Below are positions 1 through 64,000 of a stretch of DNA of 64,000 bases, piece after piece (the stretch's first letter is position 1; every line of letters begins with the position of its first letter). The notes under the pieces were generated by a model. The model was not told the DNA's origin and ran no database searches. It saw only the letters and a list, made by a program, of their open reading frames with translations. Location: positions 124,001 to 188,000 of the forward strand of contig NZ_BAABAU010000004.1 in assembly GCF_039537585.1 (NCBI RefSeq), read 5' to 3'. The stretch comes from Frondihabitans peucedani. Its GTDB lineage: Bacteria > Actinomycetota > Actinomycetes > Actinomycetales > Microbacteriaceae. Made by a program: the position numbers and the translations under genes.

Positions 1-39
1 GACCAGCTTGCCCCCGGGGACCTTGTATTCACCGTGCAT
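1..39 (-). CDS. N-terminal 13 codons of a lipoate-protein-ligase-like gene (partial)
   Basis: The minus strand opens with ATG at 39 and reads MHGEYKVPGGKLV before the window ends. From memory, this start resembles the small actinobacterial proteins annotated as the lipoate-protein ligase A family, which begin with an HGEYKVPGGKLV-like stretch. Only 13 residues are visible, so the assignment rests on that match alone. The gene reads out of the window and lies downstream, on the same strand, of the lipase-like gene, with the large inverted repeat at 90-149 between them. Confidence 0.45.
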   Translation of the reverse strand, partial: MHGEYKVPGGKLV

Positions 40-89
40 GGGGTCAGCCTACGACCGGCCGCCGACGGCCGAGGGGCTCTCGCCGCGCG

Positions 90-149
90 GAGTACGTTCT
101 GACGTCGGAAGTACGGTCTGGATCGTACTTCCGACGTCAGAACGTACTC
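90..149. terminator. 25-bp perfect inverted repeat between two minus-strand genes
   Basis: Positions 90-114 and 125-149 are exact reverse complements (25 of 25 bases) around a 10-nt loop. Each arm is framed by GTAC and contains a near-palindrome centred on GACGTC. It lies after the stop of the minus-strand hydrolase gene and about 50 nt before the next minus-strand start. A transcription terminator is the simplest reading, but there is no T-tract on either side, and the nested symmetry would also fit a protein-binding site. Confidence 0.6.
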
Positions 150-165
150 GGGCGGCACCGCCGGG

Positions 166-210
166 CGGCTAGGCGACGGGCGGCTAGGCGACGGGCTGTT
201 AGGCGGCAGG
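166..210. repeat. 15-bp tandem repeat over the hydrolase stop codon
   Basis: CGGCTAGGCGACGGG occurs twice in exact tandem (166-180 and 181-195), followed by a degenerate third copy to 210. The unit is five codons long in the frame of the minus-strand hydrolase, and each copy carries an in-frame stop (TAG, TAG, then the used TAA at 199-201). It looks like a local duplication at the gene's 3' end. Confidence 0.6.
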
Positions 211-1071
211 GTATCGGCTGTCGAGCCAGTCGACGAGGTCGGCCATGACCTCCTCGCGGTTCGTCTCGTTGAAGACCTCGTGCCGAGCGCCGTCGTAGAC
301 GATGAGCTCGACGTCGGTGAGGCGGCTGCGGTTCAGGTAGGCGTGGGCGAGCTTCTCGGCGCTGGCCGTGCCGCCGAGCGGATCGTCGCTGCCGACCTGG
401 ATGAGCAGCGGCAGGTCGCGCGCGAGCTTCTTCGCCGGCCGCCCGTAGAGCCGCAGCGCGTCGCGCAGCCCGAAGAGCTTGAGCACGCTGGCCTCGACGA
501 CCAACGGGTCGACGGCCATGGCAGCGGCGATCGCAGGATCGCGGCTCAGCCACTCGAACCCGGTGGTCCCGAGGTGGGCGTGCCGCTTGTTGAGGTCGCC
601 GCCGTTCATGGTCCGCGGAGTTCGGAGCGCCGTCCCGGTCAGGACCACCCCGTCGAAGTCGTCGGCGTGGGCATCGACCAGGATCTGCGCCATGAGCGAC
701 CCCCAGGAGTGACCGAGCAGGATCACGGGGACCCCGTCCGCCTCCTCGCGGATCAGCCCCGTGAGCTGTCGGATCGCGTCCATCGTCGCGCGGAGGCCGC
801 CGGGACCGAGGTGGCCGAGCATCCTGCTGCCCTCGCCCCACTGCCCGACGCCGGTCTGGCCGTGCCCGCGGTGGTCGTCGGCGTAGACGCTGTAGCCGGC
901 CCGGACCAGGTGGTTCGCGAGCTCCTCGTAGCGGAGGGCGTACTCGCCGACGCCGTGCGCGATCTGGACGACGCCGCGCGGCTTCGCCGCCTTCCAGGCG
1001 TAGTAGTGGATGGTCACGCCGTGGGCGTCGACGAACTCGTAGTCGCCGCGCGCGGCCTCGAAGGTGGGCAC
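199..1071 (-). CDS. alpha/beta hydrolase, monoacylglycerol lipase / lysophospholipase type
   Basis: This 290-residue protein has the alpha/beta-hydrolase layout of the lysophospholipase (Hydrolase_4) family. An HGVGEY oxyanion region lies near residues 40-45, the nucleophile elbow GHSWGS puts the catalytic serine near residue 122, an acidic residue sits near 229-230, and the catalytic histidine is in ARHEVFNE near 264. No signal peptide or membrane segment is seen, so it is probably a cytosolic carboxylester hydrolase; the substrate is unknown. It starts at GTG 1071, six bases after a CAGACT box, and there is no Shine-Dalgarno sequence, so its mRNA may be leaderless. The 15-bp repeat overlaps its end. 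Confidence 0.8.
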   Translation of the reverse strand: MPTFEAARGDYEFVDAHGVTIHYYAWKAAKPRGVVQIAHGVGEYALRYEELANHLVRAGYSVYADDHRGHGQTGVGQWGEGSRMLGHLGPGGLRATMDAIRQLTGLIREEADGVPVILLGHSWGSLMAQILVDAHADDFDGVVLTGTALRTPRTMNGGDLNKRHAHLGTTGFEWLSRDPAIAAAMAVDPLVVEASVLKLFGLRDALRLYGRPAKKLARDLPLLIQVGSDDPLGGTASAEKLAHAYLNRSRLTDVELIVYDGARHEVFNETNREEVMADLVDWLDSRYPAA

Positions 1072-1124
1072 GGCGTCAGTCTGCCAGGCGGGGTGCCGTG
1101 GCGGGAGTGCCTGTGCGGCAGCCC

Positions 1125-1877
1125 TCAGTGCGCGGAGTACCCGCCGTCGACGAGGTGGTACGAGCCCGTGATGAACGACGCCTCGTCGCTCAGGAGGAAC
1201 AACACCAGCGCCGCGACCTCGTCGGACGTGCCGAGGCGGCCGGTGGCGTGCTGCGCCTCGAGGCCCGCGAGCGCGTCGGCGTCGAGCGACGACCGGACGA
1301 GCGGGGTGTCGATGAAGCCGGGGCCGACCGCGTTCGTGCGGACGCCCTGCTTGGAGTACTCGAGCGCCGCGACCTTGGTCAGCCCGACGAGCGCGTGCTT
1401 CGATGCGACGTAGGCGGCGTTCTGCGCGATGCCGACCGACCCGAGGACCGAGCTCATGTTTACGATCGCTCCGCCGCCCGCGGCGACGAGGGCCGGGAGC
1501 TGATAGCGGAGCCCGTAGAAGACGCCGCTGAGGTCGACGCCGACGACGCGGTCCCAGGCGGCGACGTCGTAGTCGCCGATCCTGGCCGGCGCCGCGCCGA
1601 TGCCCGCGTTGTTGACGGCGAGGTGGAGCGCGCCGTAGGTGGAGACCGCGAAGTCGACGGCCTTCTCGCTGTCGGCGGCGATCGCCGTGTTGCCGGCGAA
1701 GGCGGCTGCGGTGCCGCCGGCGGCTGCGATCTCGTCGACGACGCGGGTGGCCGCGTCGAGCGCGATGTCGGTGACGATGACCGAGGCGCCCTCTGCGGCG
1801 AGCGCCTTGGAGACGGCCTCCCCGATGCCGGAGCCTCCGCCGGTGACGATCGCGACCCTGTTCTCGAACCTGCCCAT
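1125..1877 (-). CDS. short-chain dehydrogenase/reductase (SDR)
   Basis: A classical SDR of 250 residues: the cofactor loop TGGGSGIG is at residues 12-19, NNAG at 89-92, the catalytic serine near 142, and YVASK puts Tyr156 and Lys160 in place. The end VDGGYSAH is typical of 3-oxoacyl-ACP-reductase-like SDRs. The substrate cannot be told. I chose ATG 1877 (MGRFENR) because AGAAGGG lies just upstream and the fold begins at once; longer ORF starts add only basic non-conserved residues. It is divergent from a MarR gene, and the palindrome between them suggests MarR control. Confidence 0.85.
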   Translation of the reverse strand: MGRFENRVAIVTGGGSGIGEAVSKALAAEGASVIVTDIALDAATRVVDEIAAAGGTAAAFAGNTAIAADSEKAVDFAVSTYGALHLAVNNAGIGAAPARIGDYDVAAWDRVVGVDLSGVFYGLRYQLPALVAAGGGAIVNMSSVLGSVGIAQNAAYVASKHALVGLTKVAALEYSKQGVRTNAVGPGFIDTPLVRSSLDADALAGLEAQHATGRLGTSDEVAALVLFLLSDEASFITGSYHLVDGGYSAH

Positions 1878-1940
1878 GGTGATCCTGCGCCCTTCTCTAC
1901 ACGACACTCGTTGTCTAACCGACACGATACGCCCTACCGG

Positions 1941-1977
1941 TTTAGTTAGCAAAGCTAATTTGTTAGGCTAATGACCG
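1941..1977. promoter_or_regulatory. MarR operator and promoter region between the SDR and MarR genes
   Basis: TTAGCAAAGCTAA at 1946-1958 is a 13-bp palindrome in an AT-rich patch of an otherwise GC-rich region. TAGGCT at 1964-1969 is a good -10 element and ends eight bases before the MarR ATG at 1978, implying a leaderless MarR transcript. A second TTAG...CTAA-like half overlaps that -10 box. This is the arrangement expected for autorepression by the adjacent MarR protein, with possible joint control of the divergent SDR; binding is inferred, not shown. Confidence 0.55.
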
Positions 1978-2439
1978 ATGACAGACACCAGAGACGCCGC
2001 TCCACCCGTCAGCCGCACCGTCGCCCACGCTCAGCTTGCTACCGATGTACGCCAGGGGGTGCTCCGTCTCTCCCGGCGACTCCGCCAGCAGAAGGCCGAC
2101 ACCGGCGTCAGCGACGCGCAGATGGCGGCGCTCGGCTTCCTGCTCCAGCACGAGCCGCTGACGATCGGCGCGCTGAGCGAGCACGAGGGAGTCACTCCCC
2201 CGTCGATGAACCGCACCATCAACGCCCTCGTCGACCTCGGCTACGTCGAGCGCGGCACGGACGCCGACGACCGCCGCAAGGTGGTCCTCCGCACGACGAC
2301 CGCGGGCGCGAGCTTCGTGCTCGAGACGAGGCGGCGCCGCGACGAGTGGCTGGTGCCGCGGCTGGCACGGCTGACGGCCGACGAGCGCCGCACGCTGGCC
2401 GAGGCGACCGTGATCCTGCGCGAACTGGGCCGCTCGTGA
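1978..2439 (+). CDS. MarR-family transcriptional regulator
   Basis: A 153-residue winged-helix regulator. The HTH and wing read LTIGALSEHEGVTPPSMNR followed by LVDLGYVERG and DADDRRKVVLR, which is the MarR recognition helix and beta-wing signature. It starts at ATG 1978 directly behind a -10 box. Its stop codon overlaps the start of the MFS pump gene (GTGA), so the two are translationally coupled. This is a usual arrangement for a ligand-responsive repressor of an efflux pump, and the divergent SDR may belong to the same regulon. Confidence 0.88.
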   Translation: MTDTRDAAPPVSRTVAHAQLATDVRQGVLRLSRRLRQQKADTGVSDAQMAALGFLLQHEPLTIGALSEHEGVTPPSMNRTINALVDLGYVERGTDADDRRKVVLRTTTAGASFVLETRRRRDEWLVPRLARLTADERRTLAEATVILRELGRS

Positions 2440-3770
2440 GCGCCACGTTCCGGAGCCTCAGCGTCTTCAACTACCGCCTCTGGTTCGGCGGCGCACTGGT
2501 GTCGAACACGGGCACCTGGATGCAGTCGACCGCGCAAGACTGGGTCGTCCTCACCCAGCTGACCGACCACAACGCCACCGCGCTCGGCGTGACGATGGCA
2601 CTGCAGTTCCTGCCGCCGATCCTGATGATCCCGATCACCGGCCTCATCGCCGACCGATACGACCGGCGCAGGATGCTCATGCTCACCCAGGCGACGCTCG
2701 GCACCCTCGGTCTCGCCCTCGGTCTCCTGGTGGTGACCGGTGTCGTCCAGCTGTGGATGGTGTGGGGCTTCGCCCTCCTCCTCGGCATCGTCCAGGCGGT
2801 CGACGCCCCCATCCGGCAGAGCTTCGTCTCGGAGCTGGTGCCGCCGGCGCAGCTCTCGAACGCCGTGTCGCTCAACTCGGCGTCGTTCAACGGCGCGCGC
2901 CTCATCGGCCCCGCGGTGGCGGGCGTCCTGATCGCGGGCGTCGGGTCGGGCTGGGTCTTCCTGATCAACGCGGCCTCGTTCGCGGCCGTCCTGGCGTCCC
3001 TGCGGTTCATCCGCGTGAGCGAGCTGCAGTTCAAGCCGAAGGTGGTGCGGGCCAAGGGGCAGATCCGCGAGGGCTTCCGCTACGTGAAGGGGCGGCCCGA
3101 TCTCGTCGTGGTGTTCGTGATGATCTTCATCATCGGCACCTTCGGCATGAACTTCCCGATCTTCACCTCGACCATGGCGACGCAGGCGTTCGGGGTCGGC
3201 GCCGACGGCTTCGGGCTCCTCACCAGCGCGGTCGCGGTCGGCTCGCTGACCGGGGCTCTGCTGTCGGCGAGGCGCGAGCGTCCGCGCATGCGCATCCTGG
3301 TCCTGGCCTCGATCTCGTTCGGCGTCACCTGCGCGGTCGCAGCCCTCATGCCCACCTACTGGAGCTTCGCCGCCGTCCTCGTCGCCGTGGGCCTGTCGTC
3401 GATCACCCTGATGACCACGGCCAACGGAACCGTCCAGCTCGGCGCCGCCCCTCAGATGCGCGGCCGAGTCATGGCGCTCTACATGGCGATCTTCACCGGC
3501 GGAACCCCGATCGGCGCACCCATCGTGGGCTGGGTGGCCAACACGTTCGGCCCGCGTGAGGCGATCGGGGTCGGCTCGGCCGCCGGCTTCGCTGCGGCCG
3601 CGGTGGCCATCGCCTGGCTGATCCGCCGGCAGCACCTCCGGCTCCGCCACGACGCCGGCCTGCACTTCCGGGTGCGGCACGACGGCGACGGGATGCCGCC
3701 GACCGGTCGGATCGAGCTGCCGACGCAGGGCGCCGTCCTCGAGGCAGACGCGGCGCACAGCACGCGATAG
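2436..3770 (+). CDS. MFS transporter, MFS_3 / EntS-like exporter
   Basis: This is a 444-residue membrane protein with about 12 hydrophobic segments. It starts VSATFRSLSVFNYRLWFGGA, like proteins of the MFS_3 (transmembrane secretion effector) family, and keeps GLIADRYDRRRMLM, the loop 2-3 motif of the major facilitator superfamily. GTG 2436 overlaps the MarR stop by four bases, so it is the second gene of a two-gene operon. The likely role is efflux of a small compound sensed by the MarR protein. The C-terminal 40 residues are hydrophilic and His/Arg-rich. Confidence 0.85.
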   Translation: MSATFRSLSVFNYRLWFGGALVSNTGTWMQSTAQDWVVLTQLTDHNATALGVTMALQFLPPILMIPITGLIADRYDRRRMLMLTQATLGTLGLALGLLVVTGVVQLWMVWGFALLLGIVQAVDAPIRQSFVSELVPPAQLSNAVSLNSASFNGARLIGPAVAGVLIAGVGSGWVFLINAASFAAVLASLRFIRVSELQFKPKVVRAKGQIREGFRYVKGRPDLVVVFVMIFIIGTFGMNFPIFTSTMATQAFGVGADGFGLLTSAVAVGSLTGALLSARRERPRMRILVLASISFGVTCAVAALMPTYWSFAAVLVAVGLSSITLMTTANGTVQLGAAPQMRGRVMALYMAIFTGGTPIGAPIVGWVANTFGPREAIGVGSAAGFAAAAVAIAWLIRRQHLRLRHDAGLHFRVRHDGDGMPPTGRIELPTQGAVLEADAAHSTR

Positions 3771-3838
3771 CCGCGCCGTGCTGAAACCGTGACCTCGAGG
3801 GGCTTCCGCGGCCGATCGGGCCTGACTACAGTGCTGGC

Positions 3839-3946
3839 ATGACGGACGCTCACGTCATGGTCGGCCGATCGTCGGCGACTCCCCTCGAGCGGGCAGACGG
3901 TCGCGAAGGAGCGGCACCATGCGGAGACACACAGCAGCCACCGTGA
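3839..3946 (+). CDS. possible leaderless 35-codon upstream ORF
   Basis: ATG 3839 lies six bases after TACAGT (3827-3832), the same geometry as many leaderless starts in this window. The ORF encodes 35 residues with no recognisable motif and ends at TGA 3946, inside the start of the next gene (ATG 3919) in another frame. If the -10 box is right, this ORF would be the first to be translated on the mRNA. It may be a short regulatory ORF or only the transcript start region. Confidence 0.3.
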   Translation: MTDAHVMVGRSSATPLERADGREGAAPCGDTQQPP

Positions 3947-4323
3947 CAGCCGGCGTCGCCGTCCTGGCCGGGATCTCGACGACCCTCTGGGCAGGGACGA
4001 GGCTCGGGCTGGCCGACTTCACGGCGCCCGGCGGCGTCCAGGCGGTCGGCATCAGCCCGGGGCGCCTCGACGTCGGCCACCTCGACTTCACCGTGGCCGT
4101 GCTCCTCCTGGTCGGTCTCGCCCTGCTGCTGATGGGGCTGATCCTGCTGCTCGCGACGGTCGCCGACTACTGGATGGACTCGCAGGATCGCCGCGACGCC
4201 CAGTACGCCGCCCGCCGACGGCGCCTCCAGGCCGACCGGCAGAGGCTCGAGGCCGACCGCCACCGCCTCGCCGCCAGCGTCGCGGAGACCCGCCCCGACA
4301 CCTCGCACCGCATCGCGCACTGA
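3919..4323 (+). CDS. small two-helix membrane protein with a charged C-terminal helix
   Basis: No family is recognised. The 134-residue product has a hydrophobic segment near residues 8-26, a linker, a strong one near 56-80 (VAVLLLVGLALLLMGLILLL), then a very basic Arg/Gln/Asp-rich stretch with RLQADRQRLEADRHRL heptad-like repeats that should form a cytoplasmic coiled coil. AAGGAG at about 3906 supports ATG 3919. It is monocistronic between the MFS gene and the GH114-like lipoprotein gene. One octamer GCAGGATC is at 4182. Confidence 0.65.
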   Translation: MRRHTAATVTAGVAVLAGISTTLWAGTRLGLADFTAPGGVQAVGISPGRLDVGHLDFTVAVLLLVGLALLLMGLILLLATVADYWMDSQDRRDAQYAARRRRLQADRQRLEADRHRLAASVAETRPDTSHRIAH

Positions 4324-4379
4324 GCGCGCCACCCGCTTGCGGGGCAGTCGCCCGGCGGACGCCCCCGTAGGCTTCGAGC

Positions 4380-5216
4380 ATGAGAACCACGGCCGCCCCC
4401 TTCCTCGCAGCGGTCGCCGCCGTCCTCTCGATCGGTCTCGTCGGCTGCGCGGGCGCAGGATCGGGCACTCCGTCCGCGGCCCGGGCCGACAGCGCCGCCG
4501 TGACCCTCCCGCCCACCACCGGCGGCTTCGACTACCAGCTGGGCGGCGGCTACACCCCGCCCCGCGGCACGACCGTCGTCACCCGCGACAGCACCGACAC
4601 GCCCGCGAAGAGCGTCTACTCGATCTGCTACGTGAACGGATTCCAGACGCAGCCGGGCGCCTCCTGGCCGAGCGACCTCATCCTGCACACCGCCTCCGGC
4701 GCACCGCTCGTCGACCCGGGCTGGCCCGACGAGCACATCATCGACGTCTCCACCGCCGCGAAGCGAACGCGAGCGGCGGCCAGGATCGGCACCACCATCG
4801 CTTCGTGCGCGAAGAAGGGCTTCCGCGCGGTCGAGTTCGACAACCTCGACTCGTACTCGCGATCGAAGAAGGCCCTGACGCTGGCCGAGAACGTCGCGTT
4901 CGCGAAGCTCCTCGTGGGTCGAGCGCACACCGCGGGGCTCGCCGCCTCGCAGAAGAACACGGCCGAGCTGGCGAAGCGCGGCCACGACGAGATCGGCTTC
5001 GACTTCGTCACCGCCGAGGAGTGCGACACCTACTCGGAGTGCGCCGTCTTCACGAAGGCGTACGGCAAGCGCGTCTACGACATCGAGTACACCGACGACC
5101 TCCGCGGGACGTTCCACGCGGTGTGCGCGCGCACGGCGACGCCGAAGCTCACGATCCTGCGCGACCGCGACCTCGTCACCCCGCGCTCGAAGGCGTACGT
5201 CTACCAGCGCTGCTGA
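4380..5216 (+). CDS. GH114-like lipoprotein (endo-alpha-1,4-polygalactosaminidase family)
   Basis: The 278-residue product begins with a type II signal peptide: a hydrophobic core followed by the lipobox LVGC near residues 19-22, so it should be a cell-surface lipoprotein. The mature part matches the TIM-barrel glycoside-hydrolase 114 family as I remember it: FDYQLGGGYTPP, YSICYVNGFQTQPG, the WPDE and D-V-S loop, and FRAVEFDNLDSY with candidate catalytic acids. It probably cleaves alpha-galactosaminide-type polysaccharide, but the substrate is inferred. TAGGCT at 4368-4373 lies six bases before ATG 4380, indicating a leaderless mRNA. A convergent terminator follows. Confidence 0.75.
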   Translation: MRTTAAPFLAAVAAVLSIGLVGCAGAGSGTPSAARADSAAVTLPPTTGGFDYQLGGGYTPPRGTTVVTRDSTDTPAKSVYSICYVNGFQTQPGASWPSDLILHTASGAPLVDPGWPDEHIIDVSTAAKRTRAAARIGTTIASCAKKGFRAVEFDNLDSYSRSKKALTLAENVAFAKLLVGRAHTAGLAASQKNTAELAKRGHDEIGFDFVTAEECDTYSECAVFTKAYGKRVYDIEYTDDLRGTFHAVCARTATPKLTILRDRDLVTPRSKAYVYQRC

Positions 5217-5272
5217 CCGCGCCCTGCCCTGTCCTGCCCTGCCCTGTGCGGCGAACCCGGGCTGCCGCGCAC

Positions 5273-5324
5273 CGTTGCGCGGACTACGCACCCCGCCGCG
5301 GCAGGGTGATGAGTCCGCGCAACG
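5273..5324. terminator. 13-bp inverted repeat between convergent genes
   Basis: CGTTGCGCGGACT (5273-5285) is repeated as its exact reverse complement at 5312-5324 with a 26-nt loop. It lies between the plus-strand GH114-like gene and the minus-strand transglutaminase gene, both ending here, so it can serve as a bidirectional terminator. No T-tract is present. Confidence 0.5.
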
Positions 5325-5341
5325 TCGGGCGGCAGCGCGCG

Positions 5342-6187
5342 CTACGCCTCGCGCGTGATCTCCACGGTGACGAACAGCTTCGACGTCCGCGATCCGCCGT
5401 ACACGCCCCGGAGCGGCGGCACGTCGTTGTAGTCGCGCCCGTGCCCCACGACGACGTGCCTCTCGCCGATGTCGATGAGGTTGGTCGGGTCGTAGCCGAC
5501 CCACGAGCCGCAGAAGTACTCGACCCACGCGTGCGACTCGCCGACGATCGTCTCGCCGAGCTCGGCCGCCGGCTTGGGGTGCAGGTAGCCGCTGACGTAG
5601 CGCGCGGGGATCCCGGCCGCCCGGAGCGCCCCGACGGTGATGTGCGCGATGTCCTGGCAGACACCGGCCTTGGCCTTCCAAGCGTCCTTCGCCGTCGACT
5701 TGACGTTGGTGACGCCGCGCAGGTACTGCACCTGGTCGCCGATCTCCTCGCAGATCCGGAGGGCCGCCTCGCACGGGGCCCCTGCTGCTCCGGCCGCCTC
5801 GCCCGCGAGCGCGTGCACTTCGGCGGGTGGTGCCGTGAGAGGTGTCTGCTCGAGCTGCTCGACGAACTCGGCGCGTCGCGCCGCGGTCTCGGCGAGGTGG
5901 TCCCAGCCGACATCGTGCTCGGGGTGGCGGCTGGTCCGCACCTCCACGAGCGACGTCGCGGTGAGCGCCAGCTGCTGGTGCGGCTGGAGCACCTCGAACG
6001 ACGACACCCGGGTGCCCCAGTAGTCGAGGTACTCGTGGGCGCCGGAGTTCGGCTCGATCCGGAGGTTCGACGAGAGCACGAACTGCGACTCCGTCGAGGC
6101 CGGCAGCATCCTCGCCTCGTTGTAGCTCGCCTTCGCCTCGCCCTCGTACTGGAAGCCCGTGACGTGCCGGATGCGGAGCCGGCTCAC
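5342..6187 (-). CDS. transglutaminase-like protein (third gene of the ATP-grasp operon)
   Basis: A 281-residue protein with the N-terminal beta domain found in bacterial transglutaminase-like proteins (RLRIRHVTGFQYEG), then a papain-like core. The catalytic triad is visible: Cys177 in AGVCQDIAH, His219 in GESHAWVEYF and Asp233 in GYDPTN. There is no signal peptide, so it acts in the cytoplasm. GTG 6187 overlaps the stop of the alpha-E gene (GTGA). With the two genes upstream it forms a conserved cluster of unproven function, proposed in comparative genomics to make or process a peptide-like product. It may be an amidase, peptidase or acyltransferase rather than a crosslinking enzyme. Confidence 0.85.
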   Translation of the reverse strand: MSRLRIRHVTGFQYEGEAKASYNEARMLPASTESQFVLSSNLRIEPNSGAHEYLDYWGTRVSSFEVLQPHQQLALTATSLVEVRTSRHPEHDVGWDHLAETAARRAEFVEQLEQTPLTAPPAEVHALAGEAAGAAGAPCEAALRICEEIGDQVQYLRGVTNVKSTAKDAWKAKAGVCQDIAHITVGALRAAGIPARYVSGYLHPKPAAELGETIVGESHAWVEYFCGSWVGYDPTNLIDIGERHVVVGHGRDYNDVPPLRGVYGGSRTSKLFVTVEITREA

Positions 6188-7113
6188 GAGCGCTCCCCCA
6201 CCCAGGTCGGGGCCGCCGACGTCGGGAAGTAGCGCTGCCGGATCGCCTCGGACGCCGCCGACGTCGCCGACTGCACGGCGTCCATGTGCGTGGGCAGGTC
6301 GTCGAGGATGTCGGTGATGGGCTTGTACTCGAGCTCGCTCCGCATCTGACCCAGGATCCGCACCCCCGCATCCGACGACGACGTCCTCGCGGTGTTCGGC
6401 TCGACCTCCCGGAGGCACGACTCGGCGCGCGAGATGGCGAACAGCACCGACCTCGGGAACAGCCGGTCGAGCAGCAGGAACTCCGCCGCGTTCCGGGCGC
6501 TCGGCACGCCGCGATAGGTGCGGAGATAGGCCTCGTACGCGCCGACCGAGCGCAGGATCGTCGTCCACGACGGCCCCGAGGCCTCCGTCAGCGTGCGCGT
6601 GGCCAGCAGCCGCGCGGTCATGTCGGCCCGCTCGATGCTGCGGCCGAGCGTGAAGAACTGCCACACCTCGTCGCGGCTCGTGGCCGACTCGATGATGCCG
6701 ACGGCGAGCGCCGACCGCTCGCGCACCCAGGCGAAGAACTCGCTGACCTTCTCGCTCGACACCTTGCGGGGCATCCTGGCCCTCGTCGTGTTGAGGCACT
6801 CCCAGAGCTCGGTCGAGACGATCTCGCGGGCCCGGCGGGCGTTCTCGCGCGCCGCCCCCAGCGAGTAGGCGATCGAGGCCGAGTTGTGGCGGTCCACCGC
6901 GAGCATCGAGAGGACGTCCGCGCGGGTCAGCTCCACGTCGTCGGGCGCGTCGCTGCCCATCACCGAGAGGAGGGAGCGGCAGGCGGCGTCCTCCTCGATC
7001 CACGGATCCTCGAGGAGGAGCTGCAGGTGGACGTCGAGGATGCGGGCCGTGCCGTCGGCCCGCTCGATGTACCGGCCGATCCAGAAGAGGCTCTCGGCGA
7101 TCCTGCTCAGCAT
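6184..7113 (-). CDS. alpha-E domain protein (DUF403)
   Basis: A 309-residue, almost fully helical protein. It begins MLSRIAESLFWIGRYIERAD, the hallmark of the DUF403 / alpha-E family, and repeats a similar motif in the middle (FTLGRSIERADMTAR near residue 160). No enzymatic residues have been established for this family. It starts at ATG 7113, overlapping the upstream ATP-grasp gene by seven bases, and its end overlaps the transglutaminase start. The three products are therefore probably made in fixed proportion, perhaps as a complex. Confidence 0.88.
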   Translation of the reverse strand: MLSRIAESLFWIGRYIERADGTARILDVHLQLLLEDPWIEEDAACRSLLSVMGSDAPDDVELTRADVLSMLAVDRHNSASIAYSLGAARENARRAREIVSTELWECLNTTRARMPRKVSSEKVSEFFAWVRERSALAVGIIESATSRDEVWQFFTLGRSIERADMTARLLATRTLTEASGPSWTTILRSVGAYEAYLRTYRGVPSARNAAEFLLLDRLFPRSVLFAISRAESCLREVEPNTARTSSSDAGVRILGQMRSELEYKPITDILDDLPTHMDAVQSATSAASEAIRQRYFPTSAAPTWVGERS

Positions 7114-8786
7114 TGCGGTGCTCCCTGATTGCTCTGCGATGGTGTCTGCTGCTGCGACTGCTGCTGGTGCTCCTGCTGCTGCTGCGACTGCTGGTCGCGC
7201 TTCGGGTCGTCCTGCGGCGAGTGGTCGGGCACGTGGTCGGCGGCGATGATCGGGATCGACGAGGTCGGCGTCGCCTGCTCGGTGACGAGCGTCGACACGT
7301 TGTGGCCGGAGGTCCAGGTGCCGGCCTCCACGCCGACGACCCAGGTGTCTTTCGAGCCGCCGCCCTGGCTGGAGTTCACGACGAGCTGCCCCTCCGGCAG
7401 GGCGACCCGCGTCAGGCCTCCGGGGAGGACCCAGATGTCGTCGCCGTCGTTGACCGCGAACGGGCGGAGGTCGGCGTGACGCGGTCGGAGGCCGTCGTCG
7501 ACGAGCGTCGGGATGGTGGAGAGCTGGATCACCGGCTGCGCGATCCAGCCGCGCGGGTCGCGGATCAGCCGCTTCCGGAGGTCGTCGAGCTCCTTGGCGC
7601 TGGCGGCCGGGCCCACGACGAGCCCCTTGCCGCCGGAGCCGTCGACCGGCTTCACCACGAGCTCGTCGAGGCGGTCGAGCACCTCCTCGAGCGCGCCGGG
7701 GTCCTCCAGCCGCCAGGTGTCGACGTTCGGCAGGACGGCGTCCTCGCCGAGGTAGTAGCGGATGAGGTCCGGCAGGTACGTGTAGACGAGCTTGTCGTCG
7801 GCGACGCCGTTGCCCACGGCGTTGGCGATCGTGACGGTGCCGAGGCGGGCCGCCATGAGCAGGCCGGGCGAGCCGAGCACCGAGTCGGCTCGGAACTGCA
7901 GCGGGTCGAGGAACTCGTCGTCGACACGCCGGTAGATGACGTCGACGCGCTGCGGGCCCGCGGTCGTCCGCATCCACACGCGCCCGCCCGAGCAGTAGAG
8001 GTCGCGGCCCTCGACGAGCTCGACGCCCATGAGCCGGGCGAGGAGCGTGTGCTCGTAGTAGGCCGAGTTGAAGACGCCGGGCGTCAGGACGACGACGGTC
8101 GGATCCTCGACGCCGACCGGCGCGCTCTTCCGCAGGGCGTGCAGCAGGCGGTTCGGGTAGTCGCCGACCGGGCGCACCCGCATCGAGACGAACAGCTCGG
8201 GCAGCGTCTGCGCCATCACCCGGCGGTTCGAGATCACGTAGCTGACGCCGCTCGGCACCCGCACGTTGTCCTCGAGCACCCGCCAGGCGCCCTTCTCATC
8301 ACGGATCAGGTCGATCCCCGAGACCTGGATCCGGACCCCGTTCGCAGGATCGATGCCCGCCGCCTGCCGGTGGAAGTGATTCGACGACGTGATGAGCGAC
8401 GCCGGGATGACACCGTCGGCCACGGCCCGCTGCGGCCCGTAGATGTCGGCCAGGAACGCCTCGAGAGCGCGGACCCGCTGCTTGACGCCGCGCTCGACAT
8501 CCTGCCACTCGCTCTGCTCGATCACGCGCGGCACCGCGTCGAGCGGGAACGGCCGCTCCTCGCCCGCGAAGTCGAAGGTGACGCCCTGCGCCAGGTACGA
8601 GTCGGCGAGGGCGGCCGTCCGGCCGCGGAGCTCGTCGTGCGTCATGCTGTCGAGCGCCGCGTGGATCTCCCGGTACATGTCGCGCGGCGACCCGGGGCCC
8701 CGGAACATCTCGTCCCAGGCACCCGTGCCGCTCGGGGGCGGGGTCCGGCTGGCGACGCCGGCGTACCCGTCGAAGAGGTCTCCCAT
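7107..8786 (-). CDS. circularly permuted ATP-grasp family protein (COG2308-like)
   Basis: A 559-residue protein of the circularly permuted ATP-grasp family that accompanies alpha-E and transglutaminase genes. Recognisable parts are VLEDNVRVPSGVSYVISNR, the LTPGVFNSAYYEH segment, ELVVKPVDGSGGKGLVVGP (the ATP-binding loop), and VVNSSQGGGSKDTWVV near the end. It probably forms amide bonds using ATP; its substrate is unknown. The last roughly 40 residues are an unusual Gln-rich tail encoded by CTG/CTC-like repeats at about 7130-7200. TAGGTT ends six bases before ATG 8786, so the operon mRNA is probably leaderless. Confidence 0.88.
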   Translation of the reverse strand: MGDLFDGYAGVASRTPPPSGTGAWDEMFRGPGSPRDMYREIHAALDSMTHDELRGRTAALADSYLAQGVTFDFAGEERPFPLDAVPRVIEQSEWQDVERGVKQRVRALEAFLADIYGPQRAVADGVIPASLITSSNHFHRQAAGIDPANGVRIQVSGIDLIRDEKGAWRVLEDNVRVPSGVSYVISNRRVMAQTLPELFVSMRVRPVGDYPNRLLHALRKSAPVGVEDPTVVVLTPGVFNSAYYEHTLLARLMGVELVEGRDLYCSGGRVWMRTTAGPQRVDVIYRRVDDEFLDPLQFRADSVLGSPGLLMAARLGTVTIANAVGNGVADDKLVYTYLPDLIRYYLGEDAVLPNVDTWRLEDPGALEEVLDRLDELVVKPVDGSGGKGLVVGPAASAKELDDLRKRLIRDPRGWIAQPVIQLSTIPTLVDDGLRPRHADLRPFAVNDGDDIWVLPGGLTRVALPEGQLVVNSSQGGGSKDTWVVGVEAGTWTSGHNVSTLVTEQATPTSSIPIIAADHVPDHSPQDDPKRDQQSQQQQEHQQQSQQQTPSQSNQGAPQC

Positions 8787-8792
8787 GTCTTG

Positions 8793-8798
8793 AACCTA
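8793..8798 (-). promoter_or_regulatory. -10 element of the ATP-grasp / alpha-E / transglutaminase operon
   Basis: On the minus strand TAGGTT is followed by CAAGAC and then ATG. A sigma-70-type -10 box this close to the start places transcription initiation at or next to the A of ATG. No clear -35 box was found. Confidence 0.5.
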
Positions 8799-8860
8799 GG
8801 CCCGGGGTGTTGCGGGGGTGTTTCCGGGTCGAGGCGGGGATGTGACAGGGCTTCTTGTAC

Positions 8861-8890
8861 CCCGTTCCCAGCCAACCTGGGAGAAACGGG
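8861..8890. promoter_or_regulatory. imperfect stem-loop in a divergent intergenic region
   Basis: CCCGTT and CCCAG (8861-8871) can pair with CTGGG (8877-8881) and AACGGG (8885-8890), leaving a three-base bulge. It lies between the divergent ATP-grasp operon and the GlsB-like gene. It may be an operator or a structure in a long leader; no function can be assigned. Confidence 0.3.
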
Positions 8891-8968
8891 TCGGCGCCCG
8901 TCTAGCGTTCCTCGGGTATTCGAAGCACACCCGTGACTTTGCAGACCACCTCAACGATTGGACTCGTC

Positions 8969-9238
8969 ATGAGCTTCCTCGGTTTCATCCTCCTCGGCCT
9001 CATCTGCGGCGCTATCGCCAAAGCCATCCTCCCGGGCCGCCAGGGCGGCGGCTGGATCGCCACCCTCATCCTGGGCGTCATCGGAGCGCTGCTCGGCGGC
9101 TGGCTGGGCGGGCTCATCTTCCACGTCGGCTACAACGGCTTCTTCTCGATCCAGAGCTGGATCATCGCGATCGTCGGCTCGATCATCGTCCTGCTCATCT
9201 GGGGTGCCATCACGCGCCGCAGCGGCAGCCGCGCCTGA
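8969..9238 (+). CDS. GlsB/YeaQ/YmgE-family small membrane protein
   Basis: An 89-residue protein with three hydrophobic segments. It starts MSFLGFILLGLICGAIAKAI, followed by PGRQGGGWIATLILGVIGALLGG, the glycine-rich pattern of the transglycosylase-associated / GlsB-YeaQ family often linked to envelope or general stress. ATG 8969 matches the family's usual N-terminus but has no clear ribosome-binding site; an in-frame GTG at 8933 would add 12 residues and sits behind TATTCG, so the start is uncertain. A strong hairpin follows at 9258-9295. Confidence 0.8.
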   Translation: MSFLGFILLGLICGAIAKAILPGRQGGGWIATLILGVIGALLGGWLGGLIFHVGYNGFFSIQSWIIAIVGSIIVLLIWGAITRRSGSRA

Positions 9239-9257
9239 GCCTCGGCTCACTCGCGCT

Positions 9258-9295
9258 CGAAGGGGCGTCGTCACTCACGTGGCGGCGCCCCTTCG
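9258..9295 (+). terminator. terminator hairpin after the GlsB-like gene
   Basis: CGAAGGGGCG (9258-9267) pairs perfectly with CGCCCCTTCG (9286-9295) across an 18-nt loop, 20 bases after the stop codon. It is followed by GCGTTGT rather than a proper T-tract. Confidence 0.6.
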
Positions 9296-9338
9296 GCGTT
9301 GTCGGGGCGTGCGGCGCCGTGCGGCGGCTCCGGCGGCT

Positions 9339-9395
9339 CGCGACGGCATCCGCGCCACGCGACGGCAACCGCGCCGCGCGACGGCATCGGCACAG
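9339..9395. repeat. three tandem 19-bp repeats in a non-coding gap
   Basis: Three consecutive 19-base units (9339-9357, 9358-9376, 9377-9395) share CGCGACGGCA followed by a more variable half. They lie in the 307-base gap between the GlsB-like gene and the secreted-protein gene. The rest of this gap is GC-rich with no convincing ORF, apart from the hairpin at 9258 and the promoter near 9497. Confidence 0.55.
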
Positions 9396-9474
9396 CGCCG
9401 CGGCGTGGTGCCGCCGCCGACGCGCGGCGCCGACCCAGCATGCCCTCACGCGACCACCCTTCACGCGTGAGCGA

Positions 9475-9541
9475 TTTTCATATGAATATCACATGCTAGC
9501 CTGCTCCCGTGGCTGCATCGAAGCAGCCCGAAAAGGAGTCT
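9475..9541 (+). promoter_or_regulatory. promoter, leader hairpin and RBS of the secreted-protein gene
   Basis: An AT-rich island (about 9474-9500) ends in the extended -10 TGCTAGCCT (TAGCCT at 9497-9502). The short leader holds a hairpin, GGCTGC (9511-9516) with GCAGCC (9523-9528), directly followed by the Shine-Dalgarno AAAAGGAG (9531-9538) and ATG 9546. The hairpin next to the RBS could modulate translation. Confidence 0.5.
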
Positions 9542-9545
9542 CCTC

Positions 9546-10088
9546 ATGTCTCATCTCTCGCGCTGCACTCTGGCTCTGGTTGTCACCGGACTCGTCGCGG
9601 GTGCAGCTTTCATCACGCCGCCACCCGCAGAGGCCTCGACTCTTTCGACGACACCGTCGGCTCACGTCATGCAGAACACGACTCTCACGCCCGACACCAT
9701 CGACCGAGCCATTGCTGAAGCGCGTTCGTCAGGAGGGGTCCTTCGCGACACGGTCCAACGAGACGGCTCACACGTCGTGACGATCGGCAGCGGCGACGGG
9801 ATCACCCTCGATCTCGTCGAAGGGAACCCGACTGCTCGACTATCGACCAGCACGGATCAGTACGGACGCTGGATCGGGTTCAATTCGTACGACCAGAGCG
9901 TCATCATCGGTGGCGGGGGGCTCGCGATCTCGACGGGCCTCTGCCTACTGGGCCCGGTCGTGTGCGTCGTGGCCGAAGCCGCGATGATCCTCGTTGCAGC
10001 GGCCGTGACACAGAACGGCGGCGTTCAGTGCGGGACGAAGAGCCTCAGGGTCTACCCCTGGGGTGGCCACAAGCCGCGATGCGCTTAA
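9546..10088 (+). CDS. secreted Cys-containing protein of unknown function; possible bacteriocin-like product
   Basis: The family is not recognised. The 180-residue product has a Sec signal peptide (hydrophobic core near residues 8-24; likely cleavage after PPAEA near residue 30). A polar Ser/Thr/Asp-rich region follows to about residue 115, then a Gly-rich, very hydrophobic segment (GGGGLAISTGLCLLGPVVCV and on to about residue 155). It ends in a short tail with QCGTKSLRVYPWGGHKPRC. The four cysteines in the C-terminal third could form two disulfides. Codon use is less GC-biased than its neighbours. The overlapping downstream membrane protein gives a toxin/immunity look, but that is inference. 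Confidence 0.65.
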   Translation: MSHLSRCTLALVVTGLVAGAAFITPPPAEASTLSTTPSAHVMQNTTLTPDTIDRAIAEARSSGGVLRDTVQRDGSHVVTIGSGDGITLDLVEGNPTARLSTSTDQYGRWIGFNSYDQSVIIGGGGLAISTGLCLLGPVVCVVAEAAMILVAAAVTQNGGVQCGTKSLRVYPWGGHKPRCA

Positions 10089-10336
10089 CGAAGGTGCGGC
10101 GCCTCAGCGTCGTGCTTCTCAGCGTCCCCTTCAGCGTCTTCGTCGCAGCAGGGCTCCTGCTCATCGGGGCCCTGGTGCGCACTGCGCTCGCCACCTCGTC
10201 GTGGAGCCTCGCCGGCAGTCTCGCTCTGGGGCTGTCGGTCGCACTGGGCGGAGGCTACATCGGATCAACCGCTCGACGCCGTGCTCGTGAACGCGCGCAA
10301 GACGCGAGCTGTGATCCTGAGCACACGAAGACGTGA
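10079..10336 (+). CDS. small two-helix membrane protein overlapping the secreted-protein gene; immunity-protein candidate
   Basis: ATG 10079 lies 10 bases before the end of the secreted-protein gene, in another frame, so the two are co-transcribed and probably translationally coupled. The 85-residue product has two hydrophobic segments (about residues 8-34 and 41-63), then a short Arg-rich cytoplasmic tail. Such a small basic membrane protein behind a secreted Cys-containing peptide is typical of bacteriocin immunity or of an export accessory. No family match is recognised. Confidence 0.55.
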   Translation: MRLTKVRRLSVVLLSVPFSVFVAAGLLLIGALVRTALATSSWSLAGSLALGLSVALGGGYIGSTARRRARERAQDASCDPEHTKT

Positions 10337-10428
10337 GCGCCAGCCCACCGCCACCGCCACACACACCCGGCGAGCGAGCCGGCGTGGACAGGACAGCTCG
10401 GGGACCGGCGCGACCAGCGGCAGCAGCC

Positions 10429-11370
10429 TCAGTCGATCAGCCCGAGCGAGACGTCCCAGAGCCGATCCGCAGACGCAGGATCGAGCGCGTACGCCTTGAC
10501 GCCGCGACCGGGCCGCTCAGGATCGAACGGCTCGGCCTCGTTCGCGTCCTCGAAGTAGCGGCCGCTGACACCCTCGACGAGCGGCGAGGCGGCGACGAGC
10601 ACCGACGTCGACGCGCCCTCCTCGGGCGTCTTGAAGGCGGGGTTGGGCTTGCCCTCGTCGTCGACCCAGCCGCGCTCGCGGATCCACTCGGGGTCGAGGT
10701 GGCGCTGCAGGTTCGTCATGATGCCGCCCGGGTGCACGGCGTTCGCGGTGATCCCGTCGTCGGCCCAGCGCTGCGAGACGCCGACCGCGAAGAGGACGTT
10801 CGCCGTCTTCGCCTGCCCGTAGCCGAGCCAGGGCTCGTACTCGCGGCGGTCGAACATGAGGTCGTCGAAGACGACGTCGGACGCGTGGTGGCCGGTCGAG
10901 CTGAGCGAGACGATGCGGGCGCCGTCGGCAGCCGCGAGAGCGTCGTGCAGAGCGAGGGCCAGGGCGAAGTGACCGAGGTGGTTGTTGGCGAACTGGAGCT
11001 CGTAGCCCTCCGGCGTGCGGGTGAGCGGGGTGGCCATGATGCCGGCGTTGTTGACCAGGATGTCGAGGGGCCCGGTCCACTCGGAGCCGAAGGCGCGCAG
11101 CGTGTCGCGCTCGGCGAGGTCGAGGTAGGCGGCCGTGACTTTCTCGGAGCCGGTGCTGGAGCGGATGTCGTCGACGGCGGTCGCGCCGGCCTCCAGATTG
11201 CGGACGGCCAGGGTCACCTCCGCGCCGGCTCCGGCGAGCGCTCGGGCGGTCTCGATGCCGATGCCGGAGGCGGCGCCGGTGACCACGGCGCGGCGGCCCG
11301 ACAGGTCGACCCCCTCGAGGACCTCGGCGGCGGTGGAGTGGGCCCCGAAGGGCGTGGTGAGACGAGTCAT
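10429..11370 (-). CDS. SDR-family oxidoreductase
   Basis: A 313-residue extended SDR-like protein. It has the cofactor loop TGAASGIG near residues 31-38, NNAGIMATPL, the long LQFANNHLGHFALAL stretch typical of retinol-dehydrogenase/WW-oxidoreductase-like SDRs, and YGQAK with the catalytic Tyr and Lys. The substrate is unknown. On the minus strand TAGCCT is followed by GAGCGC and ATG 11370, giving a leaderless start. It is convergent with the secreted/membrane pair. The 92-base gap at 10337-10428 shows no recognisable element. Confidence 0.83.
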   Translation of the reverse strand: MTRLTTPFGAHSTAAEVLEGVDLSGRRAVVTGAASGIGIETARALAGAGAEVTLAVRNLEAGATAVDDIRSSTGSEKVTAAYLDLAERDTLRAFGSEWTGPLDILVNNAGIMATPLTRTPEGYELQFANNHLGHFALALALHDALAAADGARIVSLSSTGHHASDVVFDDLMFDRREYEPWLGYGQAKTANVLFAVGVSQRWADDGITANAVHPGGIMTNLQRHLDPEWIRERGWVDDEGKPNPAFKTPEEGASTSVLVAASPLVEGVSGRYFEDANEAEPFDPERPGRGVKAYALDPASADRLWDVSLGLID

Positions 11371-11466
11371 GCGCTCAGGCTAGGCCTCTCGGATGGATCG
11401 CAGCAGGACGGCGTGACCGCGGGCCGGACGACGGAGACCGCCGCCCGACCCGGGCTCGAGTCCTGC

Positions 11467-11874
11467 TCAGAAGTGCGGCAGGTACCGGTCGGGGACGGTG
11501 TACGACGCCGCGGCCGAGCGCTCTCCGTCGACGATCTGCACGGCGGTCACCGTGTCGACGTCCTTGACGAAGTCTCCGCCGGGCAGCTTCGTACTCCAGA
11601 ACCCCTCCTCACCGGCTGTGACCGTGGTCGTCTGACCTGCGTACGACACCTCGACGGTGGCATACGGCTCGACGCCGCTGCCGATGACGTCGGGGGTCTC
11701 CCACGAACCGAGGCTGACCAGGAAGCCCGCCATGTCGGGGGCGGCGAGCGCCCGGGTGCTCGACGTGGCAGCCGGCAACGGCGTGGCCGCCTGGGCCGGA
11801 GCGGCCGAGAGGACGGTCGCACCGGACAGCGCGACGGCGATCGCGGCGCTCGCGAACAGGGTGGTGATCTTCAT
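11467..11874 (-). CDS. secreted single-domain Ig-like protein
   Basis: The 135-residue product starts with a clear Sec signal peptide (cleavage probably at AQA-AT near residue 29). The mature part is a short beta-rich domain with PDVIGSGVEPYATVEVSYAG, a strand-turn pattern like bacterial Ig-like domains that follow GxATPGATV-type motifs, then EGFWSTKLPGGDF and VQIVDGERSAAASY. A Shine-Dalgarno AAGGAGA precedes ATG 11874. It resembles the second domain of the larger secreted protein encoded next to it, so the two may be paralogues. It is probably an exported wall-associated or free protein of unknown role. Confidence 0.65.
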   Translation of the reverse strand: MKITTLFASAAIAVALSGATVLSAAPAQAATPLPAATSSTRALAAPDMAGFLVSLGSWETPDVIGSGVEPYATVEVSYAGQTTTVTAGEEGFWSTKLPGGDFVKDVDTVTAVQIVDGERSAAASYTVPDRYLPHF

Positions 11875-11904
11875 TGTTTCTCCTTGAGAGGGGGGCGGCG
11901 AGCG

Positions 11905-12591
11905 TCAGCGGGTGAGCTGGAAAGCGACCGAGCTCGTTCCGTTCGCATGCTGCTGATAGGCGATGGTCTGAACCCAGGGGCCGACACCGTCGGCCCCGAC
12001 ACGCGCGCGCCAGGATCCAGCCGAGTCAGCAACCGTGACGCCCTGACTGAGGCCCCGCGCGCGGAGGACGATGAGCGCTCCCGGCGTTGCCTTCCCCGAG
12101 ACCTCGTACACGCCGGTCGCGACCTTCTGCGTCGCGTCGACCACGATGGGCCGGAAGGCTGCGGAGTCGTCGGTGGACTCGGGGTACTGGCTGAAGAACG
12201 AGAATCCGGCCTGCGCATACGCACCCGCCGCCGTCACCACGGTCGCCGTGTTGCCGCCGAAGTTGCCGCTGGTGGCTCGGGTCAGCTGGTACGACCAGTT
12301 GCCGGCGGCGTCGGACCTCACCCGTTCGTTGCGAAGAGGAAAGCCGGGGATGGTGATGTAGACGTCAGCAGCGGGAGTCGACACGCCCGAGATCGTCGGC
12401 CGCGTGTCGGGGACGAACGACTCGGAGCTGGTGACGGAGATGAAGGGAGCTGCTGCGGCACTCGAGGCCGATGCGCTGATGGCTCCGGTTCCGGCGGTCG
12501 TAGCCGCATTGGCGGGAACAGCCGAGAGAGCGGCGCTCGCTGTGACGGCCGCTACGAGGACTGCGCCGGAAGCGATTCTGGTGAAGGACAT
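11905..12591 (-). CDS. secreted protein with two Ig-like domains
   Basis: Taking ATG 12591 (preceded by AAAAGGAA), the product is 228 residues with a Sec signal peptide cleaved near ANA-AT (residue 31). Two beta-sandwich-like repeats are visible: one around SFVPDTRPTISGVSTP...AAGNWSYQL and one around VYEVSGKATPGALIVLRARG...SAGSWRARV. This is the pattern of bacterial Ig-like repeats in surface proteins. No LPXTG anchor or membrane segment is seen at the C-terminus, so it is probably released. It sits 30 bases before the single-domain paralogue and may be co-transcribed with it. Confidence 0.65.
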   Translation of the reverse strand: MSFTRIASGAVLVAAVTASAALSAVPANAATTAGTGAISASASSAAAAPFISVTSSESFVPDTRPTISGVSTPAADVYITIPGFPLRNERVRSDAAGNWSYQLTRATSGNFGGNTATVVTAAGAYAQAGFSFFSQYPESTDDSAAFRPIVVDATQKVATGVYEVSGKATPGALIVLRARGLSQGVTVADSAGSWRARVGADGVGPWVQTIAYQQHANGTSSVAFQLTR

Positions 12592-12778
12592 ACGGTTCCT
12601 TTTCTGGCTGATCTTCTGCCGTATAGCAGGAGTGGATGTTACATACGAAATGTCGAAAACCAGTAAAGCAGGCGATCGCGGGCGAGCCTGAGTGTTCGCC
12701 CGGCTGTCCTCCCCAGCCGGGACGCGCATCCTGCGCTTCCTCAGGTCGGAGCCGCGAGGGCCGGTAGCGTTAGCGCAC

Positions 12779-13597
12779 GTGGGGATCCTCTTTGCACTGC
12801 TCGCGGCCGTCGGCCTCGCCGTCGGCACCGAGCTGCAGCACCGCGGCGTCCGCGCTCAGGGCAGTTCGTCGTCGCCGACCTCGGTGAGCGGGTTCCGAGC
12901 GCTCCTCGGTCAGCCGGTCTGGCTCCTCGGCGCCCTCCTCATCGGCATCTCGATCGTCCTGCAGCTGAGCAGCCTCCTCCTGGCGAACCTGGCCGTGGTC
13001 CAGCCTCTCGGGGCGATCGGCCTGCTCGTCTCCGCCTACCTGCAGGCCCGCCGGACGAGGCGCCGCCTCAGCCGTGAGAAGCGGATCGGGATCGCGCTCT
13101 GCATGGCGGGCATCGCCGCCTTCGTGGTCATCGCCATCGTCGTCGGACGACCCGAGGTCGTGACCGCGGCGTCGCTGGCCGGCGTGCTGATCACCCTCGT
13201 GATCCTGCTGGGGGCGGCGATCCTGCTGCTCCGGGTCCGCCGGACGGCACTGGCCACCGCCCTGGCTGCCGCGGTCATGTTCGGCTTCGTGGCGACGCTC
13301 GCCCAGATCGTGCTGACCGACCTCCTGAAGAACGGGATCGGGCCGGTCCCGATCGCGGCCGGAGCGGGGCTCGCAGCGGCAGGCATCGCAGGATCGCTGT
13401 GGGTGCAGAAGGCCCACTCGCAGGGCAGCTCGACGCTCGTGCTCGCCGGCCTGACGGTCATCGACCCGCTGACCGGGGTTGTTCTGACGAGCGTGTTCTT
13501 CGGCACGCTCGCCGGTGCGAGCGGCGGCGGCGTCTTCGGCATGCTGATCGCCGGGATCGTGGCGACGTCGGGCGTGCTGCTCGTCGCTCGCGACTAG
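12779..13597 (+). CDS. DMT-superfamily permease (EamA-like)
   Basis: A 272-residue protein with about nine hydrophobic helices. It starts VGILFALLAAVGLAVGTELQ and carries internal repeats of the drug/metabolite-transporter fold (LLANLAVVQPLGAIGLLVSA; a second half with LVLAGLTVIDPLTGVVL). The substrate is unknown. I chose GTG 12779 because TAGCGT (12765-12770) ends eight bases before it and the protein then opens directly with helix 1; an in-frame GTG at 12692 would add 29 basic residues. It is divergent from the secreted Ig-like genes. Confidence 0.75.
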   Translation: MGILFALLAAVGLAVGTELQHRGVRAQGSSSSPTSVSGFRALLGQPVWLLGALLIGISIVLQLSSLLLANLAVVQPLGAIGLLVSAYLQARRTRRRLSREKRIGIALCMAGIAAFVVIAIVVGRPEVVTAASLAGVLITLVILLGAAILLLRVRRTALATALAAAVMFGFVATLAQIVLTDLLKNGIGPVPIAAGAGLAAAGIAGSLWVQKAHSQGSSTLVLAGLTVIDPLTGVVLTSVFFGTLAGASGGGVFGMLIAGIVATSGVLLVARD

Positions 13598-13633
13598 AGC
13601 CTGCGGGGCGGAGCGGGGCGGGCGGGAGCGGAG

Positions 13634-14926
13634 CTACGCCGAGACGGGGGCGGCCGACGGCCCGCCCTCGCGGTACCAGAGCGTCACGAGCCCGCGGGCG
13701 TTGCGCGTCATCGCGAGGTAGTGCCCGACGACTCCGAGCACGAACAGGGCGAAGCCGACGCCCACGAGAGCATCGCGGAAGCCCGCGACGGCCTCGCCGA
13801 ACAGCATCAGGAACAGGCCGACGAACAGCAGCGCCGTCCGGACCTTGCCGACCTTCGACACCCGGACGTCGGGCGCACCGTGGAACGACGACACCGCCCA
13901 GAGCCCTGAGAGCACGTCGGGGATCAGCAGGATCACGACCAGCTGCCACGGCACGACGTTCGAGGCTGCGAAGGCCGCGACCACGAACACGACCGTGAGC
14001 CGGTCGGCCACCGGGTCGAGCCACGCGCCGAGCGCCGACATCTGATTGAAGCGGCGGGCGATGAACCCGTCGGCGAAGTCGGTGAGGAAGACGACCAGAA
14101 GCACGACGATCGACGCCCAGAACTGGTGTAGGAAGAGCAGCACGCCGAAGACGGGCAGGAGCAGGATGCGCACGGCCGAGATGACGTTGGGAAGGGTCCG
14201 CCAGTCGTCGTCGCCGAACAGCCGCTCCCGGAGCGTCGTCGCGGGGCCGTCGGGCTGCGGGGTCATGCCGGCGACGGAGGTGTCGCCGAGGACCCGGCGT
14301 CGATCGCCGTCCGGCATCCGCAGCAGGATCGCGCGGACCGCCAGGTAGACGACGCCGAGGGCGACCAGCACCGCCACGACGGTCCAGCCGGTGACGCCGA
14401 GGTAGGGCCGGCTGATGTGGAAGGAGGCACGCACCAGCACGCCGACCGTGACGTACAGCGCCGACCAGGCGATCGAGGCGAGGACGCTCCCCGCGACGAA
14501 GGGCCCGGTCGGGATGCCGGTCGCCCCGGCGACCGTCGGCGCCAGGGCACGAGGCACGGGGACCAGGCGTGCCAGCAGGACGCGCAGCGGGCCGCTCCGC
14601 CGGAGGACTCGCGCGGTCTCGTCCCAGTGCGCGACGCCGAGGCGCGACACGGTCCGGCTCGCGCGGAGACCCTCCCCCTGGCGCCTGCCGACAGTGAAGA
14701 GGGCGAGGTCGCCGAGCACCCGGCCGAGGGCGACGACGGCGAAGAGGAGCAGGATCGCGGGGGCCGAGTCGAGAGCCGCAGCCGCCACGATCACGACGGG
14801 GCCGCCGGGCACGAACGCGACCAGGCCGAGGGCCGACTCGAGAAGGGCCGCGGCGAAGGCGACGGCGAGCACCAGCCCGAGCGGGAGCACCGCACGAGAC
14901 TCGTTCAGCCAGTCGACGAAGCTCAC
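13634..14926 (-). CDS. DedA-family membrane protein fused to a CDP-alcohol phosphatidyltransferase
   Basis: The 430-residue product joins two normally separate membrane proteins. Residues 1-205 are DedA-like (VTT/SNARE-associated): VAFVPGGPVVIVA, LGDLALFTVGRRQG and LVPVPRALAPTVAG are present. Residues 245-415 are a CDP-alcohol phosphatidyltransferase with the full signature: D283, D286, G287, A290, R291, G300, D304 and D308, all correctly spaced, so the enzyme half should be active, perhaps as phosphatidylglycerophosphate or phosphatidylinositol-phosphate synthase. DedA proteins are linked to lipid-carrier flipping, so the fusion may couple phospholipid synthesis to transbilayer movement. GTG 14926 follows GGGAG. 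Confidence 0.85.
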   Translation of the reverse strand: MSFVDWLNESRAVLPLGLVLAVAFAAALLESALGLVAFVPGGPVVIVAAAALDSAPAILLLFAVVALGRVLGDLALFTVGRRQGEGLRASRTVSRLGVAHWDETARVLRRSGPLRVLLARLVPVPRALAPTVAGATGIPTGPFVAGSVLASIAWSALYVTVGVLVRASFHISRPYLGVTGWTVVAVLVALGVVYLAVRAILLRMPDGDRRRVLGDTSVAGMTPQPDGPATTLRERLFGDDDWRTLPNVISAVRILLLPVFGVLLFLHQFWASIVVLLVVFLTDFADGFIARRFNQMSALGAWLDPVADRLTVVFVVAAFAASNVVPWQLVVILLIPDVLSGLWAVSSFHGAPDVRVSKVGKVRTALLFVGLFLMLFGEAVAGFRDALVGVGFALFVLGVVGHYLAMTRNARGLVTLWYREGGPSAAPVSA

Positions 14927-15017
14927 TCCCCCATTCTCCCGTGAACGCGTGACGCCCGATGACACGCCACGGGGGCGACCACCCGTACCGTGGAGCAGTC
15001 ACTCGGGAGGAAGCATC

Positions 15018-16175
15018 GTGGAAGAGGTCGAGACGCTCGTCATCGGCGGCGGAGCCATGGGCTCCTCGACGGCCTGGGCGCTCGCGCGCCGCGGCCGCGA
15101 GGTGCTGCTCGCGGAGCGCTTCGAGCCGGGGCACGCGATGGGCGCCTCGCACGGCGAGTACCGCAACTTCAACGTCGCCTACGCCGAGCCCGACTACGTC
15201 GACCTGCTCGTCGAGTCGAGGCGCCTGTGGCACGAGCTCGAGGCCGAGGCGGGAGAGACGCTCCTCGACCTGGTCGGGCTCGTGAATCACGGACCGGCGG
15301 CGCCGCACGAAGCGGTCGACGGGAGGCTGCGCGACGACTTCGACGTCGTGCACGACGCTCTCGACCGGGCCGGGATCGCGAACGAGTTCGTGCCCGCCGA
15401 GGAGGCCGGTCGACGCTGGCCGGGCATCCGATTCGAGACGCGCGTGCTCTTCTCGTCGGAGTCGGGTCGCGTCAAGGCCGACGCGTCGGTGGCCGCGCTC
15501 CAGGCCCGGGCGTCGGCACTCGGGGCCGAGGTCCGGCACGGCACCCGCGCGCTCGACATCCGCGTCGGGGCGGACGGCGACCACGTCGACGTCGACCTGG
15601 AGGACCGAGCCGGCGTCGTGACGAGGGTCCGCACCCATTCGCTCGTGGTGACCGCCGGCGCCTGGACCGAGAAGCTCCTCGGCGACCGCGTGCACCTCCC
15701 GCGGCTGGTCGTGACGCAGGAACAGCCCGCCCACTTCGCGCCCCTCGATCCTGCGCTCGCCTGGCCGTCGTTCAACCACCGCCGCGACACCCGGGCGTCA
15801 GACGACTACTGGTACAGCGACGTCTACGGGATGCTGACGCCCGGCGTCGGCGTCAAGGCCGGCTGGCACGGCGCCGGCGCTCGGGTCGACCCGGACGCCC
15901 GCACCTTCGCGTCGGAACCCGTCCAGCTCCGAGCGCTGCAGCGCTACGCCCGCGAGTGGCTCCCCGGCGTCGATGCCGACCGGCTGGATGAGATCAGCTG
16001 CACCTACACGTCGACCGACACCGCCGACTTCGTGCTCGACCGGGTCGGCCCGATCACGGTCGGCGCGGGCTTCTCCGGGCACGGCTTCAAGTTCACCCCG
16101 TCGGTGGGCAGGATCCTGGCCGACCTCGCCACGACCGGCGCCCGCCCCGCCGCTCGCTTCGCACTCGACCGCTAG
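15018..16175 (+). CDS. FAD-dependent sarcosine-oxidase-like enzyme (SolA/MSOX type)
   Basis: A 385-residue DAO-family flavoprotein. The Rossmann motif VIGGGAMGSSTAWALARRG is at the N-terminus, HGEYRNF follows as in monomeric sarcosine / N-methyltryptophan oxidases, and EISCTYTSTD near residue 330 holds the cysteine that binds FAD covalently in that family. GHGFKFTPSVGRI near the end completes the match. It should oxidise an N-methyl amino acid to the amine, formaldehyde and peroxide; the substrate is not known. GTG 15018 has a GGGAGG ribosome-binding site and TACCGT upstream. It is convergent with the next MFS gene. Confidence 0.85.
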   Translation: MEEVETLVIGGGAMGSSTAWALARRGREVLLAERFEPGHAMGASHGEYRNFNVAYAEPDYVDLLVESRRLWHELEAEAGETLLDLVGLVNHGPAAPHEAVDGRLRDDFDVVHDALDRAGIANEFVPAEEAGRRWPGIRFETRVLFSSESGRVKADASVAALQARASALGAEVRHGTRALDIRVGADGDHVDVDLEDRAGVVTRVRTHSLVVTAGAWTEKLLGDRVHLPRLVVTQEQPAHFAPLDPALAWPSFNHRRDTRASDDYWYSDVYGMLTPGVGVKAGWHGAGARVDPDARTFASEPVQLRALQRYAREWLPGVDADRLDEISCTYTSTDTADFVLDRVGPITVGAGFSGHGFKFTPSVGRILADLATTGARPAARFALDR

Positions 16176-16203
16176 AGCGCGGCAGCGTCCTGCCGCAGCT
16201 CCG

Positions 16204-17385
16204 TTAGGCCACAGCCGCCTCGCTCGGCAGCCGCAGCGGGCCTCGCCGGCCGGCCGCCCACACCGTGAACGCGAACCCGGACAGGCCGGCGGCGGCGACC
16301 ATCACGGCGGTCCAGCCGCCGTGCTCGTAGAGGAACGACGCGAGCCCCGAGCCGACGGCGCCCCAGAGGAAGTTGTTGGTCACGAAGGCCGTGTTCAGGC
16401 GGCTCCGCGCCTGCGGATCGAGCTGGAACATGCGCGACTGGACGGTGATGTTGTGCCCCTGGATGGCGACGTCGAGCAGCAGGATCGCGATGACGATCAC
16501 GAAGACGGACCGCTGGCCGACCCCCGCGACGACGAACGCGAGGAGCACCAGCGCCCAGGCCACGCCGATGGTCGGCAGCCCGAGTCCGCGGTCGTTGAGG
16601 CGCCCGACGCGCTGGGCGGCGGCGGCTCCGGCGAGGCCGACGAGGCCGAACAGCCCGATGACGCTCACCGAGAACGAGAAGGGCGGCGCGCTGAGGAGGA
16701 ACGTGAGCGAGGTCCAGAACATCGTGAAGACGGCGAACGACGATCCGCCGAGGACGAGACTCCAGCGCACCGTCCGCTCGCGCGCGACGATCACGAAGAC
16801 CGACCCGATCAGCGACGGATACCGGAGGTGCGCCCGGGCGGGCAGGCGCGGGATCGCGAAGAACAGCAGGATCGCGAGGACGAGCGCCAGCGCCGCGGCC
16901 GCCACGTAGATCGCCCTCCAGCCTGCCGCGCCGGCTACGAGCCCGGACACGGTGCGGGAGACCAGGATGCCGATCAGGATCCCGGAGACGACGGTCCCGA
17001 CGATCCTGCCCCGGTTCGTGTCGTCGGCCAGGTCGCCGGCGAGCGGCACGAGGATCTGGCCCGCGACCGTCGTGAGGCCGACGAGCGAGAGGGTCACCAG
17101 CAGCACGGCGAAGGTCGGCGCGAGGGCCGACGCGAGGAGCGCCGCAGTGGCGCAGAGCAGGGCTGCGGGCACCAGGATGCGGCGGTTCAGCACGTCGCCG
17201 AGCGGCACGAACAGCAGCACGCCGACGGCGTACCCGAGCTGGGTGGCGGTCACCAGCCAGCCGGCGGACGAGGTGCCGGTGTGCAGGTCGGTCGCGATGA
17301 AGTCGAGGAGCGGCTGCGACCAGTAGAGGTTGCCGACGGCGGCGCCGCTCGCGATCGCGAAGAGGAGGGCGAGGCGCCGGCTCAC
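16204..17385 (-). CDS. MFS transporter (YnfM/AraJ-like)
   Basis: A 393-residue, 12-helix transporter. It opens LLFAIASGAAVGNLYWSQPL, a start typical of MFS permeases annotated as YnfM-like, has GDVLNRRIL in the loop 2-3 motif, and carries FVTNNFLWGAVGSGLAS in helix 11. The substrate is unknown; drug or metabolite efflux is likely. GTG 17385 overlaps the TGA of an eight-codon ORF directly upstream (GTGA), so its translation probably depends on that leader ORF. No Shine-Dalgarno sequence is seen before the GTG. Confidence 0.8.
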   Translation of the reverse strand: MSRRLALLFAIASGAAVGNLYWSQPLLDFIATDLHTGTSSAGWLVTATQLGYAVGVLLFVPLGDVLNRRILVPAALLCATAALLASALAPTFAVLLVTLSLVGLTTVAGQILVPLAGDLADDTNRGRIVGTVVSGILIGILVSRTVSGLVAGAAGWRAIYVAAAALALVLAILLFFAIPRLPARAHLRYPSLIGSVFVIVARERTVRWSLVLGGSSFAVFTMFWTSLTFLLSAPPFSFSVSVIGLFGLVGLAGAAAAQRVGRLNDRGLGLPTIGVAWALVLLAFVVAGVGQRSVFVIVIAILLLDVAIQGHNITVQSRMFQLDPQARSRLNTAFVTNNFLWGAVGSGLASFLYEHGGWTAVMVAAAGLSGFAFTVWAAGRRGPLRLPSEAAVA

Positions 17386-17408
17386 GACGCGCGGCCTGTG
17401 GAGATCAT
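17382..17408 (-). CDS. leaderless 8-codon upstream ORF (MISTGRAS) coupled to the MFS gene
   Basis: On the minus strand TAGCGT (17420-17415) is followed by six bases and ATG 17408. The frame encodes MISTGRAS and stops at TGA, which overlaps the GTG start of the MFS gene. This is the same -10-to-ATG geometry as many genes here, so ribosomes probably initiate on this mini-ORF and re-initiate at the GTG. It could act as a leader peptide or simply as an initiation device. Confidence 0.4.
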   Translation of the reverse strand: MISTGRAS

Positions 17409-17515
17409 GGCTCGACGCTAGCGGCGGCCGTCAGCGCGTGGGAGGCCCTGCCGGACACCCCACGGGCTGCAGCCGCCGAAGCGTCGCGACGTGGGTGCAA
17501 GCGCCACCGCCACCG

Positions 17516-18286
17516 CTACCGCCGGCGCGAGTAGTGCAGCAGCAGCATCCCGTCGGAGTTGAGGACGTGGTCGAGCGCGAGCGCCCGCAGGTCGAGAGGC
17601 GCGGCGTCGCCCGAGGGGTGCGTGATCCTGGTGCCCTGACCGCCTTCGAGGTTCGGGCTGACGGTGAGCGCCAGCGCGTCGAGCGCATCGGCCTCGATGA
17701 GGGATCCGAGGAGCGAGGGGCCGCCCTCGCAGTGCATCTGCAGCAGGCCCCGCGCGACGAGCACATCGACGAGCCGGGACGGCTCCACCCCGGTGGCGCC
17801 GCACGAGATCACGTCGGCCACGTCCTCGAGCGCCGCACGCCGGTCGGCGGGCGCCGAGTCGCTGGTCAGCACGAGGGGTCGGACGGGTGCAACGGCGAAG
17901 ACGTCGCTCGCAGGATCGAGGTCGAGACTGCGCGACACGAGGGCGAACGCGGGCTGAGCTGCCAGCCCTGCGGCGACGCGCCAGGCCTCGGCCTCCGGCC
18001 CCAGCCGCATCGCCCCGTATCCCTCGGAGCGGACAGTCCCCGCTGCGACGACCACGACGTCGGCGACCTGCCTCTGCAGGTCGAACACGCGCTTGTCAGC
18101 GGGGGCTCCGAGCTCTCCGGAGAGCCCCGCGGCGGTCGCCGAGCCGTCGACGCTCGCGATGAAGTTGGCTCGGAGCCTCGGCACCGACCGGTCGACCGGC
18201 CCGTACAGGGCGAGCAGCTCGTCGTCGCCGAGGTCGGCGACACGGTCGGGGAACAGCGCGTCGATGACGGCCCCACGCTCGCTCAC
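17516..18286 (-). CDS. RibD C-terminal-type pyrimidine reductase (dihydrofolate-reductase fold)
   Basis: This is a 256-residue stand-alone reductase domain of the RibD_C family: RLRANFIASVDGSATAAGLS at the N-terminus, VVVVAAGTVRSEGYG in the NADPH site, and MHCEGGPSLLGSLIEADALD, the usual CEGGPxL motif. There is no deaminase domain. ATG 18286 overlaps the folP2-like stop (ATGA), so it is the last gene of a folE-folP2-reductase operon. Relatives reduce the ribosylamino-pyrimidine of riboflavin synthesis or, in some cases, dihydropterins, so it could reduce the product of its operon partners. That role is inference. Confidence 0.83.
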   Translation of the reverse strand: MSERGAVIDALFPDRVADLGDDELLALYGPVDRSVPRLRANFIASVDGSATAAGLSGELGAPADKRVFDLQRQVADVVVVAAGTVRSEGYGAMRLGPEAEAWRVAAGLAAQPAFALVSRSLDLDPASDVFAVAPVRPLVLTSDSAPADRRAALEDVADVISCGATGVEPSRLVDVLVARGLLQMHCEGGPSLLGSLIEADALDALALTVSPNLEGGQGTRITHPSGDAAPLDLRALALDHVLNSDGMLLLHYSRRR

Positions 18287-19191
18287 AGGTTGTGCACCGG
18301 GTCGACGGGCGCGCGCCAGCCGAGGATTGCCTCGACCATGCGCATGGCGTCGACCGACTCGCGGACGGCGTGCATCCGGACGATGCGCGCACCCAGCATC
18401 ACGCTGACGGTGGCCGCCGCCAGGGATCCTGCGAGCCTCTCGGGCTTGTCGCGCGCGAGGCTCTCGCCGATGAAGTCCTTGTTCGAGACCGCGGCCAGCG
18501 TCGGCAGGCCGATGGCGGTGATCTCGGCGAGGCGCCTCGTGAGCTCGAGGGTGTGCAGCGTGTTCTTGTTGAGGTCGTGCCCGGGGTCGATGATCAGCCG
18601 CTCCTCGGGGATGCCGCGGGACAGCGCGAAGGCGACCCGGTCCCGCAGGAAGTCGGCGACGTCCAGGGCGACGTCGTCGTAGTGCGGCCGCGGCACCTCC
18701 TGGCGGGGCGCGGCCAGAGAGTGCGTGATGACGAGCGTCGCGTCGGAGTCGGCGACGACGTCGGCGAGGCGGGGGTCGTGGATCCCGGTCGTGTCGTTCA
18801 CGACGCTGGCTCCGGCGGCGATGGCGGCCTCGGCCACCTCGGCGCGGAACGTGTCGACCGAGATGACGACGTCGGACTCCTGCGCGAGCGCCGCCACCAC
18901 CGGCACGACGCGAGCCGCCTCCTCGTCGGCGGGCAGCTCGGGCCCGGGGGCGAACGGCACGCCGCCGATGTCCACCCAGTCGGCGCCCGCCTCCGCTGCG
19001 GCGACCGCGGCCTCCACTGCGCGGTCGAGCGCGAACGTCGCGCCCTGGTCGAAGAAGGAGTCGGGGGTGCGGTTGACGATCGCCATGACCGCGAGCTGGT
19101 GGTCGAAGTCGAAGGTGCGGGCGCCGATCCTGCGCAGGGGGTGCCGGAGGACCGGCAGCACGAAGCCCTGCGGAACGGTCTCGTCGCTCAC
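18283..19191 (-). CDS. folP2: FolP2-type dihydropteroate-synthase paralogue
   Basis: A 302-residue TIM-barrel protein of the pterin-binding family. The key loops read VMAIVNRTPDSFFDQGATF and DPGHDLNKNTLHTLELTRRL, with VSNKDFIGESL at the end. As I recall, these are the versions found in mycobacterial FolP2, a paralogue reported to lack dihydropteroate-synthase activity, and not the NVTPDSFSDGG of true FolP. It may still bind a pterin. GTG 19191 overlaps the folE stop (GTGA), and its own stop overlaps the reductase start, so the three genes form one tightly coupled operon. Confidence 0.8.
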   Translation of the reverse strand: MSDETVPQGFVLPVLRHPLRRIGARTFDFDHQLAVMAIVNRTPDSFFDQGATFALDRAVEAAVAAAEAGADWVDIGGVPFAPGPELPADEEAARVVPVVAALAQESDVVISVDTFRAEVAEAAIAAGASVVNDTTGIHDPRLADVVADSDATLVITHSLAAPRQEVPRPHYDDVALDVADFLRDRVAFALSRGIPEERLIIDPGHDLNKNTLHTLELTRRLAEITAIGLPTLAAVSNKDFIGESLARDKPERLAGSLAAATVSVMLGARIVRMHAVRESVDAMRMVEAILGWRAPVDPVHNL

Positions 19192-19778
19192 TCGTGCGCT
19201 CCGCTGCGCGCGATCAGAGCGATCGCCTCGGCGCGGCCCGCCGGCTCGGAGAGCACGCCGCGGCTCGCGATCGTGACCGTCGACGACTGCGTCTGACGCG
19301 ACCCTCGCGTGGTCACGCACTGGTGCGCAGCGTCGAGGACGACCAGGACGCCCGCCGCGTCGACCCCGTCTCGCAGCGCGTCGACGATCTCCTCGCCGAG
19401 ACGCTCCTGGAGCTGGGGGCGGGAGGCGAGAGCGTCGACGAGCTCCGGGATCTTGCCGAGCCCGACGATCTGCGACCCCGGCACGTACGCGACGTGCGCC
19501 ACGCCGAGGAAGGGCAGCAGGTGGTGCTCGCAGACCGAGCGGAACCGGATGTCGCGGACGATGACCAGCTCGCCGAGCTCGCCCTCGTCGGCCGCGACGA
19601 CGCTGCCGCCCACGAGCGAGGCGACGTCGGTGCCGAGGCCGCCGAAGAACTCCTCGTACGCGTCAGCGACGCGCCTCGGGGTGTCGGCGAGGCCCGGACG
19701 ACCCGGGTCGTCGCCGATCGCGGCCAGGATCTCGGCCACCGCCCGTTCGATTCTCGGCCGGTCGAAGCGCTGTGTCAT
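19188..19778 (-). CDS. folE: divergent GTP cyclohydrolase I
   Basis: The 196-residue product is a GTP cyclohydrolase I by its length and by GLADTPRRVADAYEEFFGGL, SVCEHHLLPFLG and VGLGKIPELV. The zinc ligands appear as Cys83, His86 and Cys154. The usual C-terminal motif (EHxCMxxRGVRKPG) is replaced by AAHQCVTTRGSRQTQSS, so this is a divergent member. It should convert GTP to dihydroneopterin triphosphate, or a related ring-opening product. It heads the folE-folP2-reductase operon. ATG 19778 follows TACGCC by six bases; a stem-loop lies further upstream at 19802-19819. Confidence 0.8.
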   Translation of the reverse strand: MTQRFDRPRIERAVAEILAAIGDDPGRPGLADTPRRVADAYEEFFGGLGTDVASLVGGSVVAADEGELGELVIVRDIRFRSVCEHHLLPFLGVAHVAYVPGSQIVGLGKIPELVDALASRPQLQERLGEEIVDALRDGVDAAGVLVVLDAAHQCVTTRGSRQTQSSTVTIASRGVLSEPAGRAEAIALIARSGAHE

Positions 19779-19801
19779 GGTGCTGGCGTACCCCTCCGTG
19801 T

Positions 19802-19819
19802 ACCCCGGTCAGCCGGGGT
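19802..19819 (-). terminator. short stem-loop between the alditol-oxidase-like gene and folE
   Basis: ACCCCGG (19802-19808) pairs with CCGGGGT (19813-19819) over a four-base loop. It lies after the stop of the minus-strand alditol-oxidase-like gene and 24 bases before the folE start, so it could be a terminator or part of the folE promoter/leader region. Confidence 0.4.
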
Positions 19820-19880
19820 GCTCGGGGGAAGAGTACCTCGTGGCGCCGAGCGGCCAGCCCGCGGCGCCGCCCAGCCTCAC

Positions 19881-21149
19881 TCAGCGCCCGAGGATCATCC
19901 GGTCGAGCCACGGCCCCGAGAACTTGCCCTCCGGGTCGTGCTTCGCCACCAGCGCGCGGAACTCGTCGAGCCTCGGGTAGCGCTCGGCGATCTCGGTCGG
20001 CGTCGTCACCGACACCTTGCCCCAGTGCGGGCGCGGCGTGAACGGCTCGAGAGCCTTCTCGATGGCCGGGAGGAGCGCTGCGACCTCGTCGACGTGGAGG
20101 GCCCAGGTGAAGTGGATGCAGAGCGTGTCGCGCCCCTGCGTCTCGCTCATCCAGTAGTCGTCGGCCGCGACCGAGCGGAGCTCCGTCACGAGCAGGTGCG
20201 GCTGGATGCGGTCGGACAGTGCACGGACCGCCGCGATCGCCTCGGCACCGCGGTCGAGGCCGACGAAGAACTCGGTCTGGATCTCTTCGCCGTTCGACGG
20301 CTTGCGGTCGATGCGGAAGTGCGGCAGTCGCTCCTGCCACGGGCCGACGGAGCCGTCCATGGGCGTCGTGTTGTCGTCGGTGCCGACGAACTCGGCCCGC
20401 TCGGGGCTGCGCTTCGCACCGAAGTACTCGTCGGGGACCTCGATGTCCTCGACTCCCTCCGGGATGCGCGACTTGACCCACATCTGCGTGATGTCGGAGC
20501 CGTACACCGTGAACAGGCTGACGCTGTAGCCGAGCGACATCACCTCGCGGAGCTTCTCGCCCTCGATCGACTCCCACGGCAGCCCGAGGTAGACGTCCTG
20601 ACGGACGCGGTAGCTCGGCTGGACGTCGAGCGACACTCGCGTGACGATGCCGAGGGCGCCGAGGTGGACGACGCTGCCGCCGAACTCCGGGTCGCCACGG
20701 CGAACCGTGCGGAGGCTGCCGTCGGCGGTCACGAACTCGAGAGCGTTGACGGCCGTCGACAGGGAGCCGAGAGCCGCGCCGGAGCCGTGCGTGCCGGTCG
20801 CGGTCGCACCGCCGACCGAGATGTGCGGGAGCGAGCCCATGTTGTGCAGCGCGAGGCCCTCGGCCTCGAGCGCCGTGGCGACCTCGGCGTAGCGGGCTCC
20901 CGCACCGACGGTGACCGAGGTGCGGTCTTCGCTGACGACGAGGTCCATCGGGATCTCGGTCGTGGTGACCAGGACGCCGGGGCCGTCGGCCACGTCGTTG
21001 AAGGAGTGGCGGGTGCCCAGGGCACGCACGCGCGGCTCGCGCGCGACGATCTCCTGGAGCTCGGAGATGGAGGTCGGATCGATGATGCGCGAGGCGCCGT
21101 ACACGTGAGTGCCGGCCCAGTTCTGCTCGCGTTCGGCAGTGAACGTCAT
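19881..21149 (-). CDS. alditol oxidase / lactone-oxidase-family FAD enzyme
   Basis: A 422-residue VAO-family flavoprotein close in length to Streptomyces alditol oxidase (AldO, 418). The N-terminal FAD domain has VRALGTRHSFNDVAD, in which His48 matches the histidine that holds FAD covalently in AldO. The segments ISVGGATATGTHGSGAALGS and LGALGIVTRVSLDVQPSY complete the FAD-binding fold. The C-terminal part has IHFTWALHVDEV and HWGKVSV as in sugar-alcohol/lactone oxidases. It probably oxidises a polyol with oxygen, giving an aldose and peroxide. TAGACT lies six bases before ATG 21149, so the start is leaderless. Confidence 0.82.
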   Translation of the reverse strand: MTFTAEREQNWAGTHVYGASRIIDPTSISELQEIVAREPRVRALGTRHSFNDVADGPGVLVTTTEIPMDLVVSEDRTSVTVGAGARYAEVATALEAEGLALHNMGSLPHISVGGATATGTHGSGAALGSLSTAVNALEFVTADGSLRTVRRGDPEFGGSVVHLGALGIVTRVSLDVQPSYRVRQDVYLGLPWESIEGEKLREVMSLGYSVSLFTVYGSDITQMWVKSRIPEGVEDIEVPDEYFGAKRSPERAEFVGTDDNTTPMDGSVGPWQERLPHFRIDRKPSNGEEIQTEFFVGLDRGAEAIAAVRALSDRIQPHLLVTELRSVAADDYWMSETQGRDTLCIHFTWALHVDEVAALLPAIEKALEPFTPRPHWGKVSVTTPTEIAERYPRLDEFRALVAKHDPEGKFSGPWLDRMILGR

Positions 21150-21158
21150 TGACCCAGT

Positions 21159-21917
21159 CTAGGCGACGTGAACGCTCACACCGAGGGCTCCGACCGTCTT
21201 GCCCCCGACCTCGACGAGTCCGTGGCCGAGGTGACGGGTCGTGATCCTGCTGCCTCGCCCCTGGGTGATGTCGAGGTCGACGCCGAGACGCGCGGTGATC
21301 GCGATGGCGGCCGCGCCGGTCGCCTCGTCTTCGGTGATGCCCATGTCGGGCGCGAACATGCGGGACCGCAGGGCTCCCGACGCCTCGTCGAGCCACGCGT
21401 AGGCGTAGTGGTGACCGTCGTGGAACGCCGCCGGGTCGAGCGCGTCGACCTCGGCGGGCGACCCGAGGGCCACCCAGGTGAATTCGGGAGCCCAGGATGC
21501 TCGGGCCGACACCCGGGTGACGTCGCCGTCGTACCGGACCCCGACCCGCCCCGCGGGCACGACGAGCTCGTCCACAGGCGCGCCCCGCTCCCGCAGCCAC
21601 CACGCGGTGCCGACCGTCGGATGCCCTGCGAACGGCAGCTCCGACGCCGGGGTGAAGATGCGGAGGGTCGCCACGCCCGGCTCCTGGCGGGCCGACGCCT
21701 CGAGGAAGACGGTCTCGCTGAAGCCCAACTGGCTCGCGATCCGCTGCTCGTGACCGCGCCAGACGGGCTCGCCGTCCGCCCGGGTCGGGGCGTCGTCGGC
21801 CGTGACGATGCCGAGCGGGTTGCCGAGGGCGCCGTCGTCGGTCGTGAAGACCCGCACGACGTGGACCTCGAGGTCGTGGTCGGGGGCTGCCGGACCGGAT
21901 TGTGCGTCTTCGTCCAT
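21159..21917 (-). CDS. PhzF-family protein
   Basis: The 252-residue product has the PhzF diaminopimelate-epimerase-like fold: VFTTDDGALGNPLGIV at the start, the catalytic glutamate in GFSETVF (Glu68), PASELPFAGHPTVGTAWWL, and MGITEDEATGAAAIA in the second half. PhzF relatives isomerise small acids; no phenazine genes are near, so the substrate is unknown. It ends ten bases upstream of the alditol-oxidase-like start, though that gene seems to have its own -10 box. A CAGGCT element six bases before ATG 21917 suggests a leaderless start here too. Confidence 0.85.
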   Translation of the reverse strand: MDEDAQSGPAAPDHDLEVHVVRVFTTDDGALGNPLGIVTADDAPTRADGEPVWRGHEQRIASQLGFSETVFLEASARQEPGVATLRIFTPASELPFAGHPTVGTAWWLRERGAPVDELVVPAGRVGVRYDGDVTRVSARASWAPEFTWVALGSPAEVDALDPAAFHDGHHYAYAWLDEASGALRSRMFAPDMGITEDEATGAAAIAITARLGVDLDITQGRGSRITTRHLGHGLVEVGGKTVGALGVSVHVA

Positions 21918-21953
21918 GAGCTCAGCCTGGCACGAGGCGCCCTCCGGAGAGAC

Positions 21954-22814
21954 CTACTCGCCCGGCGTGAACGCCGTGTAGACGGCGGCGATGTCGTCGC
22001 CGCCGTGCCCGGCCGACGACGCGTCGGCGTAGACGGCCGACAGGGCCTGGAGCAGGCGGGCGTCGACCCCGGAGCTCTGTGCCGCGTCGGAGATGAGGCC
22101 GATGTCTTTGCGGAGGCCGTCGAGCGCGAACGACGGCTCGAAGCCGCCGGCCAGCATGCTCTCGCCCTTCAAGTGGGCGTAGGGGCTGTCGGAGGCGCCG
22201 CCGTCGATCGCCTCGAGGAACATCGCGGGATCGACGCCGAGCGCGCCGGCGAGGGCCAGGGACTGCGCGGTCGCGGCCGTGATGCTGGCGATCCAGGCGT
22301 TCGCGGCGAGCTTGAGGGCGGAGCCGTTGCCGACCCGCGATCCTGCGGTCACGGTCTTGCTGCCGATCGCGTCGAGGACCGGCTGCGCCTTCGCCAGGAG
22401 GTCGGGGTCGCCCGCCGCGAGGACGACGAGCGCGCCCGTCTCGGCGGGCTTCTTCGTGCCGAGCATCATCGCCTCGACCAGGTGGACGCCCGAGGACTCC
22501 GCCTGCTTGACGACTCGGGCCGTGCCGTCGAGTCCGATCGTGCTCGCCTGCACCCAGACGGCGTCGGCGGGCACGGACGCGCCGGCCTCGGAGAGGACGC
22601 TGAGCACGGAGTCGGCGTCGAAGACGATCGAGAGGACGACGTCGGCGCCAGAGACGGCCTCGGCGGGGGTGCCGGCGACGGTCGCTCCCTCGTCGGCGAA
22701 GGGCGCCGCCTTCTCGCTCGAGCGGTTCCAGACCGTCACGTCGAACCCCTCGCGGAGGAGCGTCCGCGCGACGCCGTTGCCCATGATCCCGAGCCCCAGG
22801 ACTGCGACCTTCAT
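21954..22814 (-). CDS. NAD(P)-dependent beta-hydroxyacid dehydrogenase (3-HIBDH/6PGDH family)
   Basis: A 286-residue protein with the Rossmann motif VAVLGLGIMGNGVARTLL at the N-terminus, NRSSEKA for cofactor choice (Arg suggests NADP), and the catalytic lysine in GSALKLAANAWIAS near residue 170. The C-terminal helical domain ends in YADASSAGHGGDDIAAVY. It should oxidise a small beta-hydroxyacid such as 3-hydroxyisobutyrate or tartronate semialdehyde; the exact substrate is not known. ATG 22814 is preceded by an AGGGAG ribosome-binding site. It lies 36 bases upstream of phzF on the same strand. Confidence 0.87.
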   Translation of the reverse strand: MKVAVLGLGIMGNGVARTLLREGFDVTVWNRSSEKAAPFADEGATVAGTPAEAVSGADVVLSIVFDADSVLSVLSEAGASVPADAVWVQASTIGLDGTARVVKQAESSGVHLVEAMMLGTKKPAETGALVVLAAGDPDLLAKAQPVLDAIGSKTVTAGSRVGNGSALKLAANAWIASITAATAQSLALAGALGVDPAMFLEAIDGGASDSPYAHLKGESMLAGGFEPSFALDGLRKDIGLISDAAQSSGVDARLLQALSAVYADASSAGHGGDDIAAVYTAFTPGE

Positions 22815-22860
22815 CTGACGTTCTCCCTTCGTCGGAGCGCTCTGCTCGACCCCGTGGACG

Positions 22861-23217
22861 TTACGCCCGGGCCGCTGAGACTCGCCGGACGACGACCCCG
22901 CGCGACGAGACGGCTCGCCCGGCGAGCGCCCCCAGCGCGATGCAGGCCAGCAGGATCGCGACGCCTCCGGCCTCGAGACCGGCCTCCATGCCGCGCGCGG
23001 CACTCCAGCCCGCGTGGCCGATGCCGGCGAGCGCGAGGTCGCCGTTCCCGCCTGCGCTGCCGCCCCCGCTGCCGCCTCCGCTCAGCATGAGGAGGAGGAG
23101 AGCCGCCAGGAGCCCGTCGACGGCCACGAAGAGGCCGATGAGGGCTCCGCCGAGGACTGCGCGGAGGACTGCGCCATGGGAGGCCGGGGCGGAAGCGGGG
23201 AGGGCAGAGAGCGGCAT
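22861..23217 (-). CDS. small glycine-rich membrane protein of unknown function
   Basis: No family is recognised. The 118-residue product has a hydrophobic block near residues 16-46 (two helices or a hairpin: VLGGALIGLFVAVDGLLAALLLLML), a flexible GGGSGGGSAGGNGD linker, a polar stretch, and a last helix near residues 85-102. The strong ribosome-binding site GAAGGAGT precedes ATG 23217, and an AT-rich promoter with an inverted repeat lies upstream at 23238-23270. It is transcribed toward the dehydrogenase gene. Confidence 0.65.
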   Translation of the reverse strand: MPLSALPASAPASHGAVLRAVLGGALIGLFVAVDGLLAALLLLMLSGGGSGGGSAGGNGDLALAGIGHAGWSAARGMEAGLEAGGVAILLACIALGALAGRAVSSRGVVVRRVSAARA

Positions 23218-23237
23218 GAGACTCCTTCGGATGCGAA

Positions 23238-23270
23238 GAGCTCAATATATCACATGCGAATATTCAGCTC
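23238..23270 (-). promoter_or_regulatory. AT-rich promoter with an inverted repeat upstream of the small membrane protein
   Basis: GAGCTCAATAT (23238-23248) and ATATTCAGCTC (23260-23270) are inverted copies with one mismatch. On the minus strand the sequence gives TATATT as a -10 element at 23249-23244. The right arm includes the stop codon of the GNAT gene, so the element may act both as terminator for that gene and as an operator-promoter for the next one. Confidence 0.45.
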
Positions 23271-23785
23271 AGGGGTTTCTCGAAGCGCAGGTAGCTGATC
23301 TCCTCGAGGTCGCCGGCGAGGTCGAAGAGCGGCCGGTAGCCGAGGGCGAGATAGAGCCCGACAGCCTCGGGCTGCCGCGCGCCGGTCGTCAGTACCACTC
23401 GGCGGTAGCCGCGGCGCTGCGCCTCCGCCTCGAGCTCGGCCATGACGAGCCGCCCGTGGCCCTGGCGGCGATGGTCGGGATGCGTCCAGACGCGCTTCAT
23501 CTCGGCTGTCTCGTCGTCGACGCGCAGGAAGGCGCCTCCCGCGAGCACCTGGCCATCACGCTCCAGGAGGAGGAACGCGCCTCCCTCCGCGGGCGAGAAC
23601 AGCCCGGCAGGGTAGCGGCTGAGCTCCACGGAGGACGGGATGCCGTCGTTCAGCCCGTAGCGCTCGTCGTAGTCGCGAGCCAGGTCGGCGACGAGCGGTG
23701 CCGCGAGCGCGGAGTCCGGGCTCGACCAGGTGAACCGCGGCTGCGTGAGGCTCTCTCCGGTCGCGCTGGACCCCGTGACACTCAT
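23264..23785 (-). CDS. GNAT-family N-acetyltransferase
   Basis: A 173-residue acetyltransferase. The acetyl-CoA site reads MKRVWTHPDHRRQGHGRLVMAELEAEA, followed by VLTTGARQPEAVGLYLALGY, both typical of GNAT enzymes. The acceptor is unknown. TACCGT stands six bases before ATG 23785, so the mRNA may be leaderless. It lies downstream of recQ on the same strand with an 80-base gap. Confidence 0.82.
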   Translation of the reverse strand: MSVTGSSATGESLTQPRFTWSSPDSALAAPLVADLARDYDERYGLNDGIPSSVELSRYPAGLFSPAEGGAFLLLERDGQVLAGGAFLRVDDETAEMKRVWTHPDHRRQGHGRLVMAELEAEAQRRGYRRVVLTTGARQPEAVGLYLALGYRPLFDLAGDLEEISYLRFEKPLS

Positions 23786-23865
23786 GCGGCGACGGTAGGT
23801 CGGGCCACCGACCGGCGTCAACTCCGATGACGCCGTGCTTCGTCGCGCGCGACGACGTGGACGGG

Positions 23866-26036
<2,171 letters not shown>

Positions 26037-26040
<4 letters not shown>

Positions 26041-26981
26041 CCGAGGAGTTTACGAGGGACCACCGACGGGAAGGCGGGTCCGTCCACAGGCGTCACGCGC
26101 TCGGGCTCGTGCCGGCGGGCCATCCACGTGACCAGCAGGACGTAGACCGCGCTCGTGACAACCGTGATCGCGGCTCCTGCGGGAGTCCCGTCGCTCTGGG
26201 CGGTCGCCACGGTCGGAGCCGCGAGGAGGAAGACGAGCAGGTTGTTCAGCACGTGCCCGACGATCCCCGCTTCGAGACCACCGGTCCGCCAGGTCAGGTA
26301 GGCGAACGAGACGCCGAGCGCGGCCACGTCGAGCCTGCCCCAGACGTTGTAGTCGTGAGCGAGCGCGAAGGCGGCCGTGGGCAGGACGATCGCGAAGACG
26401 GGCGGACGGATCCAGGAGCCGATCGTCTGAGTCCCGAAGCCCCGGAAGGCGAACTCCTCCCCCGTGGCCTGCAGCGGGACGAACACCAGGATCAGCACGA
26501 TCGAGACGATCAGGGCCGGAAGCGGCGTTGCTGTACCCGAGCTCGTCTGCGGCCCCTGCCACGAGGCCGGCACCGCGAGACTCAACCCCACGCTCAAGCC
26601 GATGAAGACGAGCCCCGGCAGGATGCAGCGGGCGAGCCAGCGCCAGCGCAGGCGGCCGACGACGCTCGACACGGTCCCGAAGCTCCCGAGGCCGAGGAGG
26701 CGCACGGCGATGACGACGGCGGGCAGCATCATCGAGATCGAGCCGAGGGTGAAGAGGAGGACGAGGGGCCGCGAGGCGTCCTGCTGGTTGTGCTGCCAGG
26801 CCGCGAGGAAGGCGTCTCGCGCGGCGGTGCCGGCGAAGCCGCCGATGAGGAGGAGGAACACCTCCTGATACGCGAGGAGGAGCGCGTAGTAGAACCCGGC
26901 CCCCACGATCAGCGCGACGACGGGCTTCCACCACCGGTAGGTCGTCCGCGCGCGGAACAGGCGGTGGTAGGCGAGATTCAC
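26037..26981 (-). CDS. CPBP-family intramembrane metalloprotease
   Basis: A 314-residue, roughly eight-helix membrane protein with the CAAX-protease/bacteriocin-processing (CPBP) motifs: GEEFAFRGF near residue 170 (catalytic glutamates and arginine), FALAHDYN and [11 protein letters not shown], which provide the histidines. It probably cleaves a protein within the membrane; some relatives confer immunity to bacteriocins. TATCCT lies six bases before GTG 26981, giving a leaderless start. Its stop overlaps recQ, though the two functions look unrelated. Confidence 0.85.
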
Positions 26982-27051
26982 CCGACGAGGATACCGGGCA
27001 GGATCGGGAGTCTCCCGCGCCGGCCCGCAGCCCTCGGCCCGTCCGCGCGCC

Positions 27052-27489
27052 TCAGTCGGCGATCAGCCGCTTCCCGTAGCCGAGGGCGCCGTCCGGGCTG
27101 AAGCCGAGGTGCTCGTAGAACCCGATGACCCGGTCGTTGCCGGATCGGATCTGGATGTTGATCTTCGGGCAGCCGAGCCCGGTGAGCAGGCGCTCCGCCT
27201 CGGCCATCAGCTGGGCGCCGAGGCGCTCGCCCTGACGCGCGGGCGAGACGGCGACGTAGTAGACCCAGCCGCGGTGCCCGTCGAAGCCGGCCATCGCTGT
27301 CGCGATGGGCTGCCCGGCGCCTGCGGCCTCTGTGCCGTCGTCGACACCGACCAGGAAGAGCTCCCTCTGGACGGTGAGCTTCCGGGCGATGTCGCGTCGC
27401 GGGTCGTTCCAGGGGCGGGTGAGGCCGCACTCCTCCCAGAGCGCGACGACGGCTTCGGTGTCTTCCTCGAGGAACGGCCGGATCAGCAT
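27052..27489 (-). CDS. GNAT acetyltransferase, YpeA-like
   Basis: The 145-residue product matches the YpeA group of GNAT enzymes: LWEECGLTRPWNDPRRDIARKL at the start, the acetyl-CoA loop VSPARQGERLGAQLM, and INIQIRSGNDRVIGFYEHLGF. The substrate is not known. ATG 27489 is preceded by CAGAAT at six bases, so it may be leaderless. It lies between the sbcC gene and the CPBP gene on the same strand. Confidence 0.85.
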   Translation of the reverse strand: MLIRPFLEEDTEAVVALWEECGLTRPWNDPRRDIARKLTVQRELFLVGVDDGTEAAGAGQPIATAMAGFDGHRGWVYYVAVSPARQGERLGAQLMAEAERLLTGLGCPKINIQIRSGNDRVIGFYEHLGFSPDGALGYGKRLIAD

Positions 27490-27530
27490 CCTGCCATTCT
27501 GCCGGAGGCGCAGACAGCCGGAATTGCTGC

Positions 27531-30497
27531 TCAGACGCCCGCCGTCGACGTCAGCACCGACGACCCGTCCGCCCTCCGCCTGACCTCGATCCGGTCGGCG
27601 ATGCGCTGCTTGAGGTCTTCGACGTGGCTCACGATGCCGACCACGCGCCCGCCTGCGCTCAACCGACCGAGCTCGGACATGACGGCGTCGAGGGTCTCGG
27701 GGTCGAGGGTGCCGAAGCCCTCGTCGACGAAGAGGGTGCCGAGGGCGATGCCGCCGGCCTCGGCCTGGACGACGTCGGCCAGCCCCAGAGCCAGACTCAG
27801 CGAGGCGTAGAAGGTCTCACCGCCGCTGAAGCTCTTCGGGTCGCGGGTGGTGTCGGTGGCGTTGTCGCGGATCGCCAGCGCCAGACCGGTCTTGCGCGCC
27901 CGCGACGACGTCTCGCGCTCCGATGCCTCGAGCTGGTAGCGGCCGCTCGACATCGTGCCGAGCCTGGCATTCGCCGCTGCGACCACGTCGTCGAACCGCC
28001 GGAGGAGCACGTAGGTGCCGAGGGTCACTCCGCTCCGGTTCTCCGGACCGGACGCCGAGGCCACGTCGGCCATGCGGACGACGGCGAGCGTCTCGGCGCC
28101 GACCGCGCGCTCCGCATCGAGGGCGGCGTCGAAGGCGGCGAGCGCACGGAGCGAGCGCTCGGCACGGTCGACGGCCACCGCGGCCTGGTCGGCGGCGCTC
28201 GAGGCGGCCTCTGCGGCCGCCTCGGCGCGAGCGGTCGCCCCGTCGAGGTCGACGTCCTCGTCACCGGTCAGCTCCGCGACCTCGGGAGCGGCGAGCCCCT
28301 CCGCCACGACCGCGGTCTCTCGGTCGTGGCGGTTGACGGCCTCCTCGAGAGCCTGCAGATCGCCCGGCGGCACGACCGCCGCAGCGGCCTCCGCGGCACC
28401 GTCGAAGCCGGCCGATTCGAGGGCCTCGGAGAGTTCGGCCCGGCGGACGCGCTCGTCGTCGGCCGCCCTCTCGAGGGCGCGTCGAGCGTCCACGACCCGC
28501 GCGGCCGCGTCGCGCTCCAGGCCGGCGCGCTCGACGAGCGACTCCACCGTCGTGCCGTCGGGCTCGCGCTCGAGCACCAGGGCGACGGTCGATGCCGCCT
28601 CCTCGACGGCGGCGGCGACCCCTTCGAGGCGCGCGGCCTCGGTCGCCAGCCCGACCCGCGCCTCCTGAGTCTGCTCGGAGAGCCGGGCCGTCTCAGCGTC
28701 GTGCGCGGCGACGAGCCCCTGCAGCCGCGCGTGCTCGCGCTCGGCCGCCTCGGCTCGGGCGACCTCGCCGCGGGCGCTCTCGAGCCGCGCTGCGGCGGTC
28801 TCTGCGGTCTCGCCCGGAGGCAGGGCCGAGGCCGCCTCCTCCAGGCGGGTCGCGTGACCGCTGGCCTCGTCGCGGGCCTCGGCGAGGGCCGCCTCCGCTG
28901 CCCCACGGCGCGACTCGGCGGCTGCCACGTCGTCGAGCGACGGGTGGTCGTCGACGAGGCGGGCGGGCGCAGGATGCGAGGTGGCCCCGCACACCGCACA
29001 GGGCTCGCCGTCGACGAGGGCGAGGGCCAGTTCTCCGGCCATCCCCGTGATCCTGCGCTGGCGGAGCGCCGCCTCGGCCTCGACAGCGTCTCGGGCTCGG
29101 CCGGCGGCCTCGCCCGCTCGGAGGGCAGCCTCGTCGGCGGCCGTGCGGAGCCTCTCGACACGGCGGACGGCTTCGGCGACCACCGTCGCCTCGTGCACGG
29201 CCGAGCGCGACGCCTCGACGAGGCCGGCCGCGGTCGCCGCAGCGGCTGCCTCCTCAGCCAGCTCGACCCGAGCGGCCCTGCGCCCGCCGAGGGCCTCCTC
29301 GGCTTCGTCGGCGTCTCGACGCGATGCCGCGAGGCGCTCCCGAGCGCGGGCGAGCTCGTCGCGCCGGGCCGGCAGACCGGCTTCGACGGCGGCGAGGGCG
29401 CCGAACCGCTCCGCTGCGGCCACCGCGGTGTCGCGCAGCTCGATCAGATCAGCCAGAGGGACGGACGCGATGTCGGGGTGCTCGTCGGCGACCCGCTCGA
29501 GAGCCGCCCGCTGTCGTTCGTGCGCCGCCGACGCAGCCTCGACGGCGGCTGCAGGTGCGAGCACGCCCGCGGCCCGGCGGCCCCGGTCGAGTCGGAGGCG
29601 GCTGTCGTCGATGCCGGCTGCTGCGTCGGAGAGGGCCCGCTGCCGCTCGAGGAGCTCTGCCCGCCGCGTCAGGGACGCTGCGAGCCGGCTCTGCGCAGCG
29701 CGGTGCGCCTCAGCCGCGTCTCGTGCGGCTCGGGCAGCATCGCGCCGGGCCACCGAGGCAGCAGCGTCTCGCTCGAACGCCTCGGTCGCCGCTCGCGCCC
29801 CGTCGGCGTCGACGTCGTCGTCCCCGGCTGCGCCGCGGAGGGCCGCAAGGGCCTCGGCGACCGCGCGCTCGGCGACGGCGACGGACTCGCGCGCCGCGCG
29901 TCGACGCACCACGAGCTCCTCCGTCGTCCGGTCGTAGATCTCGGTGCCGAACAGCGACTGCAGGACCAGCCGACGCTCCTCACCGGTCGCCCCGAGGAAC
30001 TTCGCGAACTCGCCCTGCGGGAGCACGATCGTCTGCAGGAACTGCTCCTTGCTGAGACCGATGATCCGGCGGATCTCGAGGCCCACCTCCTGCGCCCGCG
30101 TCGAGACCGGCTCGCCGTCGCTCGCCTCGGGCGTCGCCAGCCGGACGAGCGAGACCGACTGGTTCACGCGGGTGGTCCCGGTGCCCCGCGCCTTCGGCCG
30201 CTCCCACGCGGGTGTGCGCCGGATGCGGTGGATGCCCGCCGGCGTCTCGAAGACGAGCTCGACGAAGGGCTCGACGGAGGGCGCCGCGTGGTGGCTGTGC
30301 AGGCGGTCGTCGCTCGAGGAGGAGCCGGCAAGACCGCCGTAGAGGGCGAAGACGATCGCGTCGATGATCGTCGACTTGCCGCTGCCGGTCGGGCCCTCCA
30401 GCAGGAACACCCCCGAGGCACCGAGCGCTGCGAAGTCGACCGAGTACTCGGACGCGTAGGGGCCGATGGCCCGGAGCGTCAGCCGGTGGAGATCCAT
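27531..30497 (-). CDS. sbcC: SbcC, ATPase subunit of the SbcCD (Mre11-Rad50-like) nuclease
   Basis: The 988-residue product is an SMC-like exonuclease subunit. The N-terminus IGPYASEYSVDFAALG leads to Walker A GPTGSGKS (residues 35-42). A long Ala/Glu/Arg-rich coiled coil follows, interrupted near the middle by the zinc hook CAVC. The C-terminal half has FSGGETFYASLSLALGLAD (signature motif) and TLFVDEGFGTLDPETLD (Walker B and D-loop). With SbcD it opens hairpins and processes DNA ends. ATG 30497 shares one base with the sbcD stop, so the genes are co-translated. Confidence 0.93.
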   Translation of the reverse strand: MDLHRLTLRAIGPYASEYSVDFAALGASGVFLLEGPTGSGKSTIIDAIVFALYGGLAGSSSSDDRLHSHHAAPSVEPFVELVFETPAGIHRIRRTPAWERPKARGTGTTRVNQSVSLVRLATPEASDGEPVSTRAQEVGLEIRRIIGLSKEQFLQTIVLPQGEFAKFLGATGEERRLVLQSLFGTEIYDRTTEELVVRRRAARESVAVAERAVAEALAALRGAAGDDDVDADGARAATEAFERDAAASVARRDAARAARDAAEAHRAAQSRLAASLTRRAELLERQRALSDAAAGIDDSRLRLDRGRRAAGVLAPAAAVEAASAAHERQRAALERVADEHPDIASVPLADLIELRDTAVAAAERFGALAAVEAGLPARRDELARARERLAASRRDADEAEEALGGRRAARVELAEEAAAAATAAGLVEASRSAVHEATVVAEAVRRVERLRTAADEAALRAGEAAGRARDAVEAEAALRQRRITGMAGELALALVDGEPCAVCGATSHPAPARLVDDHPSLDDVAAAESRRGAAEAALAEARDEASGHATRLEEAASALPPGETAETAAARLESARGEVARAEAAEREHARLQGLVAAHDAETARLSEQTQEARVGLATEAARLEGVAAAVEEAASTVALVLEREPDGTTVESLVERAGLERDAAARVVDARRALERAADDERVRRAELSEALESAGFDGAAEAAAAVVPPGDLQALEEAVNRHDRETAVVAEGLAAPEVAELTGDEDVDLDGATARAEAAAEAASSAADQAAVAVDRAERSLRALAAFDAALDAERAVGAETLAVVRMADVASASGPENRSGVTLGTYVLLRRFDDVVAAANARLGTMSSGRYQLEASERETSSRARKTGLALAIRDNATDTTRDPKSFSGGETFYASLSLALGLADVVQAEAGGIALGTLFVDEGFGTLDPETLDAVMSELGRLSAGGRVVGIVSHVEDLKQRIADRIEVRRRADGSSVLTSTAGV

Positions 30498-31651
30498 CAG
30501 GCGCTCGTCTCGAGGGCCAGAGCCGCCTCGTAGGCCGAACGGAGCACCGCCACCTCGGTCTCGGTGGCCTCGCCGCCCGTCGCGAAGGCGACGAAGTCGG
30601 TGGCGACCTCCACGGGGTCGGCTTCGGCTCCGATCGCGCGGCGGTCGCTGGCCGCGACGCCGCCGACCGGCGTGTGCTGGATCGACAGCGCGTGCGGGAA
30701 CCTCTCGCGCACGAGGGCGTGCAGGTTCGCAGGATGCACGGGGTCGGTCACGAAGACCCGCAGCCAGGCGTCGCGCAGATCGTCGAACCCCGCCAGCAGG
30801 GTGTCGAGGTCGCCCGTGATCTCGGCCAGCCGTCGCGGCACCGGCGCCGGGACGAGCTCGACCGACACGGTGCCGTCGGGAGCGAGCTCGACGAGCGTCG
30901 ACGACTTGCGCTGGTTCTTCTCGCCGAACGAGAACGCGAGCGGCGAACCGGAGTAGCGGATGACCGGAGCCCCCGAGCCGATCGCCTGGGCGCCGTGCAG
31001 GTGGCCGAGGGCGACGTAGTCGACCCCCTCGAAGACCTCGGACGGCACCGAGTCGACGCCGCCCACGCGGATGTCGCGCTCGCTCTCGCTCGGCGCACCC
31101 CCGACGACGAAGGCGTGGGCGAGGACGACCGAGCGAGCGCCCGGCCTCGTGGCCAGATCGGCCCGGACCCGCTCGAGCGCCGCGGTCAGCACGGCCTCGT
31201 GGGACCGCGCCAGCGGCTCCGCGCCGGGTGCGACCAGCAGGCCGCGCACGGAGTCGGGGTCGAGGTAGGGGAGGCCGTAGAACGCGACCGGGCCCGCGTC
31301 GTCGCGGACGACGATGGGCGTGGCGAGGGAGTCGAGCGAGGCCAGGACGTGCACTCCGTCGCGGAGGAGCCCGGCCGCGAACCCCAGCCGGACGGCCGAG
31401 TCGTGATTGCCCGGCGTCAGGACGACCGTCGCGAGGTCGCTCAGGCGGCCGAGCGCCTCGGACAGGAGACGCACCGTCGGCACGGCGGGAACGGCCCGGT
31501 CGTAGACGTCGCCCGCGACCAGCAGGACGTCGACCTCGCGCTCCCGCACCACGTCGACCAGGTGGTCGAGGAATGCCCGCTGATGGTCGAGCAGGTCGAC
31601 CCCGTGCAGGGTGCGCCCCAGATGCCAGTCGCTGGTGTGCAGGATTCGCAA
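30497..31651 (-). CDS. sbcD: SbcD, nuclease subunit of SbcCD
   Basis: The 384-residue product is an Mre11-like metallophosphoesterase: MRILHTSDWHLGRTLHG, LLVAGDVYDRA, TPGNHDSAVRLGF and VALGHLHGAQ give all the manganese-binding motifs. It starts at TTG 31651, judged from the family's fixed N-terminus, with GAGAGG just upstream and TACAGT near 31684-31689 as a likely -10. It forms an operon with sbcC and acts in DNA double-strand-end processing. Confidence 0.92.
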   Translation of the reverse strand: MRILHTSDWHLGRTLHGVDLLDHQRAFLDHLVDVVREREVDVLLVAGDVYDRAVPAVPTVRLLSEALGRLSDLATVVLTPGNHDSAVRLGFAAGLLRDGVHVLASLDSLATPIVVRDDAGPVAFYGLPYLDPDSVRGLLVAPGAEPLARSHEAVLTAALERVRADLATRPGARSVVLAHAFVVGGAPSESERDIRVGGVDSVPSEVFEGVDYVALGHLHGAQAIGSGAPVIRYSGSPLAFSFGEKNQRKSSTLVELAPDGTVSVELVPAPVPRRLAEITGDLDTLLAGFDDLRDAWLRVFVTDPVHPANLHALVRERFPHALSIQHTPVGGVAASDRRAIGAEADPVEVATDFVAFATGGEATETEVAVLRSAYEAALALETSA

Positions 31652-31822
31652 GCGGTCGCCTCTCGAGGTCGGGAACGCTCGCCACTGTAGTCAGGAGGAC
31701 CGACATCGACGCGCTGCGGCGGAGAGGTCCCCGAGGGACTGAGAAGACGCAGGCCGGCTGATTCGGGAAGACGCAGCCGGCCCACGCTCGGCCGCGGCTG
31801 CTGCCGACGGACCGATTCGCAA

Positions 31823-31873
31823 GGCCCCTCGTGGGAAAGGGGCCCTCCGGTGGACCACCCCTCGTGGGAGAGG
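31823..31873. repeat. stem-loop and 16-bp direct repeat in a long intergenic region
   Basis: GGCCCC (31823-31828) pairs with GGGGCC (31839-31844). CCCCTCGTGGGAAAGG at 31825-31840 recurs with one change at 31858-31873. They lie in the 437-base gap (31652-32088) between the divergent sbcDC operon and a MarR gene. No ORF with coding character is seen there. The gap also holds an octamer at 31877 and a less GC-rich stretch at about 31920-32060 that probably contains the MarR promoter. Confidence 0.45.
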
Positions 31874-32088
31874 CGTGATCCTGCGCACCCGCCGATTTCG
31901 GCGACGGACGCGCTGTGTTCGAGTAGTACGAGCATGAAGCTACTTGGTATCGGAGATGCTCGCAAGCGCGACATTCTCCCCACTTAGGGGGATGGCTCGA
32001 CAGTCGAGACGCCTCTTCTGGGGGTAACTAGACGATCGAGTAATCGCATACATTGAGACAACCGCCGAACGACGATCCTGGAGACCAA

Positions 32089-32589
32089 ATGACGACTGAC
32101 GAAGCCCCCGAGGGTGCTGCCGCAGCCGTTCCCGACGACCGTCTGAGCGCTCTCCTGCTGGCCTTCCGGAGCCTCCTCCTCGAGCACAACCGGGTCGTCA
32201 TCCACCAGAGCGAGGCCCTGTCCATGGGCGCCACCGACATCCGAGCGCTCGCCTACCTGTGGAGCGTCCACGGCGACACCACGCCCAAGCAGGTGGCGGA
32301 GTTCCTCGAGCTGTCGACCGGTGCCACGACGAGCCTCGTCGACCGCCTCGTGGCGTCCGGCTCGCTCGTGCGCCTGGCCCACCCGACTGATCGGCGGAGC
32401 GTCCTGCTGCGGCTCACCCCCGAGGGGATCGACGCGGTCACGAGCCTCACGGAGGTCTACCGGGGCGCGCTCGCGAAGGCGATCCCGGAGGGGTCGTACG
32501 ACGAGATCGCCGGGGTGTTCCGCGGCATCGCCACAGCGCTCGGCACCGCCTCCGCACCCCCACCCGAGACGGATCACCCGGCCGGATGA
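32089..32589 (+). CDS. MarR-family transcriptional regulator
   Basis: A 166-residue winged-helix protein: ALAYLWSVHGDTTPKQVAEF, LELSTGATTSLVDRLVASGS and the wing PTDRRSVLLRLTPEG are the MarR pattern. I chose ATG 32089 (MTTDEAPEG), which has TGGAGA upstream; a TTG at 32053 could add 12 residues. It is followed 25 bases later by the DinB-like gene, which has its own promoter box. The target genes and ligand are unknown. Confidence 0.85.
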   Translation: MTTDEAPEGAAAAVPDDRLSALLLAFRSLLLEHNRVVIHQSEALSMGATDIRALAYLWSVHGDTTPKQVAEFLELSTGATTSLVDRLVASGSLVRLAHPTDRRSVLLRLTPEGIDAVTSLTEVYRGALAKAIPEGSYDEIAGVFRGIATALGTASAPPPETDHPAG

Positions 32590-32614
32590 CACCGGGGCGT
32601 CGTAGCGTGAAAGC

Positions 32615-33121
32615 ATGACGCCCGCCGAACTCCTCCGCGACTCCTTCTCCCGCATCCCCGCGATCATCGACCGCGCGACCGACGACCTCGACGCCCAGCA
32701 GCTCGCGGCCCGGCCGGGGCCCGGCACCAACACCATCGCCTGGCTCGCCTGGCACACCGCTCGAGGGCAGGACGTCCAGGTGGCGGCCCTTGCGGGCACC
32801 GACCAGGTGTGGACGTCCGACGGGTGGTACGAGCGCTTCGAGCTCCCCTTCGGTCCGGACGAGATGGGCTACGGCATGAGCGCCGGCGACGTGGCGCGCG
32901 TGGTCGCCACCGCCGATCTGCTGACCGGCTACCTCGAGGCGGTGACCGCGCGGACCAGCGAGTACCTCGGCGGCGTCTCCGAGTCGGACCTCGACGACGT
33001 GGTCGACGAGGACTGGAACCCGCCCGTCACGCGCGGCGCCCGCCTGAACAGCATCCTCGGCGACTGCCTGCAGCACGCCGGCCAGGCGAGCTACGCGCGG
33101 GGCATCCTCGAGCGGCTCTGA
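32615..33121 (+). CDS. DinB-like protein (DUF664 / mycothiol-dependent enzyme fold)
   Basis: The 168-residue product has the DinB four-helix-bundle pattern. IAWLAWHTARGQDVQ puts the first metal histidine near residue 47, and SILGDCLQHAGQASYARG puts the last near 158. Members of this fold in actinobacteria bind metal and use mycothiol as cofactor in detoxification; the reaction here is unknown. TAGCGT (32603-32608) lies six bases before ATG 32615, so the mRNA is leaderless. It is convergent with the M16-like gene. Confidence 0.8.
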   Translation: MTPAELLRDSFSRIPAIIDRATDDLDAQQLAARPGPGTNTIAWLAWHTARGQDVQVAALAGTDQVWTSDGWYERFELPFGPDEMGYGMSAGDVARVVATADLLTGYLEAVTARTSEYLGGVSESDLDDVVDEDWNPPVTRGARLNSILGDCLQHAGQASYARGILERL

Positions 33122-33158
33122 CTCCTGCGGGCTGCTTCGGCGATCTGCTTCGGAGGCT

Positions 33159-33215
33159 CGAGATCGCAGTCCGACACGACAGACCGTGGTTCGCGCCTGT
33201 CGAACTGCGATCTCG
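33159..33215. terminator. 18-bp inverted repeat (CGAGATCGCAGT family), copy 1
   Basis: The left arm at 33159-33176 and the right arm at 33198-33215 are reverse complements with a single mismatch and a 21-nt loop. Both arms carry the 12-base core CGAGATCGCAGT / ACTGCGATCTCG. It lies between the convergent DinB-like and M16-like genes and probably ends both transcripts. A second copy of the same core is at 34759-34820, on the other side of the M16-like gene. Confidence 0.55.
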
Positions 33216-33259
33216 GCGCCTGCACCACCTCGCGATCTCTCGGGGGGCGACCAGCCGAC

Positions 33260-34711
33260 TCACGAGAGCGAGCGGCGGAGTGCCTCGATGAGCCCGGGCC
33301 CGTCCCGCCAGTCATCCGCGTCGAACGTGAGAGCAGACCCCTCCTGGTCGAAGATCGTGAGGACGTCGCCCGCGTCGAATCCGACGAACAGGTCGGAGAG
33401 GACGCGCCCGGAGACGAGACGCTCCGACACGGTGAACAGGGTCTCGCCTGTCAGGACGACCCGCAGATCGTCGCGACTTCCCTTCCCGCCCGTGAAACGC
33501 CATCCTGCGCGTCGCTCCCGCCGACTCAGGGCGGCCGGGGCGACCGGTCGCAAGAGCTGCCGTGGATCCACGACGGCGCCGAGCGCGGCCGCGAGTTCGT
33601 CACCGTCTGGCCCGGCGTATTCGAGGACGAAGCCCCGCTCGAGAGCGGCGGCGACGACGGCTGCGACCCGGTCGGAGTCGAGGTCCTCGGCGACACGCGA
33701 CTCCGCAGCGATGCTCTGGACGGGCAATCCGGCGACCAGCGAGCCCGCCATGCTGAAGAGGTCCTGGGCGAGCGCGGAGGAGCCGGCGTCTCGCACGGCG
33801 CCCAAGGAGCTCGCCGCCAAGGCCAGCGCGTCCTGCGAGACGCCACCTCTCGCGACGTCCTCCAGGGCACTCCGCAGAGCGAGCACGTTCGCGGCCTCGT
33901 CGCCGGGCCCGACGACAGAGAAGGACACGAACGACTCCTCAGGGGTGGCCGTCGAGTAGATGATCTCGACCCGGTCGACGAGCGGCCGCTCGATGACGAG
34001 CCGGTTGTGCAGCTCCTCCAGGACGGCGCGACCGATTGCGTAGGCGTGATCGGCGCTGGGGATCAGGATCGCTAGAGAGGACACCGGAGCAGAGGCCTCG
34101 ACCACTGTCGTCGGCGTGACCCGCGGTCTCTCGGGCCGTCGCCGGACTCCGACTCGGCCGGCTTCACGGACCGGCAGACGACAGGAGAACCCCTCGGGCA
34201 GGGGACCGGTCGCCGAGATCACGGCGTTGTCGGCGACGAGACCGCGCCGCGCCCATTCTGCGACGAGACGCACGTCGAACTCTTCCACCGGGGGAAGGGT
34301 CTCCAAGCCCGGACCCGCCATGCCGAACCAGTACGGCACCGCTGTCGACCCCAGCAGGACGCTCTCCTCAGCACTCAACTCTGCGATCCGCGCTGCCCGA
34401 GCGACTTCGGCCTCGGTGAGGTTCTCGAGACCGTGGATGACCGTCGCGATCTCGGCCAGGTGCTGCGCGACCTCCTGCGAGGTGCCCGAGACCTCGAATG
34501 TCAGACCGAGGTCGTCCTGCAGGAGGCGCCCGGACAGTCGCCGAGGCTGCAGCCGCTGCCAGACGATCTGGCCCAGAAGCCGCGAGATCCCCCGGGTCGT
34601 CGGCGACTCGTCGCGAGCGGCCAGCCCGAAGGTGAGTCCCGCGAACACACGGCCGGGACGATCTGCGGTCTGCGTGGTCAGGCCGTCGTCCGCCCGGATC
34701 GTCGTGATCAT
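33260..34711 (-). CDS. M16-like (insulinase-fold) protein lacking the catalytic motif, with an extra C-terminal domain
   Basis: The 483-residue product has an N-terminal M16-like layout (DRPGRVFAGLTFGLAARDES, then GISRLLGQIVWQRL), but the zinc motif HxxEH that should follow GI is missing, so it cannot be an active M16 protease. A second M16-like half follows (SLAILIPSADHAYAIGRAVL and SALEDVARGGVSQDALAL). The last 85 residues (WRFTGGKGSRDDLRVVLTG...RDGPGLIEALRRSLS) look like a separate small beta-rich domain ending in a helix, perhaps PH-like. ATG 34711 fits the fold's start. A binding or scaffold role is likely; its partners are unknown. Confidence 0.55.
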   Translation of the reverse strand: MITTIRADDGLTTQTADRPGRVFAGLTFGLAARDESPTTRGISRLLGQIVWQRLQPRRLSGRLLQDDLGLTFEVSGTSQEVAQHLAEIATVIHGLENLTEAEVARAARIAELSAEESVLLGSTAVPYWFGMAGPGLETLPPVEEFDVRLVAEWARRGLVADNAVISATGPLPEGFSCRLPVREAGRVGVRRRPERPRVTPTTVVEASAPVSSLAILIPSADHAYAIGRAVLEELHNRLVIERPLVDRVEIIYSTATPEESFVSFSVVGPGDEAANVLALRSALEDVARGGVSQDALALAASSLGAVRDAGSSALAQDLFSMAGSLVAGLPVQSIAAESRVAEDLDSDRVAAVVAAALERGFVLEYAGPDGDELAAALGAVVDPRQLLRPVAPAALSRRERRAGWRFTGGKGSRDDLRVVLTGETLFTVSERLVSGRVLSDLFVGFDAGDVLTIFDQEGSALTFDADDWRDGPGLIEALRRSLS

Positions 34712-34758
34712 CACCTGCCGATTCTGCACCAGCTGCCGGGTGTCGCAGGCTCGACGTC

Positions 34759-34820
34759 GCCGAGATCGCAGTTGTCGTCGCCCCACGGTGCGCGGAGGCG
34801 ACGACTACTGCGATCTCGGC
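34759..34820. terminator. 24-bp inverted repeat (CGAGATCGCAGT family), copy 2
   Basis: The left arm 34759-34782 and right arm 34797-34820 match over 24 bases with one mismatch and a 14-nt loop. The core CGAGATCGCAGT is the same as in the element at 33159-33215. It stands 16 bases after the helicase stop on the minus strand, so it probably terminates that transcript; it also lies upstream of the M16-like gene. Confidence 0.6.
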
Positions 34821-34835
34821 GCGGGGAGGCTACTG

Positions 34836-37070
<2,235 letters not shown>

Positions 37071-37300
37071 GGTTCTTTCCTGGGTTTTGTGAGGTGACGC
37101 ACAATGGAAGAGCACCCGGGCAGCCATTGGCCAGGGACCGTTCGCGGTAGACACTTCGACATCTCGAAGATCGTCACTGCGTGATTCGTCTCAGCAGATT
37201 GCGGAGATTCCGGCCCCGGAGACTTACAAACCCACCCGCAGAGAACTGCGGTGTCTCGAGCCGACCCACCAACGTTACCTGATGAGACAGGCCCGGGCAA
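37071..37300 (-). promoter_or_regulatory. promoter and long 5' leader of the DEAD-box helicase
   Basis: On the minus strand TTGCCC (37300-37295) and TAACGT (37277-37272) form a -35/-10 pair with a 17-base spacer, giving a start near 37265 and a leader of about 195 bases. The leader holds a perfect hairpin CCGCAG/CTGCGG at 37236-37251. No ORF with coding character is seen. A structured leader would fit temperature or autoregulatory control. Confidence 0.45.
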
Positions 37301-37328
37301 CAGGTGCCGAGGAGACTAGACCGGAGTC

Positions 37329-37844
37329 ATGGCAGAGATCACGGTCTGGCAGGGCGACATCACCACCTTCTCCGCGGACGCGATCGTCAACGCGGCGAAC
37401 TCGAGCCTGCTCGGGGGCGGAGGCGTCGACGGCGCGATCCACCGGGCGGCGGGTCCGGGGCTCCTCGCCGAGTGCCGGGGCCTCGGCGGATGCGCGACCG
37501 GTGAGGCCGTCATCACCGGAGCGCACGGGATCCGCACAGCGCACAGGATCATCCACACGGTCGGGCCCGTCTACCGGTCCCACCAGCCCGAGGAGGCTTC
37601 GCGCCTCCTCGCCTCCTGCTACCGCCGCTCGCTCGACCTCGCCGAGGACGCCGACTGCGCGAGCGCGGCGTTCCCTGCGATCTCGACCGGCGTGTACGGG
37701 TATCCGCCGGCGGAGGCAGCTCGCGTCGCCGTGACGGCCGTCCGGAGCTGGCTCGACGAGCACCCGGGCAGCGGAGTCGACCGCGTCACCCTCGTCGCCC
37801 ACTCGTCCGCCGACCGCGCCGTGCTCGAGGCCGCGCTCGCCTGA
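37329..37844 (+). CDS. macro-domain protein (YmdB-like O-acetyl-ADP-ribose deacetylase)
   Basis: The 171-residue product is a single macro domain: [20 protein letters not shown], then [16 protein letters not shown] (the glycine loop that holds ADP-ribose), then HTVGPVY and [12 protein letters not shown]. It should hydrolyse O-acetyl-ADP-ribose or remove ADP-ribose from proteins or nucleic acids. TAGACC ends six bases before ATG 37329. It is divergent from the helicase gene and convergent with the RND permease gene. Confidence 0.9.
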
Positions 37845-37862
37845 CGCGGGCGCGCAGGCCGA

Positions 37863-40800
37863 CTACGAGAGCGACTGCACGGGCGCGTGCGCAGCCTCGA
37901 CCGCAGCCCGACGGTCGGCCCGACGCTCTCGCGACGCCTCGACCAGGTAGTAGAGCACCGGCAGCACGATCAGCGTGAGCAGGGTCGACGACACCAGGCC
38001 GCCGATGACGACGATCGCGAGCGGCTGCGAGATGAAGCTGCCGTGGCCGGTGAGACCGAGGGCGAGCGGCGTCAGCGCGAAGATCGTCGCGAGCGCCGTC
38101 ATCAGGATCGGCCGGAGCCTCCTCGACGTGCCCTCGATCAGGGCCTCCCGAACCCGGAGCCCCCGCCTCCGGTACTGGTTCACGAGGTCGATGAGCACGA
38201 TGGCGTTCGTGACCACGATCCCGACGAGCATGAGGAGTCCGATGAGCGACGGGACGCCGAGCGGGATGTTCGCGATCAGCTGCAGCAGGATCGCCCCGAC
38301 CCCGGCGAACGGGATCGACACGAGCAGCAGGATCGGCTGCAGCAGGCTCTTGAACGCGGCGACCATGACGATGTAGACGATCAGGATCGCGACCATCGTG
38401 GCGATGAGCAGGTCGGTGAACGCCGTTCCCTGCTGGGCCGTGACGCCGCCGATGACTGCGCTCGCGCCGCGCGGCAGGTCGACTCCGGCGAGCGCCTTCG
38501 ACACCTGGGTGTTGGCGGCGGAGAGGTCGTCGGAGGCCGGCGTGATGGTGATCGTCGCGCTCCGGACGGCGTTCTCGGTCGTGATCGAGGTGGGTCCGTC
38601 GGCCTGGCTGACCGCCGCGAGGCTCGAGAGCGGGACGGTGCCGGTCGCGGTCGGGATCGAGATCCCCTTGAGGGCGGTGAGCGTCGTCGGCGGCTTCGTC
38701 GGGATCGTGTAGATGTCGACGGTGGTGCCGCTGATCTCGAGTGATCCGACGTCGAACGGCTGGACCGCCTGCGACACGAGCCCGCCGACCTGGAGCTCCG
38801 TCAGCCCGTAGGAGGCGGCCTTGGTGCGGTCGACGACGATGCTGATGAGCGGCTGCGCGGCAGCCAGGTTCGAGGTGGCGCCGGCGGTCGCCGGCAGGCC
38901 GGTCATCGCCTTGAGGACGCGCTGCGACGCGGTCTGCAGGGTCGCGGCGTCGTTCGACGTGACGTCGACCTCGATGTCGTTGCTCGACCCGAAGCCGCTC
39001 GAGGGCTCGACTGTGATGTCGCCCGCGTCGTCCAGCCCGTCGAGCTTCGAGCGGATCGTCGAGGTCAGGGCATCCTGATCGGCGTTCTCGTCGGTGGTGA
39101 TCTGGTAGGTGACGGTGCTGCCGCCGGTGCCGCCGAAGAACGCGGCCAGCGAATTGCCGCTCGACCCGATCGTGAGCTGGACGGTGTCGACGCCCTTCGT
39201 CGAGTCGAGCTCCTTCTCGACCTTCTCGGCCGCGGCGGACTGCGTGGCGAGGCTCGAGGCGGCAGGCAGGACCTGCGACACGGTCAGCGTGTTCTGGCCG
39301 CTCGACCCGAGGAAGTTGGTCTTCAGGAGGAACGCTGCGCCGCCCGACCCGCCGAGGACGAGGACGGCGATGACGATCGTGACGACGGGGTGCTTGAGGG
39401 TCCCGACGAGGACGGGCAGGTAGGCGCGGCGGAGGCGGTCGAGCTTCTCGCGGTGGCCGCCGTCGACGTACGACACGGCCGTCGTCGGAACCGCGCGGCC
39501 CTCGAGCTCGGCGTCGACTCCGGGCCGGCCCGGAGCGTCGTGCTTGTGCACCTTCGGCGCGCGCATGAACCAGTACCCGAGCACCGGGACGATCGTCAGC
39601 GAGACGAAGAGCGACGCCAGGAGGGCGATGACGACCGTGAGCGCGAACGGCCGGAACAGCTCGCCGACCTCGCTCTGCACGAACGCCAGCGGCAGGAACA
39701 CCACGACCGTCGTGATCGTCGAGGCGGTGACGGCTCCGGCGACCTCGCGGACCGCCGCGGTGATCGCGCTGACGCGGTCGGCGCCGGGCACCAGGTGCCG
39801 CTTGATGTTCTCCGTCACGACGATGGAGTCGTCGACCACGCGGCCGATCGCGATCGTGAGCGCGCCGAGCGTGAGGATGTTGAGCGTGTAGCCGGTCGCG
39901 AGCAGACCGATGAACGTGATCAGCACGCTCGTCGGGATGCTGATGGCCGTCACGAGCGTCGAGCGGATCGAGAGCAGGAACACCAGGATCACGAGGACGG
40001 CGAAGACGAGCCCGAGCAGCCCCTCCGTCGAGAGGCTCTCGATCGACTGCTGGATGAACGGCGCCTGGTCGAAGACGACGGAGATCTTCGCGCCGTCGTC
40101 GAGGTTCCGCTCGAGCGACGGGATCTGGTCGCGGATGGTGGTCGACACGTTCACAGTGTTCGACTCGAGGGTCTTGGTGACGGCGATGGTCAGGGCGTCT
40201 TTGCCGTTGACCCGCGAGATCGAGGTGACCGGGGCGCTGGTGAGCTTTACCGTGGCCACGTCGGCGATGCTGGTCGCCTGCAGAGCACCCGTCAGGGCGT
40301 TCTTGGCGCCGGCGAGCGGGAGCTTCTGCACCTGGGCGACGCTCGTCAGCTTCTGACCCGCCTGGATCGACAGCGTCTTGCCGTTCTGCGTGATCTGCCC
40401 GCCGGGCACGAGCGTGCCGTTGTCGTCGAGAGCGTCCTTGATCGCGGACGCCGAGAGGCCGACCGCCGCGAGCTTCGAGGAGTCGGGCTCGATGGTGACC
40501 CGCTGCCCGGCATCGCCGTAGACGGACGCCTGCCGGACGCCGTCGAGCTTCTGCAGCGCGGGCACGGTGATGTTCGTCAGGTCGTCGACGAGCTTCTGCT
40601 TGTCGGACGGACCGCCCGTGACCGCGAGCTGGACGACCGGGAGGTCGTCGAGGCTCCCGCTCACGACCTGCGTGTTCACGCTGTCGGGCAGGGTCACGGT
40701 GTCGATCGCCTGCTGGATCTTCTCCTCCGTCGCGGGGAGGTCGGTGCCGTAGGTGAACGAGGCGGAGATGTTGCTCTCGGAGGTCTGCGAGGTCGCGGTC

Positions 40801-41042
40801 GTCGACTCGAGCCCCGGGATCACCTGGATGGCCTTCTCGATGGGGCCGGAGACGCTGTCGTTGACCACCTGCGGCGAGGCGCCCGGATACGACGAGACGA
40901 TCGCGATCTGCGGGAGCGTGATGTTGGGGATCAGCTCCTGCTTGAGGGCTGTGAGCGCGTAGCCGCCGAAGAGCGCCACGACGATCGTGACGAGTGCGAT
41001 GAGCGCCCGGTTGCGCAGGCTGAAGACCGAGAGGAGATGCAC
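37863..41042 (-). CDS. RND-family efflux permease (AcrB/HAE1-like)
   Basis: The 1059-residue product is a full-length RND permease: FSLRNRALIALVTIVVALFG opens helix 1, followed by KQELIPNITLPQIAIVSSYPG. Both large periplasmic-type loops are present, GRVVDDSIVVTENIKRHL is the helix-4 region, and the C-terminal half repeats the fold (GIVVTNAIVLIDLVNQYRRR). No membrane-fusion protein or outer-membrane partner is nearby, as usual for actinobacterial RND pumps. The start is taken at GTG 41042 because the conserved family N-terminus begins there; ATG 41081 would add 13 residues. Confidence 0.87.
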   Translation of the reverse strand: MHLLSVFSLRNRALIALVTIVVALFGGYALTALKQELIPNITLPQIAIVSSYPGASPQVVNDSVSGPIEKAIQVIPGLESTTATSQTSESNISASFTYGTDLPATEEKIQQAIDTVTLPDSVNTQVVSGSLDDLPVVQLAVTGGPSDKQKLVDDLTNITVPALQKLDGVRQASVYGDAGQRVTIEPDSSKLAAVGLSASAIKDALDDNGTLVPGGQITQNGKTLSIQAGQKLTSVAQVQKLPLAGAKNALTGALQATSIADVATVKLTSAPVTSISRVNGKDALTIAVTKTLESNTVNVSTTIRDQIPSLERNLDDGAKISVVFDQAPFIQQSIESLSTEGLLGLVFAVLVILVFLLSIRSTLVTAISIPTSVLITFIGLLATGYTLNILTLGALTIAIGRVVDDSIVVTENIKRHLVPGADRVSAITAAVREVAGAVTASTITTVVVFLPLAFVQSEVGELFRPFALTVVIALLASLFVSLTIVPVLGYWFMRAPKVHKHDAPGRPGVDAELEGRAVPTTAVSYVDGGHREKLDRLRRAYLPVLVGTLKHPVVTIVIAVLVLGGSGGAAFLLKTNFLGSSGQNTLTVSQVLPAASSLATQSAAAEKVEKELDSTKGVDTVQLTIGSSGNSLAAFFGGTGGSTVTYQITTDENADQDALTSTIRSKLDGLDDAGDITVEPSSGFGSSNDIEVDVTSNDAATLQTASQRVLKAMTGLPATAGATSNLAAAQPLISIVVDRTKAASYGLTELQVGGLVSQAVQPFDVGSLEISGTTVDIYTIPTKPPTTLTALKGISIPTATGTVPLSSLAAVSQADGPTSITTENAVRSATITITPASDDLSAANTQVSKALAGVDLPRGASAVIGGVTAQQGTAFTDLLIATMVAILIVYIVMVAAFKSLLQPILLLVSIPFAGVGAILLQLIANIPLGVPSLIGLLMLVGIVVTNAIVLIDLVNQYRRRGLRVREALIEGTSRRLRPILMTALATIFALTPLALGLTGHGSFISQPLAIVVIGGLVSSTLLTLIVLPVLYYLVEASRERRADRRAAVEAAHAPVQSLS

Positions 41043-41199
41043 GGACGCTCCGGAGAGTAGGGGGATGACGGCTCTTCCCATGGAACACCAGGGCCGCTGA
41101 AGGGCCGCTGATCCACCGGGAGTGCACAGGCCCATCGGAAGTCCACAGACGCCGGATTGGCTCTTTGCCAGGAGGGACGGAGTCGGTTGGATTGCTGTC

Positions 41200-41862
41200 A
41201 TGCCCCCTTCGCTCGTCTGGACCCGCAGGATCCTGCAGCTCGTGGTCGGCCAGTCCGCCTACGGGCTCGGCGCCGCCCTCCTCATCCGGGCCGACATCGG
41301 CCTCGACCCGTGGGACGTCCTGACCCAGGGGCTCTCGGAGCGGATCGGCCTCAGCTTCGGGACCCTGACGATCCTGATCGGCGCGCTCGTCCTGCTCGCG
41401 TGGATCCCGCTCCGCCAGCGGCCGGGCTTCGGGACCGTCCTGAACGTGGTGCTGGTCGGGCCGGCGATCGACGTGGGGCTGGCCTGGTTCCCGGCGGCGT
41501 CGGGGCTCTGGGCGCAGGGGCTGGAGTTCGCGCTGGGCCTGCTCGTGCTCGCGGTGGCCTCGGGCCTCTACATCGGCGCCCGGCTCGGCCCCGGCCCCCG
41601 CGACGGGCTGATGACCGGCCTCCACTCGCGGCTCGGCTGGCCGATCTGGCTGTGCCGGACCCTCGTGGAGGGCACCGTGCTCGTCGCCGGGTGGCTCCTC
41701 GGCGGCAGCGTGGGCGTCGGCACGGTCGCCTTCGCTGTCCTGATCGGCCCGATGGTCGGCCGGACGATCCCGTGGCTGCGCGTCCCGGAGACGCCTCGGG
41801 CCGTCAGCGGGAGCACGTCCGGGGGCCCCTGCCCGACCGGCGCGGACGCCACTCGCGCCTGA
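41200..41862 (+). CDS. YczE/YitT-type membrane protein
   Basis: A 220-residue protein with about five hydrophobic helices. RILQLVVGQSAYGLGAALLI, RADIGLDPWDVLTQGLSE and LGPGPRDGLMTGLHSRLGWP match the YczE family of integral membrane proteins, whose function is unknown. I chose ATG 41200 because the family starts shortly before helix 1; an upstream ATG at 41122 would add 26 residues. The codons for RRILQ carry the 12-bp palindrome GCAGGATCCTGC. It is divergent from the RND gene and precedes the KimA-like gene. Confidence 0.8.
   Translation: MPPSLVWTRRILQLVVGQSAYGLGAALLIRADIGLDPWDVLTQGLSERIGLSFGTLTILIGALVLLAWIPLRQRPGFGTVLNVVLVGPAIDVGLAWFPAASGLWAQGLEFALGLLVLAVASGLYIGARLGPGPRDGLMTGLHSRLGWPIWLCRTLVEGTVLVAGWLLGGSVGVGTVAFAVLIGPMVGRTIPWLRVPETPRAVSGSTSGGPCPTGADATRA
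41225..41236. repeat. palindromic double copy of the window-wide octamer
   Basis: GCAGGATCCTGC combines GCAGGATC and GATCCTGC sharing GATC. It is the only fused copy noticed among about 59 single copies in the window, and it uses the AGG codon inside the YczE-like gene. Confidence 0.8.
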
Positions 41863-41899
41863 CCCGAGCACTGGGGGAATACCGGCGACTCCCCCGGTG

Positions 41900-41927
41900 T
41901 TGACAGGCACCCGGCGGCGATTAGGCT
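41900..41927 (+). promoter_or_regulatory. promoter of the KimA-like transporter gene
   Basis: TTGACA (41900-41905), a 16-base spacer and TAGGCT (41922-41927) form the best canonical sigma-70-type promoter in the window. The -10 ends eight bases before GTG 41936, so the transcript is leaderless and cannot carry a riboswitch such as ydaO. Confidence 0.65.
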
Positions 41928-41935
41928 TGCCCGTC

Positions 41936-44137
41936 GTGACTAACGACGTACGGTCTCCCAAACGCTGGTTGATCGGCGAACCGCTGTCCTCCGAGAAGCT
42001 CGAGGGGCAGCTGCTCCCGAAGCACCTCGCTCTGCCGATCTTCGCGAGCGACCCGCTCAGCTCTGTCGCGTACGCGCCCCAGGAGCTCCTGATGATCCTG
42101 CTGATCGGCGGGGTGGGCTTCCTGACGCTGGCTCCGGGGGTCGCGGCGGCGGTCGTGATCCTGCTGGTCGTCGTCGTCCTGTCGTACCGCCAGCTCATCA
42201 AGGCGTACCCGTCCGGCGGCGGCGACTACGAGGTCGCGCGCAAGAACCTCGGCGAGAAGCCGGGCCTGATCGTCGCGTCGGCACTCCTGGTCGACTACGT
42301 CATGACCGTCGCCGTCTCGGTGGCGTCCGGCGTCGACAACATCATCTCGGCCGTCCCCGAGCTCAACGGGATCCGCGTCGAGATGGCCATCTTCTTCGTG
42401 GTCCTGCTGGCCGCGGTCAACCTCCGAGGCGTCCGCGAGTCGGGCAAGGCGTTCGCTGTCCCGACCTACCTCTTCATCACCAGCGTCTTCGTGATGATCG
42501 TCGTCGCGCTGATCCGCACCGCCGCCGGCAACCCTCCCGTCGCCGAGAGTGCCGGCTACACCGTGCAGGGCGACCAGGTCGCGCACGCGGCGTTCGTCCT
42601 CCTCCTCCTGCGCGCCTTCGCCAGCGGCTGCTCGGCGCTCACCGGCGTCGAGGCCATCGCGAACGGCGTGCCCGCCTTCCGCAACCCGAAGATCAAGAAC
42701 GCGCAGCAGACCCTCGCGCTCATGGGCGGCATCGCCATCGTCCTGTTCGCGGGCCTCGTCAGCGTGGCGCTCATCGCCAAGGTGCACTACGCGGAGGCGT
42801 CCTGCGACCTGATCGGGCTGCAGAACTGCGCGAACACGCCCCAGCCGAGCCTCATCTCGCAGATCGCGACGAGCGTCTTCGGCGCCGGCAGCATCCCGTT
42901 CTACGTGATCCAGGCCGTCACGGCGGCCGTGCTCCTCCTCGCGGCCAACACGGCGTTCAACGGGTTCCCGCTGCTCGGCTCGATCCTGGCGCGCGACACC
43001 TACGCGCCCAAGGCCCTGAACAGCCGCGGCGACCGCCTCATCTACTCCAACGGCGTCATCATCCTGGCCGTCATCGCCAGCGTGATCATGCTGATCTTCC
43101 GCGCCAACGTCACCCAGCTGATCCAGCTCTACATCATCGGCGTGTTCGTATCGTTCACCCTCGGCCAGACCGGAATGGTCCGGCACTGGCTCCGCCTGCT
43201 GAAAGACCCGGCCACTACCGACCGCGGCCAGATCCGCAGGTCGCTGACGATCAACACGATCGGTGCGCTGCTGACCTTCACCGTGCTGGTCGTCGTGACG
43301 ATCACGAAGTTCACCCACGGCGCCTGGATCGTCTTCGTCGTGATGCCGATCCTGTTCACGCTGATGCTCGGCGTCAACCGCTACTACCGCGACGTCGACG
43401 TCGAGGTGGAGGTCGATGCGACGACCACGTTCGGCGCCTCGGGCGACCACGCCATCGTCCTGGTCGGCAAGATGCAGAAGCCCGTGCTGAAGGCGATCGA
43501 CTACGCGATCGCGGCCCGTCACGACTCCCTCGAGGCCATCCACGTGAGCGTGGAGCAGGAGGCCACCGAGAAGCTGCAGAAGCAGTGGGACGAGATGAAC
43601 ATCGAGATCCCGCTCATCATCATCCCCTCGCCGTACCGCGACATCGCCGTGCCGGTCATCAAGTACATCAAGGCGCACCGCGAGGAGTTCGGCGCCGAGG
43701 TCGTCACCGTCTACACGCCGATCTACATCGTCGGCCACTGGTGGGAGGGGCTCCTCCACAACCACCGGTCGCGCAGGATCCGCCAGCGGCTCATGCTCGC
43801 GCACGGCGTCACCGTGGCGCTGGTGCCCTGGCTCCTCGACTCGTCCGAGCTGCTCTACGGCCGCCGGTCGCGGGTGCTCCCGGGCCAGGACCGCCGCGGC
43901 GAGCCCATCCGGCCTGCGAAGCCGCTGCCGCGCACGACCCACGCCAACGCGGCCTCCGCGAAGCAGGCGCAGGAGGCCGCCGACGCCGTCGCCGCCACCG
44001 CGAACCGCGAGCTCGTGTCGGTCGGCAAGGGCTCGTCGTCGAAGGCCCGCCGGAAGGCCGCCGCCGCCCGCTCGACGGCGCGGAACAGCGCCTCGGCGCC
44101 GGCGAAGAAGCAGCAGGACGACGGCTCCGGTCGCTGA
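41936..44137 (+). CDS. APC-superfamily transporter, KimA-like potassium uptake
   Basis: The 733-residue product has about 12 transmembrane helices (residues 30-480) and a C-terminal cytoplasmic domain. PLSSEKLEGQLLPKHLALPI and FASDPLSSVAYAPQE are close to the N-terminus of Bacillus KimA, a high-affinity potassium importer regulated by c-di-AMP, as I recall it. The soluble part (about 490-640) has ALEAIHV-like universal-stress-type strands, followed by a basic Ala/Lys/Arg/Ser-rich tail of about 80 residues. Potassium is the best guess, but amino-acid transport cannot be excluded. The GTG start follows the promoter directly. Confidence 0.75.
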   Translation: MTNDVRSPKRWLIGEPLSSEKLEGQLLPKHLALPIFASDPLSSVAYAPQELLMILLIGGVGFLTLAPGVAAAVVILLVVVVLSYRQLIKAYPSGGGDYEVARKNLGEKPGLIVASALLVDYVMTVAVSVASGVDNIISAVPELNGIRVEMAIFFVVLLAAVNLRGVRESGKAFAVPTYLFITSVFVMIVVALIRTAAGNPPVAESAGYTVQGDQVAHAAFVLLLLRAFASGCSALTGVEAIANGVPAFRNPKIKNAQQTLALMGGIAIVLFAGLVSVALIAKVHYAEASCDLIGLQNCANTPQPSLISQIATSVFGAGSIPFYVIQAVTAAVLLLAANTAFNGFPLLGSILARDTYAPKALNSRGDRLIYSNGVIILAVIASVIMLIFRANVTQLIQLYIIGVFVSFTLGQTGMVRHWLRLLKDPATTDRGQIRRSLTINTIGALLTFTVLVVVTITKFTHGAWIVFVVMPILFTLMLGVNRYYRDVDVEVEVDATTTFGASGDHAIVLVGKMQKPVLKAIDYAIAARHDSLEAIHVSVEQEATEKLQKQWDEMNIEIPLIIIPSPYRDIAVPVIKYIKAHREEFGAEVVTVYTPIYIVGHWWEGLLHNHRSRRIRQRLMLAHGVTVALVPWLLDSSELLYGRRSRVLPGQDRRGEPIRPAKPLPRTTHANAASAKQAQEAADAVAATANRELVSVGKGSSSKARRKAAAARSTARNSASAPAKKQQDDGSGR

Positions 44138-44154
44138 GGCCTGGCCCCGGACGG

Positions 44155-44207
44155 CACCGCTGCGCCCGGGCGCGGGCCCGCGACGGCGCCGCGTGTCGGC
44201 AGCGGTG
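44155..44207. terminator. weak inverted repeat between convergent genes
   Basis: CACCGCTGC (44155-44163) and GCAGCGGTG (44199-44207) are exact inverted copies with a GC-rich 35-base loop. It lies between the KimA-like and LacI-family genes, which converge here. It is a possible terminator only. Confidence 0.3.
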
Positions 44208-44259
44208 ACGCGCCGCGGCGGGATGCGGCTGCCGGGGTGACCCGCCGGAGCCCCGGGGG

Positions 44260-45318
44260 CTACCGCCAGACGACCTGCGGCCGCAGCAGCCGGTGGCGCG
44301 GGTCGCCGGGCGACGCGACGTCGCCGATGACCGGGCCGTCGTCCACCTCGTCGAGCAGGAGCTCGAGAGCGGCCGCGGCGACCTGCTCCAGCGGCTGCTC
44401 GACGCTCGGCAGGCCGACGGCGCTCGCCACCGGCGTGTTGTCGTAGCCGACGATCGGCACGGAGCCGCCGAGCACCATGAGGGCGCCGAGGGCGAGGGTG
44501 TCGCTGGCGCAGACCAGCCCGTCGAAGGCCGTGCCCCTGGCGACGAGAGCGCGCACGGCCTCGGAGGCGAGCGGCACGGCGTCCTCGCTGGTGACCTCGA
44601 GCGCGTCGAGCTCGACCTCGGAGAGGCCGCCGGGCACGGAGCTCATGGCCTCTCGCCAGCCGCGGCGCCGCTCGTCTCCGGTGCCCGACGGCGGCGGCCA
44701 GCCGAGGTAGGCCACGCGGCTCGCGCCGAGCTCGAGCACGGCGCGCGTGGCCTCGGCGAGGCCGTGCCGCCCATCGACGTCGACCCAGCGGTGGTCGGCG
44801 TCCGCCATGTCGGTGACGCCCCAGGGGCGTCCGAAGGTGACGAACGGGGCACCCGTGGCGATCAGCCACTCGATGCGGGGGTCGTCGTAGAAGGTCGAGG
44901 TGAGCAGGAACCCGTCGACGTCGGCCCCGTCGAGGAGCCGCTCGAACTGCTGGATCTCGTCGGCCGGATCGCGCGCCGTGAACAGCAGGATCCGCATCCT
45001 GCGCGCGTCGGCCTGCTCCGTCACGGCGTGCAGGAACCGGTCGAGCACCGACCCCGAGATGCCGTTCTGCACCGGGTCGAGGCGGATGCCGATGGTCGAG
45101 CTCTTGCGGGTCCGGAGCCGCCGCGCCGACGCGTGCGGGCGGTAGCCGAGCTCGGCGATCGCCCGCTCGACGCGCTCGCGGGTGGCGCCCTTGACGATGT
45201 CGGGGGCGTTCAGCACGTTCGACACGGTCTGGCGCGACACCCCGGCGAGCGCCGCGACGTCGTGCACCGTGGGCTGGCGCCCCGAGGCGCCCCGCCGGGC
45301 GAGGGACTCTGTCGACAC
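44260..45318 (-). CDS. LacI-family transcriptional repressor
   Basis: A 352-residue regulator. The HTH is PTVHDVAALAGVSRQTVSNV, followed by the hinge LGYRPHASARRLRTRKSSTIG, then a periplasmic-binding-protein-like sensor ending in the typical EQPLEQVAAAALELL. I chose GTG 45318 because GAGGAG is then seven bases upstream; a GTG at 45324 abuts it. It is divergent from a sugar importer whose leader has a TTTGATCGTTCAAA operator-like palindrome, so it most likely represses that importer in the absence of sugar. Confidence 0.87.
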   Translation of the reverse strand: MSTESLARRGASGRQPTVHDVAALAGVSRQTVSNVLNAPDIVKGATRERVERAIAELGYRPHASARRLRTRKSSTIGIRLDPVQNGISGSVLDRFLHAVTEQADARRMRILLFTARDPADEIQQFERLLDGADVDGFLLTSTFYDDPRIEWLIATGAPFVTFGRPWGVTDMADADHRWVDVDGRHGLAEATRAVLELGASRVAYLGWPPPSGTGDERRRGWREAMSSVPGGLSEVELDALEVTSEDAVPLASEAVRALVARGTAFDGLVCASDTLALGALMVLGGSVPIVGYDNTPVASAVGLPSVEQPLEQVAAAALELLLDEVDDGPVIGDVASPGDPRHRLLRPQVVWR

Positions 45319-45417
45319 GAGCACCTCCTCCGGGTCGGCTGCACGTCTTCCGTAGGGTACCCGAGCGCAGGATCCCGCCCTCCGTCAGCCGCCCGACGAA
45401 CCCCGCGGCCTCTCTGC

Positions 45418-45474
45418 TTGACACCCCGGACGGCGCCGACCTACAGTGACACCCAGAAACTTTGATCGTTCAAA
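45418..45474 (+). promoter_or_regulatory. promoter and LacI-type operator of the sugar-importer operon
   Basis: TTGACA (45418-45423) and TACAGT (45442-45447) are separated by 18 bases. TTTGATCGTTCAAA at 45461-45474 is a near-perfect palindrome (12 of 14 bases symmetric) of the kind bound by actinobacterial LacI-family repressors. It lies just downstream of the predicted start of transcription, where a bound repressor would block elongation. Confidence 0.6.
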
Positions 45475-45503
45475 TTCCCCAGTGTCGGGGCGAGGAGAAA
45501 CCC

Positions 45504-46769
45504 ATGCAAAGACGCACAACCCGCTTCCTGACCGTCGGCGCGCTCGCCGCGGTCACCGCCCTCGGGCTCACCGCCTGCGGCTCCGGCTTCTCGAGCTCGT
45601 CCGGCGGATCGTCGTCGTCGATCACGAAGGCGCTGACCTCGAGCGACAAGCCGCTCAGCGTCCTGATCGGCTCGAGCGGTCCCGCCGAGACGAAGGCCGT
45701 CACCTCCGCCGTGTCGAGCTGGTCGAGCTCGAGCGGAACCAAGGCGACCGTCACCGCCGCGTCCGACCTCAACCAGCAGCTCAGCCAGGGCTTCGCCTCC
45801 GGCAAGCCGGCCGACGTCTTCTACGTCTCGACCGACCAGCTCGCCGGCTACGCGAAGAACGGCAGCCTCCTGGCCTACGGCGACCGCCTGAAGAACAAGG
45901 GCGACTTCTTCCCGACCCTGGTCAAGAGCTTCACCGTCGACAAGACCTTCTACTGCGCCCCGAAGGACTTCTCGACCCTCGGCCTCATCATCAACACCGA
46001 CATGTGGAAGAAGGCCGGCCTCACCGACAGCGACGTCCCGACCACCTGGGCCCAGCTGAAGACCGTCGCCGCCAAGCTGACCACCGACGGACACGTCGGA
46101 CTCGCGCTCAGCCCGCAGTACGCCCGCGTCGGCGCCTTCATGGCGGAGGCCGGCGGCGCGCTCACGAACACCGCCGGCACGAAGGCGACCGTCGACTCGT
46201 CGGCGAACGTCAAGGGCCTCACCTACGTGCAGGACCTCCTGAAGTCGGGCGACGCGAAGTTCTCGAGCGACCTCGGCACCGGCTGGGGCGGCGAGTCGTT
46301 CGGCAAGGGCCAGGCGGCCATGACCGTCGAGGGCAACTGGATCACCGGTGCTCTCTCGAGCGACTACCCCGGCATCAAGTACAAGGTCGCCGAGATGCCT
46401 GCGGGCCCGGCCGGCAAGGGCACGCTCCAGTTCACCAACTGCTGGGGCATCGCGAAGGACAGCCCGAACCAGAAGGCCGCCCTCGCACTGGTCGAGAAGC
46501 TCACCTCGACCAACCAGCAGCTCACCTTCGCGAAGGACTTCGGCGTCATGCCGTCCGTGAAGTCGGCAGCCGACACCTGGAAGTCGGACAACCCCGACCT
46601 CGCCGCGTTCCTCGACTCGGCCTCCTTCGCCGAGGGCGTCCCCAACCAGGCCGGCTCGGCCGACGTGATCGCCGCACTCGACTCGAAGGTCGCAGGTCTC
46701 AAGAGCGCCGACCCGCAGGCGCTGCTGCAGACGACGCAGAAGCAGCTCGCAGCGGTCCTCGACAAGTGA
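45504..46769 (+). CDS. ABC transporter sugar-binding lipoprotein
   Basis: The 421-residue product has a lipoprotein signal peptide with lipobox LTAC near residues 22-25 and a Ser/Gly-rich linker. A type-1 extracellular solute-binding protein follows: FYVSTDQLAGYAKNGSL, TFYCAPKDFSTLGLIINTDM, and GKGQAAMTVEGNWITGAL. It should bind an oligosaccharide outside the membrane. ATG 45504 has the strong ribosome-binding site GAGGAG. It heads a three-gene importer operon; its stop overlaps the first permease (GTGA). Confidence 0.88.
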   Translation: MQRRTTRFLTVGALAAVTALGLTACGSGFSSSSGGSSSSITKALTSSDKPLSVLIGSSGPAETKAVTSAVSSWSSSSGTKATVTAASDLNQQLSQGFASGKPADVFYVSTDQLAGYAKNGSLLAYGDRLKNKGDFFPTLVKSFTVDKTFYCAPKDFSTLGLIINTDMWKKAGLTDSDVPTTWAQLKTVAAKLTTDGHVGLALSPQYARVGAFMAEAGGALTNTAGTKATVDSSANVKGLTYVQDLLKSGDAKFSSDLGTGWGGESFGKGQAAMTVEGNWITGALSSDYPGIKYKVAEMPAGPAGKGTLQFTNCWGIAKDSPNQKAALALVEKLTSTNQQLTFAKDFGVMPSVKSAADTWKSDNPDLAAFLDSASFAEGVPNQAGSADVIAALDSKVAGLKSADPQALLQTTQKQLAAVLDK

Positions 46770-47866
46770 GTGCCCGCAGGAAGAGCCCGGGGCGCCGCCA
46801 GGGAGCGGCGGGCTGGCTGTTCGTCTCCCCGACCATCGTCGTGCTCGGGCTCTTCCTGCTCGTGCCGGTGCTGATGGCCCTCTGGGTCAGCTTCTCCGAC
46901 TGGTCGGGGGTCGGCTCGCCGCTCGCCCCCGGCGTGAGGTTCATCGGCACGAGGAACTACCAGCAGCTCCTCTCCGGCGGCAGCCTCGCCGAGACGAACT
47001 TCGGCACCAGCCTCCGCAACAACGCCTGGTACGTCGTGTTCGTCGTGCCGATCCAGACCGCGGTGGCGCTGTTCCTCGCGGTCCTGGTCAACCGCTCGAT
47101 CCTGCGCGGTCGGGGCTTCTTCCGGACGGCGTTCTACTTCCCGTCGGTGACGAGCTCGGTCGCGATCACGGTGCTCTGGCTGTTCCTCTTCTCGACGACG
47201 GGCGCCGTCAACAAGGCGCTGTCGTTCCTCGGGATCAACGGACCGAACTGGTTCAACGACCCCGACGGCATCGTCCACCTCTTCCTGAGGCTGTTCGGCG
47301 TCCAGAACGGACCGGCCGTCCTCACCGACCACACCGCTCTCGGCATCCCGCTCTGGGAGTGGGTCGCCGGGCCGTCGGTCGCGATGAGCGCCTTCATCCT
47401 GATGGCGATCTTCACCACGAGCGGCACGTTCATGCTGCTGTTCATCGCCGCCCTGCAGAACCTCAGCGGCGAGGTGCAGGAGGCCGCGATGATGGACGGC
47501 GCGAACGGCTGGCAGCGCTTCTGGCAGATCACGCTGCCGCAGCTCCGCCCGACGCTCTTCACCGTGCTGACCCTCGGCCTCATCGGCACCTGGCAGGTCT
47601 TCGACCAGATCTACACCGGCACGAGGGGCGCCCCCGACAACACGACGGTGACTCCCTCCTACCTCTCCTACACGTCGGCCTTCGGCAGCCAGGAGTGGGG
47701 GCAGGGCGCCGCGATCGCCTTCATCCTGTTCGTGATCATCGTCGTCTTCACCATCGTTCAGCGCGTCGTGCTCCGCGAGCGCGCCGTGTCCAAGCGCCGC
47801 ATGCGCCTCTACGATCCTGCCGCCCGCGTCGGCACCGCCCGCACGACCTCGGAGGTCTCCCGATGA
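46766..47866 (+). CDS. ABC sugar-transporter permease 1
   Basis: A 366-residue permease of the MalF/UgpA type with six or more helices. LFVSPTIVVLGLFLLVPVLM opens helix 1, and the EAA loop reads EVQEAAMMDGANGWQRFWQITLPQLRP. It is longer than usual because of an insert between helices (INGPNWFNDPDG and following). GTG 46766 overlaps the binding-protein stop, and its own stop overlaps permease 2. No ATPase gene is nearby; a shared MsiK-type ATPase encoded elsewhere is likely. Confidence 0.88.
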   Translation: MSARRKSPGRRQGAAGWLFVSPTIVVLGLFLLVPVLMALWVSFSDWSGVGSPLAPGVRFIGTRNYQQLLSGGSLAETNFGTSLRNNAWYVVFVVPIQTAVALFLAVLVNRSILRGRGFFRTAFYFPSVTSSVAITVLWLFLFSTTGAVNKALSFLGINGPNWFNDPDGIVHLFLRLFGVQNGPAVLTDHTALGIPLWEWVAGPSVAMSAFILMAIFTTSGTFMLLFIAALQNLSGEVQEAAMMDGANGWQRFWQITLPQLRPTLFTVLTLGLIGTWQVFDQIYTGTRGAPDNTTVTPSYLSYTSAFGSQEWGQGAAIAFILFVIIVVFTIVQRVVLRERAVSKRRMRLYDPAARVGTARTTSEVSR

Positions 47867-48786
47867 CGGCCACACCCCTCGCCGACAGGATCGGCACCGG
47901 CGCCCCCGGCGCAGGCGACCCCGCACCCGCCGCCCCGACGCCCGGCGGCCGCACCCGCGGCCGCCTGCTGACCTCGGGGATCGTGCTCTACGTCGTCCTG
48001 ATCGTGATCGCGGTGGTCTACATCCTGCCGTTCCTGATCAACATCGCGACGGCGTTCAAGACCGAGCCGGACGCCACCGCGAACCCGCTGTCGCTGGTGC
48101 CGACGAACTGGACGATCGCCGCGTTCCAGACCCTGTTCGGCAACAGCGACTTCCCGACCTGGGTCAAGAACTCGTTCATCGTCGCCGTGTTCGTCACGGC
48201 CGGCCGCGTGTTCTTCGACTCGCTCGCCGGCTACGCGCTGGCCCGGCTCGACTTCCGCGGGCGGAACGTGATCTTCGCGCTCCTCATCGGCGTGATGGCC
48301 GTCCCCGGCGTCGTGCTGATGATCCCGAAGTTCCTGGTGCTGAACCAGCTCGGCATGTACGACTCCTACGCCGGCATGATCATCCCGCTCCTCGTCGACG
48401 CCGCGGGGGTGTTCATCATGAAGAACTTCTTCGAGTCGATCCCGAGGTCGGTCGAGGAGCAGGCGTCGATCGACGGGGCCGGAGTGTTCCGGGTCTTCTG
48501 GTCGATCGTGCTGCCGATGGCTCGGCCGGCTCTCGTGACGATCATCATCCTGTCGTTCCAGGGGTCGTGGAACGAGCTGCCGCACTTCATCATCTCGACG
48601 CAGTCGCCGAGCCTCACCACGCTGACGAAGGGCGTCGCGAGCCTCGCCTCGGGCCAGCTCTCCGCCGGCAACCAGTACCCGATCAAACTCGCCGCCGCCG
48701 CGATCATGACCATCCCGGTCGCCGTGATGTTCTTCGTGTTCCAGAAGCGGATCATGAACTCGAGCGACGGCGCCGTCAAGGAATGA
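47863..48786 (+). CDS. ABC sugar-transporter permease 2
   Basis: A 307-residue MalG/UgpE-type permease. After a Pro/Gly/Ala-rich N-terminus of about 35 residues, six helices follow, with the EAA loop SVEEQASIDGAGVFRVFWSIVLP and the ALARLDFRGRNVIF turn. ATG 47863 overlaps the permease 1 stop (ATGA). With permease 1 it forms the membrane channel of the sugar importer; the glycosidase encoded 43 bases downstream suggests an alpha-glucan-type or related oligosaccharide. Confidence 0.88.
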   Translation: MTATPLADRIGTGAPGAGDPAPAAPTPGGRTRGRLLTSGIVLYVVLIVIAVVYILPFLINIATAFKTEPDATANPLSLVPTNWTIAAFQTLFGNSDFPTWVKNSFIVAVFVTAGRVFFDSLAGYALARLDFRGRNVIFALLIGVMAVPGVVLMIPKFLVLNQLGMYDSYAGMIIPLLVDAAGVFIMKNFFESIPRSVEEQASIDGAGVFRVFWSIVLPMARPALVTIIILSFQGSWNELPHFIISTQSPSLTTLTKGVASLASGQLSAGNQYPIKLAAAAIMTIPVAVMFFVFQKRIMNSSDGAVKE

Positions 48787-48829
48787 CCGTTCCACCGCCC
48801 ATCCGACGACTCGACCAGGAGCCGAACCC

Positions 48830-50755
48830 ATGACCGACACCCTCACCCACACGGCGCTCCAGCCGTTCCTCGACGCCGAGACGGTCGTGCTCCGCGCGCC
48901 GGTCCAGGCCTGGTCGGGCGCGGACGGCGCCATGGGCGCGGCACCGATCCACGGCGTCTACCTCGGCGACGTCCGCGTCCTGGCCGGGCTCCGCCTCGAG
49001 GTCGGCGGCGACGTCCCCGAGCCAATCGCGACCGTGCCCGTCGGCGCCTCGGCGGTCCGCTTCGAGTCGCTGCTCCGCGGCCTCGACGACCCCGGCGCCG
49101 ATCCCGACGTCCGCGCGAGCCTCGCCCGGGTCACGGCCACGACCGGCATCCACGAGCGGCTGACCCTGACGTCGAGGCTCGACCGGGTCGTGACGACCGA
49201 GGTGCGGATGCGCCTGGTGCCCGACGCCACGACGATGGAGCGCATCAAGGCGGGACTGCCGCCCGAGAGCGTCCCGCAGAGCACCGTCGCCGCAGGATCC
49301 GCCACCTGGCACGGCGAGGGGGCCCACGTCGCGCTCGACGGCCGCGGCGCCTCCCTCGAGCCCGACGGTGGAGGTCTCACGCTGACCTGGACCGTCGCGA
49401 TCCCGGCCGGGGAGTCGGTCACGGTGGGATTCGACCTCCGGGCCTACGTCGACACCGCCGTGGTCGCGGGAGTCCGCGCGCCCGCCCGCTGGGGCGCCCT
49501 CGATCCTGCGCCCTCCGACGACCGGCTCGCCCGCTGGCTCACGCGCGCCCTCGACGACCTCGAGGCACTGCGCCTCACCACGACGGAGGCCCCCGACGAC
49601 GTGTTCCTCGCCGCCGGAGCACCCTGGTTCTTCACGCTGTTCGGCCGCGACTCGCTCTGGGCCGCGCGGTTCCTGCTGCCCGTCGACGACGGCCTGCTGC
49701 TGGCCTCGGGGACCCTCCGGGTGCTGGCCGGCCTGCAGGGGTCCGCCCGGGTCGCGTCGACCGCCGAGCAGCCCGGCAAGATCATGCACGAGCTGCGATC
49801 GCAGACGCTGACCCTCGAGAGCTCGGGCATCAGCCTGCCGCCCCTCTACTTCGGCACCGTCGACGCCACCGCCCTGTGGATCTGCCTCCTGCACGACGCC
49901 TGGACCTGGGGCCTGCCCGACGAGCAGGTCGAAGCACTGCTCCCCCACCTCGTGCGGGCGCTGGAGTGGATGCGCGACTTCGGCGACAGCGACGGCGACG
50001 GGCTCCTCGAGTACGTCGACGAGACCGGTCACGGCCTGTCGAACCAGGGCTGGAAGGACTCCGGCGACAGCGTCCAGTGGCGCGACGGCACGCTCGCCGA
50101 GGGGCCCATCGCCCTCGTGGAGGTCCAGGCCTACGCGTACGAGGCGGCCGTGCACGGTGCCGACCTCCTCGACCGGTTCAGCGGCGCAGGATCGGGCGAC
50201 CCCTGGCGTCAGTGGGCCGCCCGCCTCCGCACCCGCTTCCACGAGTCGTTCTGGATCTCCTCGCCCGACGGCGACTACCCGGCGATCGCCCTCGACCGCG
50301 ACAAGCGGCCCGTCGACACGGTGACGAGCAACCTCGGCCACGTCCTCGGCACCGGACTGCTCTCGGCCGAGCAGGCCGCACTCGTCGCCCGCCGGCTCGT
50401 GTCGCCCGAGCTCGCGTCGGGATTCGGGCTCCGGACGATGTCGACCGACTCCGCCGGCTACTGGCCGCTGAGCTACCACGGCGGCAGTGTCTGGACGCAC
50501 GACACCGCGATCGCCGTGTCCGGGCTCGCGCGCGACGGGTTCACCGCCGAGGCAGCGTCGCTCGCCGAGGGGCTGCTCGCCGCGGCTCCGTCGTTCGACT
50601 ACCGGATGCCGGAGCTGCACTCCGGCGACGACGCCCGCGAGGTGCCGCGCCCGGTGCCGTACCCGGCCGCGTGCCGGCCGCAGGCGTGGTCGGCGGCGGC
50701 GTCGGTGGCCGTGTGGCAGGCGCTGCACGGGGTACGGGCGCCGCGCTCGCGCTGA
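48830..50755 (+). CDS. glycogen-debranching-type glycosidase (amylo-alpha-1,6-glucosidase-like)
   Basis: A 641-residue cytosolic enzyme. The N-terminal beta domain (residues 5-210) has APIHGVYLGDVRVLAGLRLE, typical of the GDE_N_bis family. The C-terminal (alpha/alpha)6 barrel has APWFFTLFGRDSLWAARFLL, EQPGKIMHELR, NQGWKDSGDSVQWRDG and DYPAIALDRDK, with acidic residues in the usual catalytic loops. It probably hydrolyses the oligosaccharide brought in by the importer upstream; the exact linkage is inferred. ATG 48830 lies 43 bases after permease 2. The Arg-rich C-terminal end is not conserved-looking. Confidence 0.82.
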   Translation: MTDTLTHTALQPFLDAETVVLRAPVQAWSGADGAMGAAPIHGVYLGDVRVLAGLRLEVGGDVPEPIATVPVGASAVRFESLLRGLDDPGADPDVRASLARVTATTGIHERLTLTSRLDRVVTTEVRMRLVPDATTMERIKAGLPPESVPQSTVAAGSATWHGEGAHVALDGRGASLEPDGGGLTLTWTVAIPAGESVTVGFDLRAYVDTAVVAGVRAPARWGALDPAPSDDRLARWLTRALDDLEALRLTTTEAPDDVFLAAGAPWFFTLFGRDSLWAARFLLPVDDGLLLASGTLRVLAGLQGSARVASTAEQPGKIMHELRSQTLTLESSGISLPPLYFGTVDATALWICLLHDAWTWGLPDEQVEALLPHLVRALEWMRDFGDSDGDGLLEYVDETGHGLSNQGWKDSGDSVQWRDGTLAEGPIALVEVQAYAYEAAVHGADLLDRFSGAGSGDPWRQWAARLRTRFHESFWISSPDGDYPAIALDRDKRPVDTVTSNLGHVLGTGLLSAEQAALVARRLVSPELASGFGLRTMSTDSAGYWPLSYHGGSVWTHDTAIAVSGLARDGFTAEAASLAEGLLAAAPSFDYRMPELHSGDDAREVPRPVPYPAACRPQAWSAAASVAVWQALHGVRAPRSR

Positions 50756-50815
50756 CTGGTGCTGTGGCTGGGCTGGTGCTGGTGCTGCTGGGGCTGGGGC
50801 CGGGGCGCTACGGCG

Positions 50816-52015
50816 TCACGCGTCGGCCGCGGCATCGCGCCGCGGCGCGGTGCCGCTGCCGCCACGCGGCGCCGTGGCGGCAGCAGCCGCGCGCCCCGGG
50901 CTCGTCGACAGCGCGAGCAGCACCTGCCGGGCGATCACCCGCCCCGCCCGGTTCGCGCCGATGGTCGACGCCTGCGGCCCGTAGCCGGCGAAGTACAGCC
51001 GGGGGTCGGCCTGCGACGCGCCCCGGGAGACGACGACCCCGCCCTCGCGGCTGCGGAGGCCGAGAGGCGCCAGGTGCCGCAGCTCGGGGCGGAAGCCGGT
51101 CGCCCAGATGATCGCGTCCGCGTGCTGGAACGAGCCGTCGGCGAAGCGCACGCCCTCCGGCTCGATCGAGGCGAACATCGGGCGGTCGACGAGGACGCCC
51201 CGGTCGATCCCGGCGCGGTTCCGGCGGGTCAGCGGCACCCCGGTGCCGCTCACGATGCTCGGCAGGGCCAGGCCCGCTCTCGCCGCCTCATCCTGCTCGG
51301 CGACGGCGGCTGCACCCATCTCGATGCCGAGCTCCTGCTGGTCGAACCAGTCGACCGGACGACGAGTCGCCCACGTCGTGCGAGCGCCGACCCGCTCGAG
51401 CTCGAGCAGGAAGCCGATGGCGCTGGTCCCGCCGCCGACCACGACGACATCCTGCCCCTCGAACTCGCTCGCGTCGGTGTACTCCGCGGTCGTGACCTGA
51501 CGGCCGGCGAAGGAGTCGCGCCCGGGGTACCAGGGGCGGAACGGCGAGCCCCAGGTGCCCGTCGCGTTGACGACGATCTCGGTGTCGAGGAACCTCGGGG
51601 CGCCGCCGCCGTCGAGGTAGCGGACGGTGAGGCCGTGATCCTGCCCCTCCTCGACGCCCCGGACGTCGCTCGGGCGCCGGACGCGGAGGTCGTAGAAGCG
51701 CTCGTAGCGGTCGTAGTAGTCGGACACCACGTCTCGAGCCGGCGCGGTCCTGTCGGCCGTCTCGAAGCTGAGGCCGAGGTCGGCCATGCCGGGGAGGTCG
51801 TTCACCCGGTGGGCGGTGCCGAGCCGCAGCGCGCGCCAACGGAACTGCCAGGCGCCGCCGGTCGACGGACCCCGGTCGAGGACGACGAAGTCGGACCCCG
51901 GCGAGAGGCCGAGACGCCTCAGGTAGTAGGCGACGGAGAGGCCGGCCTGCCCTGCTCCGATGACCACGACGCGGGTGCGCTCGACCGTCTCGCGCACCTC
52001 CGAAGCGACTGCCAT
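50816..52015 (-). CDS. flavin-containing monooxygenase (class B, CzcO-like)
   Basis: A 399-residue two-dinucleotide-domain flavoprotein. The FAD site VVVIGAGQAGLSVAYYLRRL is near residue 12, GGAWQFRWRALRLGTAHRVN follows, and the NADPH site VVVVGGGTSAIGFLLELERV is in the middle. The ATGF motif appears as IIWATGFRPEL. It should add oxygen to a nitrogen- or sulfur-containing compound or a ketone. I chose ATG 52015 over the longer ORF start because the FAD motif then falls at its usual distance. The last 30 residues are a low-complexity Ala/Pro/Arg tail encoded by a GC-rich repeat-like stretch. Confidence 0.83.
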   Translation of the reverse strand: MAVASEVRETVERTRVVVIGAGQAGLSVAYYLRRLGLSPGSDFVVLDRGPSTGGAWQFRWRALRLGTAHRVNDLPGMADLGLSFETADRTAPARDVVSDYYDRYERFYDLRVRRPSDVRGVEEGQDHGLTVRYLDGGGAPRFLDTEIVVNATGTWGSPFRPWYPGRDSFAGRQVTTAEYTDASEFEGQDVVVVGGGTSAIGFLLELERVGARTTWATRRPVDWFDQQELGIEMGAAAVAEQDEAARAGLALPSIVSGTGVPLTRRNRAGIDRGVLVDRPMFASIEPEGVRFADGSFQHADAIIWATGFRPELRHLAPLGLRSREGGVVVSRGASQADPRLYFAGYGPQASTIGANRAGRVIARQVLLALSTSPGRAAAAATAPRGGSGTAPRRDAAADA

Positions 52016-52127
52016 GGACCCATTCTGGCCGGGTCGCGCCCCTGAGTCAGGCGGCAGGGGCACATGCTAAGGTTGCGTCTAGTTTTGCACCATTTACCTG
52101 TCGGTAGCTCTCGGAGAACGACGTCGG

Positions 52128-52147
52128 CGCCAGCGCATTCGCTGGCG
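52128..52147 (+). promoter_or_regulatory. perfect hairpin in the DUF3073 leader
   Basis: CGCCAGCG (52128-52135) pairs with CGCTGGCG (52140-52147) over the loop CATT. It lies 38 bases before ATG 52186, in the leader of the DUF3073 gene. The less GC-rich stretch at about 52060-52100 upstream probably holds the promoter. Confidence 0.45.
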
Positions 52148-52185
52148 GTCCGTCGCCCGGGGCCAGAATCACGAGGGGGTCTCGC

Positions 52186-52410
52186 ATGGGGCGCGGCCGT
52201 CAAAAAGCTAAGCACACCAAGGTAGCCCGAGAGCTGAAGTACTTCAGCCCGGACACCAACTACGGCGCGCTCGAAAAAGAGCTGTCCACTCCTCACACCG
52301 ACGACCCGTACGTCGACAAGTGGGCCGACGAGGTCGAAGAAGACGACGAGTACGTCGACACGTACGCCGACGACTACTCGGCGGAGCACGACCAGAACAA
52401 GTCCGCCTAG
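52186..52410 (+). CDS. DUF3073 protein
   Basis: A 74-residue protein that starts MGRGRQKAKHTKVARELKYF, the conserved N-terminus of DUF3073, a small family found throughout Actinobacteria, usually near purM/purF. The N-terminal 20 residues are basic and the C-terminal half is very acidic (DEVEEDDEYVDTYADDY). Nothing firm is known of its role; the charge split suggests nucleic-acid or ribosome binding. A hairpin precedes it and another follows. Confidence 0.9.
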   Translation: MGRGRQKAKHTKVARELKYFSPDTNYGALEKELSTPHTDDPYVDKWADEVEEDDEYVDTYADDYSAEHDQNKSA

Positions 52411-52417
52411 CGCGGGT

Positions 52418-52440
52418 CTGCGCTGGTTCGGACCGCGCAG
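52418..52440 (+). terminator. terminator-like hairpin after the DUF3073 gene
   Basis: CTGCGC and GGT (52418-52427, with one bulged base) pair with ACC and GCGCAG (52432-52440) over a four-base loop, eight bases after the stop codon. The region to 52523 also has three loose copies of GCGCAGGCTC-like sequence and no ORF. Confidence 0.4.
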
Positions 52441-52523
52441 GCTCAAACGGCGCGAGATCGATCTGCGCAGGCTCGAGTCTTTCCGGCGCGCAGTACCACG
52501 CGCGCGCTCGCAGCGGCGCGGGC

Positions 52524-52715
52524 TCAGTGGAACAGCTGGACCACCGCGGGCATGACAGCGACGACGACGACCAGGACGCCTGCGACAGCGGTGACGGCCG
52601 CCGTGCGACGACCGCCGGTGATGGCGGTGAACGGCTCGGCGTGGGCGTCCGGCTCCTCGACGGTGCGGACGGTGACCTCGTGGTCGCGGACGGTGATGGT
52701 GCGCGTGATAGACAT
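52524..52715 (-). CDS. 63-residue single-span membrane protein
   Basis: No family is recognised. ATG 52715 with GAGGGG upstream gives MSITRTITVRDHEVTVRTVE, a short beta-like cytoplasmic part, then a single hydrophobic helix (TAAVTAVAGVLVVVVAVMPAVVQL) reaching the C-terminus. It stands alone between the convergent DUF3073 gene and the purM gene. Confidence 0.55.
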   Translation of the reverse strand: MSITRTITVRDHEVTVRTVEEPDAHAEPFTAITGGRRTAAVTAVAGVLVVVVAVMPAVVQLFH

Positions 52716-52897
52716 TGGGGCCCCTCGGGATGACGGCGGCTCTGCCGTGCCCGCTCGACGATGAGCGGCGCTCAATGCTAAACCCGCGGAGGCGGTTTTG
52801 TCCCGCCTAATGCCGACACGGCTGTTCCCCCCGCATACCCCGGTGCGTCCCCCTCGCTGTGGCGGGGTACGCCGCCATCGCGCGGCCCGCGAAGCGA

Positions 52898-54040
52898 CTA
52901 GCCCCGGTACGACCCCACGAGACGGACGGCGCCGCCGTCGACACCCTTGGCACCCTGCTCGAAGCCGGCCAGGTCGCGCTCCGATGTCGAGACGGCGCCG
53001 ACAGGCCAGGTCTCGATGCCCGCGGCCGTGAGAAGCGCGGCGACCGAGTCGGCCTGAGCGGCGGACACGACGGCGATCATGCCGATGCCGAGGTTCCAGG
53101 TGCCCTCGCTCGACTCGAGGGTCGAGCCGGCGATGTCGCTCAGGACCCGGAAGACGGTCGACGGAGACCAGGAGGAGCGGTCGAGCTCGACCCAGGCGCC
53201 GACCGGGAGCACGCGGGCGAGATTCGCCGCGATGCCGCCACCGGTGACGTGGCTCAGGGCGTGGACGGCGCCGGCGGCAGCCGGGTCGTCGAGCACCGCG
53301 AGCAGCGGCGACGTATAGAGGCGGGTGGGCTCGAGGAGGGCCTCGCCGATCGGCCCGCCGAGGTCGGCCAGGGTGTCGGTGTAGTCGAGACCGGCCGTGC
53401 GCAGGATGTGACGCACCAGCGAGAAGCCGTTGGAGTGCAGTCCCGAAGACGCGAGCGCCAGCACCACGTCTCCGTCTCCGACGAGGTGCGGGCCGAGCTG
53501 CCGCGACGCCTCGACGGCTCCGACAGCAGCACCGGCGACGTCGTAGTCGTCGGGCCCGAGGAGGCCCGGGTGCTCCGCAGTCTCGCCGCCGACGAGGGCG
53601 GTGCCGGTGGCGGAGCAGGCGAGGGCGATGCCCTTGACGATGTCGGCGATGCGCGACGGCACCACGCGGCCGCAGGCGATGTAGTCGGTCATGAAGAGCG
53701 GCCGCGCACCCACCACGACGATGTCGTCGACGACCATGCCGACGAGATCCTGCCCGATGGTGTCGTGCTTGTCGAGCGCCTGCGCGATCGCCACCTTCGT
53801 GCCGACACCGTCGGTGGAGGTGGCGAGGAGCGGCTGGTCGTAGGCCTTGAGGAACGACACGTCGAACAGGCCGGCGAAGCCGCCGACACCGCCGAGGACC
53901 CCGGCCGTGTGGGTGGCCTGGACGGCCTCCTTCATCAGCTCGACGGCGAGGTCGCCTGCCGCCGTGTCGACTCCGGCCTCGGCGTAGGAGCTGGAGGACG
54001 AGGTCGCGCCCCGGGTGTCGGCGGGGTGGGAGTTGGCCAA
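52898..54040 (-). CDS. purM: phosphoribosylformylglycinamidine cyclo-ligase (PurM)
   Basis: A 380-residue AIR synthetase: SYAEAGVDTAAGDLAVELMK, FDVSFLKAYDQPLLATSTDG, DDIVVVGARPLFMTDYIACG, GTALVGGETAEHPG and SHVTGGGIAANLARVLP are the family's ATP- and substrate-binding motifs. It catalyses step five of purine synthesis. The start is the TTG at 54040, giving a short Ser-rich N-terminus; an internal start cannot be excluded. It is transcribed away from purF, with 71 bases between the two starts. Confidence 0.93.
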   Translation of the reverse strand: MANSHPADTRGATSSSSSYAEAGVDTAAGDLAVELMKEAVQATHTAGVLGGVGGFAGLFDVSFLKAYDQPLLATSTDGVGTKVAIAQALDKHDTIGQDLVGMVVDDIVVVGARPLFMTDYIACGRVVPSRIADIVKGIALACSATGTALVGGETAEHPGLLGPDDYDVAGAAVGAVEASRQLGPHLVGDGDVVLALASSGLHSNGFSLVRHILRTAGLDYTDTLADLGGPIGEALLEPTRLYTSPLLAVLDDPAAAGAVHALSHVTGGGIAANLARVLPVGAWVELDRSSWSPSTVFRVLSDIAGSTLESSEGTWNLGIGMIAVVSAAQADSVAALLTAAGIETWPVGAVSTSERDLAGFEQGAKGVDGGAVRLVGSYRG

Positions 54041-54111
54041 TTCTTCATCCGATCGCAGGCATGACAGACTGTGTGGGTAAGTCCAACTCTACGGTCTGGA
54101 GCCAGCTGCGC

Positions 54112-55575
54112 ATGTGCGGCATCGTCGGTCTCGTCGCGCACGAGCCAGCCAACCAACTCGTCTACGACTCCCTCCTCCTCCTCCAGCATCGCGGCCAGGA
54201 CTCCACCGGCATCGCGACCGCCGAGGGCAGCGTGTTCCACGTGCACAAGACCCGCGGGCAGGTCCGCGAGTCGTTCCGCACCCGCGACATGCGCGCCCTC
54301 CTCGGCACCATGGGGCTCGGTCACGTGCGCTACGCCACGAAGGGCGCCGCGTCGAACGAGCAGGAGGCGCAGCCGTTCTACGTCAACGCCCCGTACGGCA
54401 TCGTGCTGATCCACAACGGCAACCTCACCAACACGCGTGAGCTGACGAGCGAGCTGTTCCACATCGATCGCCGCCACCTCAACACGAACAGCGACACCGA
54501 GCTGCTCGTCAACGTCCTGGCGCACGAGCTGCAGGAGCAGGTGACGAGCCACGAGCTCGACCCCGAGCAGATCTTCGCCGCGGTCACCCGCGTGCACGAC
54601 CGCGTCGAGGGCTCGTACGCCGCCATCGCGATGATCGCCGGGCACGGGCTGCTGGCGTTCCGCGACCCGTTCGGCATCCGCCCCTTGATCCTGGGCCGTC
54701 GCCCTGCCGAGAACGGCTCGGGCAAGCTCGAGTGGATCGTCGCGTCGGAGTCGCTCGTGCTCGAGTCGGGCGGGTACGAGATCGTCCGCGACGTCGCTCC
54801 GGGCGAGGCCGTCTTCATCAGCCTCGACGGCGAGATGGTGTCCAAGCAGTGCCACGCGGCGCCGCGGCTCGTGCCGTGCTCGTTCGAGTACGTCTACCTG
54901 GCCCGCCCCGACTCCGTCATGAACGGCATCTCGGTCTACGACGCCCGCCTCCGTCTCGGCGACCGCCTGGCCGACACCGTCGCGAAGTACGCCCCGACCG
55001 GCAACATCGACGTGGTCATGCCGATCCCCGACTCGTCGCGGCCCGCCGCCTCGCAGGTGGCTCAGAAGCTCGGCATCGAGTACCGCGAGGGCTTCTACAA
55101 GAACCGCTACGTCGGCCGCACCTTCATCATGCCTGGCCAGGCCGAGCGCAAGCGCTCCGTGCGCCAGAAGCTCAACGCGATGGGGTCGGAGTTCAAGGGC
55201 AAGAACATCCTGATCGTCGACGACTCGATCGTCCGCGGCACGACCTCGCGCGAGATCGTCGAGATGGCCCGGGCCGCCGGCGCCAACGAGGTCACCTTCA
55301 CGAGCGCCGCCCCGCCGGTGCGCTACCCGCACGTCTACGGCATCAACATGCCGACGCGGCAGGAGCTCATCGCGCACGGCCGCAAGATCCCCGAGATCGC
55401 GCAGGTGCTGGGCGCCGACCACCTCATCTACCAGGAGGTCGAGGACATGCGCTCGGCGATCATCGAGGGGTCGAATGTCACCGACCTCGAGATGAGCTGC
55501 TTCACCGGCGACTACGTGACCGGCACGGTCAGCCCCGAGTACCTGGCCTGGGTCGAGGCGAACCAGCTGAGCTGA
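54112..55575 (+). CDS. purF: amidophosphoribosyltransferase (PurF), E. coli type without propeptide
   Basis: A 487-residue enzyme that catalyses the first committed step of purine synthesis. The protein starts MCGIVGLVAHEP, so the nucleophile Cys follows the initiator Met directly and no propeptide is present. LLLLQHRGQDSTGIATAEG, SFRTRDMRALLGTMGLGHVR, NGNLTN and the PRPP loop ILIVDDSIVRGTTSREIVEM are clear. The sequence (for example PGQAERKRSVRQKLN) is much closer to E. coli PurF than to the propeptide- and iron-sulfur-bearing type of Mycobacterium and Bacillus, by memory. GGAG precedes ATG 54112. Confidence 0.93.
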   Translation: MCGIVGLVAHEPANQLVYDSLLLLQHRGQDSTGIATAEGSVFHVHKTRGQVRESFRTRDMRALLGTMGLGHVRYATKGAASNEQEAQPFYVNAPYGIVLIHNGNLTNTRELTSELFHIDRRHLNTNSDTELLVNVLAHELQEQVTSHELDPEQIFAAVTRVHDRVEGSYAAIAMIAGHGLLAFRDPFGIRPLILGRRPAENGSGKLEWIVASESLVLESGGYEIVRDVAPGEAVFISLDGEMVSKQCHAAPRLVPCSFEYVYLARPDSVMNGISVYDARLRLGDRLADTVAKYAPTGNIDVVMPIPDSSRPAASQVAQKLGIEYREGFYKNRYVGRTFIMPGQAERKRSVRQKLNAMGSEFKGKNILIVDDSIVRGTTSREIVEMARAAGANEVTFTSAAPPVRYPHVYGINMPTRQELIAHGRKIPEIAQVLGADHLIYQEVEDMRSAIIEGSNVTDLEMSCFTGDYVTGTVSPEYLAWVEANQLS

Positions 55576-55649
55576 TGCCGGTGCCCGCGCCGGTGACGGT
55601 TCGCAGCATCCGACTCGAACGTGGGGGCGACGACGAGCCGCCCGTTGCA

Positions 55650-55655
55650 TAGGGT
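55650..55655 (+). promoter_or_regulatory. -10 element of the ABC-exporter operon
   Basis: TAGGGT ends seven bases before ATG 55663 of the ABC ATPase gene; transcription should begin at or beside the start codon. Confidence 0.45.
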
Positions 55656-55662
55656 GGAGCGC

Positions 55663-56478
55663 ATGTTCGACGCCCGCCCGCCGGATCCTGCGACCCGGAT
55701 CGCCGGCGCCCCGCCCGTTCTCGGAGTGCCCGCGCTCAGCATCCGCGGCCTCGTCAAGCGCTTCGGCGAGAAGGTCGCCGTCTCGGGGATCGACCTCGAC
55801 GTGCCGGCCGGCTCCTTCTACGGCCTCGTGGGCCCGAACGGCGCCGGCAAGACGACCACGCTGTCGATGGCGACCGGGCTGCTGCGGCCCGACGCCGGGC
55901 ACCTGAGCATCCTCGGGGTCGACGTCTGGAGCGATCCGACCGCGGCCAAGCGACTCGTCGGCGTCCTGAGCGACGGGATCGCCCTCTTCGACCGCCTGAG
56001 TGGCGAACAGCTCGTCACCTACCACGGCCTCCTCAACGGCATGGATCGCGAGACCGTCCGCACGCGCACCCGCGACCTGCTCGACCTCCTCGACCTGACG
56101 GAGGCAGGCGGCAAGCTCGTCGTCGACTACTCGGCGGGGATGACGAAGAAGATCGCCCTCGCGACAGCCCTCGTTCACGCGCCCCGGCTGCTGGTGCTAG
56201 ACGAGCCGTTCGAGTCGGTCGACCCGGTGTCGGCGGCGAACATCCGCGACATCCTGCACGGCTACGTCGAGGGCGGCGGAACGGTCATCGTCTCCAGCCA
56301 CGCCATGGACCTCGTGCAGCGGATGTGCGACCACGTCGCCGTCATCGCCTCGGGCCGCGTCCTCGCCTCGGGCACCGTCGACGAGGTGCGCCAGGGACAC
56401 GACCTCGAGGACGTCTTCGTCGACCTCGTCGGCGGCCGGCACCACTCGAAGGGCCCCGAGTGGTTGCGCACCTCCTGA
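55663..56478 (+). CDS. ABC transporter ATP-binding protein
   Basis: A 271-residue ATPase: GLVGPNGAGKTTTLSMATGL (Walker A), a weak signature YSAGMTKKIALATALVHAP in place of LSGGQ, LLVLDEPFESVDPVSAANI (Walker B) and VIVSSHAMDL (His switch). The two-gene arrangement with the next permease resembles type-II ABC-2-like exporters. The substrate is unknown. ATG 55663 follows TAGGGT directly, so it is probably leaderless. Confidence 0.88.
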   Translation: MFDARPPDPATRIAGAPPVLGVPALSIRGLVKRFGEKVAVSGIDLDVPAGSFYGLVGPNGAGKTTTLSMATGLLRPDAGHLSILGVDVWSDPTAAKRLVGVLSDGIALFDRLSGEQLVTYHGLLNGMDRETVRTRTRDLLDLLDLTEAGGKLVVDYSAGMTKKIALATALVHAPRLLVLDEPFESVDPVSAANIRDILHGYVEGGGTVIVSSHAMDLVQRMCDHVAVIASGRVLASGTVDEVRQGHDLEDVFVDLVGGRHHSKGPEWLRTS

Positions 56479-58031
56479 CCCTGCGGCTCCTGGTGATGCG
56501 CAACACCCTGGCGCGGAGCCCCTGGCAGCTGGTCGCCGTGATCGTCGGCGGACTCTACGGCCTCGGAGTCCTGGCCGGCATCTTCGCCGGGCTCGTCGCG
56601 CTGAGCTTCGCCCCGCCTGCCCTCACCAGGACGATCACGGTGCTCGCAGGATCGGCCACGCTCCTCGGCTGGATCATCGTGCCCCTGTTGACGTCCGGCA
56701 TCGACCAGACGCTGAGCGTCTCGCGGCTGAAGATCTTCCCGATCGGGTCGACGCGGCTCGTCGCCGCCCTCGCGGTCTGCGGGATCCTGGGGATCCCGGG
56801 GGCCGTCACCCTGCTCGCCGGGGTCTTCACGGCGGCCGCCTGGTGGCACCAGCCGCTCGTGGCGGTGGCAGCCGTGGCGACGGCGGGCCTGGCCGCCCTG
56901 ACCTGCGTCTGCGGGTCGCGACTGATCGAGTCGCTGAACGCGGGGCTCTCGGCGCGGCGCCGCTACCGCGAGATCTCGGGCGTCCTGATCCTGATCCCGC
57001 TGCTGCTCCTCGGGCCCCTCATCACGCTGCTGTCGACGGGTCTGCAGGGGGCGTCGTCGTCGCTCCCCGCCCTCGCGGAGGGCCTGTCGTGGTCGCCGCT
57101 CGGGGCCGCCTGGGCGGTGCCCGGCGACCTCGCGACCGGTCACGGCGGCGCCGCCGCGCTCAAGACGCTGATCGCCCTGGCGACCCTCGCGCTGATCGTC
57201 GTCGCCTGGCGCAGGAGTCTCGCCTCGGCCCTCGTCTCGACGCTCCAGCCGGCCACGAAGGCCGCGGCGAGCGGCAGGATCGGCCTCTTCGCCCGGTTCC
57301 CCGCCACTCCGACGGGTGCCGTCGCGGCTCGCGCCCTCACCTACTGGCTGCGCGATCCGCGGTACAGCCGGCAGCTGATCCTGATCCCGATCTTCCCGAT
57401 CCTGCTCTACGTGAACAGCCGGACGACCGGACTCGACGGCCTCGTCTCGGCTGCGGGCCCGATCGTGGCCGTGCTCGTGTCGCTGACGATCTTCACCGAC
57501 CTGTCGTACGACTCGACCGCGTTCGCTGCCCACATCTCAGCCCGGGTCACCGGCCGGGCGGACCGGCTCGGCCGGGTGCTCGCGGTGGCGTCGTTCGCGG
57601 TGCCCATCGTGATCCTCATCACGATCGGCTCGGTCGTCGTGACCGGCGTCTGGTCGTCGCTGCCGGCCCTCCTCGGGCTGTCGATCGGACTCCTGCTCAG
57701 CGGCTTCGGGCTGTCGAGCGTCTCGTCGGCGCGCATCGTCCTGCCGGTCCCTGCGCCCGGCGACAGCCCCTTCGCGGCCAAGACCGGCGCGGGGTTCACC
57801 ACGTCGGTGACGACGCTGGCGACCTGGGGCATCCTCGCGGTGCTGGCCCTGCCGGAGATCGTGCTCGCGATCACGGCGGGAGCGACCGGGAGCCTCCTGC
57901 TCGGCTGGCTCACCCTCGTGACCGGTATCGGCCTCGGGACCGTGCTCCTGGTCGTGGGGATCAGGATCGGCGGACGGGAGCTCGACGCCCGCGGGCCCGA
58001 GCTGCTGACGCGACTGCGGGTGCAGCGGTAG
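56460..58031 (+). CDS. ABC exporter permease, about 12 helices
   Basis: A 523-residue membrane protein with many hydrophobic segments and no ATPase motif. It opens HLLTLRLLVMRNTLARSPWQ, a cytoplasmic N-terminal helix common in ABC-2-like permeases. Arg/Tyr-rich cytoplasmic turns (LSARRRYREISG; YWLRDPRYSRQL) appear in both halves, suggesting an internal repeat. GTG 56460 overlaps the ATPase gene by 19 bases, so the two are coupled. The likely role is export of a drug, lipid or peptide. Confidence 0.82.
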   Translation: MVAHLLTLRLLVMRNTLARSPWQLVAVIVGGLYGLGVLAGIFAGLVALSFAPPALTRTITVLAGSATLLGWIIVPLLTSGIDQTLSVSRLKIFPIGSTRLVAALAVCGILGIPGAVTLLAGVFTAAAWWHQPLVAVAAVATAGLAALTCVCGSRLIESLNAGLSARRRYREISGVLILIPLLLLGPLITLLSTGLQGASSSLPALAEGLSWSPLGAAWAVPGDLATGHGGAAALKTLIALATLALIVVAWRRSLASALVSTLQPATKAAASGRIGLFARFPATPTGAVAARALTYWLRDPRYSRQLILIPIFPILLYVNSRTTGLDGLVSAAGPIVAVLVSLTIFTDLSYDSTAFAAHISARVTGRADRLGRVLAVASFAVPIVILITIGSVVVTGVWSSLPALLGLSIGLLLSGFGLSSVSSARIVLPVPAPGDSPFAAKTGAGFTTSVTTLATWGILAVLALPEIVLAITAGATGSLLLGWLTLVTGIGLGTVLLVVGIRIGGRELDARGPELLTRLRVQR

Positions 58032-58065
58032 CGCGAGCGGCAGCTCCAGCGACAGGGCTAGAGGC

Positions 58066-58479
58066 TCACTCCTCCAGCTCGCCCTCGACGGCGTCGCGCT
58101 CCGGGTCGCGCTCGTCGGCGCGCTGGTCGGCGGCGTCGTCGGCCCGTTCGTCGTCGTCGCGCTCGTCGACCTGCGTGCGCTCGGTCTCGATGCTGCGCGC
58201 CCGCCGCGTGCTGACGGCGTCGAAGACGACCGCCACGAGCGCACCGAACAGGGCGCCGAGCGCGATCCCGTAGAGGACGAAGTAGCCGAACGCCTGCAGG
58301 AAGGGGGTCGCGGCCCGGCCCGGCGCCACCGACACCGCGATGAACGTGGCGACGACTCCGACGACGATGCCGCCGAAGATGAAGACGGGGTATTTCGGCG
58401 CTCTCCGGACCCGCACCTCGTCGCGGGTGGTGGAGGCCTCCGGCTCGGGCTGCTGGGGGCTCTGGGGTGCCGTGGTCAC
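58066..58479 (-). CDS. two-helix membrane protein with an acidic C-terminal tail
   Basis: No function is recognised. The 137-residue product has a short polar N-terminus, two helices (YPVFIFGGIVVGVVATFIAV near residue 30 and YFVLYGIALGALFGALVAVV near 66), then a strongly acidic tail rich in Asp, Glu and Arg. GTG 58479 follows GACAAT by six bases. Small proteins of this shape are often found next to purD in actinobacteria, as I recall. It is convergent with the ABC exporter. Confidence 0.65.
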   Translation of the reverse strand: MTTAPQSPQQPEPEASTTRDEVRVRRAPKYPVFIFGGIVVGVVATFIAVSVAPGRAATPFLQAFGYFVLYGIALGALFGALVAVVFDAVSTRRARSIETERTQVDERDDDERADDAADQRADERDPERDAVEGELEE

Positions 58480-58555
58480 TCAGCCATTGTCGCAGGATCT
58501 CCCAGGGAGCGACGCGCCGGATGCTTCAGACCGAGAGGCCTCGGCTCGCAGCGCG

Positions 58556-58921
58556 TCAGCGCCAGGCGATCGGGAGGTGTCGACTGAGGTCGGCGCGGCT
58601 GCCCGAGGCCGACACGAGGGCTCCGTCGAGCGCATCGGACCAGGCGAGCCGGCCGTCGGCCAGGGCGATGAAGGTGGCGGCGTCGGTCTCGACGACGTTC
58701 GGCGGGGTGCCGCGGGTGTGGCTGAGGCCCTCCATGAACTGGACCGCCCCGAACGGCGGCACGCGCACCTCGACGGTCGCGCCCGGCTCGCGGTCGCCGA
58801 GGAGCTGCAGGAGGTAGCGCACGGCGGTCGCCTTCACCGGGCGCGGAGCGTCGTCGCCCTCGGCGAGCGCCTCGGCGACGGCTGAGGTCCCGGCGGCTGG
58901 ATCGATACGCACCTTGGCCAT
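58556..58921 (-). CDS. SCP2-like (sterol-carrier-family) protein
   Basis: The 121-residue product, [20 protein letters not shown] to [16 protein letters not shown], resembles the small actinobacterial proteins annotated as sterol carrier family proteins next to pur[21 protein letters not shown] and [20 protein letters not shown] are its core strands. Its ligand and role are not known. TAAACT (58934-58929) lies seven bases before ATG 58921, giving a leaderless start divergent from purD. Confidence 0.75.
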
Positions 58922-58928
58922 GGAAGCG

Positions 58929-58951
58929 AGTTTAAGGCCGCCCGATAGGAT
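58929..58951. promoter_or_regulatory. back-to-back leaderless promoters of the SCP2-like gene and purD
   Basis: Within 37 bases two genes start in opposite directions. TAAACT on the minus strand (58934-58929) is seven bases from ATG 58921, and TAGGAT on the plus strand (58946-58951) is seven bases from GTG 58959. The -35 regions must overlap the opposite gene. Confidence 0.5.
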
Positions 58952-58958
58952 CGTCCCC

Positions 58959-60227
58959 GTGCGAATCCTCGTCCTCGGTTCCGGTGCCCGCGAGCACGCC
59001 ATCGTCACAGCCCTCCTCCGCGAGGGGGCAGGGCACCACATCATCGCCGCTCCGGGCAACGCCGGTCTCGCCGCCGACGTCGAGGTCGTGCACCTCGACG
59101 CGACGAACGGCCGGGTCGTCACGGAGTACGCCCTCGAGAACGACATCGAGCTGGTCGTGGTCGGCCCGGAGGCCCCACTCGTCGCCGGGGTGGCCGACAT
59201 CCTCCGCTCGCACAGCATCCCCGTGTTCGGGCCCGGCAAGCGCGCCGCCGCGCTCGAGGGCTCGAAGACCTTCGCGAAGCGGATCATGGACGAGGCCCGC
59301 GTGCCCACCGGCCGAGCCGTCCGCACCGGCACGCTGGCCGAGGCGACCGAGTCGCTCGACGAGTTCGGCGCCCCCTACGTCGTCAAGGCCGACGGGCTCG
59401 CGGCGGGCAAGGGGGTCCTCGTCACCGACGACCGCGCCGCCGCGCTCGAGCACGCCACCTACTGGCTGCAGCACGGGTCGGTCCTCATCGAGGAGTTCCT
59501 GGAGGGCCAGGAGGTCTCGCTGTTCCTCCTCTCCGACGGGCACACGGTCCTGCCGCTCTCGCCCGCTCAGGACTTCAAGCGTCTCCTCGACGGCGACGGC
59601 GGCCCGAACACGGGCGGCATGGGCGCCTACTCACCGCTCCCCTGGCTCGCCGAGCGCTTCGGCAGCGAGGCCGAGTTCGTCGAGGAGGTCATCGAGACCA
59701 TCGCGCTGCCGACCGTGCGCCAGCTCGCGAAAGAGAGCACGCCGTTCATCGGCCTCCTCTACGCGGGGCTGATCCTCACTGAGCAGGGCATCCGCGTCAT
59801 CGAGTTCAACGCCCGCTTCGGCGACCCCGAGACGCAGGTGGTGCTCCCCCGGCTCGAGACCCCGCTCTCCGAGCTCCTGCTCGCGGCGGCCAACGGCTCG
59901 CTCGCCTCGCACAGCGCTCCGACCTTCTCGCAGGATGCCGCCGTGGCCGTCGTCCTCGCCAGCGAGGGCTACCCCGAGGCGCCCGTCACCGGCCGCGCGA
60001 TCAGCGGTCTCGACGAGGCGCTCGCGGTTCCCGGAGTCACCATCGACCACGCCGCCACCGCGCGTGGCGAGCACGGGCTCGTCGCCACCGGCGGCCGCGT
60101 CCTGAGCGTCGTCGCCACCGGCGGCGGGTTCGCCGAGGCGCGCTCCCGCGCCTACGAGGCCCTGTCGAAGATCGAGCTCGAGGGCTCGCACTACCGCCAC
60201 GACATCGCCGAGCGGGTCGCGCGATGA
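58959..60227 (+). CDS. purD: phosphoribosylamine-glycine ligase (PurD)
   Basis: A 422-residue ATP-grasp enzyme of purine synthesis: [20 protein letters not shown] at the N-terminus, [56 protein letters not shown] and [13 protein letters not shown] are typical. GTG 58959 sits seven bases behind TAGGAT and matches the family's N-terminus; the longer frame upstream is not needed. Its stop overlaps purC (ATGA). Confidence 0.94.
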
Positions 60228-61108
60228 GCGCAGCCGCGGCCGAGCTCCCCGGCTGGACCCACGTCTACTCGGGCAAGGTCCGCGACCTCTACGTGCCGGA
60301 CGGCTCCACCGGCCTCGCCGACGCGCCTGCCGTGCTGGTCGTCGCGAGCGACCGCGTCAGCGCCTTCGACTTCGTCCTCGAGCCCGGCATCACCGACAAG
60401 GGCGCCCTGCTGACCCTCCTGAGCACGTGGTGGTTCGGCGAGCTCCGCGACGTGCCGAACCACCTCCTCGATCCTGCGCTGTCTCCGGCTCCGGTCCCGG
60501 CGTCGGTCGCCGATCGCGCGATGCTCGTGAAGCCGCTCGACATGTTCCCGATCGAGTGCGTCGTGCGCGGCTACCTCGTCGGCTCGGGCTGGCTGGAGTA
60601 CCAGGAGTCGGGCACGGTGTGCGGCGTGGCGCTGCCCGAGGGTCTTGCGTCGGGCGACCGGCTCCCCGAGCCGATCTACACGCCGGCCTTCAAGGCCGAC
60701 CTCGGCGACCACGACGAGAACATCACCTACGAGCGCACCGTGGAGCTCGTCGGCGAAGGCGTCGCCTCGCGGCTGCGGGCCCTGTCGCTGCACATCTACG
60801 CGACCGCCGCTGCGACGGCCGCCTCGCGCGGCGTGATCCTGGCCGACACGAAGTTCGAGTTCGGCGCCGACCGCTCGACGGGCGAGATCACGCTGGCCGA
60901 CGAGGTCCTGACCAGCGACTCGAGCCGCTACTGGGACGCCGACGTCTACGCCTCCGGAAACCGGACCGACAGCTTCGACAAGCAGATCGTCCGCGACTGG
61001 CTCGCTGCCAACTGGGACCGACAGGGCACCCCGCCGATCCTGCCCGCCGACATCGTCGAGCGGACGGCCGCGCGGTACCGGGAGCTCCTCGAGCGCCTCA
61101 CCGCCTGA
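60224..61108 (+). CDS. purC: phosphoribosylaminoimidazole-succinocarboxamide synthase (PurC)
   Basis: A 294-residue SAICAR synthetase of the long (yeast-like) form: HVYSGKVRDLYVP, VVASDRVSAFDFVLEPGITD, MFPIECVVRGYLVGSGWLEY, GVILADTKFEFGAD and LTSDSSRYWDADVY are the conserved nucleotide- and substrate-binding segments. It joins CAIR and aspartate. It follows purD with a four-base overlap, so purD-purC form an operon of two non-consecutive purine steps. Confidence 0.94.
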   Translation: MSAAAAELPGWTHVYSGKVRDLYVPDGSTGLADAPAVLVVASDRVSAFDFVLEPGITDKGALLTLLSTWWFGELRDVPNHLLDPALSPAPVPASVADRAMLVKPLDMFPIECVVRGYLVGSGWLEYQESGTVCGVALPEGLASGDRLPEPIYTPAFKADLGDHDENITYERTVELVGEGVASRLRALSLHIYATAAATAASRGVILADTKFEFGADRSTGEITLADEVLTSDSSRYWDADVYASGNRTDSFDKQIVRDWLAANWDRQGTPPILPADIVERTAARYRELLERLTA

Positions 61109-61172
61109 ACCTCTTCGCGAAACTGGGTGCAGCTGATTAACGATCGGCGACCAGAAGATGCACAATTGCCGA

Positions 61173-61658
61173 GTGACGAACGTACTGACTTCGGAGATCC
61201 TGATCCAGGATCGACCGTGGACCGACCCCGAGGGCGCACACCTCCGTTGCGAGCAGCGGGCTGAGATCGCGATCCGCTACGGCACCGACGACTCCGAGCC
61301 GGGCGTCAAGCCGACCGCGGCCGACATCGCCGAGTTCGTGGTCGCGTCGATCGACGGCAAGCCCGTCGGCTGCGGCGGTCTCCGCGCTCTCGACGGCGAG
61401 GCCGGCGACGCGGAGATCAAGCGGATGTTCGTCCGGTCGCCCAACCGGGGCAGCGGCGTGGCCGTGGCCGTCCTGCGCGCGCTCGAGGAGCGCGCCCTCG
61501 AGCGCGGCTGGACGAGGCTCGTCCTCGAGACCGGCGTCGCCCAGCCCGACGCGACGCGCTTCTACGAGCGCGAGGGCTACACGCGGATCCCGGCCTTCGG
61601 CCCCTACCGCGACAGCGCCGACTCGGTCTGCTACGGCAAGACGCTCGTCCGCTCGTAG
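61173..61658 (+). CDS. GNAT-family N-acetyltransferase
   Basis: A 161-residue acetyltransferase: VASIDGKPVGCGGLRALDG, AEIKRMFVRSPNRGSGVAVA (acetyl-CoA loop) and VLETGVAQPDATRFYEREGY. I chose GTG 61173 because CACAAT lies six bases before it, with TTAACG 18 bases further upstream as a -35; an ATG at 61158 would lie inside that -10 region. The substrate is unknown. Confidence 0.8.
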   Translation: MTNVLTSEILIQDRPWTDPEGAHLRCEQRAEIAIRYGTDDSEPGVKPTAADIAEFVVASIDGKPVGCGGLRALDGEAGDAEIKRMFVRSPNRGSGVAVAVLRALEERALERGWTRLVLETGVAQPDATRFYEREGYTRIPAFGPYRDSADSVCYGKTLVRS

Positions 61659-61706
61659 CACTGCCGCGCGACCGCCGCACGGAGGGCGCGAGCGTACGGT
61701 GAGGCC

Positions 61707-62300
61707 ATGACCGATCCGGCGGCTTCCGCGACCCGTACGCCCTACGAGCCGCACTTCACCATCACACCCGAGGGCGAGCTGACCCTCGACGACCACGAGG
61801 CCGTCACCGCGATGCTCTCCCGGGCCTTCCCCGACTACTCGCACTGGTATCAGGGCGCGCGGAGCTGGGCGGGCATGCAGCCCGAGCTCCGGGTCGTCGC
61901 CAGGTCGGGCGACGTGGTCGTCGCCCACGCCGGCATCCGGCGCCAGTTCGTCACCGTGGGCGAGACCGATCTGCTCGTCGGGTGCGTCGGGATGGTGGCG
62001 GTGTCGCCGATCCTGCAGGGCACCGGCCTCGGCACCCAGCTGCTGCGCCTCGTCGACGCCGCCCTCGACCACCTCGGCGTGCCGTTCGGCGCTCTCGAGG
62101 CCGGCGAGGATGTGCAGCCGTTCTACCGGAAGCACGGCTGGGAGCCGCTCGAGGGCGTGACCGGCCACTACAACGACTTCACGGCCGACGGAGCGTCGAC
62201 GCTCGTCTCGACCGACGACGGCTGGCTGGTCCGGCCGTGCCGGTCAGAGCGTCCCGCCTGGCCCGCCGGCGACCTCCACTGGAACGGCCAGCTCGTCTAG
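61707..62300 (+). CDS. NodA-like / aminoglycoside 2'-N-acetyltransferase-like acyltransferase
   Basis: The 197-residue product has a GNAT-type core that recalls NodA: SRAFPDYSHWYQGARSWAGM, VVVAHAGIRRQFVTVGETDL, LVGCVGMVAVSPILQGTGLG and FYRKHGWEPLEG. NodA transfers a fatty acyl chain to a chitin oligosaccharide; related actinobacterial proteins include aminoglycoside 2'-N-acetyltransferases. No nod-like genes are near, so acetylation of an amino sugar or antibiotic is more likely. TACGGT (61695-61700) ends six bases before ATG 61707. Confidence 0.7.
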   Translation: MTDPAASATRTPYEPHFTITPEGELTLDDHEAVTAMLSRAFPDYSHWYQGARSWAGMQPELRVVARSGDVVVAHAGIRRQFVTVGETDLLVGCVGMVAVSPILQGTGLGTQLLRLVDAALDHLGVPFGALEAGEDVQPFYRKHGWEPLEGVTGHYNDFTADGASTLVSTDDGWLVRPCRSERPAWPAGDLHWNGQLV

Positions 62301-62318
62301 CCACCGCGACACGCAGAT

Positions 62319-62356
62319 CGGCCCCGGACACCGGATGCTTCCGGTGTCGGGGGCCG
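62319..62356. terminator. strong bidirectional terminator
   Basis: A 17-base arm at 62319-62335 and its complement at 62340-62356 (one mismatch) form a long GC-rich stem closed by TGCT, followed by TTCT. It lies between the convergent NodA-like and catalase genes. Confidence 0.75.
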
Positions 62357-62378
62357 TTCTGGGTGTCTCGAGCGACTG

Positions 62379-63881
62379 CTACTGCAGGATGCCGACCTCG
62401 GCCGGGTCCTCGTTCGAGCCGGGGGCCTCGGGCGAGACGGCGGCGCGCACGCGGGCACCGAGCTCCGCGTCGACCGACGTCCAGTAGGCGAACACGCGCT
62501 CGAGCAGGTCGGGGCGGGTCACCTTCGAGACGTGGCCGACGATGTTGCTGACGAGGCGGTCGCGCTGGTCGTCGTCGAGCACCTCGCGCACGAGGGTCCC
62601 GGCCTGGCCGAAGTCGTCGTCCTCCGGGTGGAGCGTGGCCGTCGAGCGCTGCAGCAGGCCGTCGCTCTCCCAGCCGGAGTCGTCGCCGTGCGCGGCGGGC
62701 GAGGCCGCGGGGCCGCCGACCGAGTTGGGCGCGTACACCGGGGTGGTCGCCGACGAGAACTGGTAGCGGGCCGCTCCGTCTTTCGAGTAGTCGCGGACCT
62801 CGGTCTTCGGCAGGTTGACGGGCAGCTGCGCGTGGTTGGTGCCCACGCGGTAGCGGTGCGCGTCGGCGTAGCTGAAGATCCGGGCGAGCAGCATCTTGTC
62901 GGGGCTGGCCGCGATGCCGGGGACGAAGTTCGACGGTGCGAAGGTCGCCTGCTCGATCTGCGCGAAGTAGTTCTCGGGGTTGCGGTTGAGCTCCATCGTG
63001 CCGACCTCGATGAGCGGGTAGTCGCTGTGCGGCCACACCTTCGTCAGGTCGAACGGGTTGAAGCGGTACGACGCGGCGTCCTCGTAGGGCATGACCTGCA
63101 CGCTGAGCTTCCAGGTCGGGTAGTCGCCCCGCTCGATGGCCGCGGACAGGTCGCGGATGTGGAAGTCCGCGTCTTCGCCCGCGATGCGGTCGGCGTCGTC
63201 CTGAGTGAGGATCTCGTTGCCCTGCTGGGTCTTGAAGTGGTACTTGATCCAGAACTTCTCGCCGGTGGCCGAGATCCACTGGTAGGTGTGCGAGCCGAAG
63301 CCGTCCATCTGGCGCCACGAGGCGGGGAGCCCGCGGTCGCCCATCAGCCAGGTGACCTGGTGCGCCGACTCGGGCGAGAGGGTCCAGAAGTCCCACTGCA
63401 TGTCGTGGTCGCGGAGGTGCGAGCCGGGAAGGCGCTTCTGCGAGTGGATGAAGTCGGGGAACTTGATGCCGTCGCGGATGAAGAACACCGGCGTGTTGTT
63501 GCCGACGAGGTCGTAGTTGCCCTCGCTCGTGTAGAACTTCAGCGCGAAGCCGCGGGGGTCGCGCCAGGTGTCGGGCGAGCCCTGCTCGCCGGCGACGGTC
63601 GAGAAGCGCGCGAGCAGGTCGGTCGTCGCACCGGGCTGGAACAGTGCGGCCCGGGTGTACTTCGAGACATCGCCGGTCACGGTGAACGTGCCGAACGCGC
63701 CGCCGCCCTTCGCGTGGACGATGCGCTCCGGCACCTTCTCGCGGTTGAACTGGGCGAGCTTCTCGACGAGGTAGACGTCGTGGAGCGCGATGGGGCCGTC
63801 CGCCCCGACGCTCTGCGAGTGCTCGTCGCTCGCGACGGGGGCACCCGCCTGGGTGGTCGTGTAGTGATTCTCTTCGGTCAT
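62379..63881 (-). CDS. katA: catalase (monofunctional, small-subunit clade)
   Basis: A 500-residue haem catalase: [20 protein letters not shown] with the distal His56, [18 protein letters not shown] with the asparagine-containing loop before it, and the proximal haem ligand in [20 protein letters not shown]. It breaks down hydrogen peroxide in the cytoplasm. AGAAGGAG precedes ATG 63881. It lies 30 bases after the stop of a fur-family gene on the same strand, so it is probably controlled by that peroxide-sensing regulator. Flavin oxidases elsewhere in this window would produce peroxide. Confidence 0.95.
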
Positions 63882-63911
63882 CGTGTGACTCCTTCTCGAT
63901 GGTCGGGTTGT

Positions 63912-64000
63912 CTAGGGGGCCGTGTGGAGCGCAGGATCCGCGCCCACCGGCTCGTCGTCGGCAGCGCCCTCGCGCGCCCGGCAGTCGGGGCAGAGGCCCC
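63912..64000 (-). CDS. C-terminal end of a Fur-family regulator (partial)
   Basis: The minus strand reads GLCPDCRAREGAADDEPVGA and ends in HTAP before TAG at 63912-63914. The CPDC pair is the structural zinc motif found at the end of Fur/PerR proteins. Its place just before katA on the same strand is that of the FurA-type repressor of catalase in actinobacteria. Only the last 28 residues are visible. Confidence 0.75.
   Translation of the reverse strand, partial: GLCPDCRAREGAADDEPVGADPALHTAP

Follow-up and report, generated by a model that had tools for sequence, protein, structure and literature searches.

The window, a 64,000-nt stretch of a Frondihabitans genome (G000), carries 60 exact copies of the octamer GCAGGATC/GATCCTGC, 30 in each orientation (Table 1), against a chance level of 3.40 copies (sd 2.08, maximum 11) in 100 dinucleotide-preserving shuffles. 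The preliminary description, made by eye, had given about 59 copies, roughly half each way, within 533..63938; the exact count agrees closely, and the first copy indeed starts at 533 and the last ends at 63938.

Table 1 Exact copies of GCAGGATC in the 64,000-nt window
Feature	Position	Strand	Basis
GCAGGATC	533..540	+	exact copy
GCAGGATC	717..724	+	exact copy
GCAGGATC	1881..1888	-	exact copy
GCAGGATC	2412..2419	-	exact copy
GCAGGATC	4140..4147	-	exact copy
GCAGGATC	4182..4189	+	exact copy
GCAGGATC	4455..4462	+	exact copy
GCAGGATC	5153..5160	-	exact copy
GCAGGATC	6552..6559	+	exact copy
GCAGGATC	7099..7106	-	exact copy
GCAGGATC	8344..8351	+	exact copy
GCAGGATC	10475..10482	+	exact copy
GCAGGATC	13201..13208	-	exact copy
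GCAGGATC	13219..13226	-	exact copy
GCAGGATC, Ala-Gly-Ser frame	13388..13395	+	exact copy + gene list
GCAGGATC	13927..13934	+	exact copy
GCAGGATC	14323..14330	+	exact copy
GCAGGATC	14749..14756	+	exact copy
GCAGGATC, Asp-Pro frame of + gene	15747..15754	-	exact copy + gene list
GCAGGATC, AGG ATC frame	16108..16115	+	exact copy + gene list
GCAGGATC	16479..16486	+	exact copy
GCAGGATC	16866..16873	+	exact copy
GCAGGATC	17002..17009	-	exact copy
GCAGGATC	17910..17917	+	exact copy
GCAGGATC	18425..18432	-	exact copy
GCAGGATC	19126..19133	-	exact copy
GCAGGATC	21243..21250	-	exact copy
GCAGGATC	22339..22346	-	exact copy
GCAGGATC	22950..22957	+	exact copy
GCAGGATC	25731..25738	-	exact copy
GCAGGATC	26998..27005	+	exact copy
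GCAGGATC	29049..29056	-	exact copy
GCAGGATC	31877..31884	-	exact copy
GCAGGATC	35374..35381	+	exact copy
GCAGGATC	37003..37010	-	exact copy
GCAGGATC	38285..38292	+	exact copy
GCAGGATC	38327..38334	+	exact copy
GCAGGATC, overlapping own inverse	41225..41232	+	exact copy
GCAGGATC, overlapping own inverse	41229..41236	-	exact copy
GCAGGATC	42094..42101	-	exact copy
GCAGGATC	42157..42164	-	exact copy
GCAGGATC, AGG ATC frame	43773..43780	+	exact copy + gene list
GCAGGATC	44985..44992	+	exact copy
GCAGGATC	45367..45374	+	exact copy
GCAGGATC	47098..47105	-	exact copy
GCAGGATC, Asp-Pro frame of + gene	47813..47820	-	exact copy + gene list
GCAGGATC, Ala-Gly-Ser frame	49292..49299	+	exact copy + gene list
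GCAGGATC, Asp-Pro frame of + gene	49502..49509	-	exact copy + gene list
GCAGGATC, Ala-Gly-Ser frame	50186..50193	+	exact copy + gene list
GCAGGATC	51637..51644	-	exact copy
GCAGGATC	53746..53753	-	exact copy
GCAGGATC	55684..55691	-	exact copy
GCAGGATC, Ala-Gly-Ser frame	56646..56653	+	exact copy + gene list
GCAGGATC, AGG ATC frame	57274..57281	+	exact copy + gene list
GCAGGATC	57398..57405	-	exact copy
GCAGGATC	58492..58499	+	exact copy
GCAGGATC, Asp-Pro frame of + gene	60470..60477	-	exact copy + gene list
GCAGGATC	61036..61043	-	exact copy
GCAGGATC	62009..62016	-	exact copy
GCAGGATC	63931..63938	+	exact copy

Over-representation of the octamer in the genome

In the whole 3.69-Mb genome (3,692,699 bases), 3,208 copies of GCAGGATC/GATCCTGC were found, about one per 1.2 kilobases, and the word is the top over-represented octamer of the genome. 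The two orientations are represented by 1,579 and 1,629 copies, supporting the earlier statement that the word has no strand bias. As a control, GCAGGATC spelled backwards occurs only 12 + 10 times genome-wide, and three words with dinucleotides equal to those of GCAGGATC are present at 53-131/Mb, compared with 858/Mb for GCAGGATC. The octamer is not its own reverse complement, and overlapping inverted pairs are found at 19 of 1,623 copies' sites. Like the uptake words of Neisseriaceae (DUS) and Pasteurellaceae (uptake signal sequences, USS), it is a short non-palindromic word in genome-wide excess in both orientations.

Maintenance of the word at the DNA level

The codon shuffle proposed as a check in the preliminary description was carried out on 1,010 called genes, taken from a home-made list based on codon-position GC rather than from a published gene finder. 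It gave 107.9 copies (sd 5.6, maximum 114 in 20 shuffles) vs 896 observed, an 8-fold excess indicating upkeep at the DNA level within genes, as in DUS/USS. Among the sites where the protein permits the word, 896/1,718 (52%) carry it in this genome, compared with 11/168, 47/526 and 24/240 in sister-genus loci, all drawn from one gene neighbourhood; Asp-Pro-Ala is spelled GATCCTGC in 165/319 cases here and in 0/153 there. Both results agree with the earlier view that codon bias is not the source of the word, which acts on DNA, and the shuffle together with the equal-dinucleotide words rejects codon bias and low-order composition. Copies were also said to lie in genes and gaps alike, in keeping with densities of 0.843 per kb in called genes and 0.828 per kb in the remaining DNA; within genes, their distribution over deciles is flat. 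For the 13 positions listed earlier as using scarce codons, 11 lie inside called genes in the frame described, while those at 4455 and 55684 are upstream of called gene starts, though in frame with longer ORFs.

Markov models of orders 1, 2, 3 and 4 on 1.264 Mb of the genome predict 71, 94, 197 and 364 copies vs 1,085 observed, whereas the predictions rise to 773 and 1,034 at orders 5 and 6, and the pattern by order is the same in the window. Read literally, the order-5 and order-6 values are the outcome that the preliminary description had named as its refutation. We judged them uninformative and draw from them no verdict on the over-representation, because these models were trained on the same DNA and absorb the word's own sub-words. 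An ordinary compositional or codon effect without dedicated function, which these two predictions would favour, is scarcely credible, given that the models include the word itself, that the codon shuffle and the equal-dinucleotide words speak against it, and that the word is at background in the sister-genus loci.

Only four of the 24 one-mismatch neighbours of GCAGGATC are in more than two-fold excess (ACAGGATC, CCAGGATC, TCAGGATC and GCAGGATG), all being end variants, so that the core is tight and the ends are loose. The neighbour GGAGGATC is depleted (28 vs 136 expected), a deficit that we would attribute to avoidance of a ribosome-binding sequence. Vsr-type or other single-class repair was rejected, since no neighbour is drained enough to supply the excess. 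No ten-base helical phasing of close word pairs was found in G000. Word-permitting peptides number 1,617 per Mb here vs 839-1,046 in the sister-genus loci from that one neighbourhood. A shift of protein sequence making room for the word received no support from a site-by-site orthologue test (per-site p 0.27 and 0.20), in which Frigoribacterium also permits the word in 23/94 realised and 36/64 unrealised alignments, and the other loci in 135/409 realised and 32/289 unrealised ones. The abundance of the words is shown to be maintained at the DNA level, through selection or drive on each copy, genic and intergenic.

Distribution of word dialects in Microbacteriaceae

In pooled Frigoribacterium and Curtobacterium loci, the word is at background only. 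Within Frondihabitans, GCAGGATC is in excess in G000 (112 vs 14.4 expected), and GCAGGAGC, GCAGGAAC or AGGATCCG is added or preferred in other species, including G004 (GCAGGAGC, 54 vs 13.2), G003 (GCAGGAAC, 34 vs 10.0) and G005 (AGGATCCG, 31 vs 4.5). The family word CGGATGCC exceeds 400/Mb in 42/150 Microbacteriaceae genomes, with 4,041 copies in the 3.9 Mb of G085 and with Herbiconiux among the genera concerned, and GCAGGATC itself has 1,559 copies in the 2.9 Mb of G075, from a second genus. GGA, read off the words by eye, is common to all of them, a constant core amid dialects of related taxa as in DUS/USS. GATC, noted in the word by the preliminary description, is not shared in this way, being absent from GCAGGAGC and GCAGGAAC of the sister species. 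Our interpretation is that word dialects, each specific to its taxon, occur across the family Microbacteriaceae.

In the same genome, a conjugative-plasmid-like contig (C2) carries the word at chance level (6 observed vs 5.5 expected), and contig C3 carries it at a high level (177 vs 14.2). Conservation at synonymous sites, a check suggested earlier, is partly supported: against the nearest relative, F. sucicola (G006), the whole octamer is kept in 19/26 copies with identical amino acids compared with 37-50%, by frame, for other octamers; over all six relatives 45/97 are kept, and two of three frames are not above control. No paper with GCAGGATC or CGGATGCC as a whole word was found among the PMC papers searched, and broader literature searches, judged from the search results, did not turn up a word of this kind for Microbacteriaceae.

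Alternative explanations for the words

Neighbouring copies in G000 tend to alternate (686 same vs 873 opposite orientation, p = 2.4e-6). Against a null in which copies are drawn at protein-permitted sites, pairs at 50-400 bp are fewer in the same orientation (124 vs 175 expected, sd 12) and more numerous in the opposite one (222 vs 183, sd 13), and per-strand spacing is more even (variance/mean in 5 kb, 0.91 vs 1.05, sd 0.045). Excluding a polar signal by strand balance, as in the preliminary description, was therefore too simple, and the pattern would suit a Chi-like intracellular signal, of which an AdnAB-type helicase-nuclease or other strand-tracking machine reads one orientation, each orientation being kept evenly spaced. 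However, under that null no alternation was detected in G006 (z -0.3, 0.9, 0.9; raw counts 155 same, 196 opposite), nor was there any among CGGATGCC neighbours in pooled loci of other genera (162 same, 174 opposite). Leading-strand bias is not clear in 480 kb of G006 (170 forward, 195 reverse; origin assumed near coordinate 1), and strands are near 50:50 in sampled blocks of G000, whose origin and terminus were not located. Moreover, RecC (PF04257) had no match in 150/150 genomes in a search that finds E. coli RecC, ruling out RecBCD/Chi. A polar signal is thus rather improbable in our judgement. Similar doubt applies to the idea that an abundant protein of the nucleoid or of chromosome organisation binds the word, with specificity drifting between genera: the even, genome-wide, chromosome-restricted distribution would fit, but the fast change of words within one genus and the absence of GCAGGATC in sister genera would demand co-drift of about 2,000-3,000 sites without outside force.

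The likeness to HIP1 noted earlier is real in part. A density of about 1 per kb, an excess core with one-base end deviations and clade dialects recall the features described for Elhai's HIPs (PMC4390886), and the words might be by-products of a methyltransferase recognising the core and of methylation-directed repair. Nevertheless, the word is non-palindromic, and a methyltransferase search covering PF00145 and PF01555 gave no PF00145 match in G000, G002, G003, G005 and G006; a C5 methylase was rejected on its absence in G000. One PF01555 enzyme (N6/N4 methyltransferase) is common to 16/16 family genomes compared; it is 87-93% identical across seven Frondihabitans with differing preferred words, a near-constancy on which it was rejected as the cause of the dialects, and a reduced genome that lacks the word also has it. 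One-base differences at copies in relatives mix transitions and transversions at several positions rather than forming one repair class. A HIP1-like origin is therefore considered unlikely.

DNA uptake as a candidate function

Among the roles offered in the preliminary description, an uptake sequence fits best in our view, as a candidate role only; we infer that DNA-uptake-type self-recognition words are the most likely mechanism, with somewhat less than even confidence. GCAGGATC would be the local dialect of short chromosomal words that differ by genus and species around GGA. A putative pilus-associated DNA receptor would prefer word-bearing DNA, which would be imported through ComEC, and recombination with such DNA from relatives would generate more copies. 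A new dialect may arise from a change in receptor preference, and the word would decay once the uptake system is lost.

ComEC (PF03772) is present in 24/24 genomes searched, also in genomes without the word, and each of the seven Frondihabitans examined has type IV prepilins. The pilus cluster of G000 encodes a pair of T2SSE ATPases, of which one carries MshEN, together with a T2SSF protein and four N_methyl proteins; one N_methyl protein is under Pfam's cut-off. Among genomes of at least 2.5 Mb, the median density of CGGATGCC is 334/Mb with the PilB marker vs 162/Mb without it (n = 72 and 44; p = 0.004, kinship ignored); tested by genus, p is 0.06, and nine genera hold both PilB states, with four agreeing, one disagreeing and four being ties or too low to tell. 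The association is weak, and both pilus markers are missing from 4/10 of the densest CGGATGCC genomes (G085, G169, G133 and G153), and a type IV pilus of that type is therefore not required. By analogy, a Tad/Flp pilus could be the alternative uptake machinery, with a precedent in Micrococcus luteus. An uptake receptor blind to orientation would not predict the alternation seen in G000.

Discussion

Dialect-forming uptake words have been described in Neisseriaceae and Pasteurellaceae, and cyanobacteria have HIP1. To our knowledge, no uptake-sequence self-recognition system has previously been described in Gram-positive bacteria, and no report of one was found in our literature searches. The pattern here is reminiscent of species dialects that let certain bacteria recognise own-kind DNA, and we tentatively raise the possibility, itself open to considerable doubt, that Microbacteriaceae practise self-recognition by uptake sequences, with an approximately eight-base GGA dialect per genus or species in one thousand to four thousand copies, dialects changing between sister species and recurring in separate genera. 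An actinobacterial family with words turning over between sister species would offer a natural experiment in word origin, spread and replacement. Should uptake be their role, the words would delimit gene flow and could be put to practical use in transforming these bacteria; otherwise, a different DNA-reading system, new and with about a thousand sites per megabase, would be left to discover. In both cases, they are strong taxonomic signatures by which the resident chromosome can be distinguished from acquired DNA.

Compared with known systems, the word shares with Chi sites its nature as an over-represented octamer and, in G000, some sign of orientation dependence, but differs in the absence of RecC from the family sample and in the lack of a clear replication-strand bias. 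HIP1 and the alternate HIPs of cyanobacteria are likewise iterated octamers near one per kb, with other words in some lineages and deviations at the ends (PMC4390886); unlike GCAGGATC, they are palindromic and paired with methyltransferases of matching specificity, whereas the methyltransferases tested here mismatch the word distribution. Unlike DUS/USS, the words in Microbacteriaceae have eight bases, and belong to Gram-positive actinobacteria, any effect on transformation and any ComP-like receptor being hypothetical; pilus genes are inconsistently present, and orientation alternates in one genome. DUS and USS are nevertheless alike in being non-palindromic words, of about 10 bases, that occur about once per kb in both orientations, in genes and gaps, at for example 2,245-3,603 copies per genome, and in forming species dialects around a three-base core, CTG there and GGA here (PMC3630211).

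Abundance and maintenance of the word in F. peucedani

The window carries 60 exact copies of the octamer GCAGGATC vs 3.4 in dinucleotide shuffles, and they are split 30/30 between orientations, as the preliminary description had roughly estimated. The whole genome (3,692,699 bases, 12 contigs) holds 1,579 + 1,629 copies, or 869 per Mb. In 1.264 Mb of this genome, the word is the most over-represented of the octamers counted 50 times or more, under both order-2 and order-3 models (1,085 copies vs 94 and 197), and the three words with identical dinucleotides occur at 53-131 per Mb where GCAGGATC reaches 858. The description had placed copies in genes and gaps alike, which agrees with the densities: called genes have 0.843 copies per kb, and the remainder, which includes genes missed by the gene caller, has 0.828.

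The excess is not due to codon bias, in line with the original claim: with synonymous codons shuffled gene by gene in 1,010 called genes, 107.9 copies (sd 5.6) remained vs 896 observed. Every reading frame shows the excess, including the two frames that need the rarest codons, Asp-Pro-Ala (165 vs 3.2) and Ala-Gly-Ser (121 vs 1.4), both remarked on earlier for scarce codons. Of the Markov models proposed for comparison (order 4-6), orders 5 and 6 predict 773 and 1,034 of the 1,085 copies; trained on the very DNA in question, they contain the word's own 6- and 7-mers and so cannot test it.

Four one-mismatch neighbours exceed the codon shuffle more than 2-fold, namely ACAGGATC (106 vs 37), CCAGGATC (281 vs 110), TCAGGATC (182 vs 52) and GCAGGATG (262 vs 115). 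All are end variants; interior variants reach 0 to 1.8-fold, with GGAGGATC at 28 vs 136. The core CAGGAT is therefore tight and the ends are loose. The flanks show a weak preference for C or A 5' and G 3'.

The word is restricted to the chromosome. Contig C2 (94,412 bases), probably a conjugative plasmid or element given its ParA-type ATPase, TraG/TraD-type coupling protein and resolvase, has 6 copies vs 5.5 expected; contig C3 has 177 copies in 200 kb vs 14.2 expected. Two low-GC 20-kb blocks of contig C1 hold 2 and 6 copies. The word is thus missing from acquired DNA. C2 (L181-L185) also has lower GC and at least two YhcG/DUF1016 nucleases.

Features of the F. peucedani genome located in this analysis
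Feature	Location	Strand	Remark
Window	C4:124001-188000		
Shared PF01555 DNA methyltransferase (L230)	C4:121776-122498		1.5 kb before window start; orphan-looking; present also in reduced genome
RecQ-type helicase with RQC and HRDC domains	window 23866-25986	minus	ordinary
Low-GC, word-poor block (L068)	C1:1744001-1764000		
Low-GC, word-poor block (L072)	C1:1936001-1956000		possibly a restriction-type island
Second PF01555 methyltransferase, in L072	C1:1950993-1951913		adjoining long ORFs
Type IV pilus cluster	C1:2143001-2154500		PilB-, PilT-, PilC-like and four prepilin-type proteins (names are our reading of Pfam matches)

Inheritance, occupancy and orientation of copies

Fifty window genes had orthologues in the six other Frondihabitans genomes (26 to 36 per genome). 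Conservation at synonymous sites, proposed earlier as a check, held against the nearest relative, F. sucicola, where 20/36 aligned copies are identical and 19/26 are kept when the amino acids are equal, while other octamers reach 37-50% depending on the frame. With the six relatives taken together, 45/97 are kept, exceeding the control in one frame only (28/45 vs 38%). Thus, sites are inherited between near relatives and turn over between more distant ones. Where both F. peucedani and the relative permit the word, 49 sites carry it in both, 58 in F. peucedani only, 4 in the relative only and 51 in neither.

Of the sites at which the encoded protein permits the word, 896/1,718 (52%) carry it in F. 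peucedani, with 146/278 counted separately on its contig C3, 270/563 in F. sucicola, and 31/76, 30/79, 10/65, 30/112 and 16/55 in G001 to G005. Sister-genus loci, which are not independent because all come from one neighbourhood (purF), give 11/168 in Frigoribacterium, 47/526 in Curtobacterium (including L104 and L116, labelled just Microbacteriaceae bacterium) and 24/240 in 19 others; this count left out 16 of 80 loci, mostly metagenome bins.

Neighbouring copies in F. peucedani alternate (686 same, 873 opposite orientation), with 446/587 in the first 1.264 Mb and 77/102 and 163/184 in later sets. Alternation in the whole sample, of which the window copies are part, is strongest at 50-400 bp. 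With copies drawn at sites that the protein permits as the null, pairs at this distance are too few in the same orientation (124 vs 175, z -4.3) and too many in opposite orientation (222 vs 183, z 2.9). Alternation was not found in F. sucicola under this null (32 vs 28, 36 vs 32), nor for the related word CGGATGCC in other genera, where pairs at 50-400 bp divide into 42 same and 41 opposite, and is possibly specific to F. peucedani. Mapping against gene ends, also suggested earlier, gave flat positions along genes.

Dialects in Microbacteriaceae

Codon shuffles of 50-135 kb coding samples showed GCAGGATC at least three-fold enriched in 7/7 Frondihabitans. G003 prefers GCAGGAAC (34 vs 10.0) and CAGGAACT (33 vs 8.2), G005 prefers AGGATCCG (31 vs 4.5), and GCAGGAGC is added in G004 (54 vs 13.2) and G001 (29 vs 6.9). 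The spread of whole-genome counts, from 844 (G003) to 3,208, is thus partly one of spelling.

Among 150 Microbacteriaceae genomes (sizes rounded), only the three Frondihabitans drawn and G075 of genus g68 (1,559 copies in 2.9 Mb) are dense in GCAGGATC, followed by G019 at 214 per Mb. G075 also has both pilus markers, PF07963 and PF05157; its density might reflect convergence or contact of dialects. CGGATGCC exceeds 400 per Mb in 42/150 genomes and 200 per Mb in 80/150 (values copied by hand from the genome scans), with a maximum of 4,041 copies in 3.9 Mb (G085) and mostly few in genomes below 1.9 Mb. In 21-kb loci it reaches 1,305 per Mb in Herbiconiux and Compostimonas and 838 in Salinibacterium, vs 92 in pooled Curtobacterium, 119 in Frigoribacterium and 100 in F. 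peucedani. GGA is present in all dialect words. The analysis thereby shows a strong DNA-level word whose spelling varies by genus and species around GGA.

Candidate machinery and comparison with known systems

Methylation is an unlikely explanation of the words. One PF01555 enzyme is common to 16/16 Microbacteriaceae genomes searched, and does not follow the word because it is 87-93% identical within Frondihabitans and 68-79% with other genera; no C5 methylase was found in F. peucedani, G002, G003, G005 or F. sucicola. A polar machine is slightly less probable still, and a nucleoid protein seems just as doubtful a source. RecC occurs in 0/150 genomes. Uptake is the likeliest of these explanations, at somewhat less than even odds, so that the Microbacteriaceae words may tentatively be regarded as uptake words. 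ComEC was found in 24/24 genomes searched, and among the 150 genomes PF07963 is present in 82 and PF05157 in 84. Among genomes of 2.5 Mb or more, the 72 that have the PilB marker show a higher CGGATGCC density than the 44 that do not (p 0.004, or 0.06 when compared by genus; five weak PF05157 matches scored absent), but 4/10 of the genomes densest in it have neither marker. The finding of the word and its dialects holds whichever explanation is right.

For uptake words, Bakkali describes even spacing in both orientations with orientation bias absent (PMC1939737), and van Passel reports bias in orientation and in position within genes (PMC2346458), unlike the flat positions of GCAGGATC. Two known systems resemble the Microbacteriaceae words and their GGA: DUS, with dialects built around CTG (PMC3630211), and the highly iterated cyanobacterial (HIP) words (PMC4390886).
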